NCBI RefSeq assembly: GCF_947492555.1
Contig: NZ_CANLNE010000003.1
Location: 248,001-312,000, forward strand
From: an uncultured Roseobacter sp.
Lineage (GTDB): Bacteria; Pseudomonadota; Alphaproteobacteria; Rhodobacterales; Rhodobacteraceae
Reading direction: 5' to 3'
DNA: 64,000 bases
In this document: piece after piece, positions 1 through 64,000 of the stretch
Layout of the letters: every line of letters begins with the position of its first letter
How positions within the stretch are numbered: the first letter of the stretch is position 1
Position numbers and translations under genes: made by a program
The notes under the pieces: model-generated
The model's database searches: none
What the model was told of the DNA's origin: nothing
Seen by the model: only the letters and a program-made list of their open reading frames with translations

Positions 1-1224
1 GAGCCAGGGATGTGCGCAGTCAGGCCCCTGCGTATCCCCCATGTGTATTTCGTAACCGCTGAGCGCTGTGCCGCTCTGCAAATGCGTTCCATGGCTCAGC
101 GCCAGTGTCTTGCGCGGGTGCAGCACGGTCTCCACGTCCAGATGCCCAAGACCGGCAGCGGCCTCCGGCGGCCCTTCGATCCCTTCGGGGTCCGCAATCG
201 AATTGCCCAGTATCTGGTAGCCGCCACAGAGGCCCAGCACGTGCCCGCCGCGACGGACGTGGGCGGCAATGTCGATATCCCAGCCTTCGGCGCGCAGGGC
301 GGCGAGATCGGACAGCGTCGATTTGCTGCCGCCGAGAAGGATGACGTCAGCCTCGACCGGCAGGGGAGCCCCACGTGGGGCGATGATGACGTTGACATTC
401 GGCTCGGCGGCCAGCGGGTCCAGATCGTCAAAGTTGGAGATGCGCGGCAGCTGGGGCACCACGACGGTGAGGCCGGTACCGCCTGATCTGGCGCGCGCAG
501 GCAGATCGGCGACATCTTCGGCTGGCAGGCGGCCCGCGCTGTCGAACCAAGGGACAACACCCAGACAAGGCCACCCGGTGCGTGCGCAAGTATCGTTGCG
601 ACCTTCATCAAAAAGGCGAGCATCGCCCCGGAATTTGTTGATTGCAAAGGCTTTAACGAGAGCACGGTCCGCACCATCAAGGACGGCCTGTGTGCCCACG
701 ATCTGCGCGATGACGCCGCCGCGATCAATATCCCCCATCAGCACCACGGGCACCTCAGCCGCGCGGGCAAACCCCATATTGGCAATGTCGCGCGCGCGCA
801 GATTGATTTCCGCCGGGCTGCCAGCACCTTCGACAAGGACCAGATCGCAGCCCTCTGCCAGCCGGTGAAAACTCTCCAAGACGAAGGGCATCAGGCGGTC
901 TTTTGCCGCTCCGAAATCCCGCGCGTCCTGCTGGCCATAGACCTGTCCCTGCACAATGATCTGCGCGCCGGTGCTCGATTGCGGTTTCAGCAGCACCGGG
1001 TTCATATCCGTGTGCGGTGCGATCCCGGCGGCCTTTGCCTGCAGCGCCTGCGCCCGCCCGATTTCACCGCCGTCGACGGTGACGGCGGCATTGTTCGACA
1101 TGTTCTGCGGCTTGAACGGGCGCACGGCAAGCCCCCGGCGTGTATAGGCGCGCGCAAGCCCGGCGACGATCATCGATTTGCCGACATTGCTGCCGGTGCC
1201 CTGGATCATGATGGCGCGCGCCAT
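1..1224 (-). CDS. cobQ: Cobyric acid synthase CobQ (partial, C-terminus off the left edge)
   Basis: Glutamine-dependent amidotransferase that amidates adenosyl-cobyrinic a,c-diamide to adenosyl-cobyric acid in cobalamin biosynthesis. The frame is open from the start at 1224 to the window edge, giving 408 codons. The N-terminal dethiobiotin-synthetase-like ATP domain carries 'GTGSNVGKS' at residues 9-17. The class I glutamine amidotransferase domain has its nucleophile in 'GLCGGYQ' (Cys333). The family is usually about 480 residues, so some 70-80 C-terminal residues are missing. It is divergent from the membrane protein gene at 1288. Recognition is firm from the motifs and domain order. Confidence 0.95.
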
Positions 1225-1287
1225 GGCGTTCCTCTTTGATGTTTGGCGCAACCTGACGCATGATCGCGCAAAGGAAAAGGACCATTC

Positions 1288-1866
1288 ATGAACACGCCCG
1301 CACATTTGCTGATCGGGGCCGCTGTGATGGGCCGCAAGAGCGCGCGCCCCGTTGTCTGGGCCGCGATTGCGGGCGCTCTGCTGCCGGATCTGTCGCTGTA
1401 TCTATTGGCAGGCAGTGCGCTCTACATCTTTGGTATTGCCCCGCAGGTCGTGTTTGACGAGCTCTACTTCTCCGACACCTGGCAGACGATTTTTGCGATC
1501 GACAACTCGTTTCTGATCTGGGGCGGGCTGTTTGTCTTGGCACTCTGGCGCGGTGCGCCTTGGGCGATTGCCCTGACGGGGGCGGCACTGCTCCATCTGT
1601 GCTTTGATTTTCCGCTGCATCATGATGACGGGCGGGCGCATTTCTGGCCCCTGACGGGCTGGGTATTCGAAAGCCCGCTCAGCTATTGGGATCGCGATCA
1701 CGGGGCGATGTGGCTGGCACCGGTTGAGGCGGTCGTGGCAAGTCTGGCCGCGATCACGCTCTGGCAGCGCCGGTTCGGATGGGGGTTGCTGGTGCTGATC
1801 ACGCTGTTACTGCTCGCCGAAATCTGGGTCGTGCGGCAGTGGCTGTTCTTCTTTACAAACAGCTGA
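1288..1866 (+). CDS. Integral membrane protein, YdjM/DUF457-like (often labelled cobalamin-associated)
   Basis: 192-residue protein with about four or five hydrophobic segments (roughly residues 22-48, 74-88, 92-106, 142-158 and 164-188). It starts '[13 protein letters not shown]' and has a His/Asp cluster '[17 protein letters not shown]' near 103-119. This arrangement resembles the YdjM/DUF457 family of membrane-bound, metal-dependent hydrolase-like proteins. Roseobacter homologues are, to my knowledge, often annotated by their position next to cobQ, which is not evidence of a role in B12 synthesis. A Shine-Dalgarno-like 'AAGGAAAAGGA' lies just upstream. Function unknown. Confidence 0.8.
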
Positions 1867-1870
1867 AAAC

Positions 1871-1903
1871 ACAAAAGCGCGCCCGACCGGGGCGCGCTTT
1901 TGT
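1871..1903. terminator. Bidirectional intrinsic terminator
   Basis: A perfect 14-bp stem (1871-1884 with 1890-1903) has a 5-nt loop. An A-run on one arm and T-run on the other let it work in both directions. It sits between the convergent genes ending at 1866 and 1923. Confidence 0.85.
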
Positions 1904-1922
1904 TCATAAGATCGAATTTTGA

Positions 1923-2243
1923 TCAGGCAGCTTCGGCCTGTTGTGCGGCATTGCGACGTTCGGATTCTTCACGCGACAGCGCAACAGACGTCCGGACACC
2001 TTTGCCCACGAATTCCATCAGTCCGGACACAACCCGCTCGTTAGGGTCGATGCCGGCGCAGCTCAGCACTTCGCGGCCGTCGCGCGACCGCGCCCAGCGT
2101 GCGATTTGCTCAGGACCATTGCCATACTTCTTGTCGTCCGCGATGGCGTCGTCCAATGCAGCCAGTACAACGGCTGCAAAAAGTTTACGTGCACGGTTGC
2201 CTTGCTCGTTATTGAAGGCTGTGCCGTCAACGAAATCCTTCAT
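1923..2243 (-). CDS. Conserved small protein, probable DUF6280 family
   Basis: 106-residue soluble, charged, helix-rich protein with no signal peptide or membrane segment. It begins 'MKDFVDGTAFNNEQGNRAR' and contains 'DDKKYGNGPEQIARWARS'. I recall near-identical proteins across Rhodobacterales under DUF6280, but cannot verify that here. High conservation of such a short protein would suggest a core, possibly regulatory, role. No catalytic motif is visible. It is monocistronic, with a shared bidirectional terminator just downstream. Confidence 0.75.
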   Translation of the reverse strand: MKDFVDGTAFNNEQGNRARKLFAAVVLAALDDAIADDKKYGNGPEQIARWARSRDGREVLSCAGIDPNERVVSGLMEFVGKGVRTSVALSREESERRNAAQQAEAA

Positions 2244-2462
2244 TCGTCGTCCTTTCCATTATTCTTGCTCTTGTCTTTCGGCATGACGCTCCTTATGGCG
2301 GAGTTCAGACGATTCGGATACCCCGTAATTGCATGACTTCCATGCATCATGCGCATAGCTCTGTGCAGATGCAGCACGAGATATCGTTGTCTTGTCACCA
2401 CCCAACCTGCCAGATATAGGGTGCGTCAACAATTCATCAACCTTTTGCCACGGTTCGGTCAT

Positions 2463-3026
2463 ATGCCTAAAATCAACGGAAACGAGATCCGCCCCGGGAA
2501 TGTTCTGGAGCATAATGGTGGCCTTTGGGCTGCGGTCAAAGTGGACCATGTGAAGCCCGGGAAGGGCGGTGCGTTTGCACAGGTAGAACTGCGCAATCTC
2601 CGAAATGGTTCCAAATTGAATGAACGCTTTCGCAGTGCCGACAAGGTTGAGCGGGTCCGGTTGGAGCAGAAAGATCAGCAGTTCCTCTACGAAGACGCGG
2701 GCATGCTGGTTGTCATGGATACAGAAACCTACGAACAGGTGCAGCTGCCCGCCGAGCTGCTGGGCGAGCGGCGTCCGTTTCTGCAGGACGGCATGACCAT
2801 CGTCGTCGAATTCTATGAGGAAGAGGCGCTGAACGCGACTTTACCGCAGAAGGTGACGTGCAAGATTGTAGAGACGGAGCCGGTGGTCAAAGGTCAGACG
2901 GCGGCAAATTCCTTCAAGCCCGCGGTTCTGGACAACGGGGTCAAGGTCATGGTGCCGCCCTTTGTCGGGCAGGACGAAGACATCGTGGTCAACACCGAAA
3001 CGATGGAATATGCGGAACGCGCCTGA
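2463..3026 (+). CDS. efp: Translation elongation factor P
   Basis: 187-residue EF-P, which relieves ribosome stalling at polyproline stretches by binding near the E site. The frame is open upstream to 2349, but the ATG at 2463 gives the family's usual length and N-terminus (MPKINGNE). The KOW-like domain I carries 'KPGKG' with the modifiable Lys34. OB domains II and III follow, ending '[13 protein letters not shown]'. Whether the lysine is modified here cannot be told, as no epmA/epmB or other modification gene lies in the window. The stop codon sits in the loop of a 6-bp hairpin (3018-3032). Confidence 0.97.
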
Positions 3027-3088
3027 GGCGCGATATAGTACGCCAAACGCGCCTGAAATGCACGGATATGTGCTGTACCCGCGAAGCC

Positions 3089-3829
3089 TCAGGCGTCGTT
3101 GCGCGTGATGGTCGCTTCGCCCGCTGACATCTCACCTTTGGCACGATCAAACCTCAGATAGGCGATACCCGCATCCTCGGTTCGGCTGAGCAGGGTGCCC
3201 GCCGGTTTCCCGTTTGCCGTAATTTCCGTGCCCGTCTCCGCCGCGCCGGAGATACGCACCCGTGCCAGACCCTTGCGCAGCTCGGTCTTGTGTTTCATGC
3301 GCGCGGTGACTTCCTGCCCGACATAACACCCCTTGCGGAAATCCACGCCGGAGAGACGCTCAAACCCCACTTCGAGAATGAAGGTGTCCGGGGTCAGTTC
3401 GACCCCGGTTTCCGGGATCAGATGCGCCACCCGCAGCGCCGTCCAATCCACATCATCGTCTGTTTGGGGCGCATCCCGATAGGCGCGCCAGCCCAAAGCG
3501 GTGTGACGCGGATCGGCAAACCCATCCTCCGGCGGCTCTCCAAGGCCACGGTGCAGATGCAGCGGGGCTTGCATGATCGTCACATCGGCACGCAGTTTAT
3601 ACATCGTCAGGCGCTGTGTCAGCGCGTTGCCAAGGCTGTCGGCTACATCCAGCAGAATGCCGCCAGGTCCCTCGGCCAGGAAGAAATCGGCAATGTACTT
3701 CCCCTGTGGAGTGAGCAGGGCGGCATAGACCAGACCGTCACGCAAACGCTCGATATCGTTGGTGATCAACCCCTGCAGGAACTCCCGTGCGTCAGCGCCG
3801 GAAATCTGAAGAATGCGACGTTTGGTCAT
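3089..3829 (-). CDS. ygfZ: YgfZ/GcvT-type folate-binding protein
   Basis: 246-residue tetrahydrofolate-binding protein of the YgfZ/IBA57 family, which supports maturation or repair of certain Fe-S enzymes. The signature 'KGCYVGQE' occurs at residues 166-173. The N-terminus 'RRILQISGADAREFLQGLITNDI' is typical. The open frame extends upstream to 4285, but that stretch is antisense to the glycosyltransferase gene and adds non-homologous residues, so the ATG at 3829 is chosen. It is transcribed divergently from the gene at 3897. Function assignment rests on the signature. Confidence 0.92.
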   Translation of the reverse strand: MTKRRILQISGADAREFLQGLITNDIERLRDGLVYAALLTPQGKYIADFFLAEGPGGILLDVADSLGNALTQRLTMYKLRADVTIMQAPLHLHRGLGEPPEDGFADPRHTALGWRAYRDAPQTDDDVDWTALRVAHLIPETGVELTPDTFILEVGFERLSGVDFRKGCYVGQEVTARMKHKTELRKGLARVRISGAAETGTEITANGKPAGTLLSRTEDAGIAYLRFDRAKGEMSAGEATITRNDA

Positions 3830-3896
3830 GGGGGGTCCTCTTTTCGCCTTCAATGACATATAGACGTGTCGCCGAAAAGAAGAAGAGGCATAACCT

Positions 3897-4571
3897 ATGC
3901 GTGCACCGATTTCGGTGATCATCCCCACACTGAACGCGGAGGCCCATCTCGGCGACTGTCTGGCAGCACTCATGCCGGGGCTGGAGGCGGGCATCATCCG
4001 CGAGTTGATCGTCAGCGACGGCGGCTCTGACGATGCAACCGTTGCGGTGGCCAAGGCCTGGGGTGCGGAGGTTGTAACCGGCGCGGCGTCGCGCGGTGGA
4101 CAGTTGGCGCGGGGATGTGCGCGGGCGCAGGGTGCATGGCTTCTTGTGCTGCACGCAGATACGCAACTGCGCCCCGGATGGGTCGGACCGGCGATCCTGC
4201 ATCTGGACACGCGCAAGGCGGGCTGGTTCCGGCTGGCCTTTGCCAATGGGGGTGTGGCTGGGCGCGTGGTCGCGGGCTGGGCCAACCTGCGCAGCCATCT
4301 CGGGCTGCCGTATGGCGATCAGGGGTTATTGCTGCCGCGGGCAATGTACGCCGATGCGGGCGGCTATCCTGACCAGCCGCTGATGGAGGACGTGGCGCTG
4401 GCCCGCGCGCTCAAAGGCAAGCTGGTGCCCATCGATGCGGTGGCGGAGACCAGTGCCGCCCGATATCGCGCGCAAGGGTGGCTGCGGCGCGGCGCGCGCA
4501 ACCTTTGGACCCTGCTGCGCTATTTCAGCGGTGTGTCCCCGCAACGGCTGGCCGAAAGCTACCGCCGCTGA
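3897..4571 (+). CDS. Family 2 glycosyltransferase, TIGR04283-like
   Basis: 224-residue GT-A-fold glycosyltransferase without membrane anchors. The N-terminal nucleotide-binding strand 'ISVIIPTLNAEAHL' is followed by 'SDGGSDDAT' (residues 40-48). The acidic metal/nucleotide motif is 'LHADTQL' (85-91). The compact length and these motifs match the TIGR04283 group, often found with rSAM/selenodomain proteins, but no such partner is seen here. Substrate unknown. The divergent neighbour is ygfZ. Confidence 0.85.
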   Translation: MRAPISVIIPTLNAEAHLGDCLAALMPGLEAGIIRELIVSDGGSDDATVAVAKAWGAEVVTGAASRGGQLARGCARAQGAWLLVLHADTQLRPGWVGPAILHLDTRKAGWFRLAFANGGVAGRVVAGWANLRSHLGLPYGDQGLLLPRAMYADAGGYPDQPLMEDVALARALKGKLVPIDAVAETSAARYRAQGWLRRGARNLWTLLRYFSGVSPQRLAESYRR

Positions 4572-4678
4572 GACCGATCCAATCACCTTGAATTTATCAA
4601 TTTCGACGCCGGGCGCTTCGCTGATTGACCGGGCGAAATAGACGGCTAAGGTTGCGCCACGTAAAAAGGACAGCCTTT

Positions 4679-5887
4679 ATGCCCCAATCACCCGGAAACC
4701 CCGCCGGACGCGGTTATCTTGCCATTCCCGGCCCCTCCGTGATGCCGGAGGCGGTGCTGAATGCGATGCACCGGCCCGCCCCGAATATCTATGCCGGGGA
4801 ACTGCCTGATATGATGCCTGATCTGGTAGCGGATCTGAAACGGGTGGCGCGGACCAAAGGAGAGGTCGCGCTCTACATCGCGAACGGACATGGGGTCTGG
4901 GAGGCGGCATTGGCCAATGTCCTCGCGCCCGGCGACAAGGTGCTGGTGCCCGCAACCGGCCATTTTGGCACCGGTTGGGGCGGCATGGCTGATGCTCTGG
5001 GCGCAGAAGTCGAGGTTCTGGATTTCGGCAAATCCGCCCCGATGGACGCGGCCCGGGTTGCCGAGGCCTTGTCGGCGGACAAGGAGCACCAGATCAAAGC
5101 TGTGCTGGCCGTGCATGTGGACACCTCCACGTCCGTCCGCAACGACATTGCCGCCTTGCGCAGCGCAATGGATGCGATTGGCCATCCCGCGCTACTGATG
5201 GCGGATTGCATTGCCTCGCTGGGCTGTGACCGGTTCGAGATGGACGCATGGGGCGTCGACGTCATGGTCACCGGAAGCCAGAAGGGGCTGATGGTGCCGC
5301 CGGGCATGGGGTTTGTCTTCTTCAACGAAAAGGCCGCGCAGGTGCGGGCCGCCCTGCCACGGGTAAGCAGCTATTGGGACTGGACCACACGCGCCCATCC
5401 GGAAGATTTCTACCAATATTGGAACGGCACGGCGCCGACGCAGCATATCTATGGTTTGCGCGTCGCGCTCGACATGATCCACGCCGAAGGGATGGAGGCG
5501 GTCTGGGCGCGGCACGACCTCCTGGCCCGCGCCATCTGGGCCGCCTGCGAGACCTGGGCGTCAGAGGGACCCTTGCGTCTGAACATCGCCAATCCAGACC
5601 ATCGCAGCCGGGCCGTCACCGCGTTGCATCTGGACGCGCCGCTGGCGACGCGCCTGCGGGATTGGACGGAACAGCGGCTTGGCCTGACGCTGGGGATCGG
5701 GCTGGGCATGGTGGACCGCGATGATCCGGCCTGGCACGGGCATTTCCGGCTGGGGCATATGGGCCATGTGAATGGTCATATGATCATGGGGCTTCTGGGC
5801 GGGATGGAAGCCGGCATGAAGGCCCTGGAGATCCCACATGGCGCCGGGGCGCTTTCAGCCGCCGCAGCCGTGATTGCAGAACACTAG
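4679..5887 (+). CDS. Class V aminotransferase, alanine/serine-glyoxylate type
   Basis: 402-residue PLP enzyme of the AGXT/serine-glyoxylate aminotransferase family, converting glyoxylate to glycine with serine, alanine or aspartate as donor. 'IPGPSVMPEAVL' at the N-terminus and the Schiff-base lysine in 'VTGSQKGLMVPPG' (Lys202) are visible. The frame is open to 4625, but the ATG at 4679 follows 'AAAAGGA' and gives the family length. It is monocistronic. A role in glyoxylate/serine metabolism would fit the sarcosine-to-glycine genes nearby. The donor amino acid cannot be told from sequence; BhcA-type aspartate-glyoxylate enzymes normally sit in a bhc cluster, absent here. Confidence 0.88.
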   Translation: MPQSPGNPAGRGYLAIPGPSVMPEAVLNAMHRPAPNIYAGELPDMMPDLVADLKRVARTKGEVALYIANGHGVWEAALANVLAPGDKVLVPATGHFGTGWGGMADALGAEVEVLDFGKSAPMDAARVAEALSADKEHQIKAVLAVHVDTSTSVRNDIAALRSAMDAIGHPALLMADCIASLGCDRFEMDAWGVDVMVTGSQKGLMVPPGMGFVFFNEKAAQVRAALPRVSSYWDWTTRAHPEDFYQYWNGTAPTQHIYGLRVALDMIHAEGMEAVWARHDLLARAIWAACETWASEGPLRLNIANPDHRSRAVTALHLDAPLATRLRDWTEQRLGLTLGIGLGMVDRDDPAWHGHFRLGHMGHVNGHMIMGLLGGMEAGMKALEIPHGAGALSAAAAVIAEH

Positions 5888-6099
5888 CGCCGGGGCGGGA
5901 GCGACCATCGCGCGTCTTCCATGCGACGTCTGTGGTCGAGCCAGTCGAGCCAGCGGTTCACGGCGAGCCCAAGGAAGACCGCTGCGACCAATCCCCAGAT
6001 TGCGAAGAGAAACAGCAAGACCCACGTCAGGTTCACCCCGAACATCACGATGCAGGCGCTGGTGTAATTGGGCGCGCGACCCAGTCTGTGTTTATCCAT
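5884..6099 (-). CDS. Small membrane protein, unknown function
   Basis: 71-residue protein with a basic N-terminus (MDKHRLGRAPNY), one long or two short hydrophobic segments (about residues 13-48) and a basic C-terminal tail (DHRRRMEDARWS). Upstream in-frame codons reach 6129, but the ATG at 6099 gives a better membrane-protein start. It lies 54 bp downstream of the aminotransferase gene on the same strand, so it may be co-transcribed. Its 3' end overlaps the end of the convergent aminotransferase at 5887 by 4 bp. I do not recognise the family. Confidence 0.6.
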   Translation of the reverse strand: MDKHRLGRAPNYTSACIVMFGVNLTWVLLFLFAIWGLVAAVFLGLAVNRWLDWLDHRRRMEDARWSLPPRR

Positions 6100-6153
6100 G
6101 GCGCGTCTCGTCTGGTGAGTGATGCGCAAATTATAAAGATTGGACGCTTTTCG

Positions 6154-7257
6154 TCATCTCATTTCTGCGGCCCGCAGGGCAACGGGCAGAACCTCCGCAA
6201 AGATGTCGAGGTTCGCAGGGGTGCCGCAGCTGACCCGGATACAGCGGTTTTGCGGCGCAACCGATGGCATGCGGATAAACACCCCCCGCGCAACCATCTC
6301 ATGCAGCACATTCGCCGCATATGTCGACCCGCCGCCACAGTCGATGGACACGAAATTGGCAGCGGAGTTCAGCGGTTTGAGTCCGTTCTTGCGGGCGATT
6401 TCCTTGATGCGATGGCGCGACGCGACGATGCGGGCCTGCACCGAACGCAACCAGGTCTGATCTTCCAGTGCCGCAACCGCGCCAGCCTGTGCTGCGCGGT
6501 TCATGCCAAAGTGATTGCGCACCTTCTCAAAGGCGGCAATCAGGTCGGGCGCGCCCATGGCATAGCCGACACGTGCGCCTGCAAGCCCGTACGCCTTGGA
6601 AAAGGTGCGCATCCGGATGACCCGTGGATCATCCATGGGCAGGGGCAGGGCGGTCCCGCCCGGTGCGCATTCCAGATAGGCCTCATCCAGCACCAGCAGG
6701 GTGCCAGCGGGCAGCTTGTCCATGGCAGCGACCAGATCGGCCCCGTCATGCGCCGTGCCCATGGGGTTGTCGGGATTTGCAAGATAGACCAGCTTGGCAT
6801 CCACCTCGGCCGCCTTGGCAAACAAGGCGTCAGGGTCTTCGTGATCGTTTTTGTAGGGCACCTTGTGCAGAACGCCGCCGTAGCCCGCAACGTGGTAGTT
6901 GAATGTCGGGTAGGCGCCGTCTGAGGTCACAACAGCATCGCCGGGTGCCACCATCATCCGCACCAGATACCCCAGCAGCCCATCGATCCCTTCACCCACG
7001 ACAATCATGTCGGGCCGGATGCCATGATGGTCGGCCAGCGCCTCGCGCAGCTCATAGCTTTCGGGGTCGCCGTACATCCACTGCGGCGTTTCGGCCATGG
7101 CGCGGGTGGCCATGGGCGAGGGGCCAAAGACGTTCTCATTGGCGCCGAGGCGGGCATCAAAAAGGCAGGCACGCGCGCGTTCCTGGGCTTCGGGGCCAAC
7201 GAAGGGCACGGTGTCGGGCAGGGATTGCGCAAGCGGGGTCAGGCGGTAGTTGGTCAT
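6154..7257 (-). CDS. HisC-like class I/II PLP aminotransferase
   Basis: 367-residue fold-type I aminotransferase close to histidinol-phosphate aminotransferases. Seen: 'LGANENVFGPSP' (residues 38-49), 'NPDNPMGT' (161-168), 'LDEAYLE' (190-196) and the PLP lysine in 'TFSKAYGLAGARVGYA' (Lys221). Many Rhodobacterales carry extra HisC-like paralogues acting on aromatic or other amino acids, and no his genes are nearby, so histidinol phosphate as substrate is uncertain. It is divergent from the crotonase-family gene at 7372. Confidence 0.87.
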   Translation of the reverse strand: MTNYRLTPLAQSLPDTVPFVGPEAQERARACLFDARLGANENVFGPSPMATRAMAETPQWMYGDPESYELREALADHHGIRPDMIVVGEGIDGLLGYLVRMMVAPGDAVVTSDGAYPTFNYHVAGYGGVLHKVPYKNDHEDPDALFAKAAEVDAKLVYLANPDNPMGTAHDGADLVAAMDKLPAGTLLVLDEAYLECAPGGTALPLPMDDPRVIRMRTFSKAYGLAGARVGYAMGAPDLIAAFEKVRNHFGMNRAAQAGAVAALEDQTWLRSVQARIVASRHRIKEIARKNGLKPLNSAANFVSIDCGGGSTYAANVLHEMVARGVFIRMPSVAPQNRCIRVSCGTPANLDIFAEVLPVALRAAEMR

Positions 7258-7371
7258 GGCGTCTCTTAAAACGGCTTGGCCGCCATGGGCAAGAGCGAGA
7301 TTTCCCCAACGTTTGTCTGGTCAATATGCCGCCGCTGCGCTCTGGTGGGGGCAGCGAAAAAGGAGAATCCG

Positions 7372-8160
7372 ATGTCTCGCGTCATTGTCACCCTCACCGA
7401 CCACATTGCCCATGTTCAGCTGAACCGCCCGGACAAACGCAATGCCGTCGACCCCGAGATGTTCGAATCGCTGATCGACGCGGGCCAGCAGGTGGCGGCA
7501 TCGCACGCGCGGGCCGTCGTCTTGTCGGGTGCGGGTGAAGGGTTTTGTGCAGGCATCGACATCGGGTCGCTGGGCGGCATGATCGGCAAGGATATCGAGG
7601 CGATGATCCTGCCGCGCACCCATGGGGACGGCACCACCAACCAGTGGCAGGAGGTGGCGATGATCTGGCACCGGTTGGAGATCCCGGTGATCGCAGCCCT
7701 GCACGGGACGGTCTTTGGGGCAGGCATGCAGATCGCCCTGGGCGCGGATATCCGCATTGCCGCGCCGGATACCCAACTGGCGGTGATGGAAATGAAATGG
7801 GGTATCATTCCGGATATGGGCGGGATGGTGTTGTTGCCCCGACTCGTGCGCTCGGATGTCATGCGCCGGTTGATTTACACCGCCACGCCTATTTCGGCGG
7901 ATCGGGCAGAGCGCTGGGGCCTCGTCACCGAGATTGCCGAGGACCCGCTGGCCGCGGCCTTCGATCTGGCGCGCGAACTCGCGGGCAAAAGCCCCAAGGC
8001 CATAAGAGCGGCCAAGGCGCTGATCGCTTGCGCGGAACGCGACACGGCGGAGGAGGTTCTGCTGGCCGAAGCCCGCGCGCAGGCCAGCCTCTTGGGGCAG
8101 CCCGAACAGATGGAGGTCATCGCGGCGCACTTCGCCAAACGCGCACCGGTGTTCAAATGA
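7372..8160 (+). CDS. Crotonase-family protein (enoyl-CoA hydratase/isomerase)
   Basis: 262-residue crotonase-fold acyl-CoA enzyme. Oxyanion-hole elements 'GAGEGFCAGID' (about 53-63) and 'HGTVFGAGMQ' (111-120) are present, followed by 'AVMEMKWGIIPDMGG' (137-151). The second catalytic glutamate is retained (Glu140), but the first (rat Glu144 equivalent) appears to be Gln120, so classic hydratase activity is doubtful; an isomerase or another crotonase reaction is possible. The ATG at 7372 follows 'AAAAAGGAGAA' and is preferred to in-frame codons back to 7276. Confidence 0.88.
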   Translation: MSRVIVTLTDHIAHVQLNRPDKRNAVDPEMFESLIDAGQQVAASHARAVVLSGAGEGFCAGIDIGSLGGMIGKDIEAMILPRTHGDGTTNQWQEVAMIWHRLEIPVIAALHGTVFGAGMQIALGADIRIAAPDTQLAVMEMKWGIIPDMGGMVLLPRLVRSDVMRRLIYTATPISADRAERWGLVTEIAEDPLAAAFDLARELAGKSPKAIRAAKALIACAERDTAEEVLLAEARAQASLLGQPEQMEVIAAHFAKRAPVFK

Positions 8161-8169
8161 CCCCGTCTC

Positions 8170-8499
8170 TCAGGACATGAACTTGCGCCGCGCCTCGCGG
8201 GCAATCTCGTAGCGCATCTCCAGATCGGCCAGTTTGGCCATCGCCGCTTTGCGCGTGTTCGTGTCCGGGGCGGCGGCATAGGCTTTGCGCGCCGCGTCCA
8301 GCTGGGTTTTCAACGTGAATTCCTCGGGCACCACGCCGGCCTCGGCCATGATCCGCATGGCCGTCGACACCGCCGCCTGCTCCCCGGTTTCAACGGGACG
8401 GTCGGGCAGGGGCGCGCCTTCACCTTTCAATCCGGTCAGACCGCCCGAGGCCCGCGCCCTGGCGATCTGCCTTTCGATGAGGGAACGAAAGCTTCGCAT
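8170..8499 (-). CDS. DUF1992 domain protein
   Basis: 109-residue soluble protein of the DUF1992 (DnaJC28-like) family. 'SLIERQIARARASGGLTGLKGEGAPLPD' near residues 5-32 is the family core, in which a conserved arginine-rich helix leads into a Gly/Pro-rich loop. It starts 9 bp after the valS stop on the same strand, so it is very likely co-transcribed with valS. Molecular function unknown. Confidence 0.88.
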   Translation of the reverse strand: MRSFRSLIERQIARARASGGLTGLKGEGAPLPDRPVETGEQAAVSTAMRIMAEAGVVPEEFTLKTQLDAARKAYAAAPDTNTRKAAMAKLADLEMRYEIAREARRKFMS

Positions 8500-8508
8500 G
8501 GGGCGATT

Positions 8509-11607
<3,099 letters not shown>

Positions 11608-11932
11608 GATCGCATCCTCTGTCTGATCTTGGCGGGGGTCTACCGGAGGATGCGGGCAAGGGGAAGGCGGCGGGTGGGAAAACTTGACCGGCAAAGGTGG
11701 CCTGAAGCCCACCTTACCTGCAGGGGGCGACGGGTGTGGTGAACAGGTAGGGTGGGCTTCAGGCCACCCTTGGCAGCGGGGCCGTCGCACCTGCTCCGGG
11801 CGGGGCTTCTGGAATATCTTCGAAAAATGCGGACTAAAGCGCTGTTTCTACCGTTATCACCGGGACGACTGGACAAGCGTGCGGGTGCCGCTAGTGTCCG
11901 CCTGAACGCAGCGCGCGAAAAGGAGTTCCCCG
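11608..11932. other. 325-bp intergenic region between divergent valS and coxL-like genes
   Basis: The region must hold both promoters. It contains one full copy of the dispersed palindromic repeat (11696-11768) and, next to the plus-strand gene, an 'AAAAGGAG' ribosome binding site near 11920. I see no further gene and no convincing promoter hexamers. Confidence 0.6.
11696..11768 (-). repeat. Dispersed palindromic repeat, copy A (full, 73 bp)
   Basis: 25-bp arms (11696-11720 and 11744-11768) pair at 24 of 25 positions, with the mismatch a potential G-T pair, around a 23-nt centre. The right arm contains 'GTAGGGTGGGCTTCAGGCC'. Read on the minus strand, the whole element including the centre ('CCACACCCG') aligns with copy B at 34978-35051. 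Confidence 0.85.
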
Positions 11933-14230
11933 ATGGAAAAGTTCGGCAAGTCACAATCGATCAAACGGGTGGAAGACGTCCGCTTTCTGACCGGGCACGG
12001 GCGCTATGTGGACGACATCGCGCCTGAGGGTGCACTGCGGGCTTTTGTGTTCCGCGCCCCGGTTGCCCATGCCACAATCACCGGGCTGGATGTCTCGGAT
12101 GCGCGGGCGGCGGAGGGTGTTCAGGCGGTGCTGACAGTTGATGATCTGGAGGCGGCGGGCATGAATATCAATATGTTCGGGGCCACCATCAAGAACCGCG
12201 ATGGGTCGCAGGGGGCGGCACCCAAGCGTCCCTTGTTGGCCAAGGGCAAGCTGCGGTTCGTGGGCGAGCCGGTGGCTTTCATCGTCGCGGACACGCTGGA
12301 TCAGGCGCGGGACGCAGCGGAGCTCATTATGCTCGACTATGACGATCTGCCTGCCAAGATGGACATCGCCGCAGGTGGTCCGGCGGTGCATGACGATGTG
12401 CCGGACAACCGTGGCTTCGACTGGGGGATCGGTGATGAAGCGGCAACCGAGGCGGCATTTGCCAAGGCGGCCCGCACGGTGAGCCTGGAGGTGGGTGACA
12501 ACCGGATCATCGTGAATTCGCTGGAGCCGCGCGGCTGTTTCGCCGAATGGGATGGCGACCGGCTGCATGTCTCGCTGGGCGGGCAGGGTGTCTGGGGGCA
12601 AAAAGACGCGCTGGCCAAGGCGTTTGGGTTGGAGCCCGATCTGGTGCGTGTGACCACGCCGGATGTGGGCGGTGGTTTTGGTATGAAAGGGTTTCCCTAT
12701 CCGGAATATGCGCTGGCGGCCGAGGCGGCGCGGGTCACCGGACGTCCTGTGCGCTGGATGTCGGAGCGGACAGAAGCCATGCTGAGCGACAATGCGGGGC
12801 GTGATCTGACCTCCACGGCGGAGTTTGCCTTTGACGAGACAAACCGGATTGCCGCCTACCGTGTGCACTCGCGCTGCAATCTCGGCGCGTATAACAGCCA
12901 TTTTGGACAATTCATCCAAAGCCAGCTTTTCAGCCGCGTGCTGATGGGCGTCTATGATGTGCAGAACACGTGGCTGCGGGTCGAAGGCATCTATACGAAC
13001 ACGACTTACGTGGACGCCTACCGGGGGGCCGGGCGGCCCGAGGCCATCTATGTGCTGGAGCGCCTGATGGACCGGGCAGCGCGCGAATTGGGGGTAGACC
13101 CGATCGAATTGCGGCGGCGGAATTTCATCAACGCAGACCAGTTTCCCTATGAAACCACCGTGGGCGAAACTTATGACGTGGGCGACTTTGACCGGCTGCT
13201 GACCCGCGCCATTTCCGAGGCGGATCTGGAGGGTTTCGCCGCGCGGAAAAAAGCCGATAAGGATCAGGGCCTTATGCGCGGCGTCGGTTTGTGTTACTAT
13301 ATCGAAAGTATTTTGGGTGATCCTTCGGAAGGCGCGAAGGTTGCTTTTAACGAGGATGGTACGGTGACGATCTACGTGGGCACGCAATCCACAGGGCAGG
13401 GGCACGAGACGGTCTACGCAAATTTCCTGGCGGACCAGACGGGTATGCCTGCGGAATTGATCACAGTGGTTCAGGGCGACAGCGATCTGATCGCGGAGGG
13501 CGGCGGCACCGGTGGGTCGCGGTCTGTTACTGTGCAGAACAACGTGACTCTGGCAGCGGTTGCGGAGATGACTGAGAAGTTCATCGCGTTTCTGGCCGAC
13601 GAAATGGGCGTGCCTGCCTCCGAGATCGGTTTTGATGATGAACGCTTTCGCGCAGATGGCTCTAACCTGAGCCCTACGATGCTGGAAGTGGCAGAAATGG
13701 CGCGTGCGCAGGGCCGCGACGATCTCCTGGTGCATGAAGCACGCGCCACTCTGGATGCCCGAAGCTTTCCCAACGGTTGCCATGTTTCAGAGGTAATTGT
13801 GGACCCTGAGACAGGAGTCGTGACTGTGGACCGCTATACCGTCGTCGATGATTTCGGCAATCTTATCAATCCGATGCTGGCCGAAGGCCAGGTGCATGGT
13901 GGGGTAGCGCAGGGTATCGGTCAGGCGCTGACGGAGCATGTTGTCTTTGACGAAGACGGCCAGTTGCTCACGGCATCGTTCATGGATTACGCCTTGCCGC
14001 GTGCAGACGACATACCCACTATTAGTTTTACATCGGAACCGGTGCCCTCCACCGCCAACATCATGGGGATGAAGGGCTGTGGCGAAGCGGGCACGGTGGG
14101 TGCATTGGCCGCTGTTGCGAACGCGGTTCAGGATGCGCTTTGGGAGCGGGGGGTGCGTCAGGCTGATATGCCTTTCACCCCGCATAAAGTTTGGGAGTTG
14201 TTGAACGGTGAGGTCCTCGCGGCGGAATAA
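11933..14230 (+). CDS. Form II CoxL-like molybdopterin hydroxylase large subunit (orphan)
   Basis: 765-residue large subunit of the xanthine oxidase / CO dehydrogenase family, binding molybdopterin cytosine dinucleotide. The N-terminal a/b hammerhead domain (about 15-130) precedes the Mo-binding domain with 'DVGGGFGMKGFPYPE' (244-258), 'AYRGAGR' (362-368) and 'GCGEAGTVGAL' near the C-terminus. 'AYRGAGR' is the form II signature; true CO-oxidising form I enzymes have AYxCSFR, so CO is unlikely to be the main substrate. No small (2Fe-2S) or medium (FAD) subunit gene is adjacent, which is unusual for a three-subunit enzyme. The DUF2235 gene overlaps its 3' end. Confidence 0.9.
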   Translation: MEKFGKSQSIKRVEDVRFLTGHGRYVDDIAPEGALRAFVFRAPVAHATITGLDVSDARAAEGVQAVLTVDDLEAAGMNINMFGATIKNRDGSQGAAPKRPLLAKGKLRFVGEPVAFIVADTLDQARDAAELIMLDYDDLPAKMDIAAGGPAVHDDVPDNRGFDWGIGDEAATEAAFAKAARTVSLEVGDNRIIVNSLEPRGCFAEWDGDRLHVSLGGQGVWGQKDALAKAFGLEPDLVRVTTPDVGGGFGMKGFPYPEYALAAEAARVTGRPVRWMSERTEAMLSDNAGRDLTSTAEFAFDETNRIAAYRVHSRCNLGAYNSHFGQFIQSQLFSRVLMGVYDVQNTWLRVEGIYTNTTYVDAYRGAGRPEAIYVLERLMDRAARELGVDPIELRRRNFINADQFPYETTVGETYDVGDFDRLLTRAISEADLEGFAARKKADKDQGLMRGVGLCYYIESILGDPSEGAKVAFNEDGTVTIYVGTQSTGQGHETVYANFLADQTGMPAELITVVQGDSDLIAEGGGTGGSRSVTVQNNVTLAAVAEMTEKFIAFLADEMGVPASEIGFDDERFRADGSNLSPTMLEVAEMARAQGRDDLLVHEARATLDARSFPNGCHVSEVIVDPETGVVTVDRYTVVDDFGNLINPMLAEGQVHGGVAQGIGQALTEHVVFDEDGQLLTASFMDYALPRADDIPTISFTSEPVPSTANIMGMKGCGEAGTVGALAAVANAVQDALWERGVRQADMPFTPHKVWELLNGEVLAAE

Positions 14231-15287
14231 CAGGTGGCTCGGCTGGCTGCGCAGCAGGTTCTGGCGCCGGCCTGACAGCGATTTTGGCCCGCGCCGCGGC
14301 CCTGTCACCCATGTCGTCATTCTTGATGGCACGATGTCCTCGCTGGAGCCGGGCTGCGAGACCAACGCGGGGCGGGCCTATCATCTGTGTCGTGAAGTGG
14401 GCAGCCCCCTCTCGATCTATTATGAGCCCGGGCTGCAGTGGGACAGCTGGCGCTCGGCCATGGATGTGATGATGGGGCGTGGTATCAACCGGCAGATCCG
14501 CCGCGCCTATGGCTATCTGGCGTCACGCTATCATCCGGGGGACAAGATTTTCCTCTTTGGCTATTCACGCGGGGCCTATGCGGTGCGCAGCCTCGCCGGG
14601 GTCATCGACTTGATGGGCCTGCTGAAGGCCGAAAACGCGACCGAGCGAAACATCCGCGACGTCTACCGCCATTATGAAGCCGATCCCTCCAGCGATTGCG
14701 CCCGCCAGTTTGCCGCGGCTCACTGTCTTGAAGGGGTCGAGATCGAGATGATCGGTGTCTGGGACACGGTCAAATCGCTGGGCTTCAACGCGCCGGTCCT
14801 GTGGCGTCTCAGCGAGAAGAGACATGCGTTTCACAGCCACCGCCTCAGCCACAACGTGAAAGCGGGGTTCCACGCGCTGGCGCTGGACGAAACGCGCGCG
14901 GCCTATGCGCCGGTGCTCTGGTCCTCGCCCGAGGGGTTTCAGGGGCGGGTGGAACAGGTCTGGTTTGCCGGCACCCATGGTGATGTCGGCGGACAACTTG
15001 GCGGGTTTGAGGAAGCGCGACCTCTGTCTAACATTCCGCTGGTCTGGATGATGGAGCGGGCGCAGATGACCGGCCTGCCGCTGCCCGACGGCTGGACCAC
15101 CCGTTTTGCGCAGGATGCCACGGCCCCCATGCTGGGAACCTTTCGTGGCAATGGTAAATGGTTCATCACCCGGCGGGCGCGCAGACCCCTGCAGGACCCG
15201 TCCGAGCAAATCCACGACAGTGTCGCCCTGCGTCAATCCGTGGCCCCCGCGCCGCGCGGCTGGATGGGGTTCGGAAAGACGGTCTGA
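14208..15287 (+). CDS. DUF2235 alpha/beta hydrolase-like protein
   Basis: 359-residue member of the DUF2235 family (alpha/beta hydrolase fold, related to Tle1-type phospholipases). The nucleophile elbow is 'LFGYSRGAYAVRSLAG' (Ser120). The N-terminal family motif, normally F-x-D-G-T-x-N, reads 'ILDGTMSS' (38-45), so the usual Asn is absent. A conserved 'GVWDTVKSLG' and 'WFAGTHGDVGG' (possible catalytic His) follow. The GTG start at 14208 overlaps the coxL-like gene by 23 bp, suggesting translational coupling. There is no signal peptide; substrate unknown. A paralogue is at 45348. Confidence 0.85.
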   Translation: MRSSRRNNRWLGWLRSRFWRRPDSDFGPRRGPVTHVVILDGTMSSLEPGCETNAGRAYHLCREVGSPLSIYYEPGLQWDSWRSAMDVMMGRGINRQIRRAYGYLASRYHPGDKIFLFGYSRGAYAVRSLAGVIDLMGLLKAENATERNIRDVYRHYEADPSSDCARQFAAAHCLEGVEIEMIGVWDTVKSLGFNAPVLWRLSEKRHAFHSHRLSHNVKAGFHALALDETRAAYAPVLWSSPEGFQGRVEQVWFAGTHGDVGGQLGGFEEARPLSNIPLVWMMERAQMTGLPLPDGWTTRFAQDATAPMLGTFRGNGKWFITRRARRPLQDPSEQIHDSVALRQSVAPAPRGWMGFGKTV

Positions 15288-15395
15288 GATCCGCGGTTTG
15301 CTGCGACGGATCGCTGTGAAATTCCCATTGGCCATTGCACAATGTTATGATCAGTGTGAGGACGTACCGCGTGGTTATTGTGTACGAGGGACCAG

Positions 15396-16397
15396 TTGAA
15401 ACGATACGCAGCCTGGGGTGTTTTGGCGCTTCTTGTGGCACTGGTCTTTGCCGGGTTGGACACCATACGTGCATTTGAAGTGCCCGACAACGCTGCCGTT
15501 TCTGAACATGTGTTTACAGTGCAGGGTCACCACCTCGCCGGGACACTGGTCTTGCCTCCGAAGGTGGATGCGCCTCCCATTGTCCTGATCGTGCATGGGG
15601 ATGGGCCGCAGGACAGGTGGTCTGACAGCACTTATCTGCCGTTGGTCAACGCCTTGGTGGCCCGGGGCACCGGCGTTTTTTCGTGGGACAAACCGGGCAT
15701 CGGGCAAAGCGAAGGTGACTGGTTGGCGCAGTCGATGGCGGACCGCATAAAAGAGGCCGTGACCGCTTTTGAGTATCTGAGAGACCAGCAAGGATTTGCG
15801 CATACAACCTTGGGATTTTTAGGGTTTTCGCAGGCAGGTTGGGTCGTGCCTAAGGTTACAACGGACACCGGTGCCGGATACGCCGTGCTGATCGGGCCTG
15901 CCGTGAACTGGCGTCGCCAGGGGGCCTATTACACGTCAAAACGCCTTGAGAGCGCGGGGCACACTTTTGGGGAAATCGAGCAGGCTGTCGCTGACAACCT
16001 CGCTGAGAACGATCGAATTTTCCGGGATGGGTCCGTGTGCGCAGGCCGCGATGACATGAGCGCGGCGCGCTGCGCCTTCGTCAGGCGCAACTATGGGGTC
16101 GATGCGACCGAAGACGTGCTGGCAATGACGACACCGACCCTCGTTTTGATGGGCGCGGATGATCTGAACGTGTACCCATCCGAAACGGCAGAGTTATATG
16201 CGAAAAATCCGCACCATGATGTGCGGATCGTGCCGCAGGCAACGCACAGTTTACTGCGGGCGCAGCACTTCAATTTCCAGACCCCTGCAGATTGGACCGC
16301 TCTGGCGGGGCTGCGCTTTCTGCTCAGTGGAAGCCGCGCCTATGCGCCGGTCGTATTGGATGAGATTTCCCGGTGGGTTGCCACACGCGCGCAGTAA
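15396..16397 (+). CDS. Alpha/beta hydrolase with N-terminal membrane anchor or signal
   Basis: 333-residue alpha/beta hydrolase. The hydrophobic N-terminus 'MKRYAAWGVLALLVALVFAG' is a signal or anchor, so the catalytic domain is probably periplasmic. The oxyanion motif 'IVHGDGPQD', the elbow 'LGFSQAGWV' (Ser145), the acid region 'VLMGADDLNVYPSE' and a C-terminal His ('ATHSLLRA') follow. There is no ATG: I chose the TTG at 15396 behind 'CGAGGG' over an earlier TTG at 15378. GC content looks somewhat lower than in neighbours. Peptidase or esterase specificity cannot be inferred. Confidence 0.82.
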   Translation: MKRYAAWGVLALLVALVFAGLDTIRAFEVPDNAAVSEHVFTVQGHHLAGTLVLPPKVDAPPIVLIVHGDGPQDRWSDSTYLPLVNALVARGTGVFSWDKPGIGQSEGDWLAQSMADRIKEAVTAFEYLRDQQGFAHTTLGFLGFSQAGWVVPKVTTDTGAGYAVLIGPAVNWRRQGAYYTSKRLESAGHTFGEIEQAVADNLAENDRIFRDGSVCAGRDDMSAARCAFVRRNYGVDATEDVLAMTTPTLVLMGADDLNVYPSETAELYAKNPHHDVRIVPQATHSLLRAQHFNFQTPADWTALAGLRFLLSGSRAYAPVVLDEISRWVATRAQ

Positions 16398-16468
16398 CGC
16401 GCGGCCCGGAGACAGCTGGCCGGTCCGTGGCCACGTCTCTGCCAACAGATTTGCAAACCGGAGCAGAT

Positions 16469-16494
16469 GACCCGAGCCACGAGTGGCTCGGGTC
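16469..16494. terminator. 12-bp perfect hairpin between convergent genes
   Basis: Arms 16469-16480 and 16483-16494 ('GACCCGAGCCAC' and its complement) with almost no loop. T-tracts are weak on both sides, so terminator activity is plausible but not certain. It lies between the hydrolase stop (16397) and the small minus-strand gene ending at 16503. Confidence 0.5.
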
Positions 16495-16502
16495 GGGACC
16501 GG

Positions 16503-16706
16503 TCAGAACGGGAACCGGTGTGAGAGAGGCGGAGGGTGTTCAACCTCCGGTTCGAGACCCACGTCCTCCCGCAGGTAGGCGGGCAGATGCGCGCGCGCAT
16601 AAGGGTCGCGCCGCAGCCGTCTTGGCGCCCGGATTAAAACCGCCACCAACCGCAACAGAACACCGCGCGACCGGCTGAGGGGGATGTAGAGTGATAAGTT
16701 TGGCAT
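16503..16706 (-). CDS. Small arginine-rich protein, unknown
   Basis: 67-residue protein starting 'MPNLSLYIPLSRSRG' with a basic helix 'LLRLVAVLIRAPRRLRRD' and a segment 'AYLREDVGLEPE'. The latter loosely recalls the 'LLRDIGL' end of DUF1127 proteins, but that is too weak for assignment. The start follows 'GGAGAGCACAA', a good ribosome binding site. It lies downstream of a tiny ORF plus intrinsic terminator on the same strand, an arrangement resembling an attenuated or read-through operon. Confidence 0.5.
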   Translation of the reverse strand: MPNLSLYIPLSRSRGVLLRLVAVLIRAPRRLRRDPYARAHLPAYLREDVGLEPEVEHPPPLSHRFPF

Positions 16707-16752
16707 TTGTGCTCTCCATGAATGATGGAAAGCCGCCGCATGAGGAGGATAT

Positions 16753-16784
16753 AAAAAGAAAAGGCCGCTTCATGAGGCGGCCTT
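16753..16784 (-). terminator. Intrinsic terminator (minus strand)
   Basis: 8-bp GC-rich stem (AAGGCCGC, 16761-16768, with 16777-16784), 8-nt loop and, on the minus strand, a TTCTTTTT tract. It lies between the 17-codon ORF at 16810-16863 and the small gene starting at 16706. Confidence 0.75.
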
Positions 16785-16809
16785 CGGAATAGAAACCTGT
16801 CAGACCGCT

Positions 16810-16863
16810 TTAGCTGGCAATCACGCCCGCTGCGCAAAGCATATGTGGTTGACGATTCTTCAT
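16810..16863 (-). CDS. 17-codon ORF, possible leader peptide
   Basis: ATG at 16863 preceded by 'GAAAGGTCAGAC', encoding MKNRQPHMLCAAGVIAS and stopping 26 bp before the terminator stem at 16784. There is no run of a single regulatory amino acid, so classical amino-acid attenuation is not obvious. The arrangement could equally be a small RNA gene that happens to contain an ORF. Coding status is unproven. Confidence 0.4.
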   Translation of the reverse strand: MKNRQPHMLCAAGVIAS

Positions 16864-16968
16864 GTCTGACCTTTCTGCTGTCAGGGTTTCCGTTCGGCAC
16901 GGGTAGCAGGGCCGAGAGATTCGTTCAACTCCCGGATGCAGGGTCGGTGCAATTCTGCCGGTGACGGA

Positions 16969-17463
16969 TCAGGTCATCTTCATGATGATGCAGGTCGTCG
17001 ATCCGGTGGCATAAAGCTTGCCGTCCTCGACCCCGCGGATTTCGCCATGCGCAACGCCCGTAGATCGACCGGAATGATCAATCTCGCCGATACAATCGAT
17101 GGTCGTGCCAAGGGGGATGTTGCGGGTTATGTTGATCTTGAATTCCAGCGTTGTGTAGATCGAGCCGCGCGGCACTTTTGTCATCACGGCGCAGGCCATG
17201 GCGGAATCGAGCAGGGTGCCGTACCAGCCGCCATGCACCGTCCCCATCGGGTTGGTCACGTTGAATTCCGGCGTGCCGCGAAACACGGCCCGCCCGTCGA
17301 ACACGGCGTGCAGGGTGTAGCCCATGGTCTCGCCAATGGGCGGACCGGGGTGACGCCCGTCCAGAATGCCCTGCATGAATTCAAGCCCTGACATGGACAG
17401 AACATCAGCTTGGCTAAGCAGGTCAGCGGGGGATTTTGCGATGGGCATGTCAGGCTCCGACAA
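16969..17463 (-). CDS. PaaI-family hotdog thioesterase
   Basis: 164-residue hotdog-fold acyl-CoA thioesterase. 'NPMGTVHGGWYGTLLDSAMACAV' around residues 91-113 is the family signature, with the HGG turn and catalytic Asp on the central helix. An in-frame ATG at 17448 (MPIAKSP) is an alternative start. It lies 50 bp downstream of metF on the same strand and may be its operon partner, though no pathway link is evident. Substrate unknown. Confidence 0.88.
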   Translation of the reverse strand: MSEPDMPIAKSPADLLSQADVLSMSGLEFMQGILDGRHPGPPIGETMGYTLHAVFDGRAVFRGTPEFNVTNPMGTVHGGWYGTLLDSAMACAVMTKVPRGSIYTTLEFKINITRNIPLGTTIDCIGEIDHSGRSTGVAHGEIRGVEDGKLYATGSTTCIIMKMT

Positions 17464-17513
17464 GAGGGAATTTATGTCTGGAGCTAAGCGTTTATCGGAT
17501 TTGGGAACAAGGA

Positions 17514-18383
17514 TTACGCGACGTCGCGCACGCCCGAGGTGGCCAGCGTAACGCCAAGTGCGTGGCAGATCTCGCGCGTCATGTCGGGGCGGTTCAGCGT
17601 GTAGAAATGCAGGTCCTCGACGCCCTCGTCGACCAGGTCCGAGCAGAGTTCTGTGCAGATTGCCGTGGCCAGCAGATCGTGCCGGTCATCACGGATTGCC
17701 GCCTCGAACGCCTGATCCAACCAGGCCGGAATGGTTGCGCCGCAGCGCAGGGCGAACTTGCGCGCGCTGGTCCAGTTGATGATGGGCAGGATGCCCGGCG
17801 TAATCGGCGCCGTGATACCCGCTTTGGCACAATCATCACGGAACCGCAGGAAGGTGTCGGCCTCGAAAAAGAACTGGGTGATCGCTTCATCCGCGCCCGC
17901 ATCGATCTTTGCTTTCAGCCAGTCGATGTTGGCCTGCTGGCTGGCGGCCTCGGGGTGTTTTTCCGGGTAGGCACCCACGCGCAGGGTGAACTGGCCGGAC
18001 TGCGCCAATGCCTCGATTAATTCGACCGCATTGGCAAAACCGTCGGGATGGGCTGTGAAACTGTCCTGGCCTTCTGGCGCATCGCCGCGCAGGGCAACGA
18101 TGTCGGTGATCCCTGCCTTGGCAAACCGTTGGGCCACGGCGAGGGTCTCCGCCTTGGACGCGCCGACGCAGGTCAGATGCGCGGCAACCGGCAGGCCGGA
18201 TGATTTGTGCAGCGTATAGGCCGCGTCATGAGTCAAATCGCGCGTGCTGCCGCCCGCACCATAGGTGACCGAGAAAAATCGCGGCTCCAGCGGCGCCAGT
18301 GCCTGCGCGGTTTCCCACAGTTTAAAGGACGCATCGATGGAGCGGGGCGGGAAGACTTCAAATGAGACGGATGGGGTGGACAT
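17514..18383 (-). CDS. metF: 5,10-methylenetetrahydrofolate reductase
   Basis: 289-residue flavoprotein reducing 5,10-methylene-THF to 5-methyl-THF for methionine synthesis. The N-terminal strand 'VSFEVFPPRS' carries the catalytic Glu. 'FFSVTYGAGGSTRDLT' and 'PVAAHLTCVGASKAE' line the TIM-barrel FAD site, and 'ITDIVALRGDAPEG' follows. The length is standard. It is divergent from the LysR gene at 18472 across an 88-bp region with palindromes typical of MetR sites. Confidence 0.96.
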   Translation of the reverse strand: MSTPSVSFEVFPPRSIDASFKLWETAQALAPLEPRFFSVTYGAGGSTRDLTHDAAYTLHKSSGLPVAAHLTCVGASKAETLAVAQRFAKAGITDIVALRGDAPEGQDSFTAHPDGFANAVELIEALAQSGQFTLRVGAYPEKHPEAASQQANIDWLKAKIDAGADEAITQFFFEADTFLRFRDDCAKAGITAPITPGILPIINWTSARKFALRCGATIPAWLDQAFEAAIRDDRHDLLATAICTELCSDLVDEGVEDLHFYTLNRPDMTREICHALGVTLATSGVRDVA

Positions 18384-18398
18384 CGGGCGACTTCCTTA

Positions 18399-18465
18399 TG
18401 AGTTGTCACCTTGTGCCATACCGCACTTCGTGAGACAAACTCATAACTCTCATCTTTAACATGAG
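18399..18465. promoter_or_regulatory. Putative MetR-type operator region between metF and metR
   Basis: Two inverted repeats lie in the divergent spacer: TGAG-N5-CTCA at 18431-18443 and CTCAT-N7-ATGAG at 18449-18465, plus a lone TGAG at 18399-18402. The first fits the MetR-like form TGAR-N5-YTCA, related to the enterobacterial TGAA-N5-TTCA. The operator role is inferred from motif and context. Confidence 0.55.
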
Positions 18466-18471
18466 GCACGC

Positions 18472-19377
18472 ATGCATATCGAGTTTCGCCACCTGCGCAC
18501 GATCCAGGCCATCCACGAGGCGGGTGGGCTGGCGCGTGCGGCGGATCAGCTGCACATCACCCAATCTGCTTTGAGCCATCAAATCAAGGGGTTGGAGGAT
18601 CAGGCCGGGGTCGAGCTTTTTGTGCGCCGGTCCAAGCCGCTCAAGCTGTCGCCGGCAGGCATTCGTCTGCTGAAACTGGCACAACAGGTCCTGCCGCAAG
18701 TGCAAGCCTTGCAGGAAGAATTCACCGGCCTGCGGGCGGGCAGCACCGGCCGGATGCATATCGCCATTGAATGCCACGCCTGTTTCGAATGGCTCTTCCC
18801 GGTGCTGGAGAAGTTCCGCAAAAGCTGGGGGGATGTCGATGTGGATATCCGTCCGGGGCTGGCCTTTGACGCGCTGCCTGCGCTGTTAAAGGAAGAGGTT
18901 GATCTGGTGGTCTCTTCCGACCCGGAGGAGTTGCCGGGGGTGAAGTTTGTCGAACTCTTTGATTACGCGCCGGTTTTTGTAGCTGCAAGCACGCATCCTC
19001 TGGCGCAGAAACCCTATGTCGAGGCGGCGGATTTCCGGGAGGAGACGTTGATCACCTATCCGGTGGAGCGCACCCGGCTTGATGTCTTCAGCCAACTTCT
19101 GATCCCTGCCAAGGTGGAGCCTGCCGCGATCCGGCAGGTGGAGCTGACGGCGGTGATCCTGCTGCTGGTCGCCTCCAATCGCGGGGTATCGGTGCTGCCG
19201 GATTGGGTGGTGCGGGAGGTGAAGTATTCCTCCGACTACATCACGCGCCCTCTGACTGAAAAAGGGATCACCCGAAGGCTTTACGCGGCAGTGCGCGAGG
19301 ACGATCTGGGCAAGCCCTTCATGCAGCAACTGCTGGAATTGGCCGGGGAGGAAGCGCGGAAGCTGCAGGCTGTTTGA
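18472..19377 (+). CDS. metR: LysR-family regulator, probable MetR
   Basis: 301-residue LysR-type regulator. The N-terminal winged HTH (residues 3-60) includes 'AADQLHITQSALSHQIKGLE', followed by a linker and a periplasmic-binding-protein-like effector domain ('GRMHIAIECHACFEWLFPVLE'). Divergence from metF and the TGAG/CTCA palindromes between them support MetR, the homocysteine-responsive activator of methionine genes. 'AIECHACFEWL' is characteristic of MetR effector domains as I know them. Its 3' end is only 3 bp from the convergent bluB stop. Confidence 0.88.
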   Translation: MHIEFRHLRTIQAIHEAGGLARAADQLHITQSALSHQIKGLEDQAGVELFVRRSKPLKLSPAGIRLLKLAQQVLPQVQALQEEFTGLRAGSTGRMHIAIECHACFEWLFPVLEKFRKSWGDVDVDIRPGLAFDALPALLKEEVDLVVSSDPEELPGVKFVELFDYAPVFVAASTHPLAQKPYVEAADFREETLITYPVERTRLDVFSQLLIPAKVEPAAIRQVELTAVILLLVASNRGVSVLPDWVVREVKYSSDYITRPLTEKGITRRLYAAVREDDLGKPFMQQLLELAGEEARKLQAV

Positions 19378-19380
19378 GCG

Positions 19381-20004
19381 CTACCTGATGATCCAGGGCT
19401 GTGTCGTGTCCGCCTGCCATCCCGCCTCGTGCAGCAGCGGCGTGTCGGAAATACGCTCGGCGTGGCCAAGGCAGAGATAGCCGGTCAGGGACCAGCTGGG
19501 TGGTGCGTCAAGGATCGCGGCAACGGCGACCGGGTCAAGGATGGAGACCCACCCCAGGCCGATGTTTTCCGCCCGCGCGGCCAGCCAGAGCGTGTGGATC
19601 GCCATGACCGTCGAATAAGAGAGCACCTCGGGCATGGTCTGCCGCCCCAGCCCGCGCCCTTCCTCGACAGTCAGATCGGTGAAGACGGCGAGGTGCACCG
19701 GGGCCTCGCGCAATCCGGCAAGCTTCAGGGCGAGATAGTCGCGCCGTGCTTCGGGCGCATAGGCCTCGGCGGCCGCGTTATTGCAGGCTTCGAAACTCTC
19801 GATGATCCGCGCACGCCTGTCTGGGCTGTCCACCTGCATCACGCGCCAGGGACGGGAATTACCGACTGATGGGGCGTGGTCCATACTGCGCTGCAGCCGG
19901 GCCAGCACATCTGCCGCTACCGGGTCTTGCAGAAAGTGCCGGACATCGCGCCGCCAAGTCAGGATGTCATCGAGGGCGGATCGGTGTGCGTCTGACAATT
20001 CCAT
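19381..20004 (-). CDS. bluB: 5,6-dimethylbenzimidazole synthase BluB
   Basis: 207-residue nitroreductase-fold enzyme that cannibalises FMNH2 with oxygen to make 5,6-dimethylbenzimidazole, the lower ligand of cobalamin. 'RRDVRHFLQDPV', 'APSVGNSRPWRV' and 'WLAARAENIGLGWVSILDP' match BluB rather than ordinary nitroreductases. The frame is open to 20130, but the ATG at 20004 gives the family length. It is the last gene of a minus-strand operon (ccmI-ruvX-DUF1289-bluB), 14 bp after DUF1289. With cobQ at the window's start it implies de novo cobalamin synthesis. Confidence 0.93.
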   Translation of the reverse strand: MELSDAHRSALDDILTWRRDVRHFLQDPVAADVLARLQRSMDHAPSVGNSRPWRVMQVDSPDRRARIIESFEACNNAAAEAYAPEARRDYLALKLAGLREAPVHLAVFTDLTVEEGRGLGRQTMPEVLSYSTVMAIHTLWLAARAENIGLGWVSILDPVAVAAILDAPPSWSLTGYLCLGHAERISDTPLLHEAGWQADTTQPWIIR

Positions 20005-20018
20005 GGCTGATTGGCCTG

Positions 20019-20249
20019 CTAACGCGCCAGTCGCGCGGCGCGCCCGCCTTTGCGTTTTTTCAACTGGCCGCCGCGTAGGGGCAATTCTGCCATCACGGCA
20101 CGGCGTGCCTCCGGCGTCATGCCTGACCATGCGCTGATCTCGTCGATGGAGCGCAGGCAGCCGGTACAGAGCCGTGCCTCAGGATGGATCACACAGACCT
20201 TGATGCAGGGGCTCTCCGCCTCATCGCGGCGCCAGATGTCGTCTGTCAT
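20019..20249 (-). CDS. DUF1289 small cysteine protein
   Basis: 76-residue protein with the DUF1289 pattern 'SPCIKVCVIHPEARLCTGC' (four cysteines, likely metal-binding), then 'RSIDEISAWSGMTPEARR' and a Lys/Arg-rich tail. It starts 3 bp after the ruvX stop and sits 14 bp before bluB, so it is in the same operon. Function unknown; family members often neighbour FMN- or cobalamin-related genes, but causality is unproven. Confidence 0.9.
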   Translation of the reverse strand: MTDDIWRRDEAESPCIKVCVIHPEARLCTGCLRSIDEISAWSGMTPEARRAVMAELPLRGGQLKKRKGGRAARLAR

Positions 20250-20252
20250 GTG

Positions 20253-20741
20253 CTACCCTTCATTGGCGACGCGAATGGCCCGCAACCGGTCCAGCGCTCC
20301 CTGCAAGATAAACCCCGCGGCCACGTGATCAATAACCTCGGCGCGACGTTTTCGCGATGTATCCGCCTCCAGCAGAGCACGTTCTGCGGCAACGGTGGAG
20401 AGGCGCTCGTCCCAGAAGGTGATGGGCAGGTCAAATCCATAGGTGCGATCAAGGTTCCGCGCAAAGGCTCGCGTGGACTGGCAACGCGGCCCTTCGGAGC
20501 CATCCATGTTGCGCGGCAGCCCCAGCACCAGCCCGCCGATCCGGCGCGCGGCGAGGATTTCCGTCAGTCGCGCAACGTCCTGCGTGAACTTGCGTCGCTT
20601 GATGGTTTCCAGCGGTGTGGCGATGGACAAGAAGGTGTCGGAGACCGCCACACCAATGGTGACCGTGCCCAGATCAAGGCCGGCAATGCTGTGCATCGGG
20701 GGCAGGGCGGCGGCGAAATCGCCGATCTCTTCGTGTATCAT
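20253..20741 (-). CDS. ruvX: Putative Holliday junction resolvase / pre-16S rRNA nuclease YqgF
   Basis: 162-residue RNase H-fold protein. 'GLDLGTVTIGVAVSD' carries the first catalytic Asp, followed by 'LVLGLPRNMDGSEG' and 'FWDERLSTVAAERAL' with the usual acidic residues. The family acts in 16S rRNA 5'-end maturation and was proposed to resolve Holliday junctions. The ATG at 20741 overlaps the ccmI stop by 4 bp (coupled); a second in-frame ATG follows 15 codons later, just before the conserved core. Confidence 0.93.
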   Translation of the reverse strand: MIHEEIGDFAAALPPMHSIAGLDLGTVTIGVAVSDTFLSIATPLETIKRRKFTQDVARLTEILAARRIGGLVLGLPRNMDGSEGPRCQSTRAFARNLDRTYGFDLPITFWDERLSTVAAERALLEADTSRKRRAEVIDHVAAGFILQGALDRLRAIRVANEG

Positions 20742-21970
20742 TCGACAACACGCGCCCGCTGGCCCGCGCGCAGCAGCAGGTCCAGCGCACGGGTGTCTTC
20801 GGCAAAGACCTCGACAGCATTATCATAAACCGCGCGCGCCTGTCCGGTCTGACCCAGCACGCCAAGCGCGCTGATCAACTGCGCCCAGTCCTGCACCGGG
20901 CCACCTTCGGTCGCGAGCCGTTCGGAGAGGCCAGAGACCATGCCCTGGATCATCTCCAGCCGCTCTGCCGGGGAAAGATCGCCTGCGGCCTCGATATCGG
21001 CGGCGGAGGGGCCGCGCCCTGTGCCGATTTCAGGCAACTGGTAGTTGACGCCTGCCCGGAATGACATATCTTCGATCTGTGCAAGGATGGGCGGTATCCA
21101 CGGCGCGTCCTCCGGCCCTTCGCGCAGCAGTGCATCCCACATGCGAAAGGCGGTGTCCGGTCGTCCGGTCTGGGCCATCATCAGGCCAAGGTAGTAGCGC
21201 GCCGTTCCGTTGGCCTGATCCACGCTGAGCGCCGTGCGCAGCGCCGCTTCCGCCTCGGGGGACACGTAACCACCCGCAGCGAGCACCAGCATGTCGGCAT
21301 AATCGACGTAATCGGCGACCTCTGCGTTGACCCCTTTCAGGCGCAGCACCTCGCCCTGCGCCCGTGCGGCAGCGCGGAAGTTGCCCAGGTTTGCCTCGTT
21401 TTGCGCCAGCAGGATATGGCCTTGCAGGTCGTCGGGCCGTTGGGCCACGGTATCGCGCAGTTGTTCGACCAGTGCGACGTAATCCGGGCTCGCCTCCGCC
21501 GGGGTGCCGCGGTTGGGCAGGCTGGCTTCGGCTTCGGCCTGACTGGGGCGTTCCGCCAGCGCTTCCTCGGCAAAGGCGATGCGGTCTGCCAGCTTCAAAT
21601 CGCCGTATCCTGGTGCTCCAAGTTGCAGATAAAGCCCGGCACTGCCGGCGACCAGAACAAGAGCGATGACGCCGGCAACGATCCCGGGTGCGCCTTTGCT
21701 GGCGTCTGTAGCGACGTGGTCCCTTTGCAGTGCTGCATCGGCTGCAAGGATGCGGCGTGACACCTCGGCGCGCACGCGGTCGGCGTCTTCTTTGCTGACC
21801 ACACCGCGCGCAAGGTCCTTTTCAACCTCCCGCAACTGGTCGCGATAGACCTGCAAATCATAGGCTGCGGCCGGTACCGCCGCCCCTGTGCGCGGTGCAC
21901 GCAGACCCAGTGCCAGCAAAATCGTGATGCCCACGGCGAGCCCACTCGCCAATATCCAGAATAATGCCAT
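20738..21970 (-). CDS. ccmI: Cytochrome c maturation protein CcmI
   Basis: 410-residue membrane protein with two N-terminal transmembrane segments (about 3-23 and 95-115) flanking a cytoplasmic leucine-rich loop ('YRDQLREVEKDLARGVVS'), then a large periplasmic TPR domain. CcmI holds apocytochrome c for heme ligation by CcmFH. 'EAALRTALSVDQANGTARYYLGLMMAQ' is a typical TPR stretch. It is the first gene of the operon, divergent from soxB at 22193. No other ccm genes lie in the window. Confidence 0.93.
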   Translation of the reverse strand: MALFWILASGLAVGITILLALGLRAPRTGAAVPAAAYDLQVYRDQLREVEKDLARGVVSKEDADRVRAEVSRRILAADAALQRDHVATDASKGAPGIVAGVIALVLVAGSAGLYLQLGAPGYGDLKLADRIAFAEEALAERPSQAEAEASLPNRGTPAEASPDYVALVEQLRDTVAQRPDDLQGHILLAQNEANLGNFRAAARAQGEVLRLKGVNAEVADYVDYADMLVLAAGGYVSPEAEAALRTALSVDQANGTARYYLGLMMAQTGRPDTAFRMWDALLREGPEDAPWIPPILAQIEDMSFRAGVNYQLPEIGTGRGPSAADIEAAGDLSPAERLEMIQGMVSGLSERLATEGGPVQDWAQLISALGVLGQTGQARAVYDNAVEVFAEDTRALDLLLRAGQRARVVE

Positions 21971-22192
21971 TCAGTCATGCTCCTTGCGTCCCTGACTTAG
22001 CGATCAATGCGCACGGGCAAAAGGGACAAATCATCACGCCTGCGCGTGCACCCGTCCCAATTGAGACATGTGTCGCAAACCTGTTAGAAAGCGACGCGCG
22101 CAGTCTTTGCCTTTTTTGATAAGTACCGCAGAACTGTGCCAGTCTGGACGGCGGAGCGAATCCGGTGTCTTTCGTCTTGGGGTGATCTTGCC

Positions 22193-23437
22193 ATGAAACG
22201 TTATTCCGTCTTTGCCGTGGCGCGTGAAGCTGCGCGGTATCACACCGGATGGGAGCGCGCGTGGCGTGCGGCGGAACCCAAGAAGAAATACGATGTGATC
22301 ATCATTGGCGCGGGGGGGCACGGGCTGGCCACGGCGTACTATCTGGGCAAGCGGTTCGGCATCAAAAACGTGGCGATTCTGGAAAAGGGCTGGCTGGGCG
22401 GCGGTAACACCGGGCGTAACACGACGATCATTCGCAGCAATTATCTGCAGGACCCGTCAGCGGCGCTTTATGAAAAATCGCGCAGTCTTTACGAGACGAT
22501 GAGCCAGGATCTGAACTATAACGTGATGTTTTCCCCGCGTGGCGTGATCATGCTGGCGCAGACCCATCACGAGGTCCGCGGCTATCAACGCACGGCCCAT
22601 GCCAACGCGCTGCAGGGGGTGAAGACCGAGTTCATCGGGCCGCGCCGCGTCAAGGAACTGGTGCCGATCATCAACATCGACGGGCCGCGCTATCCGGTGC
22701 TTGGCGGCTTGTGGCAGGCGCGCGGCGGCACCGCGCGGCACGATGCGGTTGCCTGGGGCTATGCGCGCGCCTGTTCCGACATGGGCATGGACGTGATCCA
22801 GCAATGCGAAGTCACAGCCGTGCGCCGCGAGGGTGGCCGCGTCGTGGGCGTGGATACGACGAAGGGCGCGATTGACTGTGACAAGCTCGGCATCGTGGTG
22901 GCGGGCAATTCGGGCCATGTGGCGGGACTTGCAGGTTTCCGTCTGCCGATTGAATCGGTGGCCCTGCAGGCACTGGTTTCGGAGCCGATCAAGCCCTGCA
23001 TGGATGTAGTGGTCATGGCCAACACCGTGCACGGCTACATGAGCCAGTCCGACAAGGGCGAGATGGTCATCGGCGGTGGCACCGATGGCTACAACAACTA
23101 CACTCAGCGCGGATCGTTCCACCACATCGAGGAAACCGTGCGCGCGCTGGTCGAGACATTCCCGATGGTCAGCCGCCTCAAGATGCTGCGCCAATGGGGC
23201 GGCATCGTGGACATCACAGGGGACCGCTCGCCCATCCTGTCAAAAACACCGGTGGAGAATGTCTTCATCAACTGCGGCTGGGGCACGGGCGGATTCAAGG
23301 CGACGCCGGGCTCGGGCTGGGCAATGGCGGAACTGATGGCCAAGGGGCACGGCCCCCTGACGGATGCCTTCGGGCTGGAGCGTTTTCGCGAAGGCCGGTT
23401 CATTGACGAAAGTGTCGCTGCCGGGGTCGCGCACTGA
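22193..23437 (+). CDS. soxB: Sarcosine oxidase beta subunit, copy 1
   Basis: 414-residue flavin amine oxidase subunit of heterotetrameric sarcosine oxidase (sarcosine + THF + O2 to glycine + 5,10-methylene-THF + H2O2). The dinucleotide fold is 'YDVIIIGAGGHGLATAYYL' (residues 33-51). 'RGGTARHDAVAWGYA' contains the histidine (His183) that carries the covalent FMN in the family. The ATG at 22193 is preferred to a GTG at 22136 by alignment to the second copy. Unlike copy 2, the next sox gene is 1.14 kb away. Confidence 0.95.
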   Translation: MKRYSVFAVAREAARYHTGWERAWRAAEPKKKYDVIIIGAGGHGLATAYYLGKRFGIKNVAILEKGWLGGGNTGRNTTIIRSNYLQDPSAALYEKSRSLYETMSQDLNYNVMFSPRGVIMLAQTHHEVRGYQRTAHANALQGVKTEFIGPRRVKELVPIINIDGPRYPVLGGLWQARGGTARHDAVAWGYARACSDMGMDVIQQCEVTAVRREGGRVVGVDTTKGAIDCDKLGIVVAGNSGHVAGLAGFRLPIESVALQALVSEPIKPCMDVVVMANTVHGYMSQSDKGEMVIGGGTDGYNNYTQRGSFHHIEETVRALVETFPMVSRLKMLRQWGGIVDITGDRSPILSKTPVENVFINCGWGTGGFKATPGSGWAMAELMAKGHGPLTDAFGLERFREGRFIDESVAAGVAH

Positions 23438-23568
23438 TGTCAGACGCCGCCATCCCCCGGTCCGCCGATCCCATCCGGCTTGCGTGCGATACCGCGCCAG
23501 ACTACGGGAAGGACCTGCAAAAGCAGGCCGTCAAAGGCGATAAGATGGACCAAGGCGGGCATTGGGTG

Positions 23569-23757
23569 TCAGTCAGTGTGCGTTTTCTCGCCCTCACCCG
23601 CGGCAGACCCAAAGGCAATCAGGTTGCTGACATTCACCTCACGTCCGCCGCGCGCTGCCTTTCGCGCCGCAATGCCGCGCCTTTCGCGCACCAGCATGAC
23701 CAACGCCAGTACACCTATGACGCCAAATACCAGAACCGCCGTCATCTCGTGGCTCAT
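23569..23757 (-). CDS. Small single-pass membrane protein
   Basis: 62-residue protein. MSHEM is followed by one transmembrane segment (TAVLVFGVIGVLALVMLV) and a basic, Gly/Ala-rich cytoplasmic tail. The ATG at 23757 follows 'GAGGAGGATCC', a strong ribosome binding site, and is preferred to upstream codons reaching 23832. It lies opposite in direction to the sox genes, in the interval that separates soxB from soxD. Unknown function. Confidence 0.65.
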   Translation of the reverse strand: MSHEMTAVLVFGVIGVLALVMLVRERRGIAARKAARGGREVNVSNLIAFGSAAGEGEKTHTD

Positions 23758-23900
23758 GATCGGATCCTCCTCACCCGGACTGCACACAGTGTAGCGCAGC
23801 GCACCAGATTTGGCGACAGTCGTAAGGTGCATGTTTCACGGAACTTTTCCCGTGGGCAGGGTGTTCTCTTTTCAATCGCAACGCGAAAAGGAGAAACAAC

Positions 23901-24077
23901 ATGTCCGATCAATCAAGCTCCAGTGGCAGCAACACCGGTATCGCCTTTATCGTTGGCGCACTCGTGGTTGTCGTCGCCATTCTTGCGTACTTCATGCTGG
24001 CCGGTGGCGAGGCTGTCTCGGTCGAAGGCCCGGACACAGCCCTGGAAAGCGCAGCAGAAGCCGTCTCGGGCAATTAA
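23901..24077 (+). CDS. Small single-pass membrane protein, acidic tail (first of pair)
   Basis: 58-residue protein: polar Ser/Gly-rich N-terminus, one transmembrane helix (GIAFIVGALVVVVAILAYFM, about residues 13-33) and an acidic C-terminus. The ATG at 23901 follows 'AAAAGGAGAAAC'. A strong terminator follows (24098-24137). Its architecture resembles the gene at 24285, suggesting a tandem pair. Function unknown. Confidence 0.7.
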   Translation: MSDQSSSSGSNTGIAFIVGALVVVVAILAYFMLAGGEAVSVEGPDTALESAAEAVSGN

Positions 24078-24097
24078 ACCCGAAAAACCAACGTGCA

Positions 24098-24137
24098 AAA
24101 AAGCCGTTCGGGCGTCCCGTCGCCCGGGCGGTTTTTA
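24098..24137 (+). terminator. Intrinsic terminator after first small membrane protein
   Basis: Arms 24100-24114 and 24121-24135 pair over about 14 positions, including wobbles, with a TTTTT tract. Confidence 0.8.
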
Positions 24138-24284
24138 TCGTTTTACCGCTAAATCGGCATTTTTCGGCTTCCCGATGCGCGCTTATCTGGCTTGTGCTCG
24201 CCGAAATCAGACCACAGTGCCTGCCGTGGTTGCGACACTGCCGTCAGCCTTCACACTGGCCTCCCGTAACAAGGAGACAAAACA

Positions 24285-24488
24285 ATGGCTGACTATACGA
24301 CCCACAATGATGGCGTCAGTGGCAAAGGCATTTTCATCGCGCTCGTGGTTATCGGCGCTTTCGTCTTCCTGCTGGCCGTTCTTGGCACAAGCACCGTGCC
24401 CACAGATCCCGATGGCGCCGCAGATCCTGCCGCCATCGAAACCGCACCGGCGGCACCCGCCGACACAGCACCCGCTGTCGTCGAATAA
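24285..24488 (+). CDS. Small single-pass membrane protein, Ala/Pro acidic tail (second of pair)
   Basis: 67-residue protein with a short polar N-terminus (MADYTTHNDG), one transmembrane segment (about 15-35, GIFIALVVIGAFVFLLAVLG) and an acidic Ala/Pro/Asp tail. 'AACAAGGAGACAAAACA' is its ribosome binding site. It is followed by an intrinsic terminator. Shares layout but little sequence with the gene at 23901. Unknown function. Confidence 0.72.
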   Translation: MADYTTHNDGVSGKGIFIALVVIGAFVFLLAVLGTSTVPTDPDGAADPAAIETAPAAPADTAPAVVE

Positions 24489-24513
24489 CACCTTCTCATT
24501 TTTGCGGACCGCC

Positions 24514-24545
24514 AAAGGCGGGTGTCTCCGGACGCCCGCCTTTTT
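24514..24545 (+). terminator. Intrinsic terminator upstream of soxD copy 1
   Basis: A roughly 13-bp stem (AAAGGCGGG..., with G-T pairs) followed by TTTTT. It lies only about 34 bp before the soxD start, so soxDAG copy 1 would need read-through or a promoter inside this short gap or the hairpin. Confidence 0.8.
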
Positions 24546-24578
24546 CGCGTGCCGCCCCCCGATGGCCGGAGCCTACGC

Positions 24579-24908
24579 ATGCTGATCCTGTCCTGTCCCG
24601 TTTGCGGCGTTACCGCCGAGGAAACCGAATTCCAGGGAGGCGGTGAAGCGCATCTGAAACGCTTTGGCCCCGGCGCATCCGAGGATGACTTCGAAGGCTA
24701 TCTGTTCATGCGGGAAAACCCGCGCGGCGTGCATTTCGAACGCTGGCGGCACGCCTATGGCTGCGGCAAATGGTTTCACGCCGCACGCTGCACCACCACG
24801 CTGGAAGTTTTCGGGACCTATTCCGCCCAGACCACGGAGCCGCCCAAGGATCTGCGGGACAAGATCTCTGAAAAACGCCCCAATTGGGCGTGGAGAGAGT
24901 TCGAATGA
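24579..24908 (+). CDS. soxD: Sarcosine oxidase delta subunit, copy 1
   Basis: 109-residue zinc-binding delta subunit. The ligand set is visible: Cys6 and Cys9 in 'LSCPVCG', and His58 and Cys62 in 'WRHAYGCGKWF'. It contributes to tetramer assembly around the FMN/THF channel. The ATG at 24579 is chosen over an upstream in-frame codon at 24522, which lies inside the terminator. It is followed by soxA after 61 bp. At 109 residues it is longer than copy 2 (86 aa), mainly at the C-terminus. Confidence 0.93.
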   Translation: MLILSCPVCGVTAEETEFQGGGEAHLKRFGPGASEDDFEGYLFMRENPRGVHFERWRHAYGCGKWFHAARCTTTLEVFGTYSAQTTEPPKDLRDKISEKRPNWAWREFE

Positions 24909-24969
24909 CCTTTCATTGTTCTAAAAATATGCAAATCCCCCCTTCGCCATCTATGCCGGAATCCCAGTC

Positions 24970-27900
24970 ATGAGCACGCGCCTTGCAACAGGCGGCCGTC
25001 TGCTGAACAAGCAAAAGGCCCTGAAATTCACCTTCAACGGCAAGCAGTTGCGCGGCTTTGAAGGCGACACGCTGGCTTCCGCACTGCTGGCGAATGATCA
25101 GATGCTGGTCGGGCGGTCGTTCAAATATCACCGTCCGCGCGGCCTTGTAGCCTCCGGCGCTGAAGAGCCCAACGGGCTGGTGAATATGGGCGCTGAGGGC
25201 ACCTTCGAGCCCAACCAGCGGGTCACCACGACCGAACTTTTCGAGGGGTTGACCGCGCAGAGCCAGAACCACTGGCCCAGCCTGGAATTTGACGTCGGCG
25301 CGATCAACACGCATCTGAGCCGGTTTCTGCCCGCAGGGTTCTATTACAAGATGTTCATGCATCCCCGCCCCTTGTGGAAACATGTCTACGAGCCGTTCAT
25401 CCGGCAATCCGCCGGCTTGGGTCGTGCCCCCAAGGCGCGGGATGCGGATACCTACGAACATTTTCACTTTTTCTGCGATGTAATGGTCATTGGCGGCGGT
25501 GTGGCGGGGTTGCAGGCCGCTAAGACGGCCGCCGCGACAGGCGCCAAGGTGCTGCTGATCGAGCAGTCGGCCCATTGGGGCGGGCGCGGCCCCGTCGATG
25601 GCGGCACGGTGGATGGCGTCCCTGTGGAAAACTACGTGGATCAAATCGTCTCCGAGCTGGATTCGATGCCCAATGTCATCCTGCGCAAGCGATTGATGGG
25701 GGCCGGTGTTTACGATCACGGCTACGTCCTGGGCTACGAACAACTGCGTGATCACGCGCCGGAAAATCCCGGCCCCCGTCACCGCCTGTGGCGCATCCGG
25801 GCGGGGCATATCGTGACCGCCACCGGCGCAATCGAGCGCCCTTTGCCCTTCGCAGGAAACGACATTCCCGGCGTCATGCTGGCCTCTGCCATGCGCGATT
25901 ATCTGGTCAATTACGGTGTCTCAACCGGGGATCGCACGGTGATCGTGACCAACAATGATGACGCTTACCTTACGGCATTTGACCTTAAAAACGCAGGGCT
26001 GAGCGTGCCGGTCATCCTCGATGCGCGGGTGCTAGCGCAGGACAGCCCCGCCATGGAACAGGCAAAGGCTCTGGGCATCCGGGTGATGATGGGGCACGCC
26101 ATCGCAAAGGTGAAAGGCACCAAGCGTGTCACTGGTGTTTGCGTTTGTAGTCAGGCGGGTGAAGGGGCCGTGCTCGAAGAGATCGCCTGCGACGCGGTGG
26201 CCATGTCGGGCGGCTGGTCTCCCGTGGTGCATCTGTGGTCGCACTGTGGTGGCAAACTGATCTGGGATGAGACGCAGGCGCATTTCCGGCCTGATGTGGA
26301 CAAAGCGCCGATGGGCGCGCAGGGCGAGGCATTTGTGACCGCCGCCGGGGCCGCGAACGGCGCTCTGCGATTGGCCGATGCACTGGGCGATGGCGATCAG
26401 GCGGGCAAGCTGGCCGCTGCTGCCACCGGGTTCAAGGTCCGGCAGACCAATTGCCCCGTCGGCGAAAGCCCGGAAGAGGCACCGATGATGCCCGTCTGGC
26501 TGATGCCGCAGGGCGCAGGTGTGAAACTGCGCAGCAAGGCCTGGCTGGATTATCAGAACGATGTGAAGGTCTCGGACGTGCAGCTGGCCGCGCAAGAGGG
26601 CTTTGAAAGCGTCGAGCACGCCAAGCGCTATACCACGCTCGGCATGGCGACGGATCAGGGGAAACTCAGCAACATCAACGGTCTGGCCACGCTGGCCGGT
26701 GCACTCAACAGCACCATCCCGCAGGTGGGCACCACCACCTTCCGCCCGCCCTATACGCCGATTTCCATGGGCTCGATTGCAGGCGAAGCGCGCGGCGAGG
26801 TCTTCCAGCCCATTCGCCGCACGCCGATGCACAATTGGCACGACACGCATGGCGCGGAGTGGGAGCCGGTTGGCCATTGGCGCCGTCCCTATGCCTATGT
26901 CCGCGACGGCGAGAACACCCATGATGCTGTGATGCGCGAGACGCGCAACGCACGGGAGAATCTCGGACTGCTGGACGCCTCGACGCTGGGCAAGCTAATC
27001 GTGAAGGGGCCGGATGCGGGCAGGTTCCTCGACATGCTTTACACAAACATGATGAGCACGCTGAAACCCGGCAAATGCCGCTACGGGCTGATGTGTTCGG
27101 AAAACGGGTTCCTGATCGACGACGGCGTGGTGGCGCGGATCGATGACGACACCTTCCTCTGCCACACGACGACCGGCGGGGCTGAGCGCATTCACCAGCA
27201 TATGGAAGAATGGCTGCAGACCGAGTGGTGGGACTGGCAGGTCTATGTGGCCAATGTGACCGAGCAATATGCGCAGGTTGCCGTGGTTGGGCCGAATGCG
27301 CGCAAGGCGTTGGAAAAGCTGGGCGGCATGGATATCTCGAAAGAGGCCTTGGGCTTTATGGAGTGGGCCGATGGTGAACTCGGCGGCTTCAGGGTCCGGG
27401 TCTATCGCATCTCATTCTCTGGTGAAATGAGCTACGAGATTGCCGTGGATGCGGGGCAGGGGCAGGCGTTCTGGGATGCGCTGATGGTGGTCGGCCATGA
27501 TCTGGGCGTGATGCCATATGGGACCGAAGCGCTGCACATCCTGCGGGCCGAGAAGGGCTTCATCATGATTGGCGACGAGACCGACGGCACGGTGATCCCG
27601 CAGGACCTGGGGCTGCACTGGGCAATCTCGAAGAAGAAAGAGGATTTCTTGGGCAAACGCGCACAGGAACGGAGCCACATGACCGACCCCAATCGCTGGA
27701 AACTGGTGGGGCTGGAAACGCTGTCAGGCGCGGTGCTGCCAGATGGGGCCTATGCGGTGGGTGAGGGCGAAAACGCCAATGGACAAAAGACCATGATCGG
27801 ACGCGTGACCTCAAGCTATCATTCGCCGAACCTGGGCAAGGGTATCGCCATGGGGTTGGTGCTGCACGGCCCCGACCGGATGGGCGAGGTTCTCGAATTC

Positions 27901-27984
27901 CCGGGCACGGAGGGGGCGACCTACAAGGCGCGCATCGTAGACCCGGTTTTCTATGACAAGGACGGGGAGAAAGCCAATGTCTGA
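24970..27984 (+). CDS. soxA: Sarcosine oxidase alpha subunit, copy 1
   Basis: 1004-residue alpha subunit. The N-terminal ferredoxin-like domain (about 15-100, 'GFEGDTLASALLAN') is followed by a Rossmann NAD-binding domain ('VIGGGVAGLQAAKTAAATG', near 174) and a C-terminal GcvT-like tetrahydrofolate domain (about 610-1000, including 'YKARIVDPVFYDKDGE'). The folate domain captures the C1 unit from sarcosine as methylene-THF. It overlaps soxG by 8 bp. Length is at the upper end for the family. Confidence 0.95.
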   Translation: MSTRLATGGRLLNKQKALKFTFNGKQLRGFEGDTLASALLANDQMLVGRSFKYHRPRGLVASGAEEPNGLVNMGAEGTFEPNQRVTTTELFEGLTAQSQNHWPSLEFDVGAINTHLSRFLPAGFYYKMFMHPRPLWKHVYEPFIRQSAGLGRAPKARDADTYEHFHFFCDVMVIGGGVAGLQAAKTAAATGAKVLLIEQSAHWGGRGPVDGGTVDGVPVENYVDQIVSELDSMPNVILRKRLMGAGVYDHGYVLGYEQLRDHAPENPGPRHRLWRIRAGHIVTATGAIERPLPFAGNDIPGVMLASAMRDYLVNYGVSTGDRTVIVTNNDDAYLTAFDLKNAGLSVPVILDARVLAQDSPAMEQAKALGIRVMMGHAIAKVKGTKRVTGVCVCSQAGEGAVLEEIACDAVAMSGGWSPVVHLWSHCGGKLIWDETQAHFRPDVDKAPMGAQGEAFVTAAGAANGALRLADALGDGDQAGKLAAAATGFKVRQTNCPVGESPEEAPMMPVWLMPQGAGVKLRSKAWLDYQNDVKVSDVQLAAQEGFESVEHAKRYTTLGMATDQGKLSNINGLATLAGALNSTIPQVGTTTFRPPYTPISMGSIAGEARGEVFQPIRRTPMHNWHDTHGAEWEPVGHWRRPYAYVRDGENTHDAVMRETRNARENLGLLDASTLGKLIVKGPDAGRFLDMLYTNMMSTLKPGKCRYGLMCSENGFLIDDGVVARIDDDTFLCHTTTGGAERIHQHMEEWLQTEWWDWQVYVANVTEQYAQVAVVGPNARKALEKLGGMDISKEALGFMEWADGELGGFRVRVYRISFSGEMSYEIAVDAGQGQAFWDALMVVGHDLGVMPYGTEALHILRAEKGFIMIGDETDGTVIPQDLGLHWAISKKKEDFLGKRAQERSHMTDPNRWKLVGLETLSGAVLPDGAYAVGEGENANGQKTMIGRVTSSYHSPNLGKGIAMGLVLHGPDRMGEVLEFPGTEGATYKARIVDPVFYDKDGEKANV

Positions 27985-28552
27985 GCCGGTTACTGCTCTG
28001 GGCGGCGCGTCTTCGACCGACGGGATTGCGATGGTCTCGGAATGTGCTCTTCAGGGCATGATTACCCTGCGGGGTGATCTCTCTGCCAGCGCGTTCAAGA
28101 AAGCGGCTACATCGGCGTCTGGCGTTGCGATGCCGGAACAGGGCATGGCCACGGTCGAGGAAGATCGCGGACTGTGCTGGATGAGCCCTGACGAACTCCT
28201 GCTGCTCTGCCCCTATGACGCGGTGGGCGGGACCCTGGCCAACGTGCATAAGACGCTGGCGAAATCGCATGCGCTCGCCGTCAACGTTTCCGATGCCCGC
28301 GCGATGTTTCGCGTCAGCGGGGCGGGCGCCCGCGAGGTGATGACCAAGCTCTGCCCTGTGGATCTGGCGCCCGATCAGTTCACGCCCGGCATGTTTCGCC
28401 GCACGCGGATGGCACAGGTTCCGGCCGCCTTCTGGATGCCGGAAGAGGACGTGTTTCAGATCGTCTGTTTCCGGTCCCAGGCACAATATGTCTTTGATCT
28501 GCTGACTGTTGCGGCGCAGCCCGGGTCATCGGTGGGCGTTTACCAGGAGTAA
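27977..28552 (+). CDS. soxG: Sarcosine oxidase gamma subunit, copy 1
   Basis: 191-residue gamma subunit, itself GcvT-like ('MFRVSGAGAREVMTKLCPVDL' and 'ARAMFRVSG'). The ATG at 27977 overlaps the end of soxA by 8 bp; the second copy shows the same 8-bp overlap, supporting this start and translational coupling. A 7-bp hairpin (28557-28574) without T-tract follows the stop. Confidence 0.92.
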   Translation: MSEPVTALGGASSTDGIAMVSECALQGMITLRGDLSASAFKKAATSASGVAMPEQGMATVEEDRGLCWMSPDELLLLCPYDAVGGTLANVHKTLAKSHALAVNVSDARAMFRVSGAGAREVMTKLCPVDLAPDQFTPGMFRRTRMAQVPAAFWMPEEDVFQIVCFRSQAQYVFDLLTVAAQPGSSVGVYQE

Positions 28553-28697
28553 CGGTTGACGCCGCTTGGCGTCAGTGCCAGCATCGTGCGAAACCAATCT
28601 GGTGCGCGGATGGTGACGGTCGAGATGGATGCGACATCCCAAGGGGTTGCACGTCTTTCCGAGCGCGTAATGTGCGCCCACAACTTCTGGATACTCT

Positions 28698-29108
28698 ATG
28701 CTGTCGCGCTTATCATTTTTGCTCTTTTTATTGCTTCCTCTACCGGCCCTCGCGGCGCAGGGCGTGCTCTATGACTGCGATATGACCAATCTCAAACGCG
28801 GTAAGGGGTGGATTTCCGAAAAAATCGCGATTGTGGTGCGCGACAATGGTACTGCGACGGTCAGTGATGCCTTTGTTCTTGAAGTGTACTCGGCGCCCGT
28901 TGCGGCAAACAGTGTGCGTCAAACGGCCAACAGGCTGACGGTCAAATGGACCATCAAGGACTATACGAACGGCGAAAATCAGAGAACTCCCTATTTCGAC
29001 TTTGAAGCCACGATTCGCAAGAATGGAAAGATTTCGGTCTATGCGCGACCGGATCTTTATCACAATCAGTTTTCGGGCACGGGGACCTGTACCAAGCGCA
29101 CCAGCTGA
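28698..29108 (+). CDS. Secreted hypothetical protein
   Basis: 136-residue protein with a clear Sec signal peptide (MLSRLSFLLFLLLPLPALA-A). The mature part is beta-rich, with two cysteines (in 'YDCDMTN' and 'GTGTCTK') that could form a disulfide. A 145-bp gap separates it from soxG. Possibly a periplasmic beta-sandwich protein; I do not recognise the family. Confidence 0.78.
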   Translation: MLSRLSFLLFLLLPLPALAAQGVLYDCDMTNLKRGKGWISEKIAIVVRDNGTATVSDAFVLEVYSAPVAANSVRQTANRLTVKWTIKDYTNGENQRTPYFDFEATIRKNGKISVYARPDLYHNQFSGTGTCTKRTS

Positions 29109-29251
29109 TCGCGTGACCCCGGCCCGGTCGGCGGGGTTTTCCCATGGAAATCCGTATTCGGAGCACTTTTTGCACCCGTTAACACTTGAACTCCGGAGCG
29201 GCTGCGCTTCATGTGCAGTACACCCAACTGAAATGACAAAGGGGGCCCGCA

Positions 29252-29851
29252 ATGGCTTTTTCACTTCCTGATCTTCCTTATGCCCACGACGCTCTGGCTG
29301 GCAAAGGCATGTCCGCGGAGACACTGGAGTACCACCACGATCTGCACCACAACGCCTATGTGACCAATGGCAACAAGGCGATCGAGGGCACCGAGTGGGA
29401 AGGCAAATCGCTCGAAGAGATCATCAAGGGTACCTATGACGCCTCTGCCGTGGCGCAGAACGGTATTTTCAACAACATCAGCCAGCTGTGGAACCACAAC
29501 CAGTTCTGGGAGATGATGGGGCCGGGCGACAGCGCGATGCCGGGTGAGCTGGAAAAGGCGATCACCGACAGCTTTGGCTCGGTCGACAAGTTTAAGGATG
29601 ACTTCAAGGCCGCGGGCGCGGGTCAGTTCGGCTCCGGCTGGGCGTGGCTGGTGAAAGACACCGACGGCAGCCTGAAGGTCACCAAGACCGAGAACGGCGT
29701 GAACCCGGTCTGCTTCGGTCAGACGGCCCTGCTGGGGTGTGACGTGTGGGAGCATTCCTACTACATCGATTTCCGCAACAAACGCCCGGACTACCTGTCG
29801 AACTTCCTCGACAACCTCGTGAACTGGGAAAATGTAGCCAGCCGGCTCTGA
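29252..29851 (+). CDS. sodB: Superoxide dismutase, iron type
   Basis: 199-residue Fe/Mn superoxide dismutase. Metal ligands by family alignment are His28 ('LEYHHDLHH'), His82 ('WNHNQFW'), Asp164 and His168 ('DVWEHSYYIDF'). Gln78 in 'NNISQLWNH' occupies the FeSOD-type glutamine position, favouring iron. No signal peptide, so cytoplasmic. Sarcosine oxidases next door generate H2O2, so oxidative-stress proximity is suggestive only. It ends with an intrinsic terminator. Confidence 0.95.
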   Translation: MAFSLPDLPYAHDALAGKGMSAETLEYHHDLHHNAYVTNGNKAIEGTEWEGKSLEEIIKGTYDASAVAQNGIFNNISQLWNHNQFWEMMGPGDSAMPGELEKAITDSFGSVDKFKDDFKAAGAGQFGSGWAWLVKDTDGSLKVTKTENGVNPVCFGQTALLGCDVWEHSYYIDFRNKRPDYLSNFLDNLVNWENVASRL

Positions 29852-29880
29852 TCCCAGGCCACCGTTTTCCTGCACATTCG

Positions 29881-29910
29881 AAAGGTCCTGCCCAGGGGTG
29901 GGGCCTTTTT
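29881..29910 (+). terminator. Intrinsic terminator after sodB
   Basis: A 13-position stem with wobble pairs ('AAAGGTCC' with 'GGGGCCTTT' at its base) and a TTTTT tract, 29 bp after the sodB stop. Confidence 0.7.
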
Positions 29911-29965
29911 ACTTGTTGGCCGTGCCAATTCGGATCACAACCACGCTCAGAGGAGCAGGGTTGCG

Positions 29966-30883
29966 ATGAACGAGCGAACCAAAGGCGTGCTGGCGATGAT
30001 CGGGGCCTGCAGTATCTGGGGGCTCTCCCCCATGTATTACAAGCTGTTGTCGCACATTCCGGCGGTCGAGGTTCTGTCGCACCGGATGATCTGGTCACTG
30101 GTCCTCTTTGCGGTGCTGCTCGCTGTGCAGGGGCGGTTGCGCGAAATCACCCGCTCCATGAACACCCTGCGCACATTCACACTGGTGGCCATTGCCTCGC
30201 TGATGATTGCGGCGAATTGGTCGCTCTTCATCTGGTCGGTGCAGACCGGCAATACCACGCAGACCTCGCTAGGGTACTACATCTACCCGCTGGTGGCGGT
30301 CGTGATCGGGCGTCTTGTGTTTGGCGAGATGTTGAGCCGCACGCAATGGGTGGCGGTGGCCTTCGCGACACTTGCGGTGTCAATCCTGACCGTGGGTCTG
30401 GGCACCGTGCCTTGGATTGCCCTGACGCTGGCGATCACCTTTGGGTTCTACGGGCTGATCAAAAAGCAGCAGAATGCGGGCCCCGTGGTGTCTGTGACCG
30501 GGGAAATCCTGCTGTTGATGCCGGTCGCGCTGCTCGTGTTGTTGCAAACGCATCACGATGGTGGTGCGGTTTTTGGTGGTGATCGGCAGACGATGGCGCT
30601 GCTGATTTTTGCCGGACCGATCACTGCGCTGCCGCTGATCCTGTTTTCCTACGCGGCCCGCCGATTGGCGATGACATCCGTCGGCCTGCTGCAGTACATC
30701 AACCCGACACTGCAATTCGCCTGCGCGGTTTTCGTGTTCTCAGAGCCGTTCGGCCCATGGCACGTCGCGGCATTTGCGTTGATCTGGAGCGCGCTGGCGC
30801 TCTATTCCGCCACCGCCTATCGTCAGGACAAGGCGCGGCGCAAAGCGTCCCGCGCGGCGGCAGCATCTGGCACGATTTCATAG
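29966..30883 (+). CDS. rarD: EamA-family transporter RarD
   Basis: 305-residue DMT-superfamily permease with ten predicted helices in two EamA repeats. 'KGVLAMIGACSIWGLSPMYYKLL' at the N-terminus is typical of RarD. The family exports small metabolites; chloramphenicol sensitivity in the original RarD is the only named phenotype I know. Its 3' end overlaps the convergent LOG gene by 61 bp. Confidence 0.9.
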   Translation: MNERTKGVLAMIGACSIWGLSPMYYKLLSHIPAVEVLSHRMIWSLVLFAVLLAVQGRLREITRSMNTLRTFTLVAIASLMIAANWSLFIWSVQTGNTTQTSLGYYIYPLVAVVIGRLVFGEMLSRTQWVAVAFATLAVSILTVGLGTVPWIALTLAITFGFYGLIKKQQNAGPVVSVTGEILLLMPVALLVLLQTHHDGGAVFGGDRQTMALLIFAGPITALPLILFSYAARRLAMTSVGLLQYINPTLQFACAVFVFSEPFGPWHVAAFALIWSALALYSATAYRQDKARRKASRAAAASGTIS

Positions 30884-31374
30884 TAGCCGTGCAGCGTGTC
30901 ATCGGCGAATCCCTGATCAGTGACATGCTTTAAAAGTGCCAGCAGAGGGTCCCAGTAACCATTTGTATTTACGAGAAATACCGGCTTTTCATGCAGGCCG
31001 AGTTGGCGCCAGGTCAGGACCTCGAAAAGCTCGTCCAGCGACCCCGCACCGCCGGGCAGAACCACGACCGTATCGCAGTTCATGAACATCACTTTCTTGC
31101 GCTCGTGCATGGTTTCGGTCACGACGTAAGAGGTCAGATCGGTCTTGCCGACCTCCCAGGCAACAAGGTGCTGCGGGATCACGCCAAAGGTCTCGCCGCC
31201 CGCCTGCTGCGCCGCCCGCGCAACCGCCCCCATTAACCCCACATCGCCAGCGCCATAGACCAGACGCCAGCCTTCGGCTGCAAGCGTGCTGCCCAGTGCC
31301 GTGGCGTCCGCCAGATAGGCGGGATCAGCGCCGGGGCGCGAGCCGCAGTAGACGCAAACAGATTTCAGGCGCAT
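30823..31374 (-). CDS. LOG-family nucleoside phosphoribohydrolase (TIGR00730)
   Basis: 183-residue Rossmann-fold protein related to cytokinin-activating LOG enzymes, which release free base from nucleoside 5'-monophosphate. 'VCVYCGSRPGADPAY', 'YGAGDVGLMGAVA' and 'LPGGAGSLDELFE' correspond to the family motifs (usually GGGxxGLMG and PGGxGTxxE), with G-to-A and T-to-S substitutions. The ATG at 31374 is chosen as the family start; the frame is open to 31569. It overlaps rarD tail to tail. Confidence 0.9.
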   Translation of the reverse strand: MRLKSVCVYCGSRPGADPAYLADATALGSTLAAEGWRLVYGAGDVGLMGAVARAAQQAGGETFGVIPQHLVAWEVGKTDLTSYVVTETMHERKKVMFMNCDTVVVLPGGAGSLDELFEVLTWRQLGLHEKPVFLVNTNGYWDPLLALLKHVTDQGFADDTLHGYYEIVPDAAAARDALRRALS

Positions 31375-31510
31375 GAGAGTATCCCTTACCGTTGAAATTA
31401 ATGGCAAATGTGATCGCCGGGGTTTTGACCGGTGATAGAGCAGTTGATATGTAGGCTCAACGTCTGTCCCACTGCTCGGGACGGCGAGCATTCGGGAAGA
31501 AGAGAATATT

Positions 31511-33016
31511 ATGCGCGAAGAGGGGGCTGGCACCAAATCAGGTGGCACAGGATTGTTGGCGGCTGGCATCGTGATCGTCGCGGTGATTGCAGCGGGTGCC
31601 TACCTCAGCTTTGGCCCGGAACCCGCGCCAAGTGACGAAGAACTGGCCGCCATCGTAGCTCAGGATGCGTCGGTGCCTTCGCAGGATGCACCTGATGCGG
31701 CGACTGAAGGCGGTACGTCCGATGATGAAGCGGCGGACGGGGACAGTGCAGCCGAGCCACGCGTTGCCCCAAGCATAGATGAGGTCCGGTTGGAGGACGA
31801 CGGTCTGACCGTTATCGCCGGACGCGCGGAACCCGGCGCGCAGGTGTCTGTGCTGGTGGATGGCGAGGAGGTGGCAACTGCAACGGCGGATGCGAATGGT
31901 GCCTTTGCGGCCGTGGGTGTTGTAGCCCCGAGCGATGACGCGCGCGTTCTAACGCTGCAGGCAAACGGGGCGGGCGCGCCTGTGATGTCGGCTGAAGACG
32001 TGATTTTGGCACCGCTTCCGGTGCAAACGGTGGAGACGGACACCGCACCTGCGCGTCCACCGGAGGCCGGCCTGTCCTCCTCTGGGGATGCGGCTCCGGC
32101 AGATACCGCGCTTGCAGAGAGACGCCCGGATACAGGTGGAACGGAGGAGGTCGCGGCGTCGGACGCAATGCCTGCACCGGAGGCCATCCAGCAGGATGAA
32201 ACGGTTGCGGCTAAAGCGGCCCAAGACCCCCCTGAAGTCACAAACCCGTCGGAGGGCGCTGATCCTGTAGATGTTCCGGTGACCGAAGAGCTTGCGACGC
32301 TCGCGCCGGACACCACGCAAACGTCTACGGTCCCCGATGCTGACGTCGTTGTGACAACTGATGAGACTGACGCGCCATCCCGGCCGGATGTTGAGGCGCC
32401 GTCGGCGACCGCACCTACGCAGCCCGAGCCAACCCGGGAAAGTGAGGCAGAGGTCGCTGAGGTGGAGCCTGCTAGCCCATCGCAATCTGTCGCCGTGCTC
32501 AAATCGACCGAGGATGGGGTCGAGTTGCTGCAATCCCAACCGCAAGTGCTGTCGTCGATTGCAATTGACACCATTGGGTATTCTGAGACCGGCGACGTGC
32601 AGTTGTCTGGCCGGGCCGTTGCCGGAACATCTGAAGTGCGTGTCTATCTCGATAACCGTTTTGTCGGCGGCTTGCCCGTCGACGTGAGTGGCGGCTGGCG
32701 TGGTGAGATACCCGAGGTTGATGCGGGCATCTACCAATTACGGGTTGATGAGGTGAACGAAGCCGGTGACGTAACGAGCCGCCTGGAGACGCCATTCAAA
32801 CGCGAGGCGCCTGCAATCCTGGCAGAAGCGTCCGCGGGGCAGGAGGGTCCTGTTCGTGCGGTGACGGTGCAGACCGGCGACACCCTTTGGGCAATCGCAC
32901 GCGACAGATACGGTGAAGGGTTGCTTTACGTGCGTGTCTTCGAGGCCAATCGCGCCGACATTCGTGACCCCGATCTGATCTATCCGGGACAGGTGTTTGA
33001 TCTGCCGGTCGAATAG
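31511..33016 (+). CDS. Membrane-anchored LysM protein with Ig-like segments
   Basis: 501-residue protein. One transmembrane segment (about 14-34, 'GLLAAGIVIVAVIAAGAYL') is followed by an acidic Ala/Pro/Thr low-complexity region, two beta-rich Ig-like units (about 80-160 and 345-425, each with a 'V(S/R)V.(V/L)D' strand) and a C-terminal LysM domain (about 447-500, 'VQTGDTLWAIARDRYGEG'). LysM binds peptidoglycan, so the protein probably spans from inner membrane to cell wall. The low-complexity middle likely acts as a spacer. Partner unknown. Confidence 0.88.
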   Translation: MREEGAGTKSGGTGLLAAGIVIVAVIAAGAYLSFGPEPAPSDEELAAIVAQDASVPSQDAPDAATEGGTSDDEAADGDSAAEPRVAPSIDEVRLEDDGLTVIAGRAEPGAQVSVLVDGEEVATATADANGAFAAVGVVAPSDDARVLTLQANGAGAPVMSAEDVILAPLPVQTVETDTAPARPPEAGLSSSGDAAPADTALAERRPDTGGTEEVAASDAMPAPEAIQQDETVAAKAAQDPPEVTNPSEGADPVDVPVTEELATLAPDTTQTSTVPDADVVVTTDETDAPSRPDVEAPSATAPTQPEPTRESEAEVAEVEPASPSQSVAVLKSTEDGVELLQSQPQVLSSIAIDTIGYSETGDVQLSGRAVAGTSEVRVYLDNRFVGGLPVDVSGGWRGEIPEVDAGIYQLRVDEVNEAGDVTSRLETPFKREAPAILAEASAGQEGPVRAVTVQTGDTLWAIARDRYGEGLLYVRVFEANRADIRDPDLIYPGQVFDLPVE

Positions 33017-33122
33017 CCCGCCGCATCAACGCGCCCAGATAGCGCGCGAATAATCCCCTCTTTGACTGGCAAAGGCCGGATGAGTGCCTTACGTAAGCCT
33101 TTGAACGCAAGCAGGACACTTC

Positions 33123-34964
33123 ATGCCAGCCGATACGACTACAAGCCCGGACGCGGATGACGCGACGGGTGCACAAAAGACGGAAAATGAGGAACGGCAA
33201 TCGGGTTTGCGAACGATCCGCAAGGTCGCGCCCTACCTGTGGCCGGAAGATCCTGCCTGGGTAAGGCACCGGGTTCTGGGTGCGATGGCGCTTTTGATCT
33301 TTTCCAAGCTGATTTCGGTGAGCACACCGTTTTTCTACAAAGGCGCCGTAGATGCGCTGGCTGAGGAAGGCGTGCCCATGCTGGCACTTGGCGCTGTCGG
33401 CTTGACGGTTGCCTACGGTGTGGCGCGGTTGATGACCGTCGGCTTCCAGCAGTTGCGGGATGCGGTCTTTGCGCGGGTTGGCCAGCGTGCCTTGCGGATG
33501 CTCGCGCTGGAGACCTTCAACCACATCCACAAGCTCTCTATGCGATATCACATCACCCGCAAGACCGGCGGGCTCAGCCGGATTATTGAACGTGGGGTGA
33601 AGGGCGTCGACTTCCTGCTACGGTTCCTGCTCTTTTCGATCGGTCCGCTGATGCTGGAACTGGTGCTGGTTGGGATCATTCTCGCGGTGGTGTTCGATTT
33701 CTGGTACCTGCTCGTGGTTGCCGCCACCATCGCACTCTATGTCTGGTTTACCTTTGCAGTGACCGAGTGGCGGGTGAAGCTGCGCCGGGAGATGAACGAC
33801 CAGGACACCGATGCCAACCAGAAGGCCATCGACAGTCTGTTGAACTTTGAAACAGTCAAGTATTTCGGTGCCGAGGCGCGCGAGGCCCGACGCTACGACA
33901 GCGCCATGGAGAAGTACGAAGCGGCGGCAATCAAAACCAACTACAGTCTGGCGTTTTTGAACTTCGGCCAGTCTCTCCTGATCACGGGCGGGTTGATCGG
34001 GGTGATGATTATGGCCGCTATCGGGGTGCAGAACGGCTCTCTTACAGTGGGTGATTTTGTGATGGTGAATGCCTACATGGTCCAGATCACCATCCCCCTG
34101 AATTTCCTCGGCACGGTCTATCGCGAGATCCGTCAGGCGCTGGTGGATATGGGCGAGATGTTCGATTTGCTTGAGCAACCGGCAGAGGTGAAAGACGCCC
34201 CTGACGCAAAGCCGCTGCAGGTGACGGGCGGGCGTGTGGAGCTTGACGCCGTGCGGTTTGGATACGATGCCGAGCGGGCGATCCTGAAGGGGGTCAGCGT
34301 CATTGCGGAGCCTGGAGAAATGGTCGCCATTGTCGGGTCCACGGGTTCGGGGAAATCAACCATCGGCCGATTGCTGTTCCGGTTTTACGATGTGGGTGGT
34401 GGCGCCCTGCGCATAGACGGTCAGGATGTGCGCCAGGTGACGCAGGAAAGCCTGCATGCGGCCATTGGCGTGGTGCCACAGGATACAGTGCTGTTCAACG
34501 ATACGATCCGCTACAATATCGGGTACGGGCGGGATGGTGCGACACAGCAAGAGATAGAAACGGCGGCCAAGGCGGCGCAGATTCACGATTTCATCGAAGG
34601 GCTGCCTGAAGGGTACCAGACGACCGTCGGAGAACGTGGATTGAAGCTCTCTGGTGGCGAGAAGCAGCGCGTGGGGATCGCGCGGACCCTGTTGAAAGAC
34701 CCGCCGATCCTGTTGCTGGACGAGGCGACATCGGCGCTTGATTCCGAGACGGAACAGGACATCAAGGAAGCGCTGATGCAGGCAGGGCGGGGGCGTACAG
34801 TGCTGACCATCGCGCACCGGCTGTCGACCATTGCCGAAGCGGACAAAATCATCGTTCTGGAACAGGGCGAGGTCGTTGAACAGGGTCGACATGAGGACCT
34901 GCTGGAAAAGGGCGGTCGATACGCACAACTCTGGGCGCGTCAGCAATCTGACGAGGCCGCCTGA
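33123..34964 (+). CDS. Atm1/HMT1-type ABC exporter (half-transporter)
   Basis: 613-residue fused permease-ATPase acting as a homodimer. The transmembrane domain spans about 60-340 ('SVSTPFFYKGAVDAL'). The nucleotide-binding domain has Walker A 'GSTGSGKST' (near 405), signature 'LSGGEKQRVGIAR' (near 509) and Walker B 'ILLLDEATSALDSETE'. The sequence fits the ABCB7/Atm1 group, exporting glutathione-linked metal or persulfide conjugates; substrate cannot be proven from sequence. One full palindromic repeat lies immediately downstream. Confidence 0.93.
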   Translation: MPADTTTSPDADDATGAQKTENEERQSGLRTIRKVAPYLWPEDPAWVRHRVLGAMALLIFSKLISVSTPFFYKGAVDALAEEGVPMLALGAVGLTVAYGVARLMTVGFQQLRDAVFARVGQRALRMLALETFNHIHKLSMRYHITRKTGGLSRIIERGVKGVDFLLRFLLFSIGPLMLELVLVGIILAVVFDFWYLLVVAATIALYVWFTFAVTEWRVKLRREMNDQDTDANQKAIDSLLNFETVKYFGAEAREARRYDSAMEKYEAAAIKTNYSLAFLNFGQSLLITGGLIGVMIMAAIGVQNGSLTVGDFVMVNAYMVQITIPLNFLGTVYREIRQALVDMGEMFDLLEQPAEVKDAPDAKPLQVTGGRVELDAVRFGYDAERAILKGVSVIAEPGEMVAIVGSTGSGKSTIGRLLFRFYDVGGGALRIDGQDVRQVTQESLHAAIGVVPQDTVLFNDTIRYNIGYGRDGATQQEIETAAKAAQIHDFIEGLPEGYQTTVGERGLKLSGGEKQRVGIARTLLKDPPILLLDEATSALDSETEQDIKEALMQAGRGRTVLTIAHRLSTIAEADKIIVLEQGEVVEQGRHEDLLEKGGRYAQLWARQQSDEAA

Positions 34965-34977
34965 CCCTTCCGCCGAA

Positions 34978-35051
34978 GGTGGCCTAAAGCCCACCCTACC
35001 TGTTTGCCACACCCGATGCTGCCTGCAGGTAGGGTGGGCTTTCAGGCCACC
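34978..35051 (+). repeat. Dispersed palindromic repeat, copy B (full, 74 bp)
   Basis: Left arm 34978-35002 and right arm 35026-35051 pair except for a one-base bulge; 23-nt centre. It is the inverse orientation of copy A, with centres alignable at about 17 of 23 positions. It lies between two convergent genes (ABC exporter and DUF302), where it could also act as a terminator hairpin. Confidence 0.87.
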
Positions 35052-35058
35052 CATTCAG

Positions 35059-35514
35059 TCATTCGTCGGCGACCGCTTTTGAGGTGAGCTTGTCCAGGGC
35101 CCCGGTCATCATCTGCACGTATTTGGCGTCCGCAGGCAGCCCATGGGCCCCGGCAAAATCCGCAGGGTCGTGATAGACCACGCGCACCACACCTTCATTG
35201 TCGGCATAGGCCAGAACACGCAGCGGCAGATCCAGACCCGCGGTCTGCCCATCCAGCATTGCCGGTGTGCCCAGCTTGGGATTTCCGAACATCAGCATCT
35301 GCGTCGGGCGCAGATCCATCTCCACTTTCGCGGCCCCTGCCGCGTGATCGACCCGCGCAAAGACAGTGGCCCCTGCGGCTTCCACCGCAGCCTCGAGCCG
35401 GTCAATTGTTTCTGCAACCGAATGGGGGCTGGTCTTTTCGATCATATCGGCGGCTCCTGCTGTGGCGGTGATGTTCAGGCCCAGAAGGCTGGCGAAAAAG
35501 AGGGATCGGATCAT
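35059..35514 (-). CDS. DUF302 family secreted protein
   Basis: 151-residue protein with a Sec signal peptide (MIRSLFFASLLGLNITATAGA-A) and a DUF302 domain: 'SVAETIDRLEAAVEAAGATVFARVDH', 'MLMFGNPKLGTPAM' and 'LPLRVLAYADNEGVVRVVYHDP'. The family is ubiquitous in bacteria, with no established biochemical role that I know. It reads toward the ABC exporter and ends next to repeat copy B. Confidence 0.9.
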   Translation of the reverse strand: MIRSLFFASLLGLNITATAGAADMIEKTSPHSVAETIDRLEAAVEAAGATVFARVDHAAGAAKVEMDLRPTQMLMFGNPKLGTPAMLDGQTAGLDLPLRVLAYADNEGVVRVVYHDPADFAGAHGLPADAKYVQMMTGALDKLTSKAVADE

Positions 35515-35593
35515 CGGACTTCCTTGTTTAAATGCGATGATCCAACCCTAGCATGGATCGCCCGGATGTCCCGTCACGCCCGCGTGAAGGCCG

Positions 35594-38500
35594 CTATTCA
35601 GCGGCTTTCAGCGTGGCGGCATGGTCGGATGTCGGCGACAGCGCATCCTCTTCCCAGAGGATCTCTCCCGACACCACACGTCGGGCGTCTTTTTGCAACG
35701 CCCAGTCCCGCGCGACGCGGCTGGCGCGGCCCATGGACATCTTGGCCAGCAGGGTCGCGAGCCATTGCACGTAGGTCGTCGCCCAGACGCGGATGGCCAG
35801 CATCGACGGGGTCACGATCAGGGTCAGAACGGTTGCAATACCCAGCCCGAAAACCACGGCGGTGGCCAGTTGCTTCCACCACAGGGCCGTGGGGCTGTTG
35901 AACGTATAGCCACCCTCTGCAAAGTTCAGGCTGAGGCCGATCATCATCGGTGCGAGACCCGCCATAGTGGTGATCGTGGTCAGCAGGACGGGTCTGATCC
36001 GCGCCTGTGCTGTGCGGATGATTGCCTCGATGCGCGGCATGTACTGGCTGTATTCCTGATAGGTGTCGATCAGGATGATGTTGTTGTTCACCACGATGCC
36101 GGCCAGCGCGACGATCCCGGTTCCGGTCATGATGATCGAGAAGGTCTGATCCATCACCAGCATGCCGATGAGCACCCCTGTGGTCGACAGGACCACCGCC
36201 AGCAGCACGAGGATCGCGTTGTAAAAGCTGTTGAACTGGGCCAGCAGAATGATGAACATCAGCCCAAGCGCTGCGGCAAAGGCGGATTGCAGGAAGGCCT
36301 GGCTTTCCTCTTGTTCCTCCTGATCGCCGGTCCACTCGAAGGTGATCCCCTCGGGCAGAGGATCGCTTTCCAGCCACGCGCTCAGCACGCCAATACGCTC
36401 ATTGGCATTCACCGGTATGAAACGGAGGTTCCCGGCATCAATCCCGGCCTGCAGATCGCGATCTGCCGGGGCCATACGATCGGTGATCTTATAGGCCGTC
36501 TGGTCCGCTGCGGTGATGTCGGCATCCGCACCGGCAGGGCGTAAAACGGCCAGCGTCTCATCCACATCGACGCCGTTCTCCCGCCGGGTTTCTACAAGCT
36601 TCACGAGACCCATGCCCACATCCGCCTTCACATCGAAATAGCGTTTCTGGTCGATCCGGTTGATCTCTGCCAGCTTTGGCACCGGCGTGCGCGTGATGAA
36701 ATTCGACAGCGGGATCAGCCCGTCCGGCGTGCGGACTTTCAGTGTATCGAGGGTCGACAGCACGCGGTCGCTCTCCGGCAGGCGTACCCGGATGTCGATC
36801 TCTTCGTCTGAACTGTCCACGCGCATGGTGTCGAGCATCAGCCCGCGCGTCACCAGTTGCACCATCGCGCCGACCGTGGCCACATCCGCGCCGTAGCGTC
36901 CGGCCTTTTCCACGTCGACGTCAATTTGCCAGTCGATGCCGGGTAGGGGGCGGGTGTCTTCGATCAGGGTCAAGCCGGGGGTGCGTTCGAATTGCGCGCG
37001 TGCGATGGCGGCGGCGTCGGTCAGCGACACGAAATCATCTGCCTTGAGTCGCAGGTGCACGGGCTTGCCCGACGCCGGGCCATCGGCCACTTCCAGCACT
37101 TCGATATTGATGCCCGGCAGCGTTGAAAGCTGCTCCGTCAGCTCGGCGATCACGATGTTGCCGTCCAGATCGGGGCGGCCTGCGCGATCCTCCCAGGGAA
37201 TCGTTTCAAACTGCACCTGTCCGATCAGATCCTTGGGGCGCGCGCCGCCGGAGGTGTCGGTGTTCAATCCACCATCTCCGGCGAAGGAGAAGGCATTGCT
37301 GATGCCGGGATGCGCCAGCACGATCTGTTCGGCCTGGCGGACAAGTTCGTCCTTTTCTTCCAGCGACAGGTTACCGCGTGCGAGAACGTAGACAATGCCC
37401 TGCTCGGGTTCGGATTCCACGAAGAACTCAACACCGCGGTTGTTGTTGGTAAAGAACATCAGGACAGAGCCGACAAAGATGAAAACGATACCGGCCATGA
37501 TCAGTGGCATGACCGGATTGCCGGCAATGCTCTGGATGAAATACCCAAAGAGCGACCGTTGATAGCCCGCGTTGATCTGGTCAGGCTCCCGGCGGAAAAA
37601 CTTGCTGACCAGCCAGCGACCGAAGCGTCCAAGGCGTGTGAGCAGTGCAAAGGCTGACACCAGCGTCAGCAAGAAGCCACCCAGGGCCACAAAGAGGCAG
37701 GCCGTGGCGGCAAGGATGAAGAGGAAAACAACCAGCAGTGTGGGGATCACCGATGAGACGATCTGCAGGCTGTTCATGGCGGCAAATTGCATGCCGATCA
37801 ATCCGAAGATGGGACCCATGAGGCCAACGACGGCCATCATGACAAAGGCGACGGGGAAAAGTGCCAGATGCAGGTACCAGCGCAACCCGGCAATCGCCTT
37901 CATGTAGTCTGACATCCATCGTTCCAGACGTCCCGTGACGCCGCCCATCACGGGCAGGTAGATCAGCGCCACGACCAGCGAGGCCGAGAGCACGAAAATC
38001 AGGGTGACCGGCAGCATGCCCATGAATTCGCCCGGCACACCGGGCCAGAACAGCATGGGCAGAAACGCGCAAAGTGTCGTCGCCGTAGAAGAGATGATCG
38101 GCCAGAACATGCGCTTGGCGGCATCCACATAGGCCTGCATCGGGCCCACGCCCTCTTGCTGGCGCTTGTCGGCGTATTCGACCACCACGATGGCGCCGTC
38201 GACCAGCATGCCCACGGCAAGGATCAGCCCGAACATCACGATGTTAGAGATGGAAATGCCCATGAGCGCGAGAAAGGCAAAGCACAGCAGGAAGGAGGTG
38301 GGGATTGCGAAACCCACCAGCAAGGCCGCGCGAATGCCCAGAGCCGCCAAAACGACGATCATCACCAGCGCAATGGCCGTGAAGACGGAGCCCAGAAGCT
38401 GCTGCACCATCGCATTCACGATCCGCGACTGGTCATTCGATGTGCCCACTTCGACGGCTGCGCGCAGACCTTCGGGCCAGCCCGCGCTCTTCTCCTCGAC

Positions 38501-39403
38501 CATGTCTTTTACGATTTCGGCGGTATCGATCAGGTTGAAGCCCTTTCGTTTGACCACCTGCAGCGCCACGGAGTTTTCCCCGTTGAAGCGCGCCGTGCCG
38601 GTGCGATCCTCGAACGTCGGATTGATTTCCGCCAGATCGCCAAGGGTCACCACCCGGTCGCCGTTGGTCTTGACGGGCAGGTTGTAGACATCGCGCGGCT
38701 CATCAAAGGACGACGGAATTTTCACCGAAAAGGTGCCCTGCGCACTGTCGACTTCACCGGCGGCAATCAGCTGGTTGTTGTTGCGCACGGTGTTGATCAA
38801 CTCGCCCGCGGTGACGTTGTAGGCCTCCAGCCGCAGCGGATCGATCAGCACTTCGAGCATCTCGTCCCGGCTGCCGGCGATCCCGGCTTCGAGAACCGCA
38901 TCGACCGCTTCGAGGTCATCCTGCAGGTCCTTGGCCACACGGATCATGGTGCGTTCCGGCACGGGACCGGTCAGATTGACGATGATGATCGGGAACTCCG
39001 AGAAATTGATCTCGTTGATCGAATATTGCTCCGCCCCATCAGGGAAATCGGCTTCAGCCTTGCCCATAGCGTCCCGCACATCCGCGAGAATCTTTGTCTT
39101 GTCCCAGCCGAACTCGAATTCCAGCGCGACGCCCGCGTAGCTTTCCGCCGCCGTGGCCGACATCGATTTCAGCCCGTCGAGGTCCGCCAGCTCGGTTTCC
39201 ATCGGTTTGACGAGCAGCGTTTCACTGTCGGCTGCGGAAATGCCCGGGAAGGGGACGGAGACAAAAAGGGCGGGAATTTCAATGTCTGGCTCGCCCTCTT
39301 TGGGCAGGGTCGTGTAAGAATAGCCGCCCACCACAAGGCTGAGCAGGATGAAGGCAAGCACCATCCGCGCCCGGCCTGCGGCCCAATCGACGATACCTGT
39401 CAT
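35594..39403 (-). CDS. RND efflux permease
   Basis: 1269-residue RND-superfamily inner-membrane pump with 12 predicted helices and two large periplasmic loops, longer than AcrB (about 1050 aa); the extra length includes additional hydrophobic segments in the middle. The N-terminus 'VVGGYSYTTLPKEGEPDIEIP' is typical. The TM4 proton-relay site reads 'VGMLVDGAIVVVEYA' (near 399): only one of the two aspartates of AcrB-type pumps is present. It overlaps the adaptor gene by 4 bp. Substrate unknown. Confidence 0.93.
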   Translation of the reverse strand: MTGIVDWAAGRARMVLAFILLSLVVGGYSYTTLPKEGEPDIEIPALFVSVPFPGISAADSETLLVKPMETELADLDGLKSMSATAAESYAGVALEFEFGWDKTKILADVRDAMGKAEADFPDGAEQYSINEINFSEFPIIIVNLTGPVPERTMIRVAKDLQDDLEAVDAVLEAGIAGSRDEMLEVLIDPLRLEAYNVTAGELINTVRNNNQLIAAGEVDSAQGTFSVKIPSSFDEPRDVYNLPVKTNGDRVVTLGDLAEINPTFEDRTGTARFNGENSVALQVVKRKGFNLIDTAEIVKDMVEEKSAGWPEGLRAAVEVGTSNDQSRIVNAMVQQLLGSVFTAIALVMIVVLAALGIRAALLVGFAIPTSFLLCFAFLALMGISISNIVMFGLILAVGMLVDGAIVVVEYADKRQQEGVGPMQAYVDAAKRMFWPIISSTATTLCAFLPMLFWPGVPGEFMGMLPVTLIFVLSASLVVALIYLPVMGGVTGRLERWMSDYMKAIAGLRWYLHLALFPVAFVMMAVVGLMGPIFGLIGMQFAAMNSLQIVSSVIPTLLVVFLFILAATACLFVALGGFLLTLVSAFALLTRLGRFGRWLVSKFFRREPDQINAGYQRSLFGYFIQSIAGNPVMPLIMAGIVFIFVGSVLMFFTNNNRGVEFFVESEPEQGIVYVLARGNLSLEEKDELVRQAEQIVLAHPGISNAFSFAGDGGLNTDTSGGARPKDLIGQVQFETIPWEDRAGRPDLDGNIVIAELTEQLSTLPGINIEVLEVADGPASGKPVHLRLKADDFVSLTDAAAIARAQFERTPGLTLIEDTRPLPGIDWQIDVDVEKAGRYGADVATVGAMVQLVTRGLMLDTMRVDSSDEEIDIRVRLPESDRVLSTLDTLKVRTPDGLIPLSNFITRTPVPKLAEINRIDQKRYFDVKADVGMGLVKLVETRRENGVDVDETLAVLRPAGADADITAADQTAYKITDRMAPADRDLQAGIDAGNLRFIPVNANERIGVLSAWLESDPLPEGITFEWTGDQEEQEESQAFLQSAFAAALGLMFIILLAQFNSFYNAILVLLAVVLSTTGVLIGMLVMDQTFSIIMTGTGIVALAGIVVNNNIILIDTYQEYSQYMPRIEAIIRTAQARIRPVLLTTITTMAGLAPMMIGLSLNFAEGGYTFNSPTALWWKQLATAVVFGLGIATVLTLIVTPSMLAIRVWATTYVQWLATLLAKMSMGRASRVARDWALQKDARRVVSGEILWEEDALSPTSDHAATLKAAE

Positions 39404-40668
39404 TGGCTAAGCTCCCGATAGGTTGGCGCCACCTGCACGCCCGCGATGACGAATTCCTGGCCCAGTACGATCACGTCCGCCGTCTCCTCCAACCCGGTCA
39501 GCCAAACACCTTCCGGCGTGTCGCGCATCAGCGCGATAGGGTGAAATTCCACGATGGCATCGGCATCAATCGTGCGCACGCCCAACGTGCCCTCATCGTT
39601 CAGGGTGAGGGCCGATTGCGGCAGCAGATGCGCCACCGCGCCCTCGGCGGAGACGAGGATTTCCGCCGTCTGACCGTCACGGATTTTGCCATCGGCATTG
39701 GGCACTTCGATCTCCACGCGGAAAGTCCGGGTGGTTTCATCGGCGGAACTGGAGAGGAAGGTGACCTGACCGCGCACTTCGTTGCTCCGCGCCTCGGGCC
39801 CTCCGGTAATCGCACCGCTCCCGGCCACCAGACGCGCGGAGGCCATGGCGCCCGGGATCACGCGCGCCACTTCGGTTTCCGGCACGAAGGCGACAAGCTT
39901 GATCGGGTCAAGCTGGATGATCGTGGCGCAGAGTGATCCGGGCTGCAGCAGGGAGCCAAGCTCCGCCGTGTCGCTTTCCAGAAGTCCTGCAAATGGCGCG
40001 CGGATGATCAGCCGTTCGATCTCCTTTTCCGCCGTGGCAACGCTGGCCTGCGCGCTCTGAATGCCGGATTGCGCGCCACGCAGCCCTGCACGTGCGCTCT
40101 CGACGCCTGCTTCTGCCGTTGCAAGTGCCGCTTCGGTATTGGCCACGCGGGTTGTCGAGGCAAAACCGCCCTGGCTCAGCTTGGCGGAGGCGTTGAGGTT
40201 GATTTTTGCTTCTTCGAGCTGGGCCATCGACTGCGTCAGACGCGCCTGCGCCTCCGGCACGCGCGAGCGGGCTTCGTCAAGTTCGGCCTCTGCCTGCGCC
40301 AGCGCGGTGCCGCGGGTGCCTTCATCAAGGCGGCACATCGGTTGGCCTGCCTCTACGCGTGCGCCCTTGCGCAGCGGTTCCGACACCACGGTTGCTGAGG
40401 TTTCCGCGCGGACATCCACGGTGCGGGCCGCCTCGGTCTGACCGCGCAAGGAAACGGCCGTGTCGATCTGACGCGCTGTCGACCGCAAGACAACAACTTT
40501 TACCAGGCTGGTATCTGTATCAAGCGCCGCGTCTGTCTCAGACGTTTCTGCCGTTTCCGCCGCATCGCTGCCCATGCCCAGCATGTTGAAGAGGCGCGGC
40601 CGGTCAATAATGAACAACGCCAGGATCGCAGAAACCACAAGGGCTGCAAGAATTGAAAAAATACGCAT
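39400..40668 (-). CDS. RND efflux periplasmic adaptor (MFP)
   Basis: 422-residue membrane-fusion protein. An N-terminal anchor (residues 5-23) leads into a lipoyl half-domain ('VSLRGQTEAARTVDVRAETSATV'), a long Ala/Glu-rich coiled-coil hairpin (about 110-220), then the second lipoyl half ('IIRAPFAGLLESDTAELGSLL') and beta-barrel domains. It starts the operon; its ATGA overlaps the permease start. No outer-membrane TolC-like gene is nearby. Confidence 0.93.
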   Translation of the reverse strand: MRIFSILAALVVSAILALFIIDRPRLFNMLGMGSDAAETAETSETDAALDTDTSLVKVVVLRSTARQIDTAVSLRGQTEAARTVDVRAETSATVVSEPLRKGARVEAGQPMCRLDEGTRGTALAQAEAELDEARSRVPEAQARLTQSMAQLEEAKINLNASAKLSQGGFASTTRVANTEAALATAEAGVESARAGLRGAQSGIQSAQASVATAEKEIERLIIRAPFAGLLESDTAELGSLLQPGSLCATIIQLDPIKLVAFVPETEVARVIPGAMASARLVAGSGAITGGPEARSNEVRGQVTFLSSSADETTRTFRVEIEVPNADGKIRDGQTAEILVSAEGAVAHLLPQSALTLNDEGTLGVRTIDADAIVEFHPIALMRDTPEGVWLTGLEETADVIVLGQEFVIAGVQVAPTYRELSQ

Positions 40669-40885
40669 GTCGATCGCCTCGCACTGGACTGTCAGAACCG
40701 CGCCCGGCCAGAAATTGCCGTCACGTGGCGCGTGCTCAATACGACAGTTACGCTAAACTGACCAGTTCAGATTAGTAATTTCTGCAAGGTAAGGCAATGG
40801 GTGGCTCAGTCCGGGCTGATGCCGGGTCTTGGCTTGGGCTGAGGACCGCGTTATGAGGGGCGGAATTTCTTGCCAGCAGGTGATC

Positions 40886-41563
40886 ATGAGCGACACGGAT
40901 AGTTTTATCGACGAGGTCAATGACGAGGTCCGCCGCGACCGTCTGTTCGCGCTGCTCAAGCGCTATGGCTGGATCGGCGCGCTCGCAGTGGTGTTGATCG
41001 TTGGCGGGGCGGCCTGGTCAGAGTATCGCAAGGCAACGGCACGTGCCGAGGCCGAAGCGCTGGGAGATGGCATGCTGGCGGCGTTGAGCACGAATACGCC
41101 TGACGCACGCCTTGATGCGCTGACGGGCCTGTCCTCAGAGAACCCGACGGCGCAGGCGCTGGTTGCAATGCTCACAGCCTCCGAAGCCCAGCGGGCAGGC
41201 GATGTCGAAAAGGCCGTGACAGAGTTGAACGCGGTCGCCATCAATCCGGATGTGGATGAAATCTACCGCCAGATCGCCGGATTCAAGGCGCTGACTTTGC
41301 AGGCGGAAACACTGGATGCCGCAACCCGACGTCAACAGTTCGAAGCACTTGCGGCCCCCGGCTCCCAGCTGCGTCTGCTGGCCGTTGAACAGCTGGCTCT
41401 GATCGACGTGGCCGAGGGAAACACCGATGCTGCGATTGGTCGATATCAGGACATCCTGCAGGATGCTGCCGTGACCTCGGACTTGCAACAGCGCGCCTTA
41501 CAGGTGATTGTGGCTCTGGGAGGCACCCCGGATCTGGATAACCTGCCCATCTCGGGGAATTGA
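40886..41563 (+). CDS. TPR membrane protein, YfgM-like
   Basis: 225-residue inner-membrane protein: cytoplasmic N-tail, one transmembrane helix (about 27-45, 'YGWIGALAVVLIVGGAAW') and a periplasmic TPR-like helical domain. It precedes bamB and der with the same order as yfgM-bamB-der in other proteobacteria, where YfgM is a periplasmic chaperone-network component linked to SecYEG. The ATG at 40886 is preferred to a start at 40829. Function by analogy. Confidence 0.88.
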   Translation: MSDTDSFIDEVNDEVRRDRLFALLKRYGWIGALAVVLIVGGAAWSEYRKATARAEAEALGDGMLAALSTNTPDARLDALTGLSSENPTAQALVAMLTASEAQRAGDVEKAVTELNAVAINPDVDEIYRQIAGFKALTLQAETLDAATRRQQFEALAAPGSQLRLLAVEQLALIDVAEGNTDAAIGRYQDILQDAAVTSDLQQRALQVIVALGGTPDLDNLPISGN

Positions 41564-41616
41564 CCCGCAGATAGGGCACGGATTTTGGGCAGCGTAATGG
41601 GTGAAGCGAGCAGGGT

Positions 41617-42966
41617 ATGATGTACTTTCTTAGAACCTCTGGACAAGGGCGCGTGACCTTTGCGCTTTTGACGGCGGCGACATTTCTGATGGCGTGCTCG
41701 GAACCGGATGTCATTTTGCCCGGAAAACGTGAGAGCATCCGTTCGGCGCTTCAGGAGGGCGAAACCGTTGCTCTTGCGGCTGAGACCGAAGATGCGCCGC
41801 GTGCGATTTCCCTGCCAACTGTTCAATCGAACACGGAATGGACTCAAGGCATCGGATCACCATCCTTCCGGGTGGCGCATCCAGCGCTCGGCGCCTCTCC
41901 ACAACGCATCTGGACGGCCAATATCGGCGCAGGTGACAGCCGTCGTCATCGGATCACCGCAGACCCGGTTGTCGCAGGCGGTCTGATCTTCACCCTGGAT
42001 TCCCAATCCTTGGTAACAGCGACCTCTGCCAGCGGTGAAACTGTCTGGCAGCAGGATGTCACCCCATATCGCGATGATGCCGGGGCTGCGACCGGGGGTG
42101 GAATGGCTTACAAGGACGGTCGCCTCTATGTGTCACTGGGCTATGGTGCGCTGGTGGCGCTGGAAGCCACGACGGGCAATGAAATCTGGCGGCAAAACCT
42201 CGAAGGCACAGGCTCTGGCCAACCCGCAGCCTTTGGTGATCTGGTCTATGTGACATCGGGCGACGATACCGGTTGGGCGCTTCGGGCAGAGGACGGACGT
42301 ATCGAATGGCAACTGAACGCATCACCGGACGTGAACAACGTGCTTGGTGCTCCCGCGCCTGCGGTGTCCGATGATCTGGCAATCTTCGCCTTCGGCTCAG
42401 GTGAAATTCAGGCTGTCTTTCGCCGGGGTGGACTGCGCCGCTGGGACGCGTCTGCTTTGGGGCAACGGTTTGCCCGCGCCCTTGGCGCTGCGGGTGATGT
42501 GACCGGTGCGCCGGTGATCGCGGGTAACAATGTCTTTGTTGGCAACCAAGCAGGCCGGATCGTTGCACTCAACGTCGATTCGGGTGCACGCAACTGGACA
42601 GCACGCGAGGGTGCCGTTGGCCCCGTTGTGCCCGCCGGTGACAGCATCTTCGTGATCTCGGAGCTGGGAGAGCTTTTGCGCATCGACGCGTCCGATGGCA
42701 CGCGCATCTGGGGCACGCAGATGCCGCATTTCGTCAAGGACCGTCCCAAGCGGCGGTCCGAGATCTTTGCGCACCATGGCCCCCTGCTAGCGGGCGGACG
42801 CGTCCATGTTGCTTCCAACGACGGGTTGCTGCGCAGTTTCGACCCCGAAAGCGGTGCGCTTGTAAGCACGGTTGACATCCCCGGTGGGGCAACCTCTGCG
42901 CCGGTGGTGGCAGGGGGGGTGCTCTACGTTGTCTCCACAAACGGCCAATTGCACGCTTTCCGTTGA
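41617..42966 (+). CDS. bamB: Outer-membrane assembly lipoprotein BamB
   Basis: 449-residue lipoprotein with lipobox 'FLMAC' (Cys27) and eight-bladed PQQ-like beta-propeller repeats ('GGLIFTLDSQSLVTATSASGE' and similar). BamB is a subunit of the Bam complex that inserts beta-barrel proteins into the outer membrane. Upstream TPR gene and downstream der match the usual order. A second in-frame ATG lies one codon later. Confidence 0.92.
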   Translation: MMYFLRTSGQGRVTFALLTAATFLMACSEPDVILPGKRESIRSALQEGETVALAAETEDAPRAISLPTVQSNTEWTQGIGSPSFRVAHPALGASPQRIWTANIGAGDSRRHRITADPVVAGGLIFTLDSQSLVTATSASGETVWQQDVTPYRDDAGAATGGGMAYKDGRLYVSLGYGALVALEATTGNEIWRQNLEGTGSGQPAAFGDLVYVTSGDDTGWALRAEDGRIEWQLNASPDVNNVLGAPAPAVSDDLAIFAFGSGEIQAVFRRGGLRRWDASALGQRFARALGAAGDVTGAPVIAGNNVFVGNQAGRIVALNVDSGARNWTAREGAVGPVVPAGDSIFVISELGELLRIDASDGTRIWGTQMPHFVKDRPKRRSEIFAHHGPLLAGGRVHVASNDGLLRSFDPESGALVSTVDIPGGATSAPVVAGGVLYVVSTNGQLHAFR

Positions 42967-43016
42967 CGCTCATCTAGGGTAAAGCGCCTTTTTACCCGGT
43001 TCTCGGAGCCTTTGTC

Positions 43017-44495
43017 ATGTCCTTTACCCTCGCCATCGTGGGGCGGCCCAACGTGGGCAAATCAACGCTGTTCAACCGGTTGGTGGGCAAGCGGCTGGCG
43101 CTGGTCGATGACCAGCCGGGCGTGACCCGCGACTTGCGGGAAGGGGCCGCGCGCCTGGCTGATCTGCGTTTTACCGTGATCGATACTGCCGGGCTGGAAG
43201 AGGTGACGGATGACAGCCTGCAGGGCCGCATGCGTCGCCTGACCGAACGCGCCGTGGACATGGCCGACATCTGTCTCTTCATGGTGGACGCGCGCGTGGG
43301 GATCACCCCGTCCGATCTGGTCTTTGCCGACATCCTGCGCAAAAGATCCGCGCATGTCATTCTGGCGGCCAACAAGGCGGAAGGGTCTGCGGCGGATGCC
43401 GGTGTGATCGAGGCCTATTCGCTGGGTCTGGGGGAGCCCATTCGCCTTTCTGCCGAACATGGCGAGGGGCTCAACGATCTCTACACCCACTTGATGCCCC
43501 TGGCCGATCAGTTTGCTGAACGCGCCGCAGAAGATGCACCTGATATCGACGTGACGCTGGATGAGGACGACGGCGATATGGTAGCCGAAATCCCGATGCC
43601 GACGGAGAAAAAGCCGTTGCAGGTGGCGGTGGTCGGGCGACCCAATGCGGGCAAATCCACGTTGATCAACCAGATCCTGGGCGAGGACCGCCTGTTGACG
43701 GGCCCCGAGGCGGGGATCACCCGCGATGCAATCTCGCTGCGCATTGACTGGACCGGGCCGGAGGGTCAGGCAGTGCCGATGCGCATCTTTGACACGGCGG
43801 GCATGCGCAAGAAAGCCAAGGTGCAGGAAAAGCTTGAAAAGCTGTCGGTTGGCGACGGGTTGCGTGCGGTCAAATTCGCCGAGGTGGTCGTGGTGCTGCT
43901 GGACGCGGAAATTCCCTTTGAACAACAGGATCTGCGCATCGCCGATCTGGCCGAGCGCGAGGGACGAGCCGTGGTCATCGCCGTGAACAAGTGGGACATC
44001 GAGGAAAACCGACAGGCCAAGCTCAAGGAGCTGAAGGAAAGCTTCGAACGGCTCCTGCCGCAGCTGCGCGGCGCTCCGCTGATCACGGTATCTGCCAAGA
44101 CGGGACGGGGGCTCGACCGGCTGCAGGAGGCGATCATGCGCGCCTATGAGGTCTGGAATCGCCGGGTCAGCACGGCACATCTGAACCGCTGGCTCGCCGG
44201 TATGGTCGAGGCGCACCCGCCCCCCGCGCCACAGGGCAAACGCATCAAGCTGCGCTACATGACACAGGCCAAGACACGGCCGCCGGGCTTCGTGGTGATG
44301 TGCAGCCACCCCGATAAGGTGCCCGAAAGCTACAGCCGCTATCTGGTCAATGGGCTGCGTCTGGATTTCGACATGCCGGGCACGCCGATCCGGCTGTGGA
44401 TGCGCGGGCAGAACGACGCCAACCCCTACAAGGGGCGCAAGAAGGCCGCACCGTCCAAGCTGCGCAAACACACCGAGGGGCGGCGCAAGGATTGA
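43017..44495 (+). CDS. der: GTPase Der (EngA)
   Basis: 492-residue double GTPase essential for 50S subunit assembly. The first G-domain P-loop is 'GRPNVGKST' (8-16) and the second 'GRPNAGKST' (near 206), followed by a C-terminal KH-like domain ('[18 protein letters not shown]'). The G3/G4 motifs 'DTAGLE', 'NKAEG', 'DTAGMR' and 'NKWD' are present. Its end is 6 bp before the half repeat at 44502. Confidence 0.97.
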
Positions 44496-44501
44496 TCCCG
44501 G

Positions 44502-44527
44502 CAGGTAGGGTGGGCTTTCAGGCCACC
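44502..44527 (+). repeat. Dispersed palindromic repeat, copy C (single arm, 26 bp)
   Basis: Identical in sequence to the right arm of copy B ('GTAGGGTGGGCTTTCAGGCC' core), with no matching left arm upstream. It lies between the convergent der and TspO-like genes and covers the last 10 bases, including the stop codon, of the latter. Confidence 0.8.
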
Positions 44528-45246
44528 TTGCCTCCGGCGCGTTCCGCACGCCAGGCCTTGAAGACGGGCACCAACAGCGCGCCCGCACCCCCACCCGCCA
44601 GCGCTGCCACCATCGGATCCCCCGATAGGTTCTGCACGACGATGGCGACAAGCGCCCAGATTGCGGCAAGCCCATAGGTCGGCGTCCGGCGCAGCGTGGT
44701 TTGAATGGCAGAGGTCAGGACCAGTGCAATAAAGACAAAGAGCAGGGCTGCCGTCGGCCCGTCCATCCAACCATACCCCGCCGCCAAAAGCCCCAGAGAC
44801 ACGCAACTGGCCCCGCTCAACCAGCCCGCATAAAGACCCAGCGGATAGGCCGCCCAGAGATGATCGCGCGCGGGCGCACGATACAGCGCCACCAGCGCGC
44901 TGATCAGCATCGCCCAGATCAGGATCGAGGCCCAGATCGGGCTGCGCACCGCAACCGCCAGCCAGATCGCCCCAAAACCCAGCGACACACACAAAGGGGC
45001 CCGCATGGCCTGCCAATCCGCCGCATCGGCGCGGCGCAGGGCCCCGAACCCCATCCCCACAATCAGCCACAGGTAGATCACCCCCCAGATCGAGAACGCA
45101 TAACCCGCGGGCTGTACGGGCGGATCCTCCTGCGGCACCGGGAACTGCTCGGGATCGAACCCGGAGAAATCCGACACCAGAAACGGCGATGCCGCAAAGG
45201 CGACCGCCAAGAGAAAAGCCAGATATGCCGTGGATTTGGGTGCCAT
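44518..45246 (-). CDS. TspO/MBR-like membrane protein
   Basis: 242-residue polytopic membrane protein with about seven hydrophobic segments. 'PPVQPAGYAFSIWGVIYLWL' near residues 41-60 is the feature linking it to TspO/MBR-type tryptophan-rich proteins, although it is longer than the usual 155-170 residues and less Trp-rich. Bacterial TspO affects porphyrin/oxidative responses; that role is not implied here. The final codons and stop lie inside repeat copy C. Confidence 0.7.
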   Translation of the reverse strand: MAPKSTAYLAFLLAVAFAASPFLVSDFSGFDPEQFPVPQEDPPVQPAGYAFSIWGVIYLWLIVGMGFGALRRADAADWQAMRAPLCVSLGFGAIWLAVAVRSPIWASILIWAMLISALVALYRAPARDHLWAAYPLGLYAGWLSGASCVSLGLLAAGYGWMDGPTAALLFVFIALVLTSAIQTTLRRTPTYGLAAIWALVAIVVQNLSGDPMVAALAGGGAGALLVPVFKAWRAERAGGKVA

Positions 45247-45347
45247 GTTTGTTCCTTTGACAGCGCCTTGGTGAACGCAGCGTACGCCCGGTTAAGCGCC
45301 TGCGATGACCCTTCTGTCATGTCTAGGGCGCAAAAGGGGAATGGCAA

Positions 45348-46478
45348 ATGGCACATATCGCGATCTTCTGTGATGGCACGTGGAATTCGGCACAAAACAG
45401 CGCGGCAACCCATGTCCTGCGTCTTTCGACCGCCTGCCGTCGGAGCGCCGGGCAAAGGGTGATGTATTTCGAAGGCGTGGGCACGGGCACCGGCAGGATC
45501 AGCGATCTGGGTCGCTGGTTGAGCAAACTGGGCGGTGGGCTCTTTGGCTGGGGCCTCAACCGCAACATCAAATCGGCCTATCTGGAGCTTTGCAGATGCT
45601 ACCGTCCGGGCGACAAAATCCTGATCTTCGGGTTTTCGCGCGGGGCCTACACGGCGCGGTCGCTAGCGGGCATGATCCGAAAATGCGGCATACTGGCCGA
45701 TCCCACGCCCGCCAACCTGCGCCGGGCGTTCCGTCTCTATCGCAAGAGAGGCGCACGGAACTCGCCAGACACGCCGCATATCCGCGCCGCGCGGCGCCGC
45801 TTGTCGCCGAAGTTCGCCACCAGCCAGGCGGATGTGATGGACCGCGGGGATGACAGCTGCCTTGTGCGGATCGCCTATCTGGGGGTCTGGGACACGGTTG
45901 GCGCTCTGGGCATTCCGGAAAGCATCTTTGGGCGCATCGCCGGATGGTGGAATGCGCGCTACAAGTTTCATGACACCACCCTGTCGCATCTTGTGGAATC
46001 CGCCCGCCATGCCGTGGCGCTGGACGAACAGCGCGTGCTTTTCGACCCAAGCCTTTGGGACAATCTTGAACCGCGTGGCGCGGTGCCGGGGCTAAATGGT
46101 CAGGATCAGAGCGCCGAGCGGCCTTATCAGCAGGTCTGGTTCGTCGGCACACACAGCATTGTCGGCGGGTCTGCACAGACGCGGGCGTTGACCGATATCA
46201 CGCTTGCCTGGATCTGGGAGGGGGCCGCCCAGCAGGGCCTGCAGCTCAAACCGGGGCTGGCATTTCCGCAGGGCAGGCTGGACCCTGCCGCGCCAAGCAA
46301 TGATCTGGATGACACGCGCTGGATCTACCGGGTGTTCCCGCGCCTTTTGGGCTGGCGCGCCGGACCTGCGCGTGTTGGTGATCTGGACAACAGCGTGCGC
46401 CTGCGGCTGGCCAGCAGACCCACCTATCGCCCTGGCAGCCTCCGCCGTCTGATGCCTACGCTGTCACGTCTGGACTGA
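45348..46478 (+). CDS. DUF2235 alpha/beta hydrolase-like protein, second copy
   Basis: 376-residue DUF2235 protein. N-terminal 'IFCDGTWNS' (6-14) is the canonical family motif, followed by the nucleophile elbow 'IFGFSRGAYTARSLAG' (Ser97), 'GVWDTVGALG' and 'WFVGTHSIVGG'. No signal peptide. The family includes Tle1 phospholipase effectors, but no type VI secretion genes lie in the window, so a housekeeping or unknown lipase role is equally likely. Its paralogue is at 14208. Confidence 0.9.
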   Translation: MAHIAIFCDGTWNSAQNSAATHVLRLSTACRRSAGQRVMYFEGVGTGTGRISDLGRWLSKLGGGLFGWGLNRNIKSAYLELCRCYRPGDKILIFGFSRGAYTARSLAGMIRKCGILADPTPANLRRAFRLYRKRGARNSPDTPHIRAARRRLSPKFATSQADVMDRGDDSCLVRIAYLGVWDTVGALGIPESIFGRIAGWWNARYKFHDTTLSHLVESARHAVALDEQRVLFDPSLWDNLEPRGAVPGLNGQDQSAERPYQQVWFVGTHSIVGGSAQTRALTDITLAWIWEGAAQQGLQLKPGLAFPQGRLDPAAPSNDLDDTRWIYRVFPRLLGWRAGPARVGDLDNSVRLRLASRPTYRPGSLRRLMPTLSRLD

Positions 46479-46528
46479 ACCCGCCCGGCGGGGTAGGAGG
46501 CGTGAGCCCAGCCGAAAAGGTGCCGACA

Positions 46529-47017
46529 ATGCAAGACGATTCCGACACCGAGGTGCTCGCCACCGTGAAAGCCTCGGCCGGACGCCGTTTCCTCGGCATC
46601 GGCCTGTTGAGCGTTCTGGGGGTGCTGGTCATCTATGTGGCTTTTGTCACACCGCCGAGCTTTGGCTGGCAGGTGTTCCTGGTTGCACTTGGCATCACGG
46701 CTCTCATGGTGGCGGACGCCATGCGTCGCTCCACTGCGCATGTGCTGGAGCTCACCCGGACCGAGCTGCGCGATAGCGGGGGCGTGGTCATCGCCACTGT
46801 GGCCGAGATCACCGGGATCGACCGCGGTGCCTTTGCTTTCAAGCCCTCTAACGGATTTCTGCTGAGACTGGAAAACCCCGGAACACGCAACTGGCGCCCG
46901 GGGCTTTGGTGGCGGTTTGGTCGCCGTGTAGGTGTTGGCGGTATGACGCCCGGTCGTCAGACAAAATACATGGCGGAAATCATAGCCGTCATGCTGGCAG
47001 AGCGTGAAGCCGACTAA
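46529..47017 (+). CDS. Two-helix membrane protein, unknown
   Basis: 162-residue protein with two adjacent transmembrane segments (about 20-58, 'GIGLLSVLGVLVIYVAFVTPP' then 'VFLVALGITALMVAD') and a C-terminal soluble domain ('LRDSGGVVIATVAEITGIDRG'), a layout resembling small PH-like membrane proteins. ATG at 46529 after 'AAAAGGTG' chosen over a GTG at 46502. It ends exactly where the convergent TadE-like gene ends (no gap). Unrecognised family. Confidence 0.75.
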   Translation: MQDDSDTEVLATVKASAGRRFLGIGLLSVLGVLVIYVAFVTPPSFGWQVFLVALGITALMVADAMRRSTAHVLELTRTELRDSGGVVIATVAEITGIDRGAFAFKPSNGFLLRLENPGTRNWRPGLWWRFGRRVGVGGMTPGRQTKYMAEIIAVMLAEREAD

Positions 47018-47596
47018 TCAAACGCAAGCGGCGCCGTTATCCTGCCAGTTGTTGCTACCACTGCTCCGGTGCCGGGTGAAAATGAAGTTATGGATGTCGT
47101 GGTCGCCAATTCCGACATTGAAAGGTGCCACATACCGCGTCCAGGTTTCAACAACGGTAATTCTTTCTAGGTTGGGCATGATGGGCAGGAGCGTGTCCCA
47201 GTTCTCGACTTGTTTTATCGTCGCATCGCTAACAGTACCGATGGATTCCGACCATTCGCAGACGTAGCGGTTGTTTGCAGCATCGAACCATACCGAAGTG
47301 ACCCGGACAGTCGACGGCTCTGCCGAACGGGCCAGGCTGTCGAACAGGCTCCGCGTGCCGGTCATATATGCATCGGTAAGGGCGCGGTCTTCTCGGGAGA
47401 CCATATCGCCAATGGTATAGGCGGCCTTTTGGTTGATGCTATGTTGGCGGTACGCGTCAAAGATCACGAAAAGCGCCATATAGGCCCAGAACAGAATCGG
47501 CGTGATGATCACAGCCTCAAGGGCGAGGTTGCCGTCTTCACGTCTGGCAAAATCTCTGATCGCAAAACGGGCGCGGGTGAGGACAGGGATGCGCAT
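47018..47596 (-). CDS. TadE-like pilus assembly protein (second)
   Basis: 192-residue protein with a prepilin-like N-terminus 'RREDGNLALEAVIITPILFW' and a periplasmic domain. TadE/TadF pseudopilins take part in Flp/Tad pilus biogenesis. It shares one base with the stop of the preceding gene. Several cysteines ('RYVCEWS', 'NGAACV') could pair. GC content appears lower than in adjacent core genes. Confidence 0.82.
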   Translation of the reverse strand: MRIPVLTRARFAIRDFARREDGNLALEAVIITPILFWAYMALFVIFDAYRQHSINQKAAYTIGDMVSREDRALTDAYMTGTRSLFDSLARSAEPSTVRVTSVWFDAANNRYVCEWSESIGTVSDATIKQVENWDTLLPIMPNLERITVVETWTRYVAPFNVGIGDHDIHNFIFTRHRSSGSNNWQDNGAACV

Positions 47597-48171
47597 TAGA
47601 TCGGCTCCTGAACGAAGGCGGACATGGACACCATCATGGCTTTGCCGGCACCGTCTTTGTCAAAGGCGAAGCCGAGGCCCGTGGATGGAAAGACGGGATC
47701 GAATTTCACACAGGCGCGCATGACCATCAGCTGATGTTCTACACCGTTGGTGAAGCCACGTGGCGGGTTGATCGGTTCAGAGACGTCCACACAGTCGATG
47801 TCATCCGAGAGACCCGCGTAGTTGAACGGATCGACCGGCTCCATCTCGAGACGCAGGGTGCGGTCGCAATTGTTCTCGGAACCGGTGTTCAGGAAACCCG
47901 AGTTATCGCAGATCATTTGCTTGACCACGTCGTGATCAAAGTCAACGACCCCGTCATTGTCGAGGTCGATCCCGGTGTTGAGCCGAATGGCACGCACCGT
48001 CACGTCAAGACCGCGGTCGAGAAACATCTGGCGCATTGAATAGATTCCGAACTCCACGGACGCGAGGAACATGCTGAAGATGGCAGGCACAATGATCGCG
48101 AATTCGATGATCATATGCCCTTCTTCGTCCTTGCGAAAACGCTTTAGGCAGGAAGAGATGCGGCGGATCAT
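47596..48171 (-). CDS. TadE-like pilus assembly protein (first)
   Basis: 191-residue pseudopilin-like protein with 'RKDEEGHMIIEFAIIVPAIF' at the N-terminus, matching the TadE helix with the conserved Glu five residues after the processing Gly. Its C-terminal domain has cysteines ('MICDNSG', 'NNCDRT', 'DDIDCVD') that may form disulfides. It overlaps the TadG-like gene by 4 bp and abuts the second TadE-like gene, so all three are one operon. Confidence 0.84.
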   Translation of the reverse strand: MIRRISSCLKRFRKDEEGHMIIEFAIIVPAIFSMFLASVEFGIYSMRQMFLDRGLDVTVRAIRLNTGIDLDNDGVVDFDHDVVKQMICDNSGFLNTGSENNCDRTLRLEMEPVDPFNYAGLSDDIDCVDVSEPINPPRGFTNGVEHQLMVMRACVKFDPVFPSTGLGFAFDKDGAGKAMMVSMSAFVQEPI

Positions 48172-49772
48172 TGGGTCAGCCTCAGTTCATTGATTTGGCG
48201 CGCAATGGTTGCAAAGGCTTCGGCGATTTGTTCTTTGCCGGTGGCTTTGAAGAAGTGACCCGTGCTGGAGGCGCAATATCTCATCTGGTCTTCCGGCGTG
48301 CCGGGAGCCTCGAAGGCAATCGTGTAGATCACCACATTGCGCGACTCCTCCTTGGCCAAGTCGCATTGCTTCTTGAAGTTTGTGACGTTGGTCGATTTAG
48401 ACGTGATGGTCTCGCGGTCTGACGAACGCGCACCGAGGTGTTTGGTCGGGTTCAACGTATGCATGGTATCCTTCGGACGCACCTGTTCGGTGATCTGCCC
48501 GTCAGTCATCAGGACGATATACTTTACCGTTTCGCTGTCATCATAGGCCAGCGGGCGATTGTTGAATTGTGCCGGTACCAGATTGTTCGCAGGCAATGCC
48601 ATCTGTGCGAAGTCGGGCTGCGTATCGGGGTTGAGCAGCGCGAGCGCCCATTTCATGGCATAGTGAGTGCCGGTGCCGTCATGCATCCGCATGGTATCGA
48701 TACGGTTTTTGAGCACGGTGGCGTTGTTGGACGCGTAGATGATTGACGTTTGGTCCTGCGGGCACCAGCCCCAGTCCATCACGGAGCGGGTTGTTCCGCC
48801 GTTTTCGACCACATCTCCGTTTTCATCAAAGAGGACGGGATTGTCATCTTCGTCGCGCACGATTTCAGAGGCGATTTTCCAATTCATGAAATGCGCGGTC
48901 TGTGTGTAGTACCCATCAGACGGCAAACGGTCGTCGGAAAAATCGCTGTTATCGATCTCAAGGCAGGAAGACACGTTAGGATAAACGTACCGCACGCTGG
49001 CGTCGCTGCCAGTGCCTGCGTCATCGCTCGAGGGCAGTTGGGTGTTGTTGAAGAGCTCGTCGATGCCGCCATCATCCTCATCCAAAGCGGCTGCTGAATA
49101 GCGATCGCCCCCCAGTCGTCCAAACATGAATGGGCCTGGGTTGGTCTGACCGGCGTAAGGGATCAGGTTGATCGATGTTGTATTTGCCGACGGTCCAACC
49201 AGAACGATGTCGATGAAGTTCTTTGCGGCGGGGCGCAGGTTCTTCATCCGGTTCGAAAAGCGCATGGAGCCCGAGATGTCCAACACGAGGGAAATTTCTA
49301 CATTAGGAACATCTTCAACCGCTTGGCTGAAGGCGGGCACCGGTAGCGAGTCGACCCCAAGCAGCCCCATGAATTGCGTGTTGGTCCGCATGAATGCTTC
49401 GGCCGTGACAGTGCGATAGTTCAGACCTTGGTTTGGGCGCACATCGGTCAGGAATTCGCGGAGGCCGGTCTTGTCGAAATAGTCTTCCACCACATCCGTG
49501 GCCGGGCGCGTCTGGTCAAGGTCTGCTGCGGCCAGTACAGCGCGGTCAACCGTATTCTGCAGGGCGGTCCTGCGCATTTCGTTTTGCATCAGGTCGACCC
49601 CGACCCCGGCAACCATGAGCATCATGAGCATGATGAAAATGGTAAAGATCGTAATGACCCCATCCTCGTTGCGTGCAAAGTCCGTTATCCTGTGCGGACG
49701 TGCAGCGTTCTCTTCGGGGTTCTCCGGCGAAATGCGTGTCATACGGGTACCAACTTGTTGCGTTAACGGCAT
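48168..49772 (-). CDS. TadG-like protein with von Willebrand factor A domain
   Basis: 534-residue protein. The N-terminal TadG/TadE-type helix 'RNEDGVITIFTIFIMLMMLM' (about 35-55) precedes a VWA domain with MIDAS motif 'LVLDISGSMRFSNRM' (near 161) and a downstream 'VLMTDGQITEQV'. TadG proteins are envelope components of Flp/Tad pili; VWA implies metal-dependent adhesion. No tadA, tadB, tadC or rcpA lies in the window. An in-frame ATG at 49742 is an alternative start. Confidence 0.85.
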   Translation of the reverse strand: MPLTQQVGTRMTRISPENPEENAARPHRITDFARNEDGVITIFTIFIMLMMLMVAGVGVDLMQNEMRRTALQNTVDRAVLAAADLDQTRPATDVVEDYFDKTGLREFLTDVRPNQGLNYRTVTAEAFMRTNTQFMGLLGVDSLPVPAFSQAVEDVPNVEISLVLDISGSMRFSNRMKNLRPAAKNFIDIVLVGPSANTTSINLIPYAGQTNPGPFMFGRLGGDRYSAAALDEDDGGIDELFNNTQLPSSDDAGTGSDASVRYVYPNVSSCLEIDNSDFSDDRLPSDGYYTQTAHFMNWKIASEIVRDEDDNPVLFDENGDVVENGGTTRSVMDWGWCPQDQTSIIYASNNATVLKNRIDTMRMHDGTGTHYAMKWALALLNPDTQPDFAQMALPANNLVPAQFNNRPLAYDDSETVKYIVLMTDGQITEQVRPKDTMHTLNPTKHLGARSSDRETITSKSTNVTNFKKQCDLAKEESRNVVIYTIAFEAPGTPEDQMRYCASSTGHFFKATGKEQIAEAFATIARQINELRLTQ

Positions 49773-50071
49773 TGCGCCGCTGAAAATTAGCTTCTGGATA
49801 TGCTCTCCTTTTGTGGCAAAAAGCGGGCGGAACGCGGTTTCACCCCCTAAAAAGGTTAAAATTTTATCCTTAAATCAGTCCGTTAGCGGCGCTTTTGGAA
49901 ACGGTGTTGGTTCTGACGAGGCGACTGTTTCGAATTCCGGGACGGCGGCAAGATCGGCGACATGCACGCGTTCTTCGTAAACCGCCCAAAAAACTGGCAA
50001 TGAACGACTCACCATCATAGGGTGCGATTGTCACCAGACGCAGAACAGTGGCGACCAGCAGGAGAAAGACA
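49773..50071. other. 299-bp intergenic region between divergent tadG-like and glutamate dehydrogenase genes
   Basis: Contains an AT-rich stretch around 49850-49880 that may hold promoter elements, and the 'AGGAG' ribosome binding site of the dehydrogenase near 50060. No gene or clear repeat seen. Confidence 0.5.
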
Positions 50072-51505
50072 TTGAACAAGCACAGCATGGAACCGGGATT
50101 CAGAGATAGCGTTGACCAGATGTTCAACCGGGCCGTTGGCCTGATGGATCTCTCGCCTGGGCTGGAGGAAAAGATCAGGGTCTGTAACGCCACCTACACG
50201 GTGCGTTTCGGTGTCAGACTGCGGGGCAAGATACATACATTTACTGGCTACCGATCAGTGCATTCGGAGCATATGGAGCCCGTCAAAGGCGGTATCCGCT
50301 ACTCCATGGGCGTCGACCAGGACGAGGTCGAGGCGCTGGCGGCGCTGATGACCTATAAATGCGCGCTGGTCGAGGCGCCGTTTGGAGGCTCCAAGGGCGG
50401 GCTCTGCGTGGATCCGCGCGAGTGGGACGAGCATGAGCTGGAACAGATCACCCGCCGCTTTGCCTATGAGTTGATCAAGCGCGATCTGATCAATCCGTCG
50501 CAGAACGTCCCCGCTCCCGACATGGGCACCGGCGAGCGCGAGATGGCCTGGATCGCGGATCAGTACAAACGCATGCATACGACCGACATCAACGGCAACG
50601 CCTGTGTCACCGGCAAGCCGCCCAATGCGGGCGGGATCGCGGGGCGGGTCGAAGCCACGGGGCGTGGCGTGCAATACGCGCTGCGCGCCTTCTTCCGCGA
50701 CGAGGAAGGTGTGAAAAAAGCCGGGATGAGCGGCGATCTTGATGGCAAGCGGGTGATCGTTCAGGGCCTTGGTAATGTAGGCTACCACGCCGCCAAGTTC
50801 CTGCGTGACGAAGATGGCAGTACCATCATCGGCATCATCGAACGGGATGGCGCCTTGTTTAATCCCGAAGGGCTGGACGTTGACAAGGTGCGCGAATGGA
50901 TCGCAAAACATGGCGGCATCGCCGGGTATTCGGACATGCACCACGTCAAGGATGGCGCGGCCGTTCTGGAGGAAGACTGCGATATTCTGATCCCCGCGGC
51001 GCTGGAGGGGGTGATCAACCTGCAGAACGCGGACCGGATCAAGGCGCCGCTGATCATCGAGGCCGCGAATGGGCCGGTCACTGCCGGGGCCGATCAGGTT
51101 CTGCGTGAACGCGGCGTTGTGATGATCCCGGACATGTACGCCAACGCCGGGGGTGTGACCGTCAGCTATTTCGAGTGGGTCAAGAACCTCAGCCACATCC
51201 GCTTTGGCCGCATGGGCCGCAGGCAGGAGGAATCGCGCCACCAGCTGATCATCAACGAGCTGGAGCGCCTGTCGCGGGACAAGGAATTGAACTGGGAGTT
51301 GAGCCCGGATTTCAAAGAGAAGTACCTGCGCGGCGCGGGTGAGCTGGAACTTGTGCGCTCTGGCCTCGATGACACGATGCGGATCGCCTATCAGTCTATG
51401 GCCGACGTCTGGCATGGCCGGGATGACGTGCAGGATCTGCGCACGGCGGCCTATCTGGTGGCCATCGACAAGGTTGCTGCAAGCTATCGCGCGAAAGGCT
51501 TGTGA
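50072..51505 (+). CDS. gdhA: Glutamate dehydrogenase family (Glu/Leu/Phe/Val dehydrogenase)
   Basis: 477-residue NAD(P)-dependent amino-acid dehydrogenase. 'PVKGGIRYSMGVDQDEVEAL' and 'APFGGSKGG' carry the substrate-binding lysines; 'VIVQGLGNVGYHAAKFL' is the nucleotide-binding Rossmann motif. Glutamate is the likely substrate from overall similarity to GDH-II type enzymes. The start is uncertain: a TTG at 50072 lies 7 bp after 'GGAG'; a GTG at 50048 and an ATG at 50087 are alternatives. Confidence 0.9.
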   Translation: MNKHSMEPGFRDSVDQMFNRAVGLMDLSPGLEEKIRVCNATYTVRFGVRLRGKIHTFTGYRSVHSEHMEPVKGGIRYSMGVDQDEVEALAALMTYKCALVEAPFGGSKGGLCVDPREWDEHELEQITRRFAYELIKRDLINPSQNVPAPDMGTGEREMAWIADQYKRMHTTDINGNACVTGKPPNAGGIAGRVEATGRGVQYALRAFFRDEEGVKKAGMSGDLDGKRVIVQGLGNVGYHAAKFLRDEDGSTIIGIIERDGALFNPEGLDVDKVREWIAKHGGIAGYSDMHHVKDGAAVLEEDCDILIPAALEGVINLQNADRIKAPLIIEAANGPVTAGADQVLRERGVVMIPDMYANAGGVTVSYFEWVKNLSHIRFGRMGRRQEESRHQLIINELERLSRDKELNWELSPDFKEKYLRGAGELELVRSGLDDTMRIAYQSMADVWHGRDDVQDLRTAAYLVAIDKVAASYRAKGL

Positions 51506-51600
51506 GCCGGACCGACTCTGCGTAATCTCCGCTCCGACAAGGCTCCGGTGACCGCCACGCAAGGCCGCCGGGACCGTCGATTTTCAGGATGGGTGTAGGT

Positions 51601-52182
51601 ATGGCAGACGTCGCGTTTTCTTGTTCCTGTGGTAAGGTGAAAGGGGTTGTTCAAGAGGCCTCGCCCTCGAACGGGTGCCACCTGATCTGCTACTGCAAGG
51701 ACTGCAGGGCATTTGCGCGGCATATGGATCAGATGGAGGCGCTGGAGCCGGGCGGTGGCAGCCCGCTGGTGCAGGTGCTGCCCGCGCGCATCGAGATCAC
51801 GCAAGGCGCAGACCAGATCGCCTGTTTGCGGCTCTCGCCCAAGGGGCTGCACCGCTGGTATGCGGCCTGCTGCAACACGCCGCTGGCCAATACGGTGGGC
51901 TCCTCCCGCATGCCGCTGGCGGGTATGTGGCGTCCGCTATTCGAGAGTACGGAAGCCTTCGGGCCCGTGGTCACCCATGGGTTCACCAAGGCAGCGCTCC
52001 CCGGTGGGCCACGCAAGGACAAGGGGCTGGGGCGCATGATGGGCGGGCTCGCGAAACGCGCACTGGCGGCCTATCTCAACGGCACCGCACGGCAGAGCCC
52101 GTTTTTCGATGCCACCGGCGCACCGGTCGCCACCCCCCGGATCATCAGCAAGGACGAACAGGCGGCCGCCTACGCGGAGTAG
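51601..52182 (+). CDS. DUF6151 / GFA-like zinc protein
   Basis: 193-residue protein with a Cys pattern resembling the Mss4-like GFA fold: 'FSCSCGKVKG', 'LICYCKDCRAFA' and 'ACCNTPLAN'. These fold around a structural zinc; GFA relatives were linked to glutathione-formaldehyde adducts, but true catalytic activity is disputed and not inferable. An in-frame ATG at 51589 is possible. It lies between GDH and the second sarcosine oxidase operon, whose reaction can release formaldehyde; association is only contextual. Confidence 0.72.
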   Translation: MADVAFSCSCGKVKGVVQEASPSNGCHLICYCKDCRAFARHMDQMEALEPGGGSPLVQVLPARIEITQGADQIACLRLSPKGLHRWYAACCNTPLANTVGSSRMPLAGMWRPLFESTEAFGPVVTHGFTKAALPGGPRKDKGLGRMMGGLAKRALAAYLNGTARQSPFFDATGAPVATPRIISKDEQAAAYAE

Positions 52183-52279
52183 GCACCGCCGGTCTCTCTG
52201 CGACATGATTGGTCGGATTTGGTCGCGGACAGCGCGCAGGACTGCTGTTAGGGTTTGCTGAAAAGCATGGAGAGCGGAC

Positions 52280-53533
52280 GTGAAATTTTCAGGCCTGCGC
52301 GTTCTGAAGGAAGGCCTTACCGGGAACAAGGGCTGGACACCGCATTGGCGCGACCCCGCGCCCAAGGCAGAGTATGACGCGGTGATCATCGGGGGCGGCG
52401 GGCATGGACTGTCCACGGCCTACTACCTCGCCAAGAACCACGGGATGACCAATATTGCGGTGCTCGAAAAGGGTTACATCGGCAGCGGCAACATCGGGCG
52501 CAACACCACCATCGTGCGGGCCAATTACTTTCTGCCGGGCAATTCGGAGTTTTACAGCCATTCGCTGAAGCTCTGGGAGGGGCTGGAGGAGGATCTCAAC
52601 TACAACGTCATGCATTCGCAACGGGGCATGATCAACCTCTTCCACTCCGACGGGCAGCGCGACGCCTTTGTGCGCCGGGGCAACGCCATGATCAATCAAG
52701 GCGATGACGCGATCCTGCTGGACCGGGAGGGCGTGCGCAAACATCTGCCCTATCTCGATTTCGAAAACACCCGGTTTCCGATCTATGGGGGGCTGCTGCA
52801 CCCGCGGGGCGGCACCGCGCGGCATGACGCGGTAGCCTGGGGCTATGCGCGCGGGGCGGATCAGCGCGGGGTGGACCTGCTGCAGAACTGCGAAGTCACC
52901 GGCATCGACATCGAAAACGGGGTCGTGCGTGGCGTGCAGACCACGCGCGGCGCGATCCGGGCCAAAAAGGTCGGCATCGTTGTGGCGGGCCGGTCCGGGC
53001 AGGTGGCGGCGATGGCAGGGATGCGCTTGCCGATCGAAAGCCACATCCTACAGGCCTTTGTGACGGAAGGGCTGAAGCCCTGTATCAACCATGTGGTGAC
53101 CTTTGGCATGGGGCATTTCTACATCAGTCAGTCGGACAAGGGCGGGCTGGTCTTTGGCGGCGATCTGGATTTCTACGCCTCCTACGCCAGTCGCGGCAAT
53201 CTGCCGACCGCCGAACATGTGATGGAGGCGGGCATGACGCTGATGCCGATGATCGGCAAGGCCAAGCTCTTGCGCAGCTGGGGCGGGATCATGGATATGA
53301 CGCCCGATGGCTCGCCGATCATCGACAAGACCGACACGGAAGGTTTGTTCATTGATTGTGGCTGGTGCTACGGCGGGTTCAAGGCAGTGCCCGCTTCGGG
53401 CTACGCCTTTGCGCACCTGATGGCCAGCGGGCAGCATCACGAAACGGCCAGCGCCTTCCGGCTGGACCGTTTCCGCACCGGGCGGGGCATTCTCGATGAA
53501 GAGGGCACCGGCTCTCAGCACAACCTGCATTGA
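52280..53533 (+). CDS. soxB: Sarcosine oxidase beta subunit, copy 2
   Basis: 417-residue beta subunit; 'YDAVIIGGGGHGLSTAYYL' (32-50) binds FAD and 'RGGTARHDAVAWGYA' contains the FMN-attaching His182. Clearly homologous throughout to copy 1 but diverged, for example in the active-site loop region 'QRGMINLFHSDGQRD'. GTG start at 52280 after 'GGAGAG'. It opens a compact operon in which soxD, soxA and soxG follow with overlaps. Confidence 0.95.
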   Translation: MKFSGLRVLKEGLTGNKGWTPHWRDPAPKAEYDAVIIGGGGHGLSTAYYLAKNHGMTNIAVLEKGYIGSGNIGRNTTIVRANYFLPGNSEFYSHSLKLWEGLEEDLNYNVMHSQRGMINLFHSDGQRDAFVRRGNAMINQGDDAILLDREGVRKHLPYLDFENTRFPIYGGLLHPRGGTARHDAVAWGYARGADQRGVDLLQNCEVTGIDIENGVVRGVQTTRGAIRAKKVGIVVAGRSGQVAAMAGMRLPIESHILQAFVTEGLKPCINHVVTFGMGHFYISQSDKGGLVFGGDLDFYASYASRGNLPTAEHVMEAGMTLMPMIGKAKLLRSWGGIMDMTPDGSPIIDKTDTEGLFIDCGWCYGGFKAVPASGYAFAHLMASGQHHETASAFRLDRFRTGRGILDEEGTGSQHNLH

Positions 53534-53596
53534 GGTGGATATGATGGATGCCTCCGGCGGGGATATTTGTAGCCAAGAGAAACGGAGGGCGTGTTC

Positions 53597-53857
53597 ATGC
53601 GGCTGACCTGTCCCGTCTGCGGTGAGCGTGACCGCCGTGAGTTTTATTATCAGGGGGATGCGGTTGCGCTGGACCGGCCCGCGCGCGACGCTGATGTCGC
53701 CGCATGGGACGACTATGTGCACCTGCGCGACAACCCTTCGGGCCTGCGCCGCGAGCTTTGGCATCACGAGGCCGGATGCGGCAGCTGGCTGGTGGTGGAC
53801 CGGAACACATCGACCCATGAAGTGCATGCCGTGGCGCTGGTGGAGGCACAGGGATGA
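53597..53857 (+). CDS. soxD: Sarcosine oxidase delta subunit, copy 2
   Basis: 86-residue zinc-binding delta subunit. Zinc ligands: Cys5 and Cys8 ('LTCPVCG'), His57 and Cys61 ('WHHEAGCGSW'). The ATG at 53597 lies 8 bp after 'GGAGG', better than the GTG at 53591. It overlaps soxA by 4 bp. Shorter than copy 1. Confidence 0.93.
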   Translation: MRLTCPVCGERDRREFYYQGDAVALDRPARDADVAAWDDYVHLRDNPSGLRRELWHHEAGCGSWLVVDRNTSTHEVHAVALVEAQG

Positions 53858-56790
53858 GGATTGACGGCAAGGGGCTGGTCGACCGGTCAAAAAAGCTGCG
53901 CTTTCAGTTCGACGAGATCGGGTATTCGGCCTTTGAAGGCGACACGGTGGCCTCTGCGCTGCTGGCCGCAGGTCAACGCCTGATGGGGCGATCATTCAAG
54001 TACCACCGCCCGCGTGGCGTTCTGACGGCAGGTAGCGAAGAGCCCAATGCGCTGGTGACCATAGGGCAGGGCGCGTCACAAGAGCCCAACGTGCGGGCGA
54101 CGACGCAGGAGGTCTATGACGGGCTGCGCGCCCGCTCGCAGAATGCCTGGCCCTCGCTCAAAACGGATGTGATGGCGGTCAATGATCTGGCCTGGCCGTT
54201 TCTGGGGGCGGGGTTCTATTACAAGACCTTCATGTGGCCGCGCGCGTTTTGGGAAAGGCTTTACGAGCCGGTCATTCGCCGCGCCGCCGGTCTGGGCGGG
54301 CTGAGCGGGGAACACAATCCGGATACTTACGAGAAAGCCTATGCTTTCTGCGATCTGCTGGTGATCGGCGCCGGACCTACCGGGTTGATGGCCGCACTGA
54401 CGGCGGGCCGGGCCGGTGCTGACGTGCTGCTGGTCGATGAGGACAGCCGCATGGGCGGCAGGCTCAACGCCGAGACGTATATTGTGGACGGCATGCCGGG
54501 CAGCGACTGGGCCACAGAGGCCGTGGCCGAGTTGCGCAGCATGGAGAACGTCCGGCTGATGACCCGGACCACGCTTGTCGGGGCCTATGATCACGGCACC
54601 TATGCGGCTCTGGAGCGGGTGAGCAGCCACCTTCGCGGCCCGGCGGAGGGGGCCGCGCTGGAAACGTTTTGGCGTATCGTCGCCAAACGCGCGATCCTCG
54701 CGGCGGGCGCCTTAGAACGGCCCATTGCCTTTGAAAACAATGACCGCCCCGGCATCATGACGGCGGGGGCGGTGCGGGCCTACCTGAACCGGTGGGGGGT
54801 GAGCCCAGGGCAGCGGGTTGCGGTTTTTGTCAACAATGACGATGCGCACCGGACGGCCGCGGATCTAATTGAGGCCGGCGTAGAGGTCGCCGCCCTGATC
54901 GACAGCCGCCCGGATGCCGAACTGAAGGGGCACGCGTTTCCGACCTACGCAGGTGGCCTGGTTACCGGCAGCACCGGGCGTCTCGGCCTCAAGCGCATTG
55001 CCGTGAAATCCGACAGTATCACCGAAGAGCTTGAGGTGGATTGTCTGGCGATGTCGGGCGGCTGGAACCCCACGGTGCACGTGACCTGCCATATGAACGG
55101 GCGGCCCACATGGCGCGAAGATATCGCCAGTTTTGTTCCCACGCCGGGTAGCGTTCCGGGGCTGGAGGCCGCAGGTGCCTGCAATGGCGATTTCAGCACC
55201 GCCGCCTGTCTGGCTGCGGGTGCACAGGCTGCAAAAAACGCGCTTAAGGATCTTGGCCTGAAAGCACCGCGCGGCTCTGTTCCTGATGCGGAGGATGCCG
55301 CTTATCGTCTCTCGCCGCTCTGGGCGGTGCCGGGAAAGGGGCGAGCCTGGCTTGATTTCCAGAACGACGTGACGGTGAAGGACGTCAAGCAGGCGGCGAC
55401 CGAAAACTTCCGTTCCGTCGAGCACATGAAGCGCTATACCACGCAAGGGATGGCCACCGACCAGGGCAAGAACTCCAACGTGGCGGCCCTGGCTTTGCTC
55501 GCCGATGCCACCGGGCGGGGGATCCCTGAAACGGGAACGACGACCTTCCGCCCGCCTTTTGTCCCGGTATCGCTTGCGGCCTTTGGGGCGGGCGCGCAGG
55601 GCGAAGGCTTTGCGCCCCGGCGTCTGACAACCTCTCACCACGTAAGCGTTGCCATGGGTGCGCCGATGATCGAGGCGGGGCTTTGGTATCGCCCCAGCTA
55701 TTTCCCGAAGCCAGACGAAAGCCATTGGCGGCAGTCCTGTGACCGCGAAGTCGGATATGTACGTAGTGCGGTTGGCATTTGTGACGTCTCGACGCTTGGC
55801 AAGATCGACATTCAGGGGCCGGGTGCTGCCGCGCTTCTGGATTTCGTCTACACCAACACCTTCTCGACGCTGAAGGTCGGGCGCGTGCGCTATGGCCTGA
55901 TGCTGCGCGAAGACGGCTATGTGATGGACGACGGCACCACGGCGCGGCTGGGCGAGCAGCATTACGTGATGACCACGACCACGGCGGCAGCGGGCAGCGT
56001 GATGCGACATCTGGAGTTCGTGCATCAGGCGTTGCGGCCCGATCTCGATGCGCGGTTCACTTCCGTGACCGAACAATGGGCACAGTTTGCCGTTGCCGGA
56101 CCGAAATCGCGGGACCTGCTGAACGATCTGCTGGACGACCGGATCGACAACGACAGCTGGCCCTTCATGGCCTGCGGCACGGCGAAAGTTGCAGGTGTTG
56201 ACGGGCGGCTTTTCCGCATCTCCTTCTCGGGCGAACACGCCTATGAGGTGGCCGTGCCTGCGCGCTACGGCGAGAGCTTGTTCAAGCTCCTGCTGGAACG
56301 TGCCGAGGCGCTTGGTGGCGGCGCTTACGGCATGGAGGCGTTGAACGTATTGCGGATTGAAAAGGGTCACATCACGCATTCCGAAATCCACGGGCGCGCA
56401 ACCGCCTTCGACATCGGGTTTGCCCGGATGATCAGCGCCAAGAAGGATTGCATCGGTCAGGCGATGGCGGCTCGCGAAGGGCTTCTGGACCCTGACCGGG
56501 AGCAGTTGGTGGGTTTGAAACCCGTGGGCGCTGTCAAGGAACTCACCGCCGGGGCGCATCTTTTTGACCGGGGTGCAGAGGCAAAACGCGAGAATGATCA
56601 GGGCTATGTGACCTCTGTCAGTTTCTCACCCACGCTGGGCCACTTCCTGGCGCTTGGTTTTGTCAAACGCGGGCCGGAGCGGGTGGGCGAGACCCTGCGT
56701 CTCGTCGATCATCTGCGCGGGATCGAGACGGAGGTAGAGATTTGCGCCCCGGTCTTTGTCGATCCGGAAGGAGGGCGGACCCGTGGTTGA
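53854..56790 (+). CDS. soxA: Sarcosine oxidase alpha subunit, copy 2
   Basis: 978-residue alpha subunit with the same domain order as copy 1: ferredoxin-like N-terminus, Rossmann domain ('VIGAGPTGLMAALTAGRAG', near 170) and GcvT-like folate domain ('YVRSAVGICDVSTLGKIDIQG'). The two copies differ across the length, so this is an old duplication or separate acquisition, not a recent one. It overlaps soxG by 8 bp, as in copy 1. Confidence 0.95.
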   Translation: MRIDGKGLVDRSKKLRFQFDEIGYSAFEGDTVASALLAAGQRLMGRSFKYHRPRGVLTAGSEEPNALVTIGQGASQEPNVRATTQEVYDGLRARSQNAWPSLKTDVMAVNDLAWPFLGAGFYYKTFMWPRAFWERLYEPVIRRAAGLGGLSGEHNPDTYEKAYAFCDLLVIGAGPTGLMAALTAGRAGADVLLVDEDSRMGGRLNAETYIVDGMPGSDWATEAVAELRSMENVRLMTRTTLVGAYDHGTYAALERVSSHLRGPAEGAALETFWRIVAKRAILAAGALERPIAFENNDRPGIMTAGAVRAYLNRWGVSPGQRVAVFVNNDDAHRTAADLIEAGVEVAALIDSRPDAELKGHAFPTYAGGLVTGSTGRLGLKRIAVKSDSITEELEVDCLAMSGGWNPTVHVTCHMNGRPTWREDIASFVPTPGSVPGLEAAGACNGDFSTAACLAAGAQAAKNALKDLGLKAPRGSVPDAEDAAYRLSPLWAVPGKGRAWLDFQNDVTVKDVKQAATENFRSVEHMKRYTTQGMATDQGKNSNVAALALLADATGRGIPETGTTTFRPPFVPVSLAAFGAGAQGEGFAPRRLTTSHHVSVAMGAPMIEAGLWYRPSYFPKPDESHWRQSCDREVGYVRSAVGICDVSTLGKIDIQGPGAAALLDFVYTNTFSTLKVGRVRYGLMLREDGYVMDDGTTARLGEQHYVMTTTTAAAGSVMRHLEFVHQALRPDLDARFTSVTEQWAQFAVAGPKSRDLLNDLLDDRIDNDSWPFMACGTAKVAGVDGRLFRISFSGEHAYEVAVPARYGESLFKLLLERAEALGGGAYGMEALNVLRIEKGHITHSEIHGRATAFDIGFARMISAKKDCIGQAMAAREGLLDPDREQLVGLKPVGAVKELTAGAHLFDRGAEAKRENDQGYVTSVSFSPTLGHFLALGFVKRGPERVGETLRLVDHLRGIETEVEICAPVFVDPEGGRTRG

Positions 56791-57328
56791 CCTGCTTGCG
56801 AAAAGCCCCTGTGCGGGGTTGCTGCCGATCACGATTGGCGCGGTTTCAGTGACCGAGATTGATCTTGGGCACCTGACCTCTATCGCCCCTTACCGGGGGA
56901 TGACCGTAACGGCGTCCGATGCGTTTACAGCCGCGCATGACATGAGCTATCCGGCGGCCAACCGGGCAACCGGCAAGGAGGGCGCCCGCGCTCTCTGGTT
57001 CGGGCGCGATATGGTCCTGTTGGCGGGGCCGCCCCCTGATCCGACGCTGGCAGGGACGGCGGCGCTGACGGATCAAAGCGACGCCTGGGCCAGTGTCACG
57101 GTTACCGGGGAAGGGGCCGAGGAGGTGCTGGCGCGGCTGGTGCCGATTGACCTGCGGGCGGCGCATTTCAAGCGGGGTCATACGGCCCGGACGCTGATCA
57201 TGCATATGAACGGATCGGTCACGCGGACCGGGGCAGACAGCTTCCTGATCCTCGTGTTCCGCGCCATGGCCGGCACATTGGTGCACGATCTGAAACAGGC
57301 TATGGAAGCTGTCGCAGCGCGCGGGTAA
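56783..57328 (+). CDS. soxG: Sarcosine oxidase gamma subunit, copy 2
   Basis: 181-residue GcvT-like gamma subunit. GTG start at 56783, 8 bp after 'AAGGAGGG', overlapping soxA by 8 bp. It includes 'LVPIDLRAAHFKRGHTART', equivalent to 'LCPVDLAPDQFTPGMFRRT' in copy 1. Completes the operon soxBDAG. Confidence 0.9.
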   Translation: MVDLLAKSPCAGLLPITIGAVSVTEIDLGHLTSIAPYRGMTVTASDAFTAAHDMSYPAANRATGKEGARALWFGRDMVLLAGPPPDPTLAGTAALTDQSDAWASVTVTGEGAEEVLARLVPIDLRAAHFKRGHTARTLIMHMNGSVTRTGADSFLILVFRAMAGTLVHDLKQAMEAVAARG

Positions 57329-57362
57329 GATGCGCCCATCGAAATGGATGCGGAGAGTTTAA

Positions 57363-57665
57363 ATGTTGCGTTTTGTACTGGCGGGAACCCTTACCCTGAC
57401 CGCCCTACCTGCGGTTGCACAGGATGAAAAGGAAGTCAGCTGCGGCTATCAGGCGGATGTTGTGGCGGCCGTGCGTCAGGCGCGTTTAGACCGCGTCCGG
57501 GAAGCCAAAGTGAAGGAAACGGTGCTGGCCAGTGACCCGGCTTGGCCTGTGAAGTTCAACAACGCCATCCCTTTGGTCACCCCCTGGATCTACGAAATGC
57601 CGCGCAAGGACGTGCGCGACAACGATCTGGCCCAGGTCTGGAAAGACGCCTGCCTCGCGCAGTGA
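57363..57665 (+). CDS. Secreted small protein, unknown
   Basis: 100-residue protein with a signal peptide (MLRFVLAGTLTLTALPAVA-Q) and two cysteines ('EVSCGYQ', 'KDACLAQ') that could bond. Alternating hydrophobic/charged helices. 34 bp after soxG copy 2, so it may be in the same transcript, and 71 bp before dnaG. Not recognised. Confidence 0.75.
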   Translation: MLRFVLAGTLTLTALPAVAQDEKEVSCGYQADVVAAVRQARLDRVREAKVKETVLASDPAWPVKFNNAIPLVTPWIYEMPRKDVRDNDLAQVWKDACLAQ

Positions 57666-57736
57666 TGCCGCGCGCCCCGCGGTAATTTAGCGGGCGGCCA
57701 CTGGACTCTGCCAGGGCCTGGCCTGATACTTGCGCC

Positions 57737-59695
57737 ATGAGCCTGCCGCCCGGATTTCTTGATGAATTGCGCACCCGTTTGAGCCTGACATCAGTTGTCG
57801 GGCGCAAGGTCATGTGGGATCAGCGCAAATCCAATCAGGCCAAGGGTGATATGTGGGCGCCATGCCCATTCCATCAGGAAAAATCCGCCAGTTTCCACGT
57901 CGATGACCGCAAGGGATTCTACTATTGCTTTGGCTGTCACGCCAAGGGGGACGCGATCTCCTTTGTGCGCGAGACGGAGAATGTCGGTTTCATGGAAGCC
58001 GTAGAAATTCTGGCGCGCGAGGCGGGCATGCCGATGCCGGCGCGCGACCCGCAAGCCCAGCAAAAAGCAGATAAACGCACCCAACTGGCAGAGGTGATGG
58101 AGCAGGCGGTCAAGTTCTTCCGCCTGCAACTGAATACCGGGGCCGCGGCAGAGGCGCGCGCCTATCTGGAGCGGCGCGGGCTGGGGGCAGAGACGCTGGA
58201 GCGGTGGGAGATCGGCTTTGCGCCGGATCAGTGGCAGGGCCTCTGGGATCATCTCAAGGCAAAGAATGTCGAAGATCAGCTGATCCTGGATGCAGGGCTG
58301 GCCAAACCCTCGTCCAAGGGGGGCAAGCCCTATGACACCTTCCGGTGCCGCATCATCTACCCCATTCGCGATGCGCGGGGACGTGCGATTGCCTTTGGCG
58401 GCCGCGCGATGGACCCCAATGACAACGCTAAATACCTGAACTCCCCGGAAACCGAGCTCTTTGACAAGGGGCGCAGCCTGTACAATCAGGGCCCCGCGCG
58501 GACAGCCGCCGGGAAGGGTCAGCCGCTGATCGTGGCCGAGGGGTATATGGATGTCATCGCCCTGGCCTCAGCCGGTTTTGAAGCCGCCGTGGCCCCGCTC
58601 GGCACCGCGATCACGGACAACCAGTTGCAGATGCTCTGGCGGATCGCGCCCGAACCGATCATTGCGCTGGATGGCGATACGGCGGGTCTGCGCGCGGCGA
58701 TGCGGCTGATCGATCTGGCGCTGCCGCTGCTGGAGGCGGGGCGGTCCTTGCGGTTCGCGATCATGCCGCCGGGTAAGGACCCCGACGATCTGCTGCGCGA
58801 GCAGGGTGCGCCTGCCTTGCAAAAACTGCTGGATGAGGCGCTGCCGATGGTACGGTTGCTCTGGCAGCGCGAGACCGACGGCAAGGTCTTTGACAGTCCG
58901 GAGCGCAAGGCCGCGCTCGACAAGGCCCTGCGCGACCGGATCATGACCATCAAGGACCCGTCGATCCGCAGCCACTATGGTCAGGAAATCAAGGACTTGC
59001 GGTGGCAGCTGTTTCGGCCCGCGCGCCCGTCAGGTGGGGGTAAGTCGGGCAAGGGGCAGGGGCGCTGGAAAGGCGCACCGGCAAGTGCTTTGGCTTCGAC
59101 CAAGGCCTCTGTGCTTGCCGCTTCGGACGACAGCCGCACCGCTGAACATCTGCGCGAAGCGGTTATTCTCGCGGCATTGGTGACCTGCCCGGAGGTGATC
59201 GAGCCTTTCGAGTCCGGCATCGAGCAGATGCGCTGCACCGATCCGCTCCACGCCGACCTGCGGCAACTGTTGCTGCGAGATATGGACCTGGATGCCGATA
59301 CCCTACGCACCCGTATATCCGATGCTCTTGGCGCCGAGACCCTTGAAAACCTGCTGGCCCAACGCCATGTCGCCATTGTGCCGTGTATCCGGTCCCCTGG
59401 GGATGTGGAAAAGGCGCGCATGACGGTGGCCGAAGAGCTGGCCAAATTGCACAGCGCACGGGGCCTCGACGCAGAAATTGCCGAAGCAGTTGAAGACCTC
59501 AACGGCGTGGCGGACGAGGGTCTGACCTGGCGGTTGTCCGAAGCCGCGCAGGCCGCGGACCGGGCCCGCAGAAGCGGGCAGGAGGACACGGCAGAATACG
59601 ATCTGGGCGACAATGGTGCGCGAATCAGTCGGGAGGAACGGGGTGCGCTGGACGCATTACTTGATGCCATTAAGCACCAGAAACCGGGTGGTTAA
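57737..59695 (+). CDS. dnaG: DNA primase
   Basis: 652-residue primase. CHC2 zinc domain ligands Cys43, His46, Cys64 and Cys67 ('CPFH', 'YYCFGC'), the TOPRIM core 'VAEGYMDVIALASAG' (near 266) and 'IALDGDTAGLRAA', then a C-terminal DnaB-interacting domain. It synthesises RNA primers for replication. It lies directly upstream of rpoD, the dnaG-rpoD part of the macromolecular synthesis operon; rpsU is not between or before them here. Confidence 0.96.
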   Translation: MSLPPGFLDELRTRLSLTSVVGRKVMWDQRKSNQAKGDMWAPCPFHQEKSASFHVDDRKGFYYCFGCHAKGDAISFVRETENVGFMEAVEILAREAGMPMPARDPQAQQKADKRTQLAEVMEQAVKFFRLQLNTGAAAEARAYLERRGLGAETLERWEIGFAPDQWQGLWDHLKAKNVEDQLILDAGLAKPSSKGGKPYDTFRCRIIYPIRDARGRAIAFGGRAMDPNDNAKYLNSPETELFDKGRSLYNQGPARTAAGKGQPLIVAEGYMDVIALASAGFEAAVAPLGTAITDNQLQMLWRIAPEPIIALDGDTAGLRAAMRLIDLALPLLEAGRSLRFAIMPPGKDPDDLLREQGAPALQKLLDEALPMVRLLWQRETDGKVFDSPERKAALDKALRDRIMTIKDPSIRSHYGQEIKDLRWQLFRPARPSGGGKSGKGQGRWKGAPASALASTKASVLAASDDSRTAEHLREAVILAALVTCPEVIEPFESGIEQMRCTDPLHADLRQLLLRDMDLDADTLRTRISDALGAETLENLLAQRHVAIVPCIRSPGDVEKARMTVAEELAKLHSARGLDAEIAEAVEDLNGVADEGLTWRLSEAAQAADRARRSGQEDTAEYDLGDNGARISREERGALDALLDAIKHQKPGG

Positions 59696-59742
59696 CCATA
59701 TTTGAACGGGAAACCGGCAGAAAAAGAAGGTAAACGGGTGGC

Positions 59743-59782
59743 CGAATCACCCAAAACCACTAGATGATTCCCTAGTGATTCG
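59743..59782. promoter_or_regulatory. Nested inverted repeats upstream of rpoD
   Basis: CACTAG (59758-59763) pairs with CTAGTG (59772-59777) around an 8-nt loop, flanked by CGAAT (59743-59747) and ATTCG (59778-59782). On the left 10 bases separate the inner and outer arms, on the right none. An alternative pairing, CGAATCAC with GTGATTCG, is mutually exclusive with the inner stem. No T-tract follows. Possible leader structure or protein-binding site; function unproven. Confidence 0.45.
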
Positions 59783-59818
59783 GGCGAGCGAATCGATGAG
59801 ACCCTTGAGGAGCAGTGC

Positions 59819-61801
<1,983 letters not shown>

Positions 61802-61859
61802 CGAGGCAACATCCCGCCTTCAGGTCCCGGGCGTATGGTTCAAACTGTCAGCGCTGTCT

Positions 61860-62429
61860 TTGCCGATAGCAGTGCTTGTTGGACTAGCTTCCGTCGTATT
61901 TGTTCATCACTTTCCGGTGGTTCGCTATATTTCGAGCCCTGAATGGTTTAAGTCGACCCGTATCCTTTTCGGCCCTGTGTTGTTGGCAGTAACTTACGCT
62001 CAGGTCTGGGTTGTTTGGTGGGACACCAAACGCCTGGATGAGATGGCACAAGCGCAATGGGCGCGCCGGGGCAAGAAAGGTGCTTTGCTGACTTTTTCAG
62101 ATAAGCCATTAAAGGGGCTCGCAATGCTTCTGTTCGCGCCGCTGATGTTGTGGTGGTGCTATGCTTCCATAGCTTTTACCTGGCTGCCAATGGTATCGCT
62201 GGTGACAACGAGCGAACCTATACAGTATAAATTCGTCGTCAAAGAACTGAGGACGCCGTCACGCGGTCCGAACAAATTGATGTTTCAGGATCATCACTGG
62301 ACATATGGCGGTATTCCACATCCCAATGAATTTCTTGTCCCGAGCCCGCAGCGAGGCGACATGGTCCGCCTGGTCGGAAAAGGCAACCGCTGGGGAATGT
62401 TCTACACCGACATGGAGTTGGTCAAGTAG
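61860..62429 (+). CDS. Two- to three-helix membrane protein, unknown, unclear start
   Basis: 189-residue protein (as called) with hydrophobic segments at about 1-16, 35-52 and 83-109 and a soluble C-terminus ('LFGPVLLAVTYAQVWVVWWD', 'GDMVRLVGKGNRWGM'). No ATG is available in this frame: the frame continues upstream through non-start codons encoding 'WFKLSALSL' to the rpoD end, so a TTG at 61860 is the only standard start near the start of the hydrophobic N-terminus. No ribosome binding site is seen. Lower GC than neighbours; possibly an orphan gene. Confidence 0.55.
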   Translation: MPIAVLVGLASVVFVHHFPVVRYISSPEWFKSTRILFGPVLLAVTYAQVWVVWWDTKRLDEMAQAQWARRGKKGALLTFSDKPLKGLAMLLFAPLMLWWCYASIAFTWLPMVSLVTTSEPIQYKFVVKELRTPSRGPNKLMFQDHHWTYGGIPHPNEFLVPSPQRGDMVRLVGKGNRWGMFYTDMELVK

Positions 62430-62511
62430 GAGTGACGACCTGCTCCGCTCCCCGGCTTTCCCCGCGCGCCCCGCCGCGCTAGGCTTTGCAAAAGGAAACG
62501 AGGGAGAATCC

Positions 62512-62787
62512 ATGTTATTACTCAAAAAGCTCTTCGGCGGTGGAGGTGGCTCGGAGGTCGAAGCCTCCAGTGAGAACTACGAAGGCTTCCGCATCACACC
62601 GACGCCCATCGCCGAGGGCAACACCTACCGCGTTGCTGCGACCATTGAAAAAGAAGTGGACGGCGAGATGCGCAGCCACAAGCTCTTACGCGCCGACACG
62701 TTGCAAGGGCGGGACGAAGCATTGGCGGCTTGCATCCGCAAGGCAAAACAGGTGATCGATGAGCAGGGCGAGCGGATTTTTAGGTGA
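62512..62787 (+). CDS. HlyU-family small protein
   Basis: 91-residue protein with a glycine run after 'MLLLKKLF' and the HlyU pattern 'YEGFRITPTPIAEGNTYRV' and 'LRADTLQGRDEALAACIRKAKQ'. HlyU-family proteins in Vibrio regulate haemolysins, yet many homologues lack a known target, so regulator is only a family label. 'ACGAGGGAGAATCC' precedes the ATG at 62512. The yjbQ-like gene overlaps its stop by 4 bp. Confidence 0.8.
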   Translation: MLLLKKLFGGGGGSEVEASSENYEGFRITPTPIAEGNTYRVAATIEKEVDGEMRSHKLLRADTLQGRDEALAACIRKAKQVIDEQGERIFR

Positions 62788-63206
62788 CTGGCAACCAAAC
62801 GGTGGAGATCACCATCGCCACCGGCGGTCAGGGGCTCTACGAGTTCACGGATCGGATCCCACATCTGACAGGGTCCGGGCTACTCACGCTCTTCATTCGG
62901 CACACCTCGGCCAGCCTGCTCATTCAGGAAAACGCGGACCCGGAGGTGCAGACGGACCTTGCCAATTTCTTTGCCAGATTGGTGCCGCCGGCCACTGATC
63001 CGTCCATGTCCTATCTGACCCACACCTACGAGGGTCCGGACGACATGCCTGCGCATATCAAGGCCGCGCTGCTGCCCACGCATTTGTCGATCCCGGTCAC
63101 GGACGGGCAGATGATGCTGGGCACCTGGCAGGGGATTTACCTCTTTGAACATCGCGCGCGGCCCCACACCCGCCGCATTGCGGTGTCATTTCTGAGCAAC
63201 GGCTGA
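62784..63206 (+). CDS. YjbQ/UPF0047 secondary thiamine-phosphate synthase-like protein
   Basis: 140-residue protein with the UPF0047 pattern: 'RHTSASLLIQENADPEV', 'YEGPDDMPAHIKAALL' and 'LGTWQGIYLFEHRA', including the conserved His residues. YjbQ shows weak thiamine-phosphate synthase activity; its physiological role is unclear. GTG start at 62784, coupled to the HlyU-like gene. Confidence 0.93.
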   Translation: MTGNQTVEITIATGGQGLYEFTDRIPHLTGSGLLTLFIRHTSASLLIQENADPEVQTDLANFFARLVPPATDPSMSYLTHTYEGPDDMPAHIKAALLPTHLSIPVTDGQMMLGTWQGIYLFEHRARPHTRRIAVSFLSNG

Positions 63207-63340
63207 GAGTGCATTTCGCCTACCACATGTTGGTGCACAAATCCCCCCTACCCAAAACTTAGGCGCTCGCCTATAAGTGTGGATAAGTGGGGCGGCGATC
63301 CCACAAAGAGGCAGATAGACAACATGAAGGGGGACGGCCC

Positions 63341-63808
63341 ATGCGCTGCCCGTTTTGCGGAAACATTGACACTCAGGTGAAAGACAGCCGGCCCGCGGAG
63401 GATCACGTATCGATCCGGCGCCGTAGGTTCTGTCCGGCCTGCGGCGGGCGGTTCACGACCTACGAACGGGTACAGCTGCGCGATCTGGTGGTGATAAAAT
63501 CCAACGGCAAGCGCGAGGATTTCGACCGCGACAAGCTGGAACGGTCCATCCGCATCTCGATGCAGAAACGCCCGATTGATCCCGATCGGATCGACCAGAT
63601 GATCTCCGGCATCGTGCGGCGGCTGGAAAGCATGGGCGAGACGGACATCAATTCCAAGCAGATCGGCGAGATCGTGATGGAGGCGCTGGCACGGATCGAC
63701 ACCGTCGCCTATGTGCGTTTTGCCAGCGTATACAAGAATTTCCAGGCTGCGGATGATTTCGATAAATTCGTCAGCGAACTGCGGCCGGACGTGCCACCGG
63801 AAGAGTGA
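63341..63808 (+). CDS. nrdR: Transcriptional repressor NrdR
   Basis: 155-residue repressor of ribonucleotide reductase genes. N-terminal zinc ribbon with Cys3, Cys6, Cys31 and Cys34 ('MRCPFCGN', 'FCPACGGRF'), then an ATP-cone domain ('[20 protein letters not shown]'). The ATG at 63341 gives the family N-terminus; the frame is open to 63287. It overlaps ribD by 4 bp. Confidence 0.97.
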
Positions 63809-64000
63809 GCGCGCGCGCCCGCTTCATGGCGCATGCGCTGTCGCTGGGGCGGCGCGGGCTGGGGCGGACCTCGCCAAATCCGGCTGTCGGCTGTGTCATC
63901 GTCAAGGCCGGGCGCGTGATCGGTCGGGGTTGGACCAAACCCGGCGGCAGGCCGCATGCGGAAACCGAAGCTTTGGCGCAGGCGGGGGCGGCCGCGTTGG
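63805..64000 (+). CDS. ribD: Riboflavin biosynthesis protein RibD (partial, 5' end)
   Basis: 65 codons to the window edge. The deaminase domain of the bifunctional diaminohydroxyphosphoribosylaminopyrimidine deaminase/reductase is visible: '[15 protein letters not shown]' and zinc motif '[11 protein letters not shown]'. GTG start at 63805 overlaps the nrdR stop, the common nrdR-ribD arrangement in alphaproteobacteria. The reductase domain is beyond the edge. Confidence 0.93.

Follow-up and report, generated by a model that had tools for sequence, protein, structure and literature searches.

Roseobacter REPINs as a probable former transposition module, possibly kept as 3′-end hairpins and bound by a RAYT without catalytic residues

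Introduction

A 64-kb stretch of an uncultured Roseobacter genome (the window, that is, the whole stretch analysed) carries two long palindromes, 23 kb apart, and raises the question of whether such repeats are terminators, copies of a mobile element or hairpins kept at gene ends for another reason. For REPINs, pairs of repetitive extragenic palindromes (REPs) associated with RAYT proteins, the authors of PMC8049555 state that there is little evidence of what benefit these elements could provide. A RAYT that lacks its catalytic residues and yet, along with its REPINs, is conserved in sequence across species allows a benefit to the host to be considered apart from transposition, and the question of benefit becomes testable by deletion and binding assays.

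Results and discussion

A preliminary description of the window had proposed two full copies of opposite orientation, with arms of 25-26 nt, and a third copy made of a single arm; all three are present. Copy A (positions 11696..11768, 73 nt) lies between divergent genes, encoding a valyl-tRNA synthetase (minus strand) and a molybdopterin-binding dehydrogenase (plus strand). It consists of an arm read on the minus strand (11696..11717, tag GTAA plus hairpin), a centre of 29 nt (11718..11746) and an arm read on the plus strand (11747..11768, tag GTAG plus hairpin). Copy B (34978..35051, 74 nt), whose orientation is opposite to that of copy A, lies between convergent genes, 13 bp past the stop codon of an ABC transporter gene (plus strand) and 7 bp from that of a DUF302 gene (minus strand). 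Its minus-strand arm (34978..34999) and plus-strand arm (35029..35051) both carry a GTAG tag and a hairpin, and enclose a centre of 29 nt (35000..35028). Copy C (44502..44527, plus strand) is a single arm composed of CAG, GTAG and the hairpin; it starts 6 bp past the stop codon of an EngA-like GTPase gene (plus strand) and overlaps the 3′ end of a gene predicted at 44518-45246 (minus strand). A 22-nt arm pattern, with up to three mismatches, matched three times in the window and never in 100 shuffles. The likeness of the centres of copies A and B was also confirmed: after inversion, exactly 17 of the 23 inner positions agreed, a value that none of 20000 shuffled pairs reached in either orientation.

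A genome-wide search, which had been proposed as a check, revealed many further copies: the Roseobacter genome has 78 arms in all, distributed over 56 places, and the core 13-mer, allowing one mismatch, was found 75 times compared to five times for the reversed control. Inverted REP pairs with a related spacer occupied 22 of the 56 places and, in relatives, 45 exact pairs were collected, all of them with 36-37 nt between the 19-mers. The arms are imperfect palindromes within the 20-40 nt range of REPs, and a G-G mismatch, read from the sequence, is conserved in most of them. The tag continues after GT with AG in 51 arms, AA in 26 and TG in one (n = 78). In the best match from each of seven other genera, GTAG was present in 13 of 14 arms and GTAA in the remaining one, while isolate 930, R. 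cerasinus and WL0113 have the tag GTNN. The unit is a REPIN, consisting of a tail-to-tail pair of REPs, each with a GTAR tag and an imperfect hairpin, around a related centre. The inverted pairs, the many copies and the RAYT gene found in the genome (see below) bear out the initial reading of these repeats as REPs with a related centre. When centres of different sites were compared within a species, their interior identity was 0.48-0.58 versus 0.30 in the null. The hairpins were 98.5% and 94.6% identical, whereas the inner centre reached 73% and 57%; the hairpin values are inflated because loci were chosen by pattern matches.

Terminal inverted repeats around a related centre would also fit a MITE moved by some other transposase, and the element had first been called REP/MITE-like. 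Direct repeats of 2-9 nt flanked none of the 22 pairs of this genome and at most one of the 45 sibling pairs at any of those lengths; at length 1, 18 sibling pairs had such a repeat versus 10.8 expected. Furthermore, larger elements bounded by such ends were not encountered, and viral contigs contained no exact match. Since target-site duplication is absent, we retain the REP half of that name, as REPIN, and regard a MITE as extremely improbable. Three specific candidates for mobility were discarded as well. Two single arms 921 nt apart (C2:904928-905894 of the same genome), considered as the ends of an autonomous element, enclose by eye an esterase/hydrolase-like gene and no transposase; Y1_Tnp genes, of which G004 has 10 matches, do not pass the Pfam cut-off in any of the other REPIN-rich genomes, except for a fragment in G015; and carriage by phages was rejected on the same lack of exact matches in viral contigs.

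The position of the elements relative to genes is highly regular. Gene 3′ ends adjoin 54 of the 56 places, the distance past the stop codon is 15 nt or less at 45 of the 56 (median 7), and overlap with genes predicted by a simple gene finder never exceeds 12 nt, as corresponds to an extragenic repeat. Neighbouring genes are unidirectional at 33 places, convergent at 21 and divergent at only two, so that the mixture of divergent and convergent settings described for the window is correct there but does not represent the genome. The excess of convergent sites (21/56 versus 5/44 of the gaps in the window) would fit ordinary bidirectional intrinsic terminators. Against such terminators, TTTT followed the hairpin in 1 of 51 cases and five or more T in 2 of 51 (counted over the next 8 nt, on the strand of one upstream gene), and 19 of the 33 unidirectional elements stand 16-34 nt ahead of the next predicted start codon. 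We consider this explanation very improbable. The earlier argument that a pure terminator role is insufficient thus holds for the ordinary intrinsic terminator, but the presence of 54 of 56 copies at gene 3′ ends makes a role of another kind at these ends likely.

Variation in the tag was examined together with the base that flanks the arm. In one clade, 72 of 74 arms have a tag base N4 that pairs with the base immediately beside the arm, and at sites common to G000 and G015 both bases had changed with pairing kept, wobble counted, in 9 of 33 arms. No excess of tag-flank pairing was detected in the genome of the window (both bases, 19/78 versus 16.8 expected). As a separate observation, equal tag bases within a pair were rarer than chance (9/67 versus 18.9 expected; 5/22 versus 10.5 in the genome of the window). 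RNA wobble pairing as the cause of unequal arms received no support from 14 unidirectional pairs inspected by eye.

Pfam Y1_Tnp (PF01797) gave no match to the RAYT of this genome, and the genome was at one point taken to lack such a gene. This proved to be a false negative: a profile built from weak, sub-threshold matches in other genera, which turned out to be RAYTs, identified a single gene for a RAYT, situated 123 kb outside the window (E = 5.9e-56). Hence, the statement that the window contains no RAYT gene is correct, the sole profile match lying outside it, but the search of the rest of the genome that had been suggested did find one. NCBIfam NF047646 assigned the protein to the RAYT family at 151 bits (cut-off 80), and TnpA-REP (4er8) was its only significant match among solved structures; AlphaFold models of two RAYTs had a pLDDT of 47, too poor for use. 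Each of the eight REPIN-rich Roseobacter genomes, including that of the window, has one RAYT gene with a REPIN directly upstream, and visual inspection of 130 nt on the downstream side revealed none. The same neighbour gene or genes accompany the RAYT gene in six other genera.

All 11 aligned RAYTs of Roseobacter lack the catalytic Tyr, the metal-binding Asn and the His that opens the HUH motif, which is thus incomplete; the corresponding residues of TnpA-REP 4er8 are Tyr115, Asn119 and His59 (4er8 chain numbering). These proteins fall in a supported clade without an intact member, in which none of 28 rows has the Tyr. According to the available part of PMC2817692, the hallmarks of RAYTs are an NP(L/V)(R/K)xG motif and an N-terminal Thr; APVQAG or close variants replace the former in Roseobacter, and the Thr is kept in 11/11. 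The protein is nevertheless conserved in sequence, with 24 of 45 conserved columns unchanged in all 11 sequences and dN/dS values of 0.048-0.290 (42 of 55 pairs computable). As the catalytic residues are gone, it seems that the hairpins have been retained for some function besides their own spread.

We then compared sites between genomes. Most of the elements examined occupy sites shared between species (28/31 in G008 and 22/30 in G015). The site of copy B is filled in 7 of the 11 RAYT-positive Roseobacter genomes (not in G005, G006, G007 and G014) and in none of the seven readable RAYT-negative ones, the contig of G001 ending there. That of copy C holds a single arm in G002 and G008 and a full pair in G015, G012 and G006, and the single arm is therefore best read as a truncated pair. 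The site of copy A is filled in G002 and G008 and empty in G012, G006, G004 and G016; among the genomes resolved, which do not include G015, G014 and G010, copy A is specific to the clade of G000, G002 and G008. At sites common to G000 and G015, the likeness of centres (0.529, n = 8) was essentially that of non-orthologous centres (0.528, n = 200), whereas centres within each of G015, 930 and WL0113 resembled one another (0.62-0.66), and two different sites of G015 have centres that are 95% identical. These comparisons point to copying between sites or to clade-wide selection on the centre after the catalytic loss. The clade-specificity of copy A, the likeness of centres at clade level and the near-identical centres in G015 weaken the idea of a completely frozen population, which we dropped. 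The same three observations could be explained by an ordinary, active REPIN-RAYT system in which the Roseobacter RAYT moves REPINs through other residues; nevertheless, the loss of Tyr, His and Asn throughout and the sharing of most examined sites by several species make this unlikely.

REPINs were abundant in 8 of 11 Roseobacter genomes with RAYT and in none of the 8 without it (Fisher p 0.003, uncorrected for kinship); in the latter, neither pattern nor model found the repeat. This, and the conservation of the sequence itself beyond pairing alone, speaks against hairpins that are under selection at 3′ ends and function independently of RAYT, by 3′-end protection or partial termination, next to a RAYT of unrelated function. 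Such hairpins would account for the tight placement past stop codons and the compensating changes, for the REPs of G023 and G111, two genomes of other genera without a RAYT match, and for the RAYT-positive genomes poor in elements (model matches: G005, 2; G007, 0; G014, 0, the last with three arm-pattern matches). On balance, we hold this explanation to be rather unlikely, if less so than an active RAYT.

The explanation that we consider probable is a REPIN population with a vertically inherited RAYT, in which the chemistry of transposition was lost and the hairpins are under selection at gene ends. An ancestral RAYT would have spread the REPs and then lost this chemistry, while keeping enough of the fold and of the nucleic-acid-binding residues to be worth retaining. 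Held by selection at gene ends, the REPs would fold in the RNA into a hairpin a few nt past the stop codon, where they may act on the mRNA by protecting the 3′-end, assisting ribosome release at the stop codon or insulating neighbouring genes; the REP-binding factor would probably be the dead RAYT. REP content may still move somewhat between existing sites, via recombination or another route. Judging from sequence, we infer that a module once active in transposition has been retained in the form of 3′ hairpins, to which the dead RAYT possibly binds. More tentatively, and with slightly less than even confidence, an ancient Rhodobacteraceae RAYT lineage that lost its chemistry but stayed associated with REP hairpins might now be a REP-binding trans regulator, and the REPs, located just past stop codons, its largely fixed post-transcriptional regulon, derived from an entire mobile-element population.

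In Pseudomonas and E. coli, REPIN-RAYT systems (REPtrons, TnpA-REP) likewise combine inverted REP pairs with a related spacer, an imperfect hairpin and a GTAG-type tag, and they share the single RAYT beside a REPIN, the vertical inheritance and the placement 3′ of genes. The Roseobacter system differs from them in the missing catalytic residues of its RAYT, in the degenerate tag (GTNN) of one clade and in that a REPIN was seen only upstream of RAYT. Similarly, GTAG REP families 1-24 (Di Nocera et al. 2013, PMC3733652), as described in the available part of that article, share the GTAG tag, the formation of dimers, including tail-to-tail ones, and convergent and unidirectional placement near stop codons; the spacers of their tail-to-tail dimers are variable as a rule, whereas the Roseobacter centre is related. 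The words Roseobacter, Rhodobacter, Dinoroseobacter, Ruegeria, Silicibacter and alphaproteobacteria do not occur in that part of the text, figures with species aside. The same article describes CGTC REPs, mostly of Alphaproteobacteria, which resemble the present family in being palindromic, mostly dimers and without a dedicated transposase, but have another tag, instead of the GTAR of the window's genome, and form predominantly head-to-head dimers. Among the matches listed in open-licence PMC, judged by titles and the beginnings of abstracts, none described REPs from Roseobacter or a RAYT that is catalytically dead. The survey in PMC6006769 retrieved its proteins via Pfam Y1_Tnp and restricted its tree to proteins in which HuH and Y motifs are present; RAYTs like those of Roseobacter could therefore be missed. 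Finally, according to PMC12306157, ribosomes are reported to stall at E. coli REPs located no more than 15 nt from a stop codon; in terms of position alone, 446 of 4072 E. coli REPs lie within this distance, compared to 45 of the 56 places found here.

Copies and anatomy of the repeat

The preliminary description had reported two full copies of the repeat in the window (11696..11768 and 34978..35051), with arms of 25-26 nt and centres matching at 17 of 23 positions, plus a single arm at 44502..44527, all of which was borne out. A genome-wide count, which it had proposed, revealed many further copies. In the 4.44-Mb genome (G000, 11 contigs, the window being C3:248001-312000), the 13-mer GTAGGGTGGGCTT occurred 75 times with at most one mismatch, compared with 5 times for the reversed control. 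The stretches fetched around the matches held 78 arms, which occupy 56 places; 22 places hold inverted pairs. Arms diverging further from the 13-mer are missed by this count. The repeats are also present in sibling genomes of the Roseobacter genus. Exact full pairs were found in 45 stretches of a public genome collection, every one in a Roseobacter-titled record, in a scan that possibly left out the records closest to the window's genome.

Arms consist of a tag (GTAG in 51 of the 78, GTAA in 26 and GTTG in 1) followed by an imperfect hairpin, GGTGG-G-C...G-G-CCACC, with a G-G mismatch in most cases. In the pairs, the tags face inward (tail-to-tail) around a centre of 27-30 nt in 13 of 22 cases, of 9-14 nt in 6, and of 39, 48 and 67 nt in the others. 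Both full window elements fold much more stably than shuffled sequence on either strand (z-scores of -7.7 to -8.8). By these tested features, the window elements are members of the REP/REPIN class, a REPIN being two inverted REP arms around a centre. The gap between the 19-nt hairpins was 36 or 37 nt in all 45 exact pairs, which come from five other Roseobacter genomes, although 15-45 nt was permitted. Within the centre, the inner 19 nt were also alike from copy to copy (0.50 vs 0.29 for shuffled sequence, n = 29), and at different sites within single species (0.48-0.58 vs 0.30, n = 7-8 each). Judged from this likeness, the copies descend from a common source, centre included.

Equal tag bases in the two arms of a pair were rarer than expected in the own genome and five relatives (9 of 67 vs 18.9). 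A weakly conserved motif, CTTGGTC, points outward in the flanks beyond the hairpins (fetched loci L071-L115), and given this motif the REPIN unit may exceed 75 bp.

REPINs lie close to gene ends

Genes were called with a simple finder based on codon usage and trained on the window. By these calls, 21 of the 56 places are convergent, 33 unidirectional and 2 divergent; among the 44 window gaps between genes that span 20 bp or more, the counts are 5, 28 and 11, respectively. Thus, copies do occur between both divergent and convergent genes, as previously stated, but divergent placement is not typical and the copy at 11696 is an exception. A stop codon lay at most 15 nt before the element at 45 of the 56 places (median distance of 7 nt over the 54 places that a gene end faces), and in 19 of the 33 unidirectional cases the next predicted start was 16-34 nt away. 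TTTT was found within the 8 nt past the element in only 1 of 51 cases. Together with the placement, this indicates that the elements are not ordinary terminators, in agreement with the earlier view that a pure terminator role is insufficient.

The partner transposase gene has lost its active site

A search of the own genome with Pfam Y1_Tnp found nothing. Matches occurred in 4 of 18 siblings, of which just two are REPIN-rich: G004 (10 matches) and G015 (one fragment). Weak matches in other genera (E up to 1) proved to be REP-associated tyrosine transposases (RAYTs), several of them with REPs of their respective dialects in the flanks or inside the gene. A profile built from five of these other-genus RAYTs gave a single match in the own genome, a gene of 182 codons ∼123 kb past the end of the window, which is therefore devoid of a RAYT, as first noted. 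A full REPIN lies 44 bp upstream of this gene, whose NCBIfam name is REP-associated tyrosine transposase. Among the other genera, REPs of the respective genome's dialect flank the RAYTs at L162 (G195), L163 (G211), L166 (G308), L167 (G155) and L170 (G123), where the GTAG tag provides the TAG stop codon of the RAYT. In-frame REP or REP-like stretches lie inside the RAYT reading frames of L163, L166, L169 (G027), L160 (G304) and L171 (G280).

The own RAYT aligned (E = 1.9e-31) to TnpA-REP 4er8, an E. coli protein (PMC6006769). Relative to it, His59 of the HUH motif is replaced by Ala, the catalytic Tyr by Leu and the Asn four residues further on by Ala, the roles of Tyr and Asn being assigned as in PMC6006769 and PMC2817692. 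Each of the 11 Roseobacter RAYTs has Leu in place of the Tyr, Ala in place of the Asn, and Ala, Ser or Thr in place of the first His; 10 of them retain the second HUH His. Intact RAYTs (45 rows) agree to at least 90% in 45 aligned columns; of these columns, 24 were unchanged in all 11 Roseobacter rows and 7 were changed in all 11: 58 and 59 in the HUH motif, 127, 128 and 135 in the Tyr segment, and two mild changes, 80 (I to L) and 147 (S to T). Pairwise dN/dS was 0.048-0.290 in 42 of 55 comparisons, dS being undefined in 13. As read from its sequence, the Roseobacter RAYT is catalytically degenerate; the protein is a RAYT by descent that fails the catalytic features defining a working one.

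Among 92 family rows, 46 had HUH and Tyr, 14 lacked only Tyr, 29 lacked Tyr with an incomplete HUH, 1 lacked only a HUH His and 2 were fragments, counts that do not represent population frequencies since 40 low-scoring loci were chosen deliberately. In an 88-row tree whose bootstrap convergence was incomplete, 25 dead and 3 Tyr-less rows formed one clade (support 100/93) that includes no intact row, within which the 11 Roseobacter RAYTs made up one subclade (100/98). Dead and Tyr-less rows were also scattered singly outside it.

RAYT was present in 11 of 19 Roseobacter genomes. All 8 genomes with 30-64 model matches, counted on both strands, carry it, and a REPIN lies immediately upstream of the gene in every one. 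The 8 RAYT-less genomes had neither model nor arm-pattern matches. The remaining RAYT carriers have few or no repeats: G005 (2 model matches), G007 (0) and G014 (0, yet 3 arm-pattern matches). The pair of genes neighbouring RAYT persists in the RAYT-less genomes, 19-136 bp apart in six and with ∼0.4-0.5 kb of other sequence at the expected RAYT/REPIN place in G010 (L327) and G017 (L331). Because RAYT adjoins the same neighbour gene(s) in six other genera, its loss from these genomes is the simpler reading. REPs without a RAYT match were found in two other-genus genomes, G023 and G111.

Shared sites and continued change

We compared the three window sites in relatives irrespective of pattern matches. 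The copy at 11696..11768 was present only in the own genome, G002 and G008; its site, readable in relatives except G015, G014 and G010, lacked it in G012, G006, G004 and G016. The copy at 34978..35051 also occurs in G002, G008, G015, G012, G004 and G016, and in none of the 7 readable RAYT-less genomes. The element at 44502..44527 is a single arm in the own genome, G002 and G008. At the same site, G015, G012 and G006 have a full pair, and G004, G016, G014 and G010 have no element.

Of the elements examined, 28 of 31 in G008 and 22 of 30 in G015 shared their site with the own genome; for the rest, neither flank was present in the 56 own-genome loci. One such site, followed further, holds a full pair in five genomes (G008, G002, G006, G012 and G015), a degenerate arm in G016, and in the own genome ∼1.5 kb of other sequence instead of 0.2 kb, without an arm; the REPIN was therefore probably lost here. 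At shared sites, hairpin bases agreed with the own genome at 721 of 732 positions (G008) and 590 of 624 (G015), values inflated by the selection of loci through pattern matches, and inner-centre bases at 111 of 152 and 104 of 184.

Of 74 arms in isolate 930, R. cerasinus and WL0113, 72 had a last tag base complementary to the first base beyond the hairpin, and 37 had both tag bases complementary (11.5 expected, maximum of 22 in 2000 shuffles). The own genome showed no such excess (both bases in 19 of 78 arms vs 16.8 expected; last base in 29). At sites shared with G015, 9 of 33 arms had both bases changed with the pair kept, wobble counted. This pairing reflects selection acting on the individual hairpins or else records how targets were chosen, the latter by analogy with guide/cleavage-site pairing in IS608-like elements (PMC8266576).

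Centres at sites shared with G008 were alike (0.81, n = 10, vs 0.533 for other pairs), whereas those shared with G015 (0.529, n = 8) were no closer than non-orthologous ones (0.528, n = 200). Centres resembled one another within G015, 930 and WL0113 (0.62-0.66, compared with 0.455 for shuffled own centres). Two G015 centres from different sites were 95% alike; a value of at least 0.85 was attained by 6 of 120 pairs in G015 and by 0 of 78 in the own genome. These comparisons count against a frozen population: once RAYT had lost its active site, centres must still have been copied to some extent from site to site, or else been under selection across whole clades. As a working model, a domesticated module is the most likely, with the REPINs as largely fixed 3′ hairpins and the dead RAYT as a putative binder of REP hairpins; the hairpin half rests on data and the binding half is inferred.

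One shared REPIN site is split in G004, where its two flanks are 174 kb from each other and have one arm each (L341 and L343, compared with L265 in G008), which fits a rearrangement with its breakpoint in the REPIN and is consistent with recombination at REPINs. Elsewhere in the own genome (G000:C2:904928-905894, L043), two inverted single arms 921 nt apart flank one hydrolase-like gene, an arrangement found at the same place in G008 (L263).
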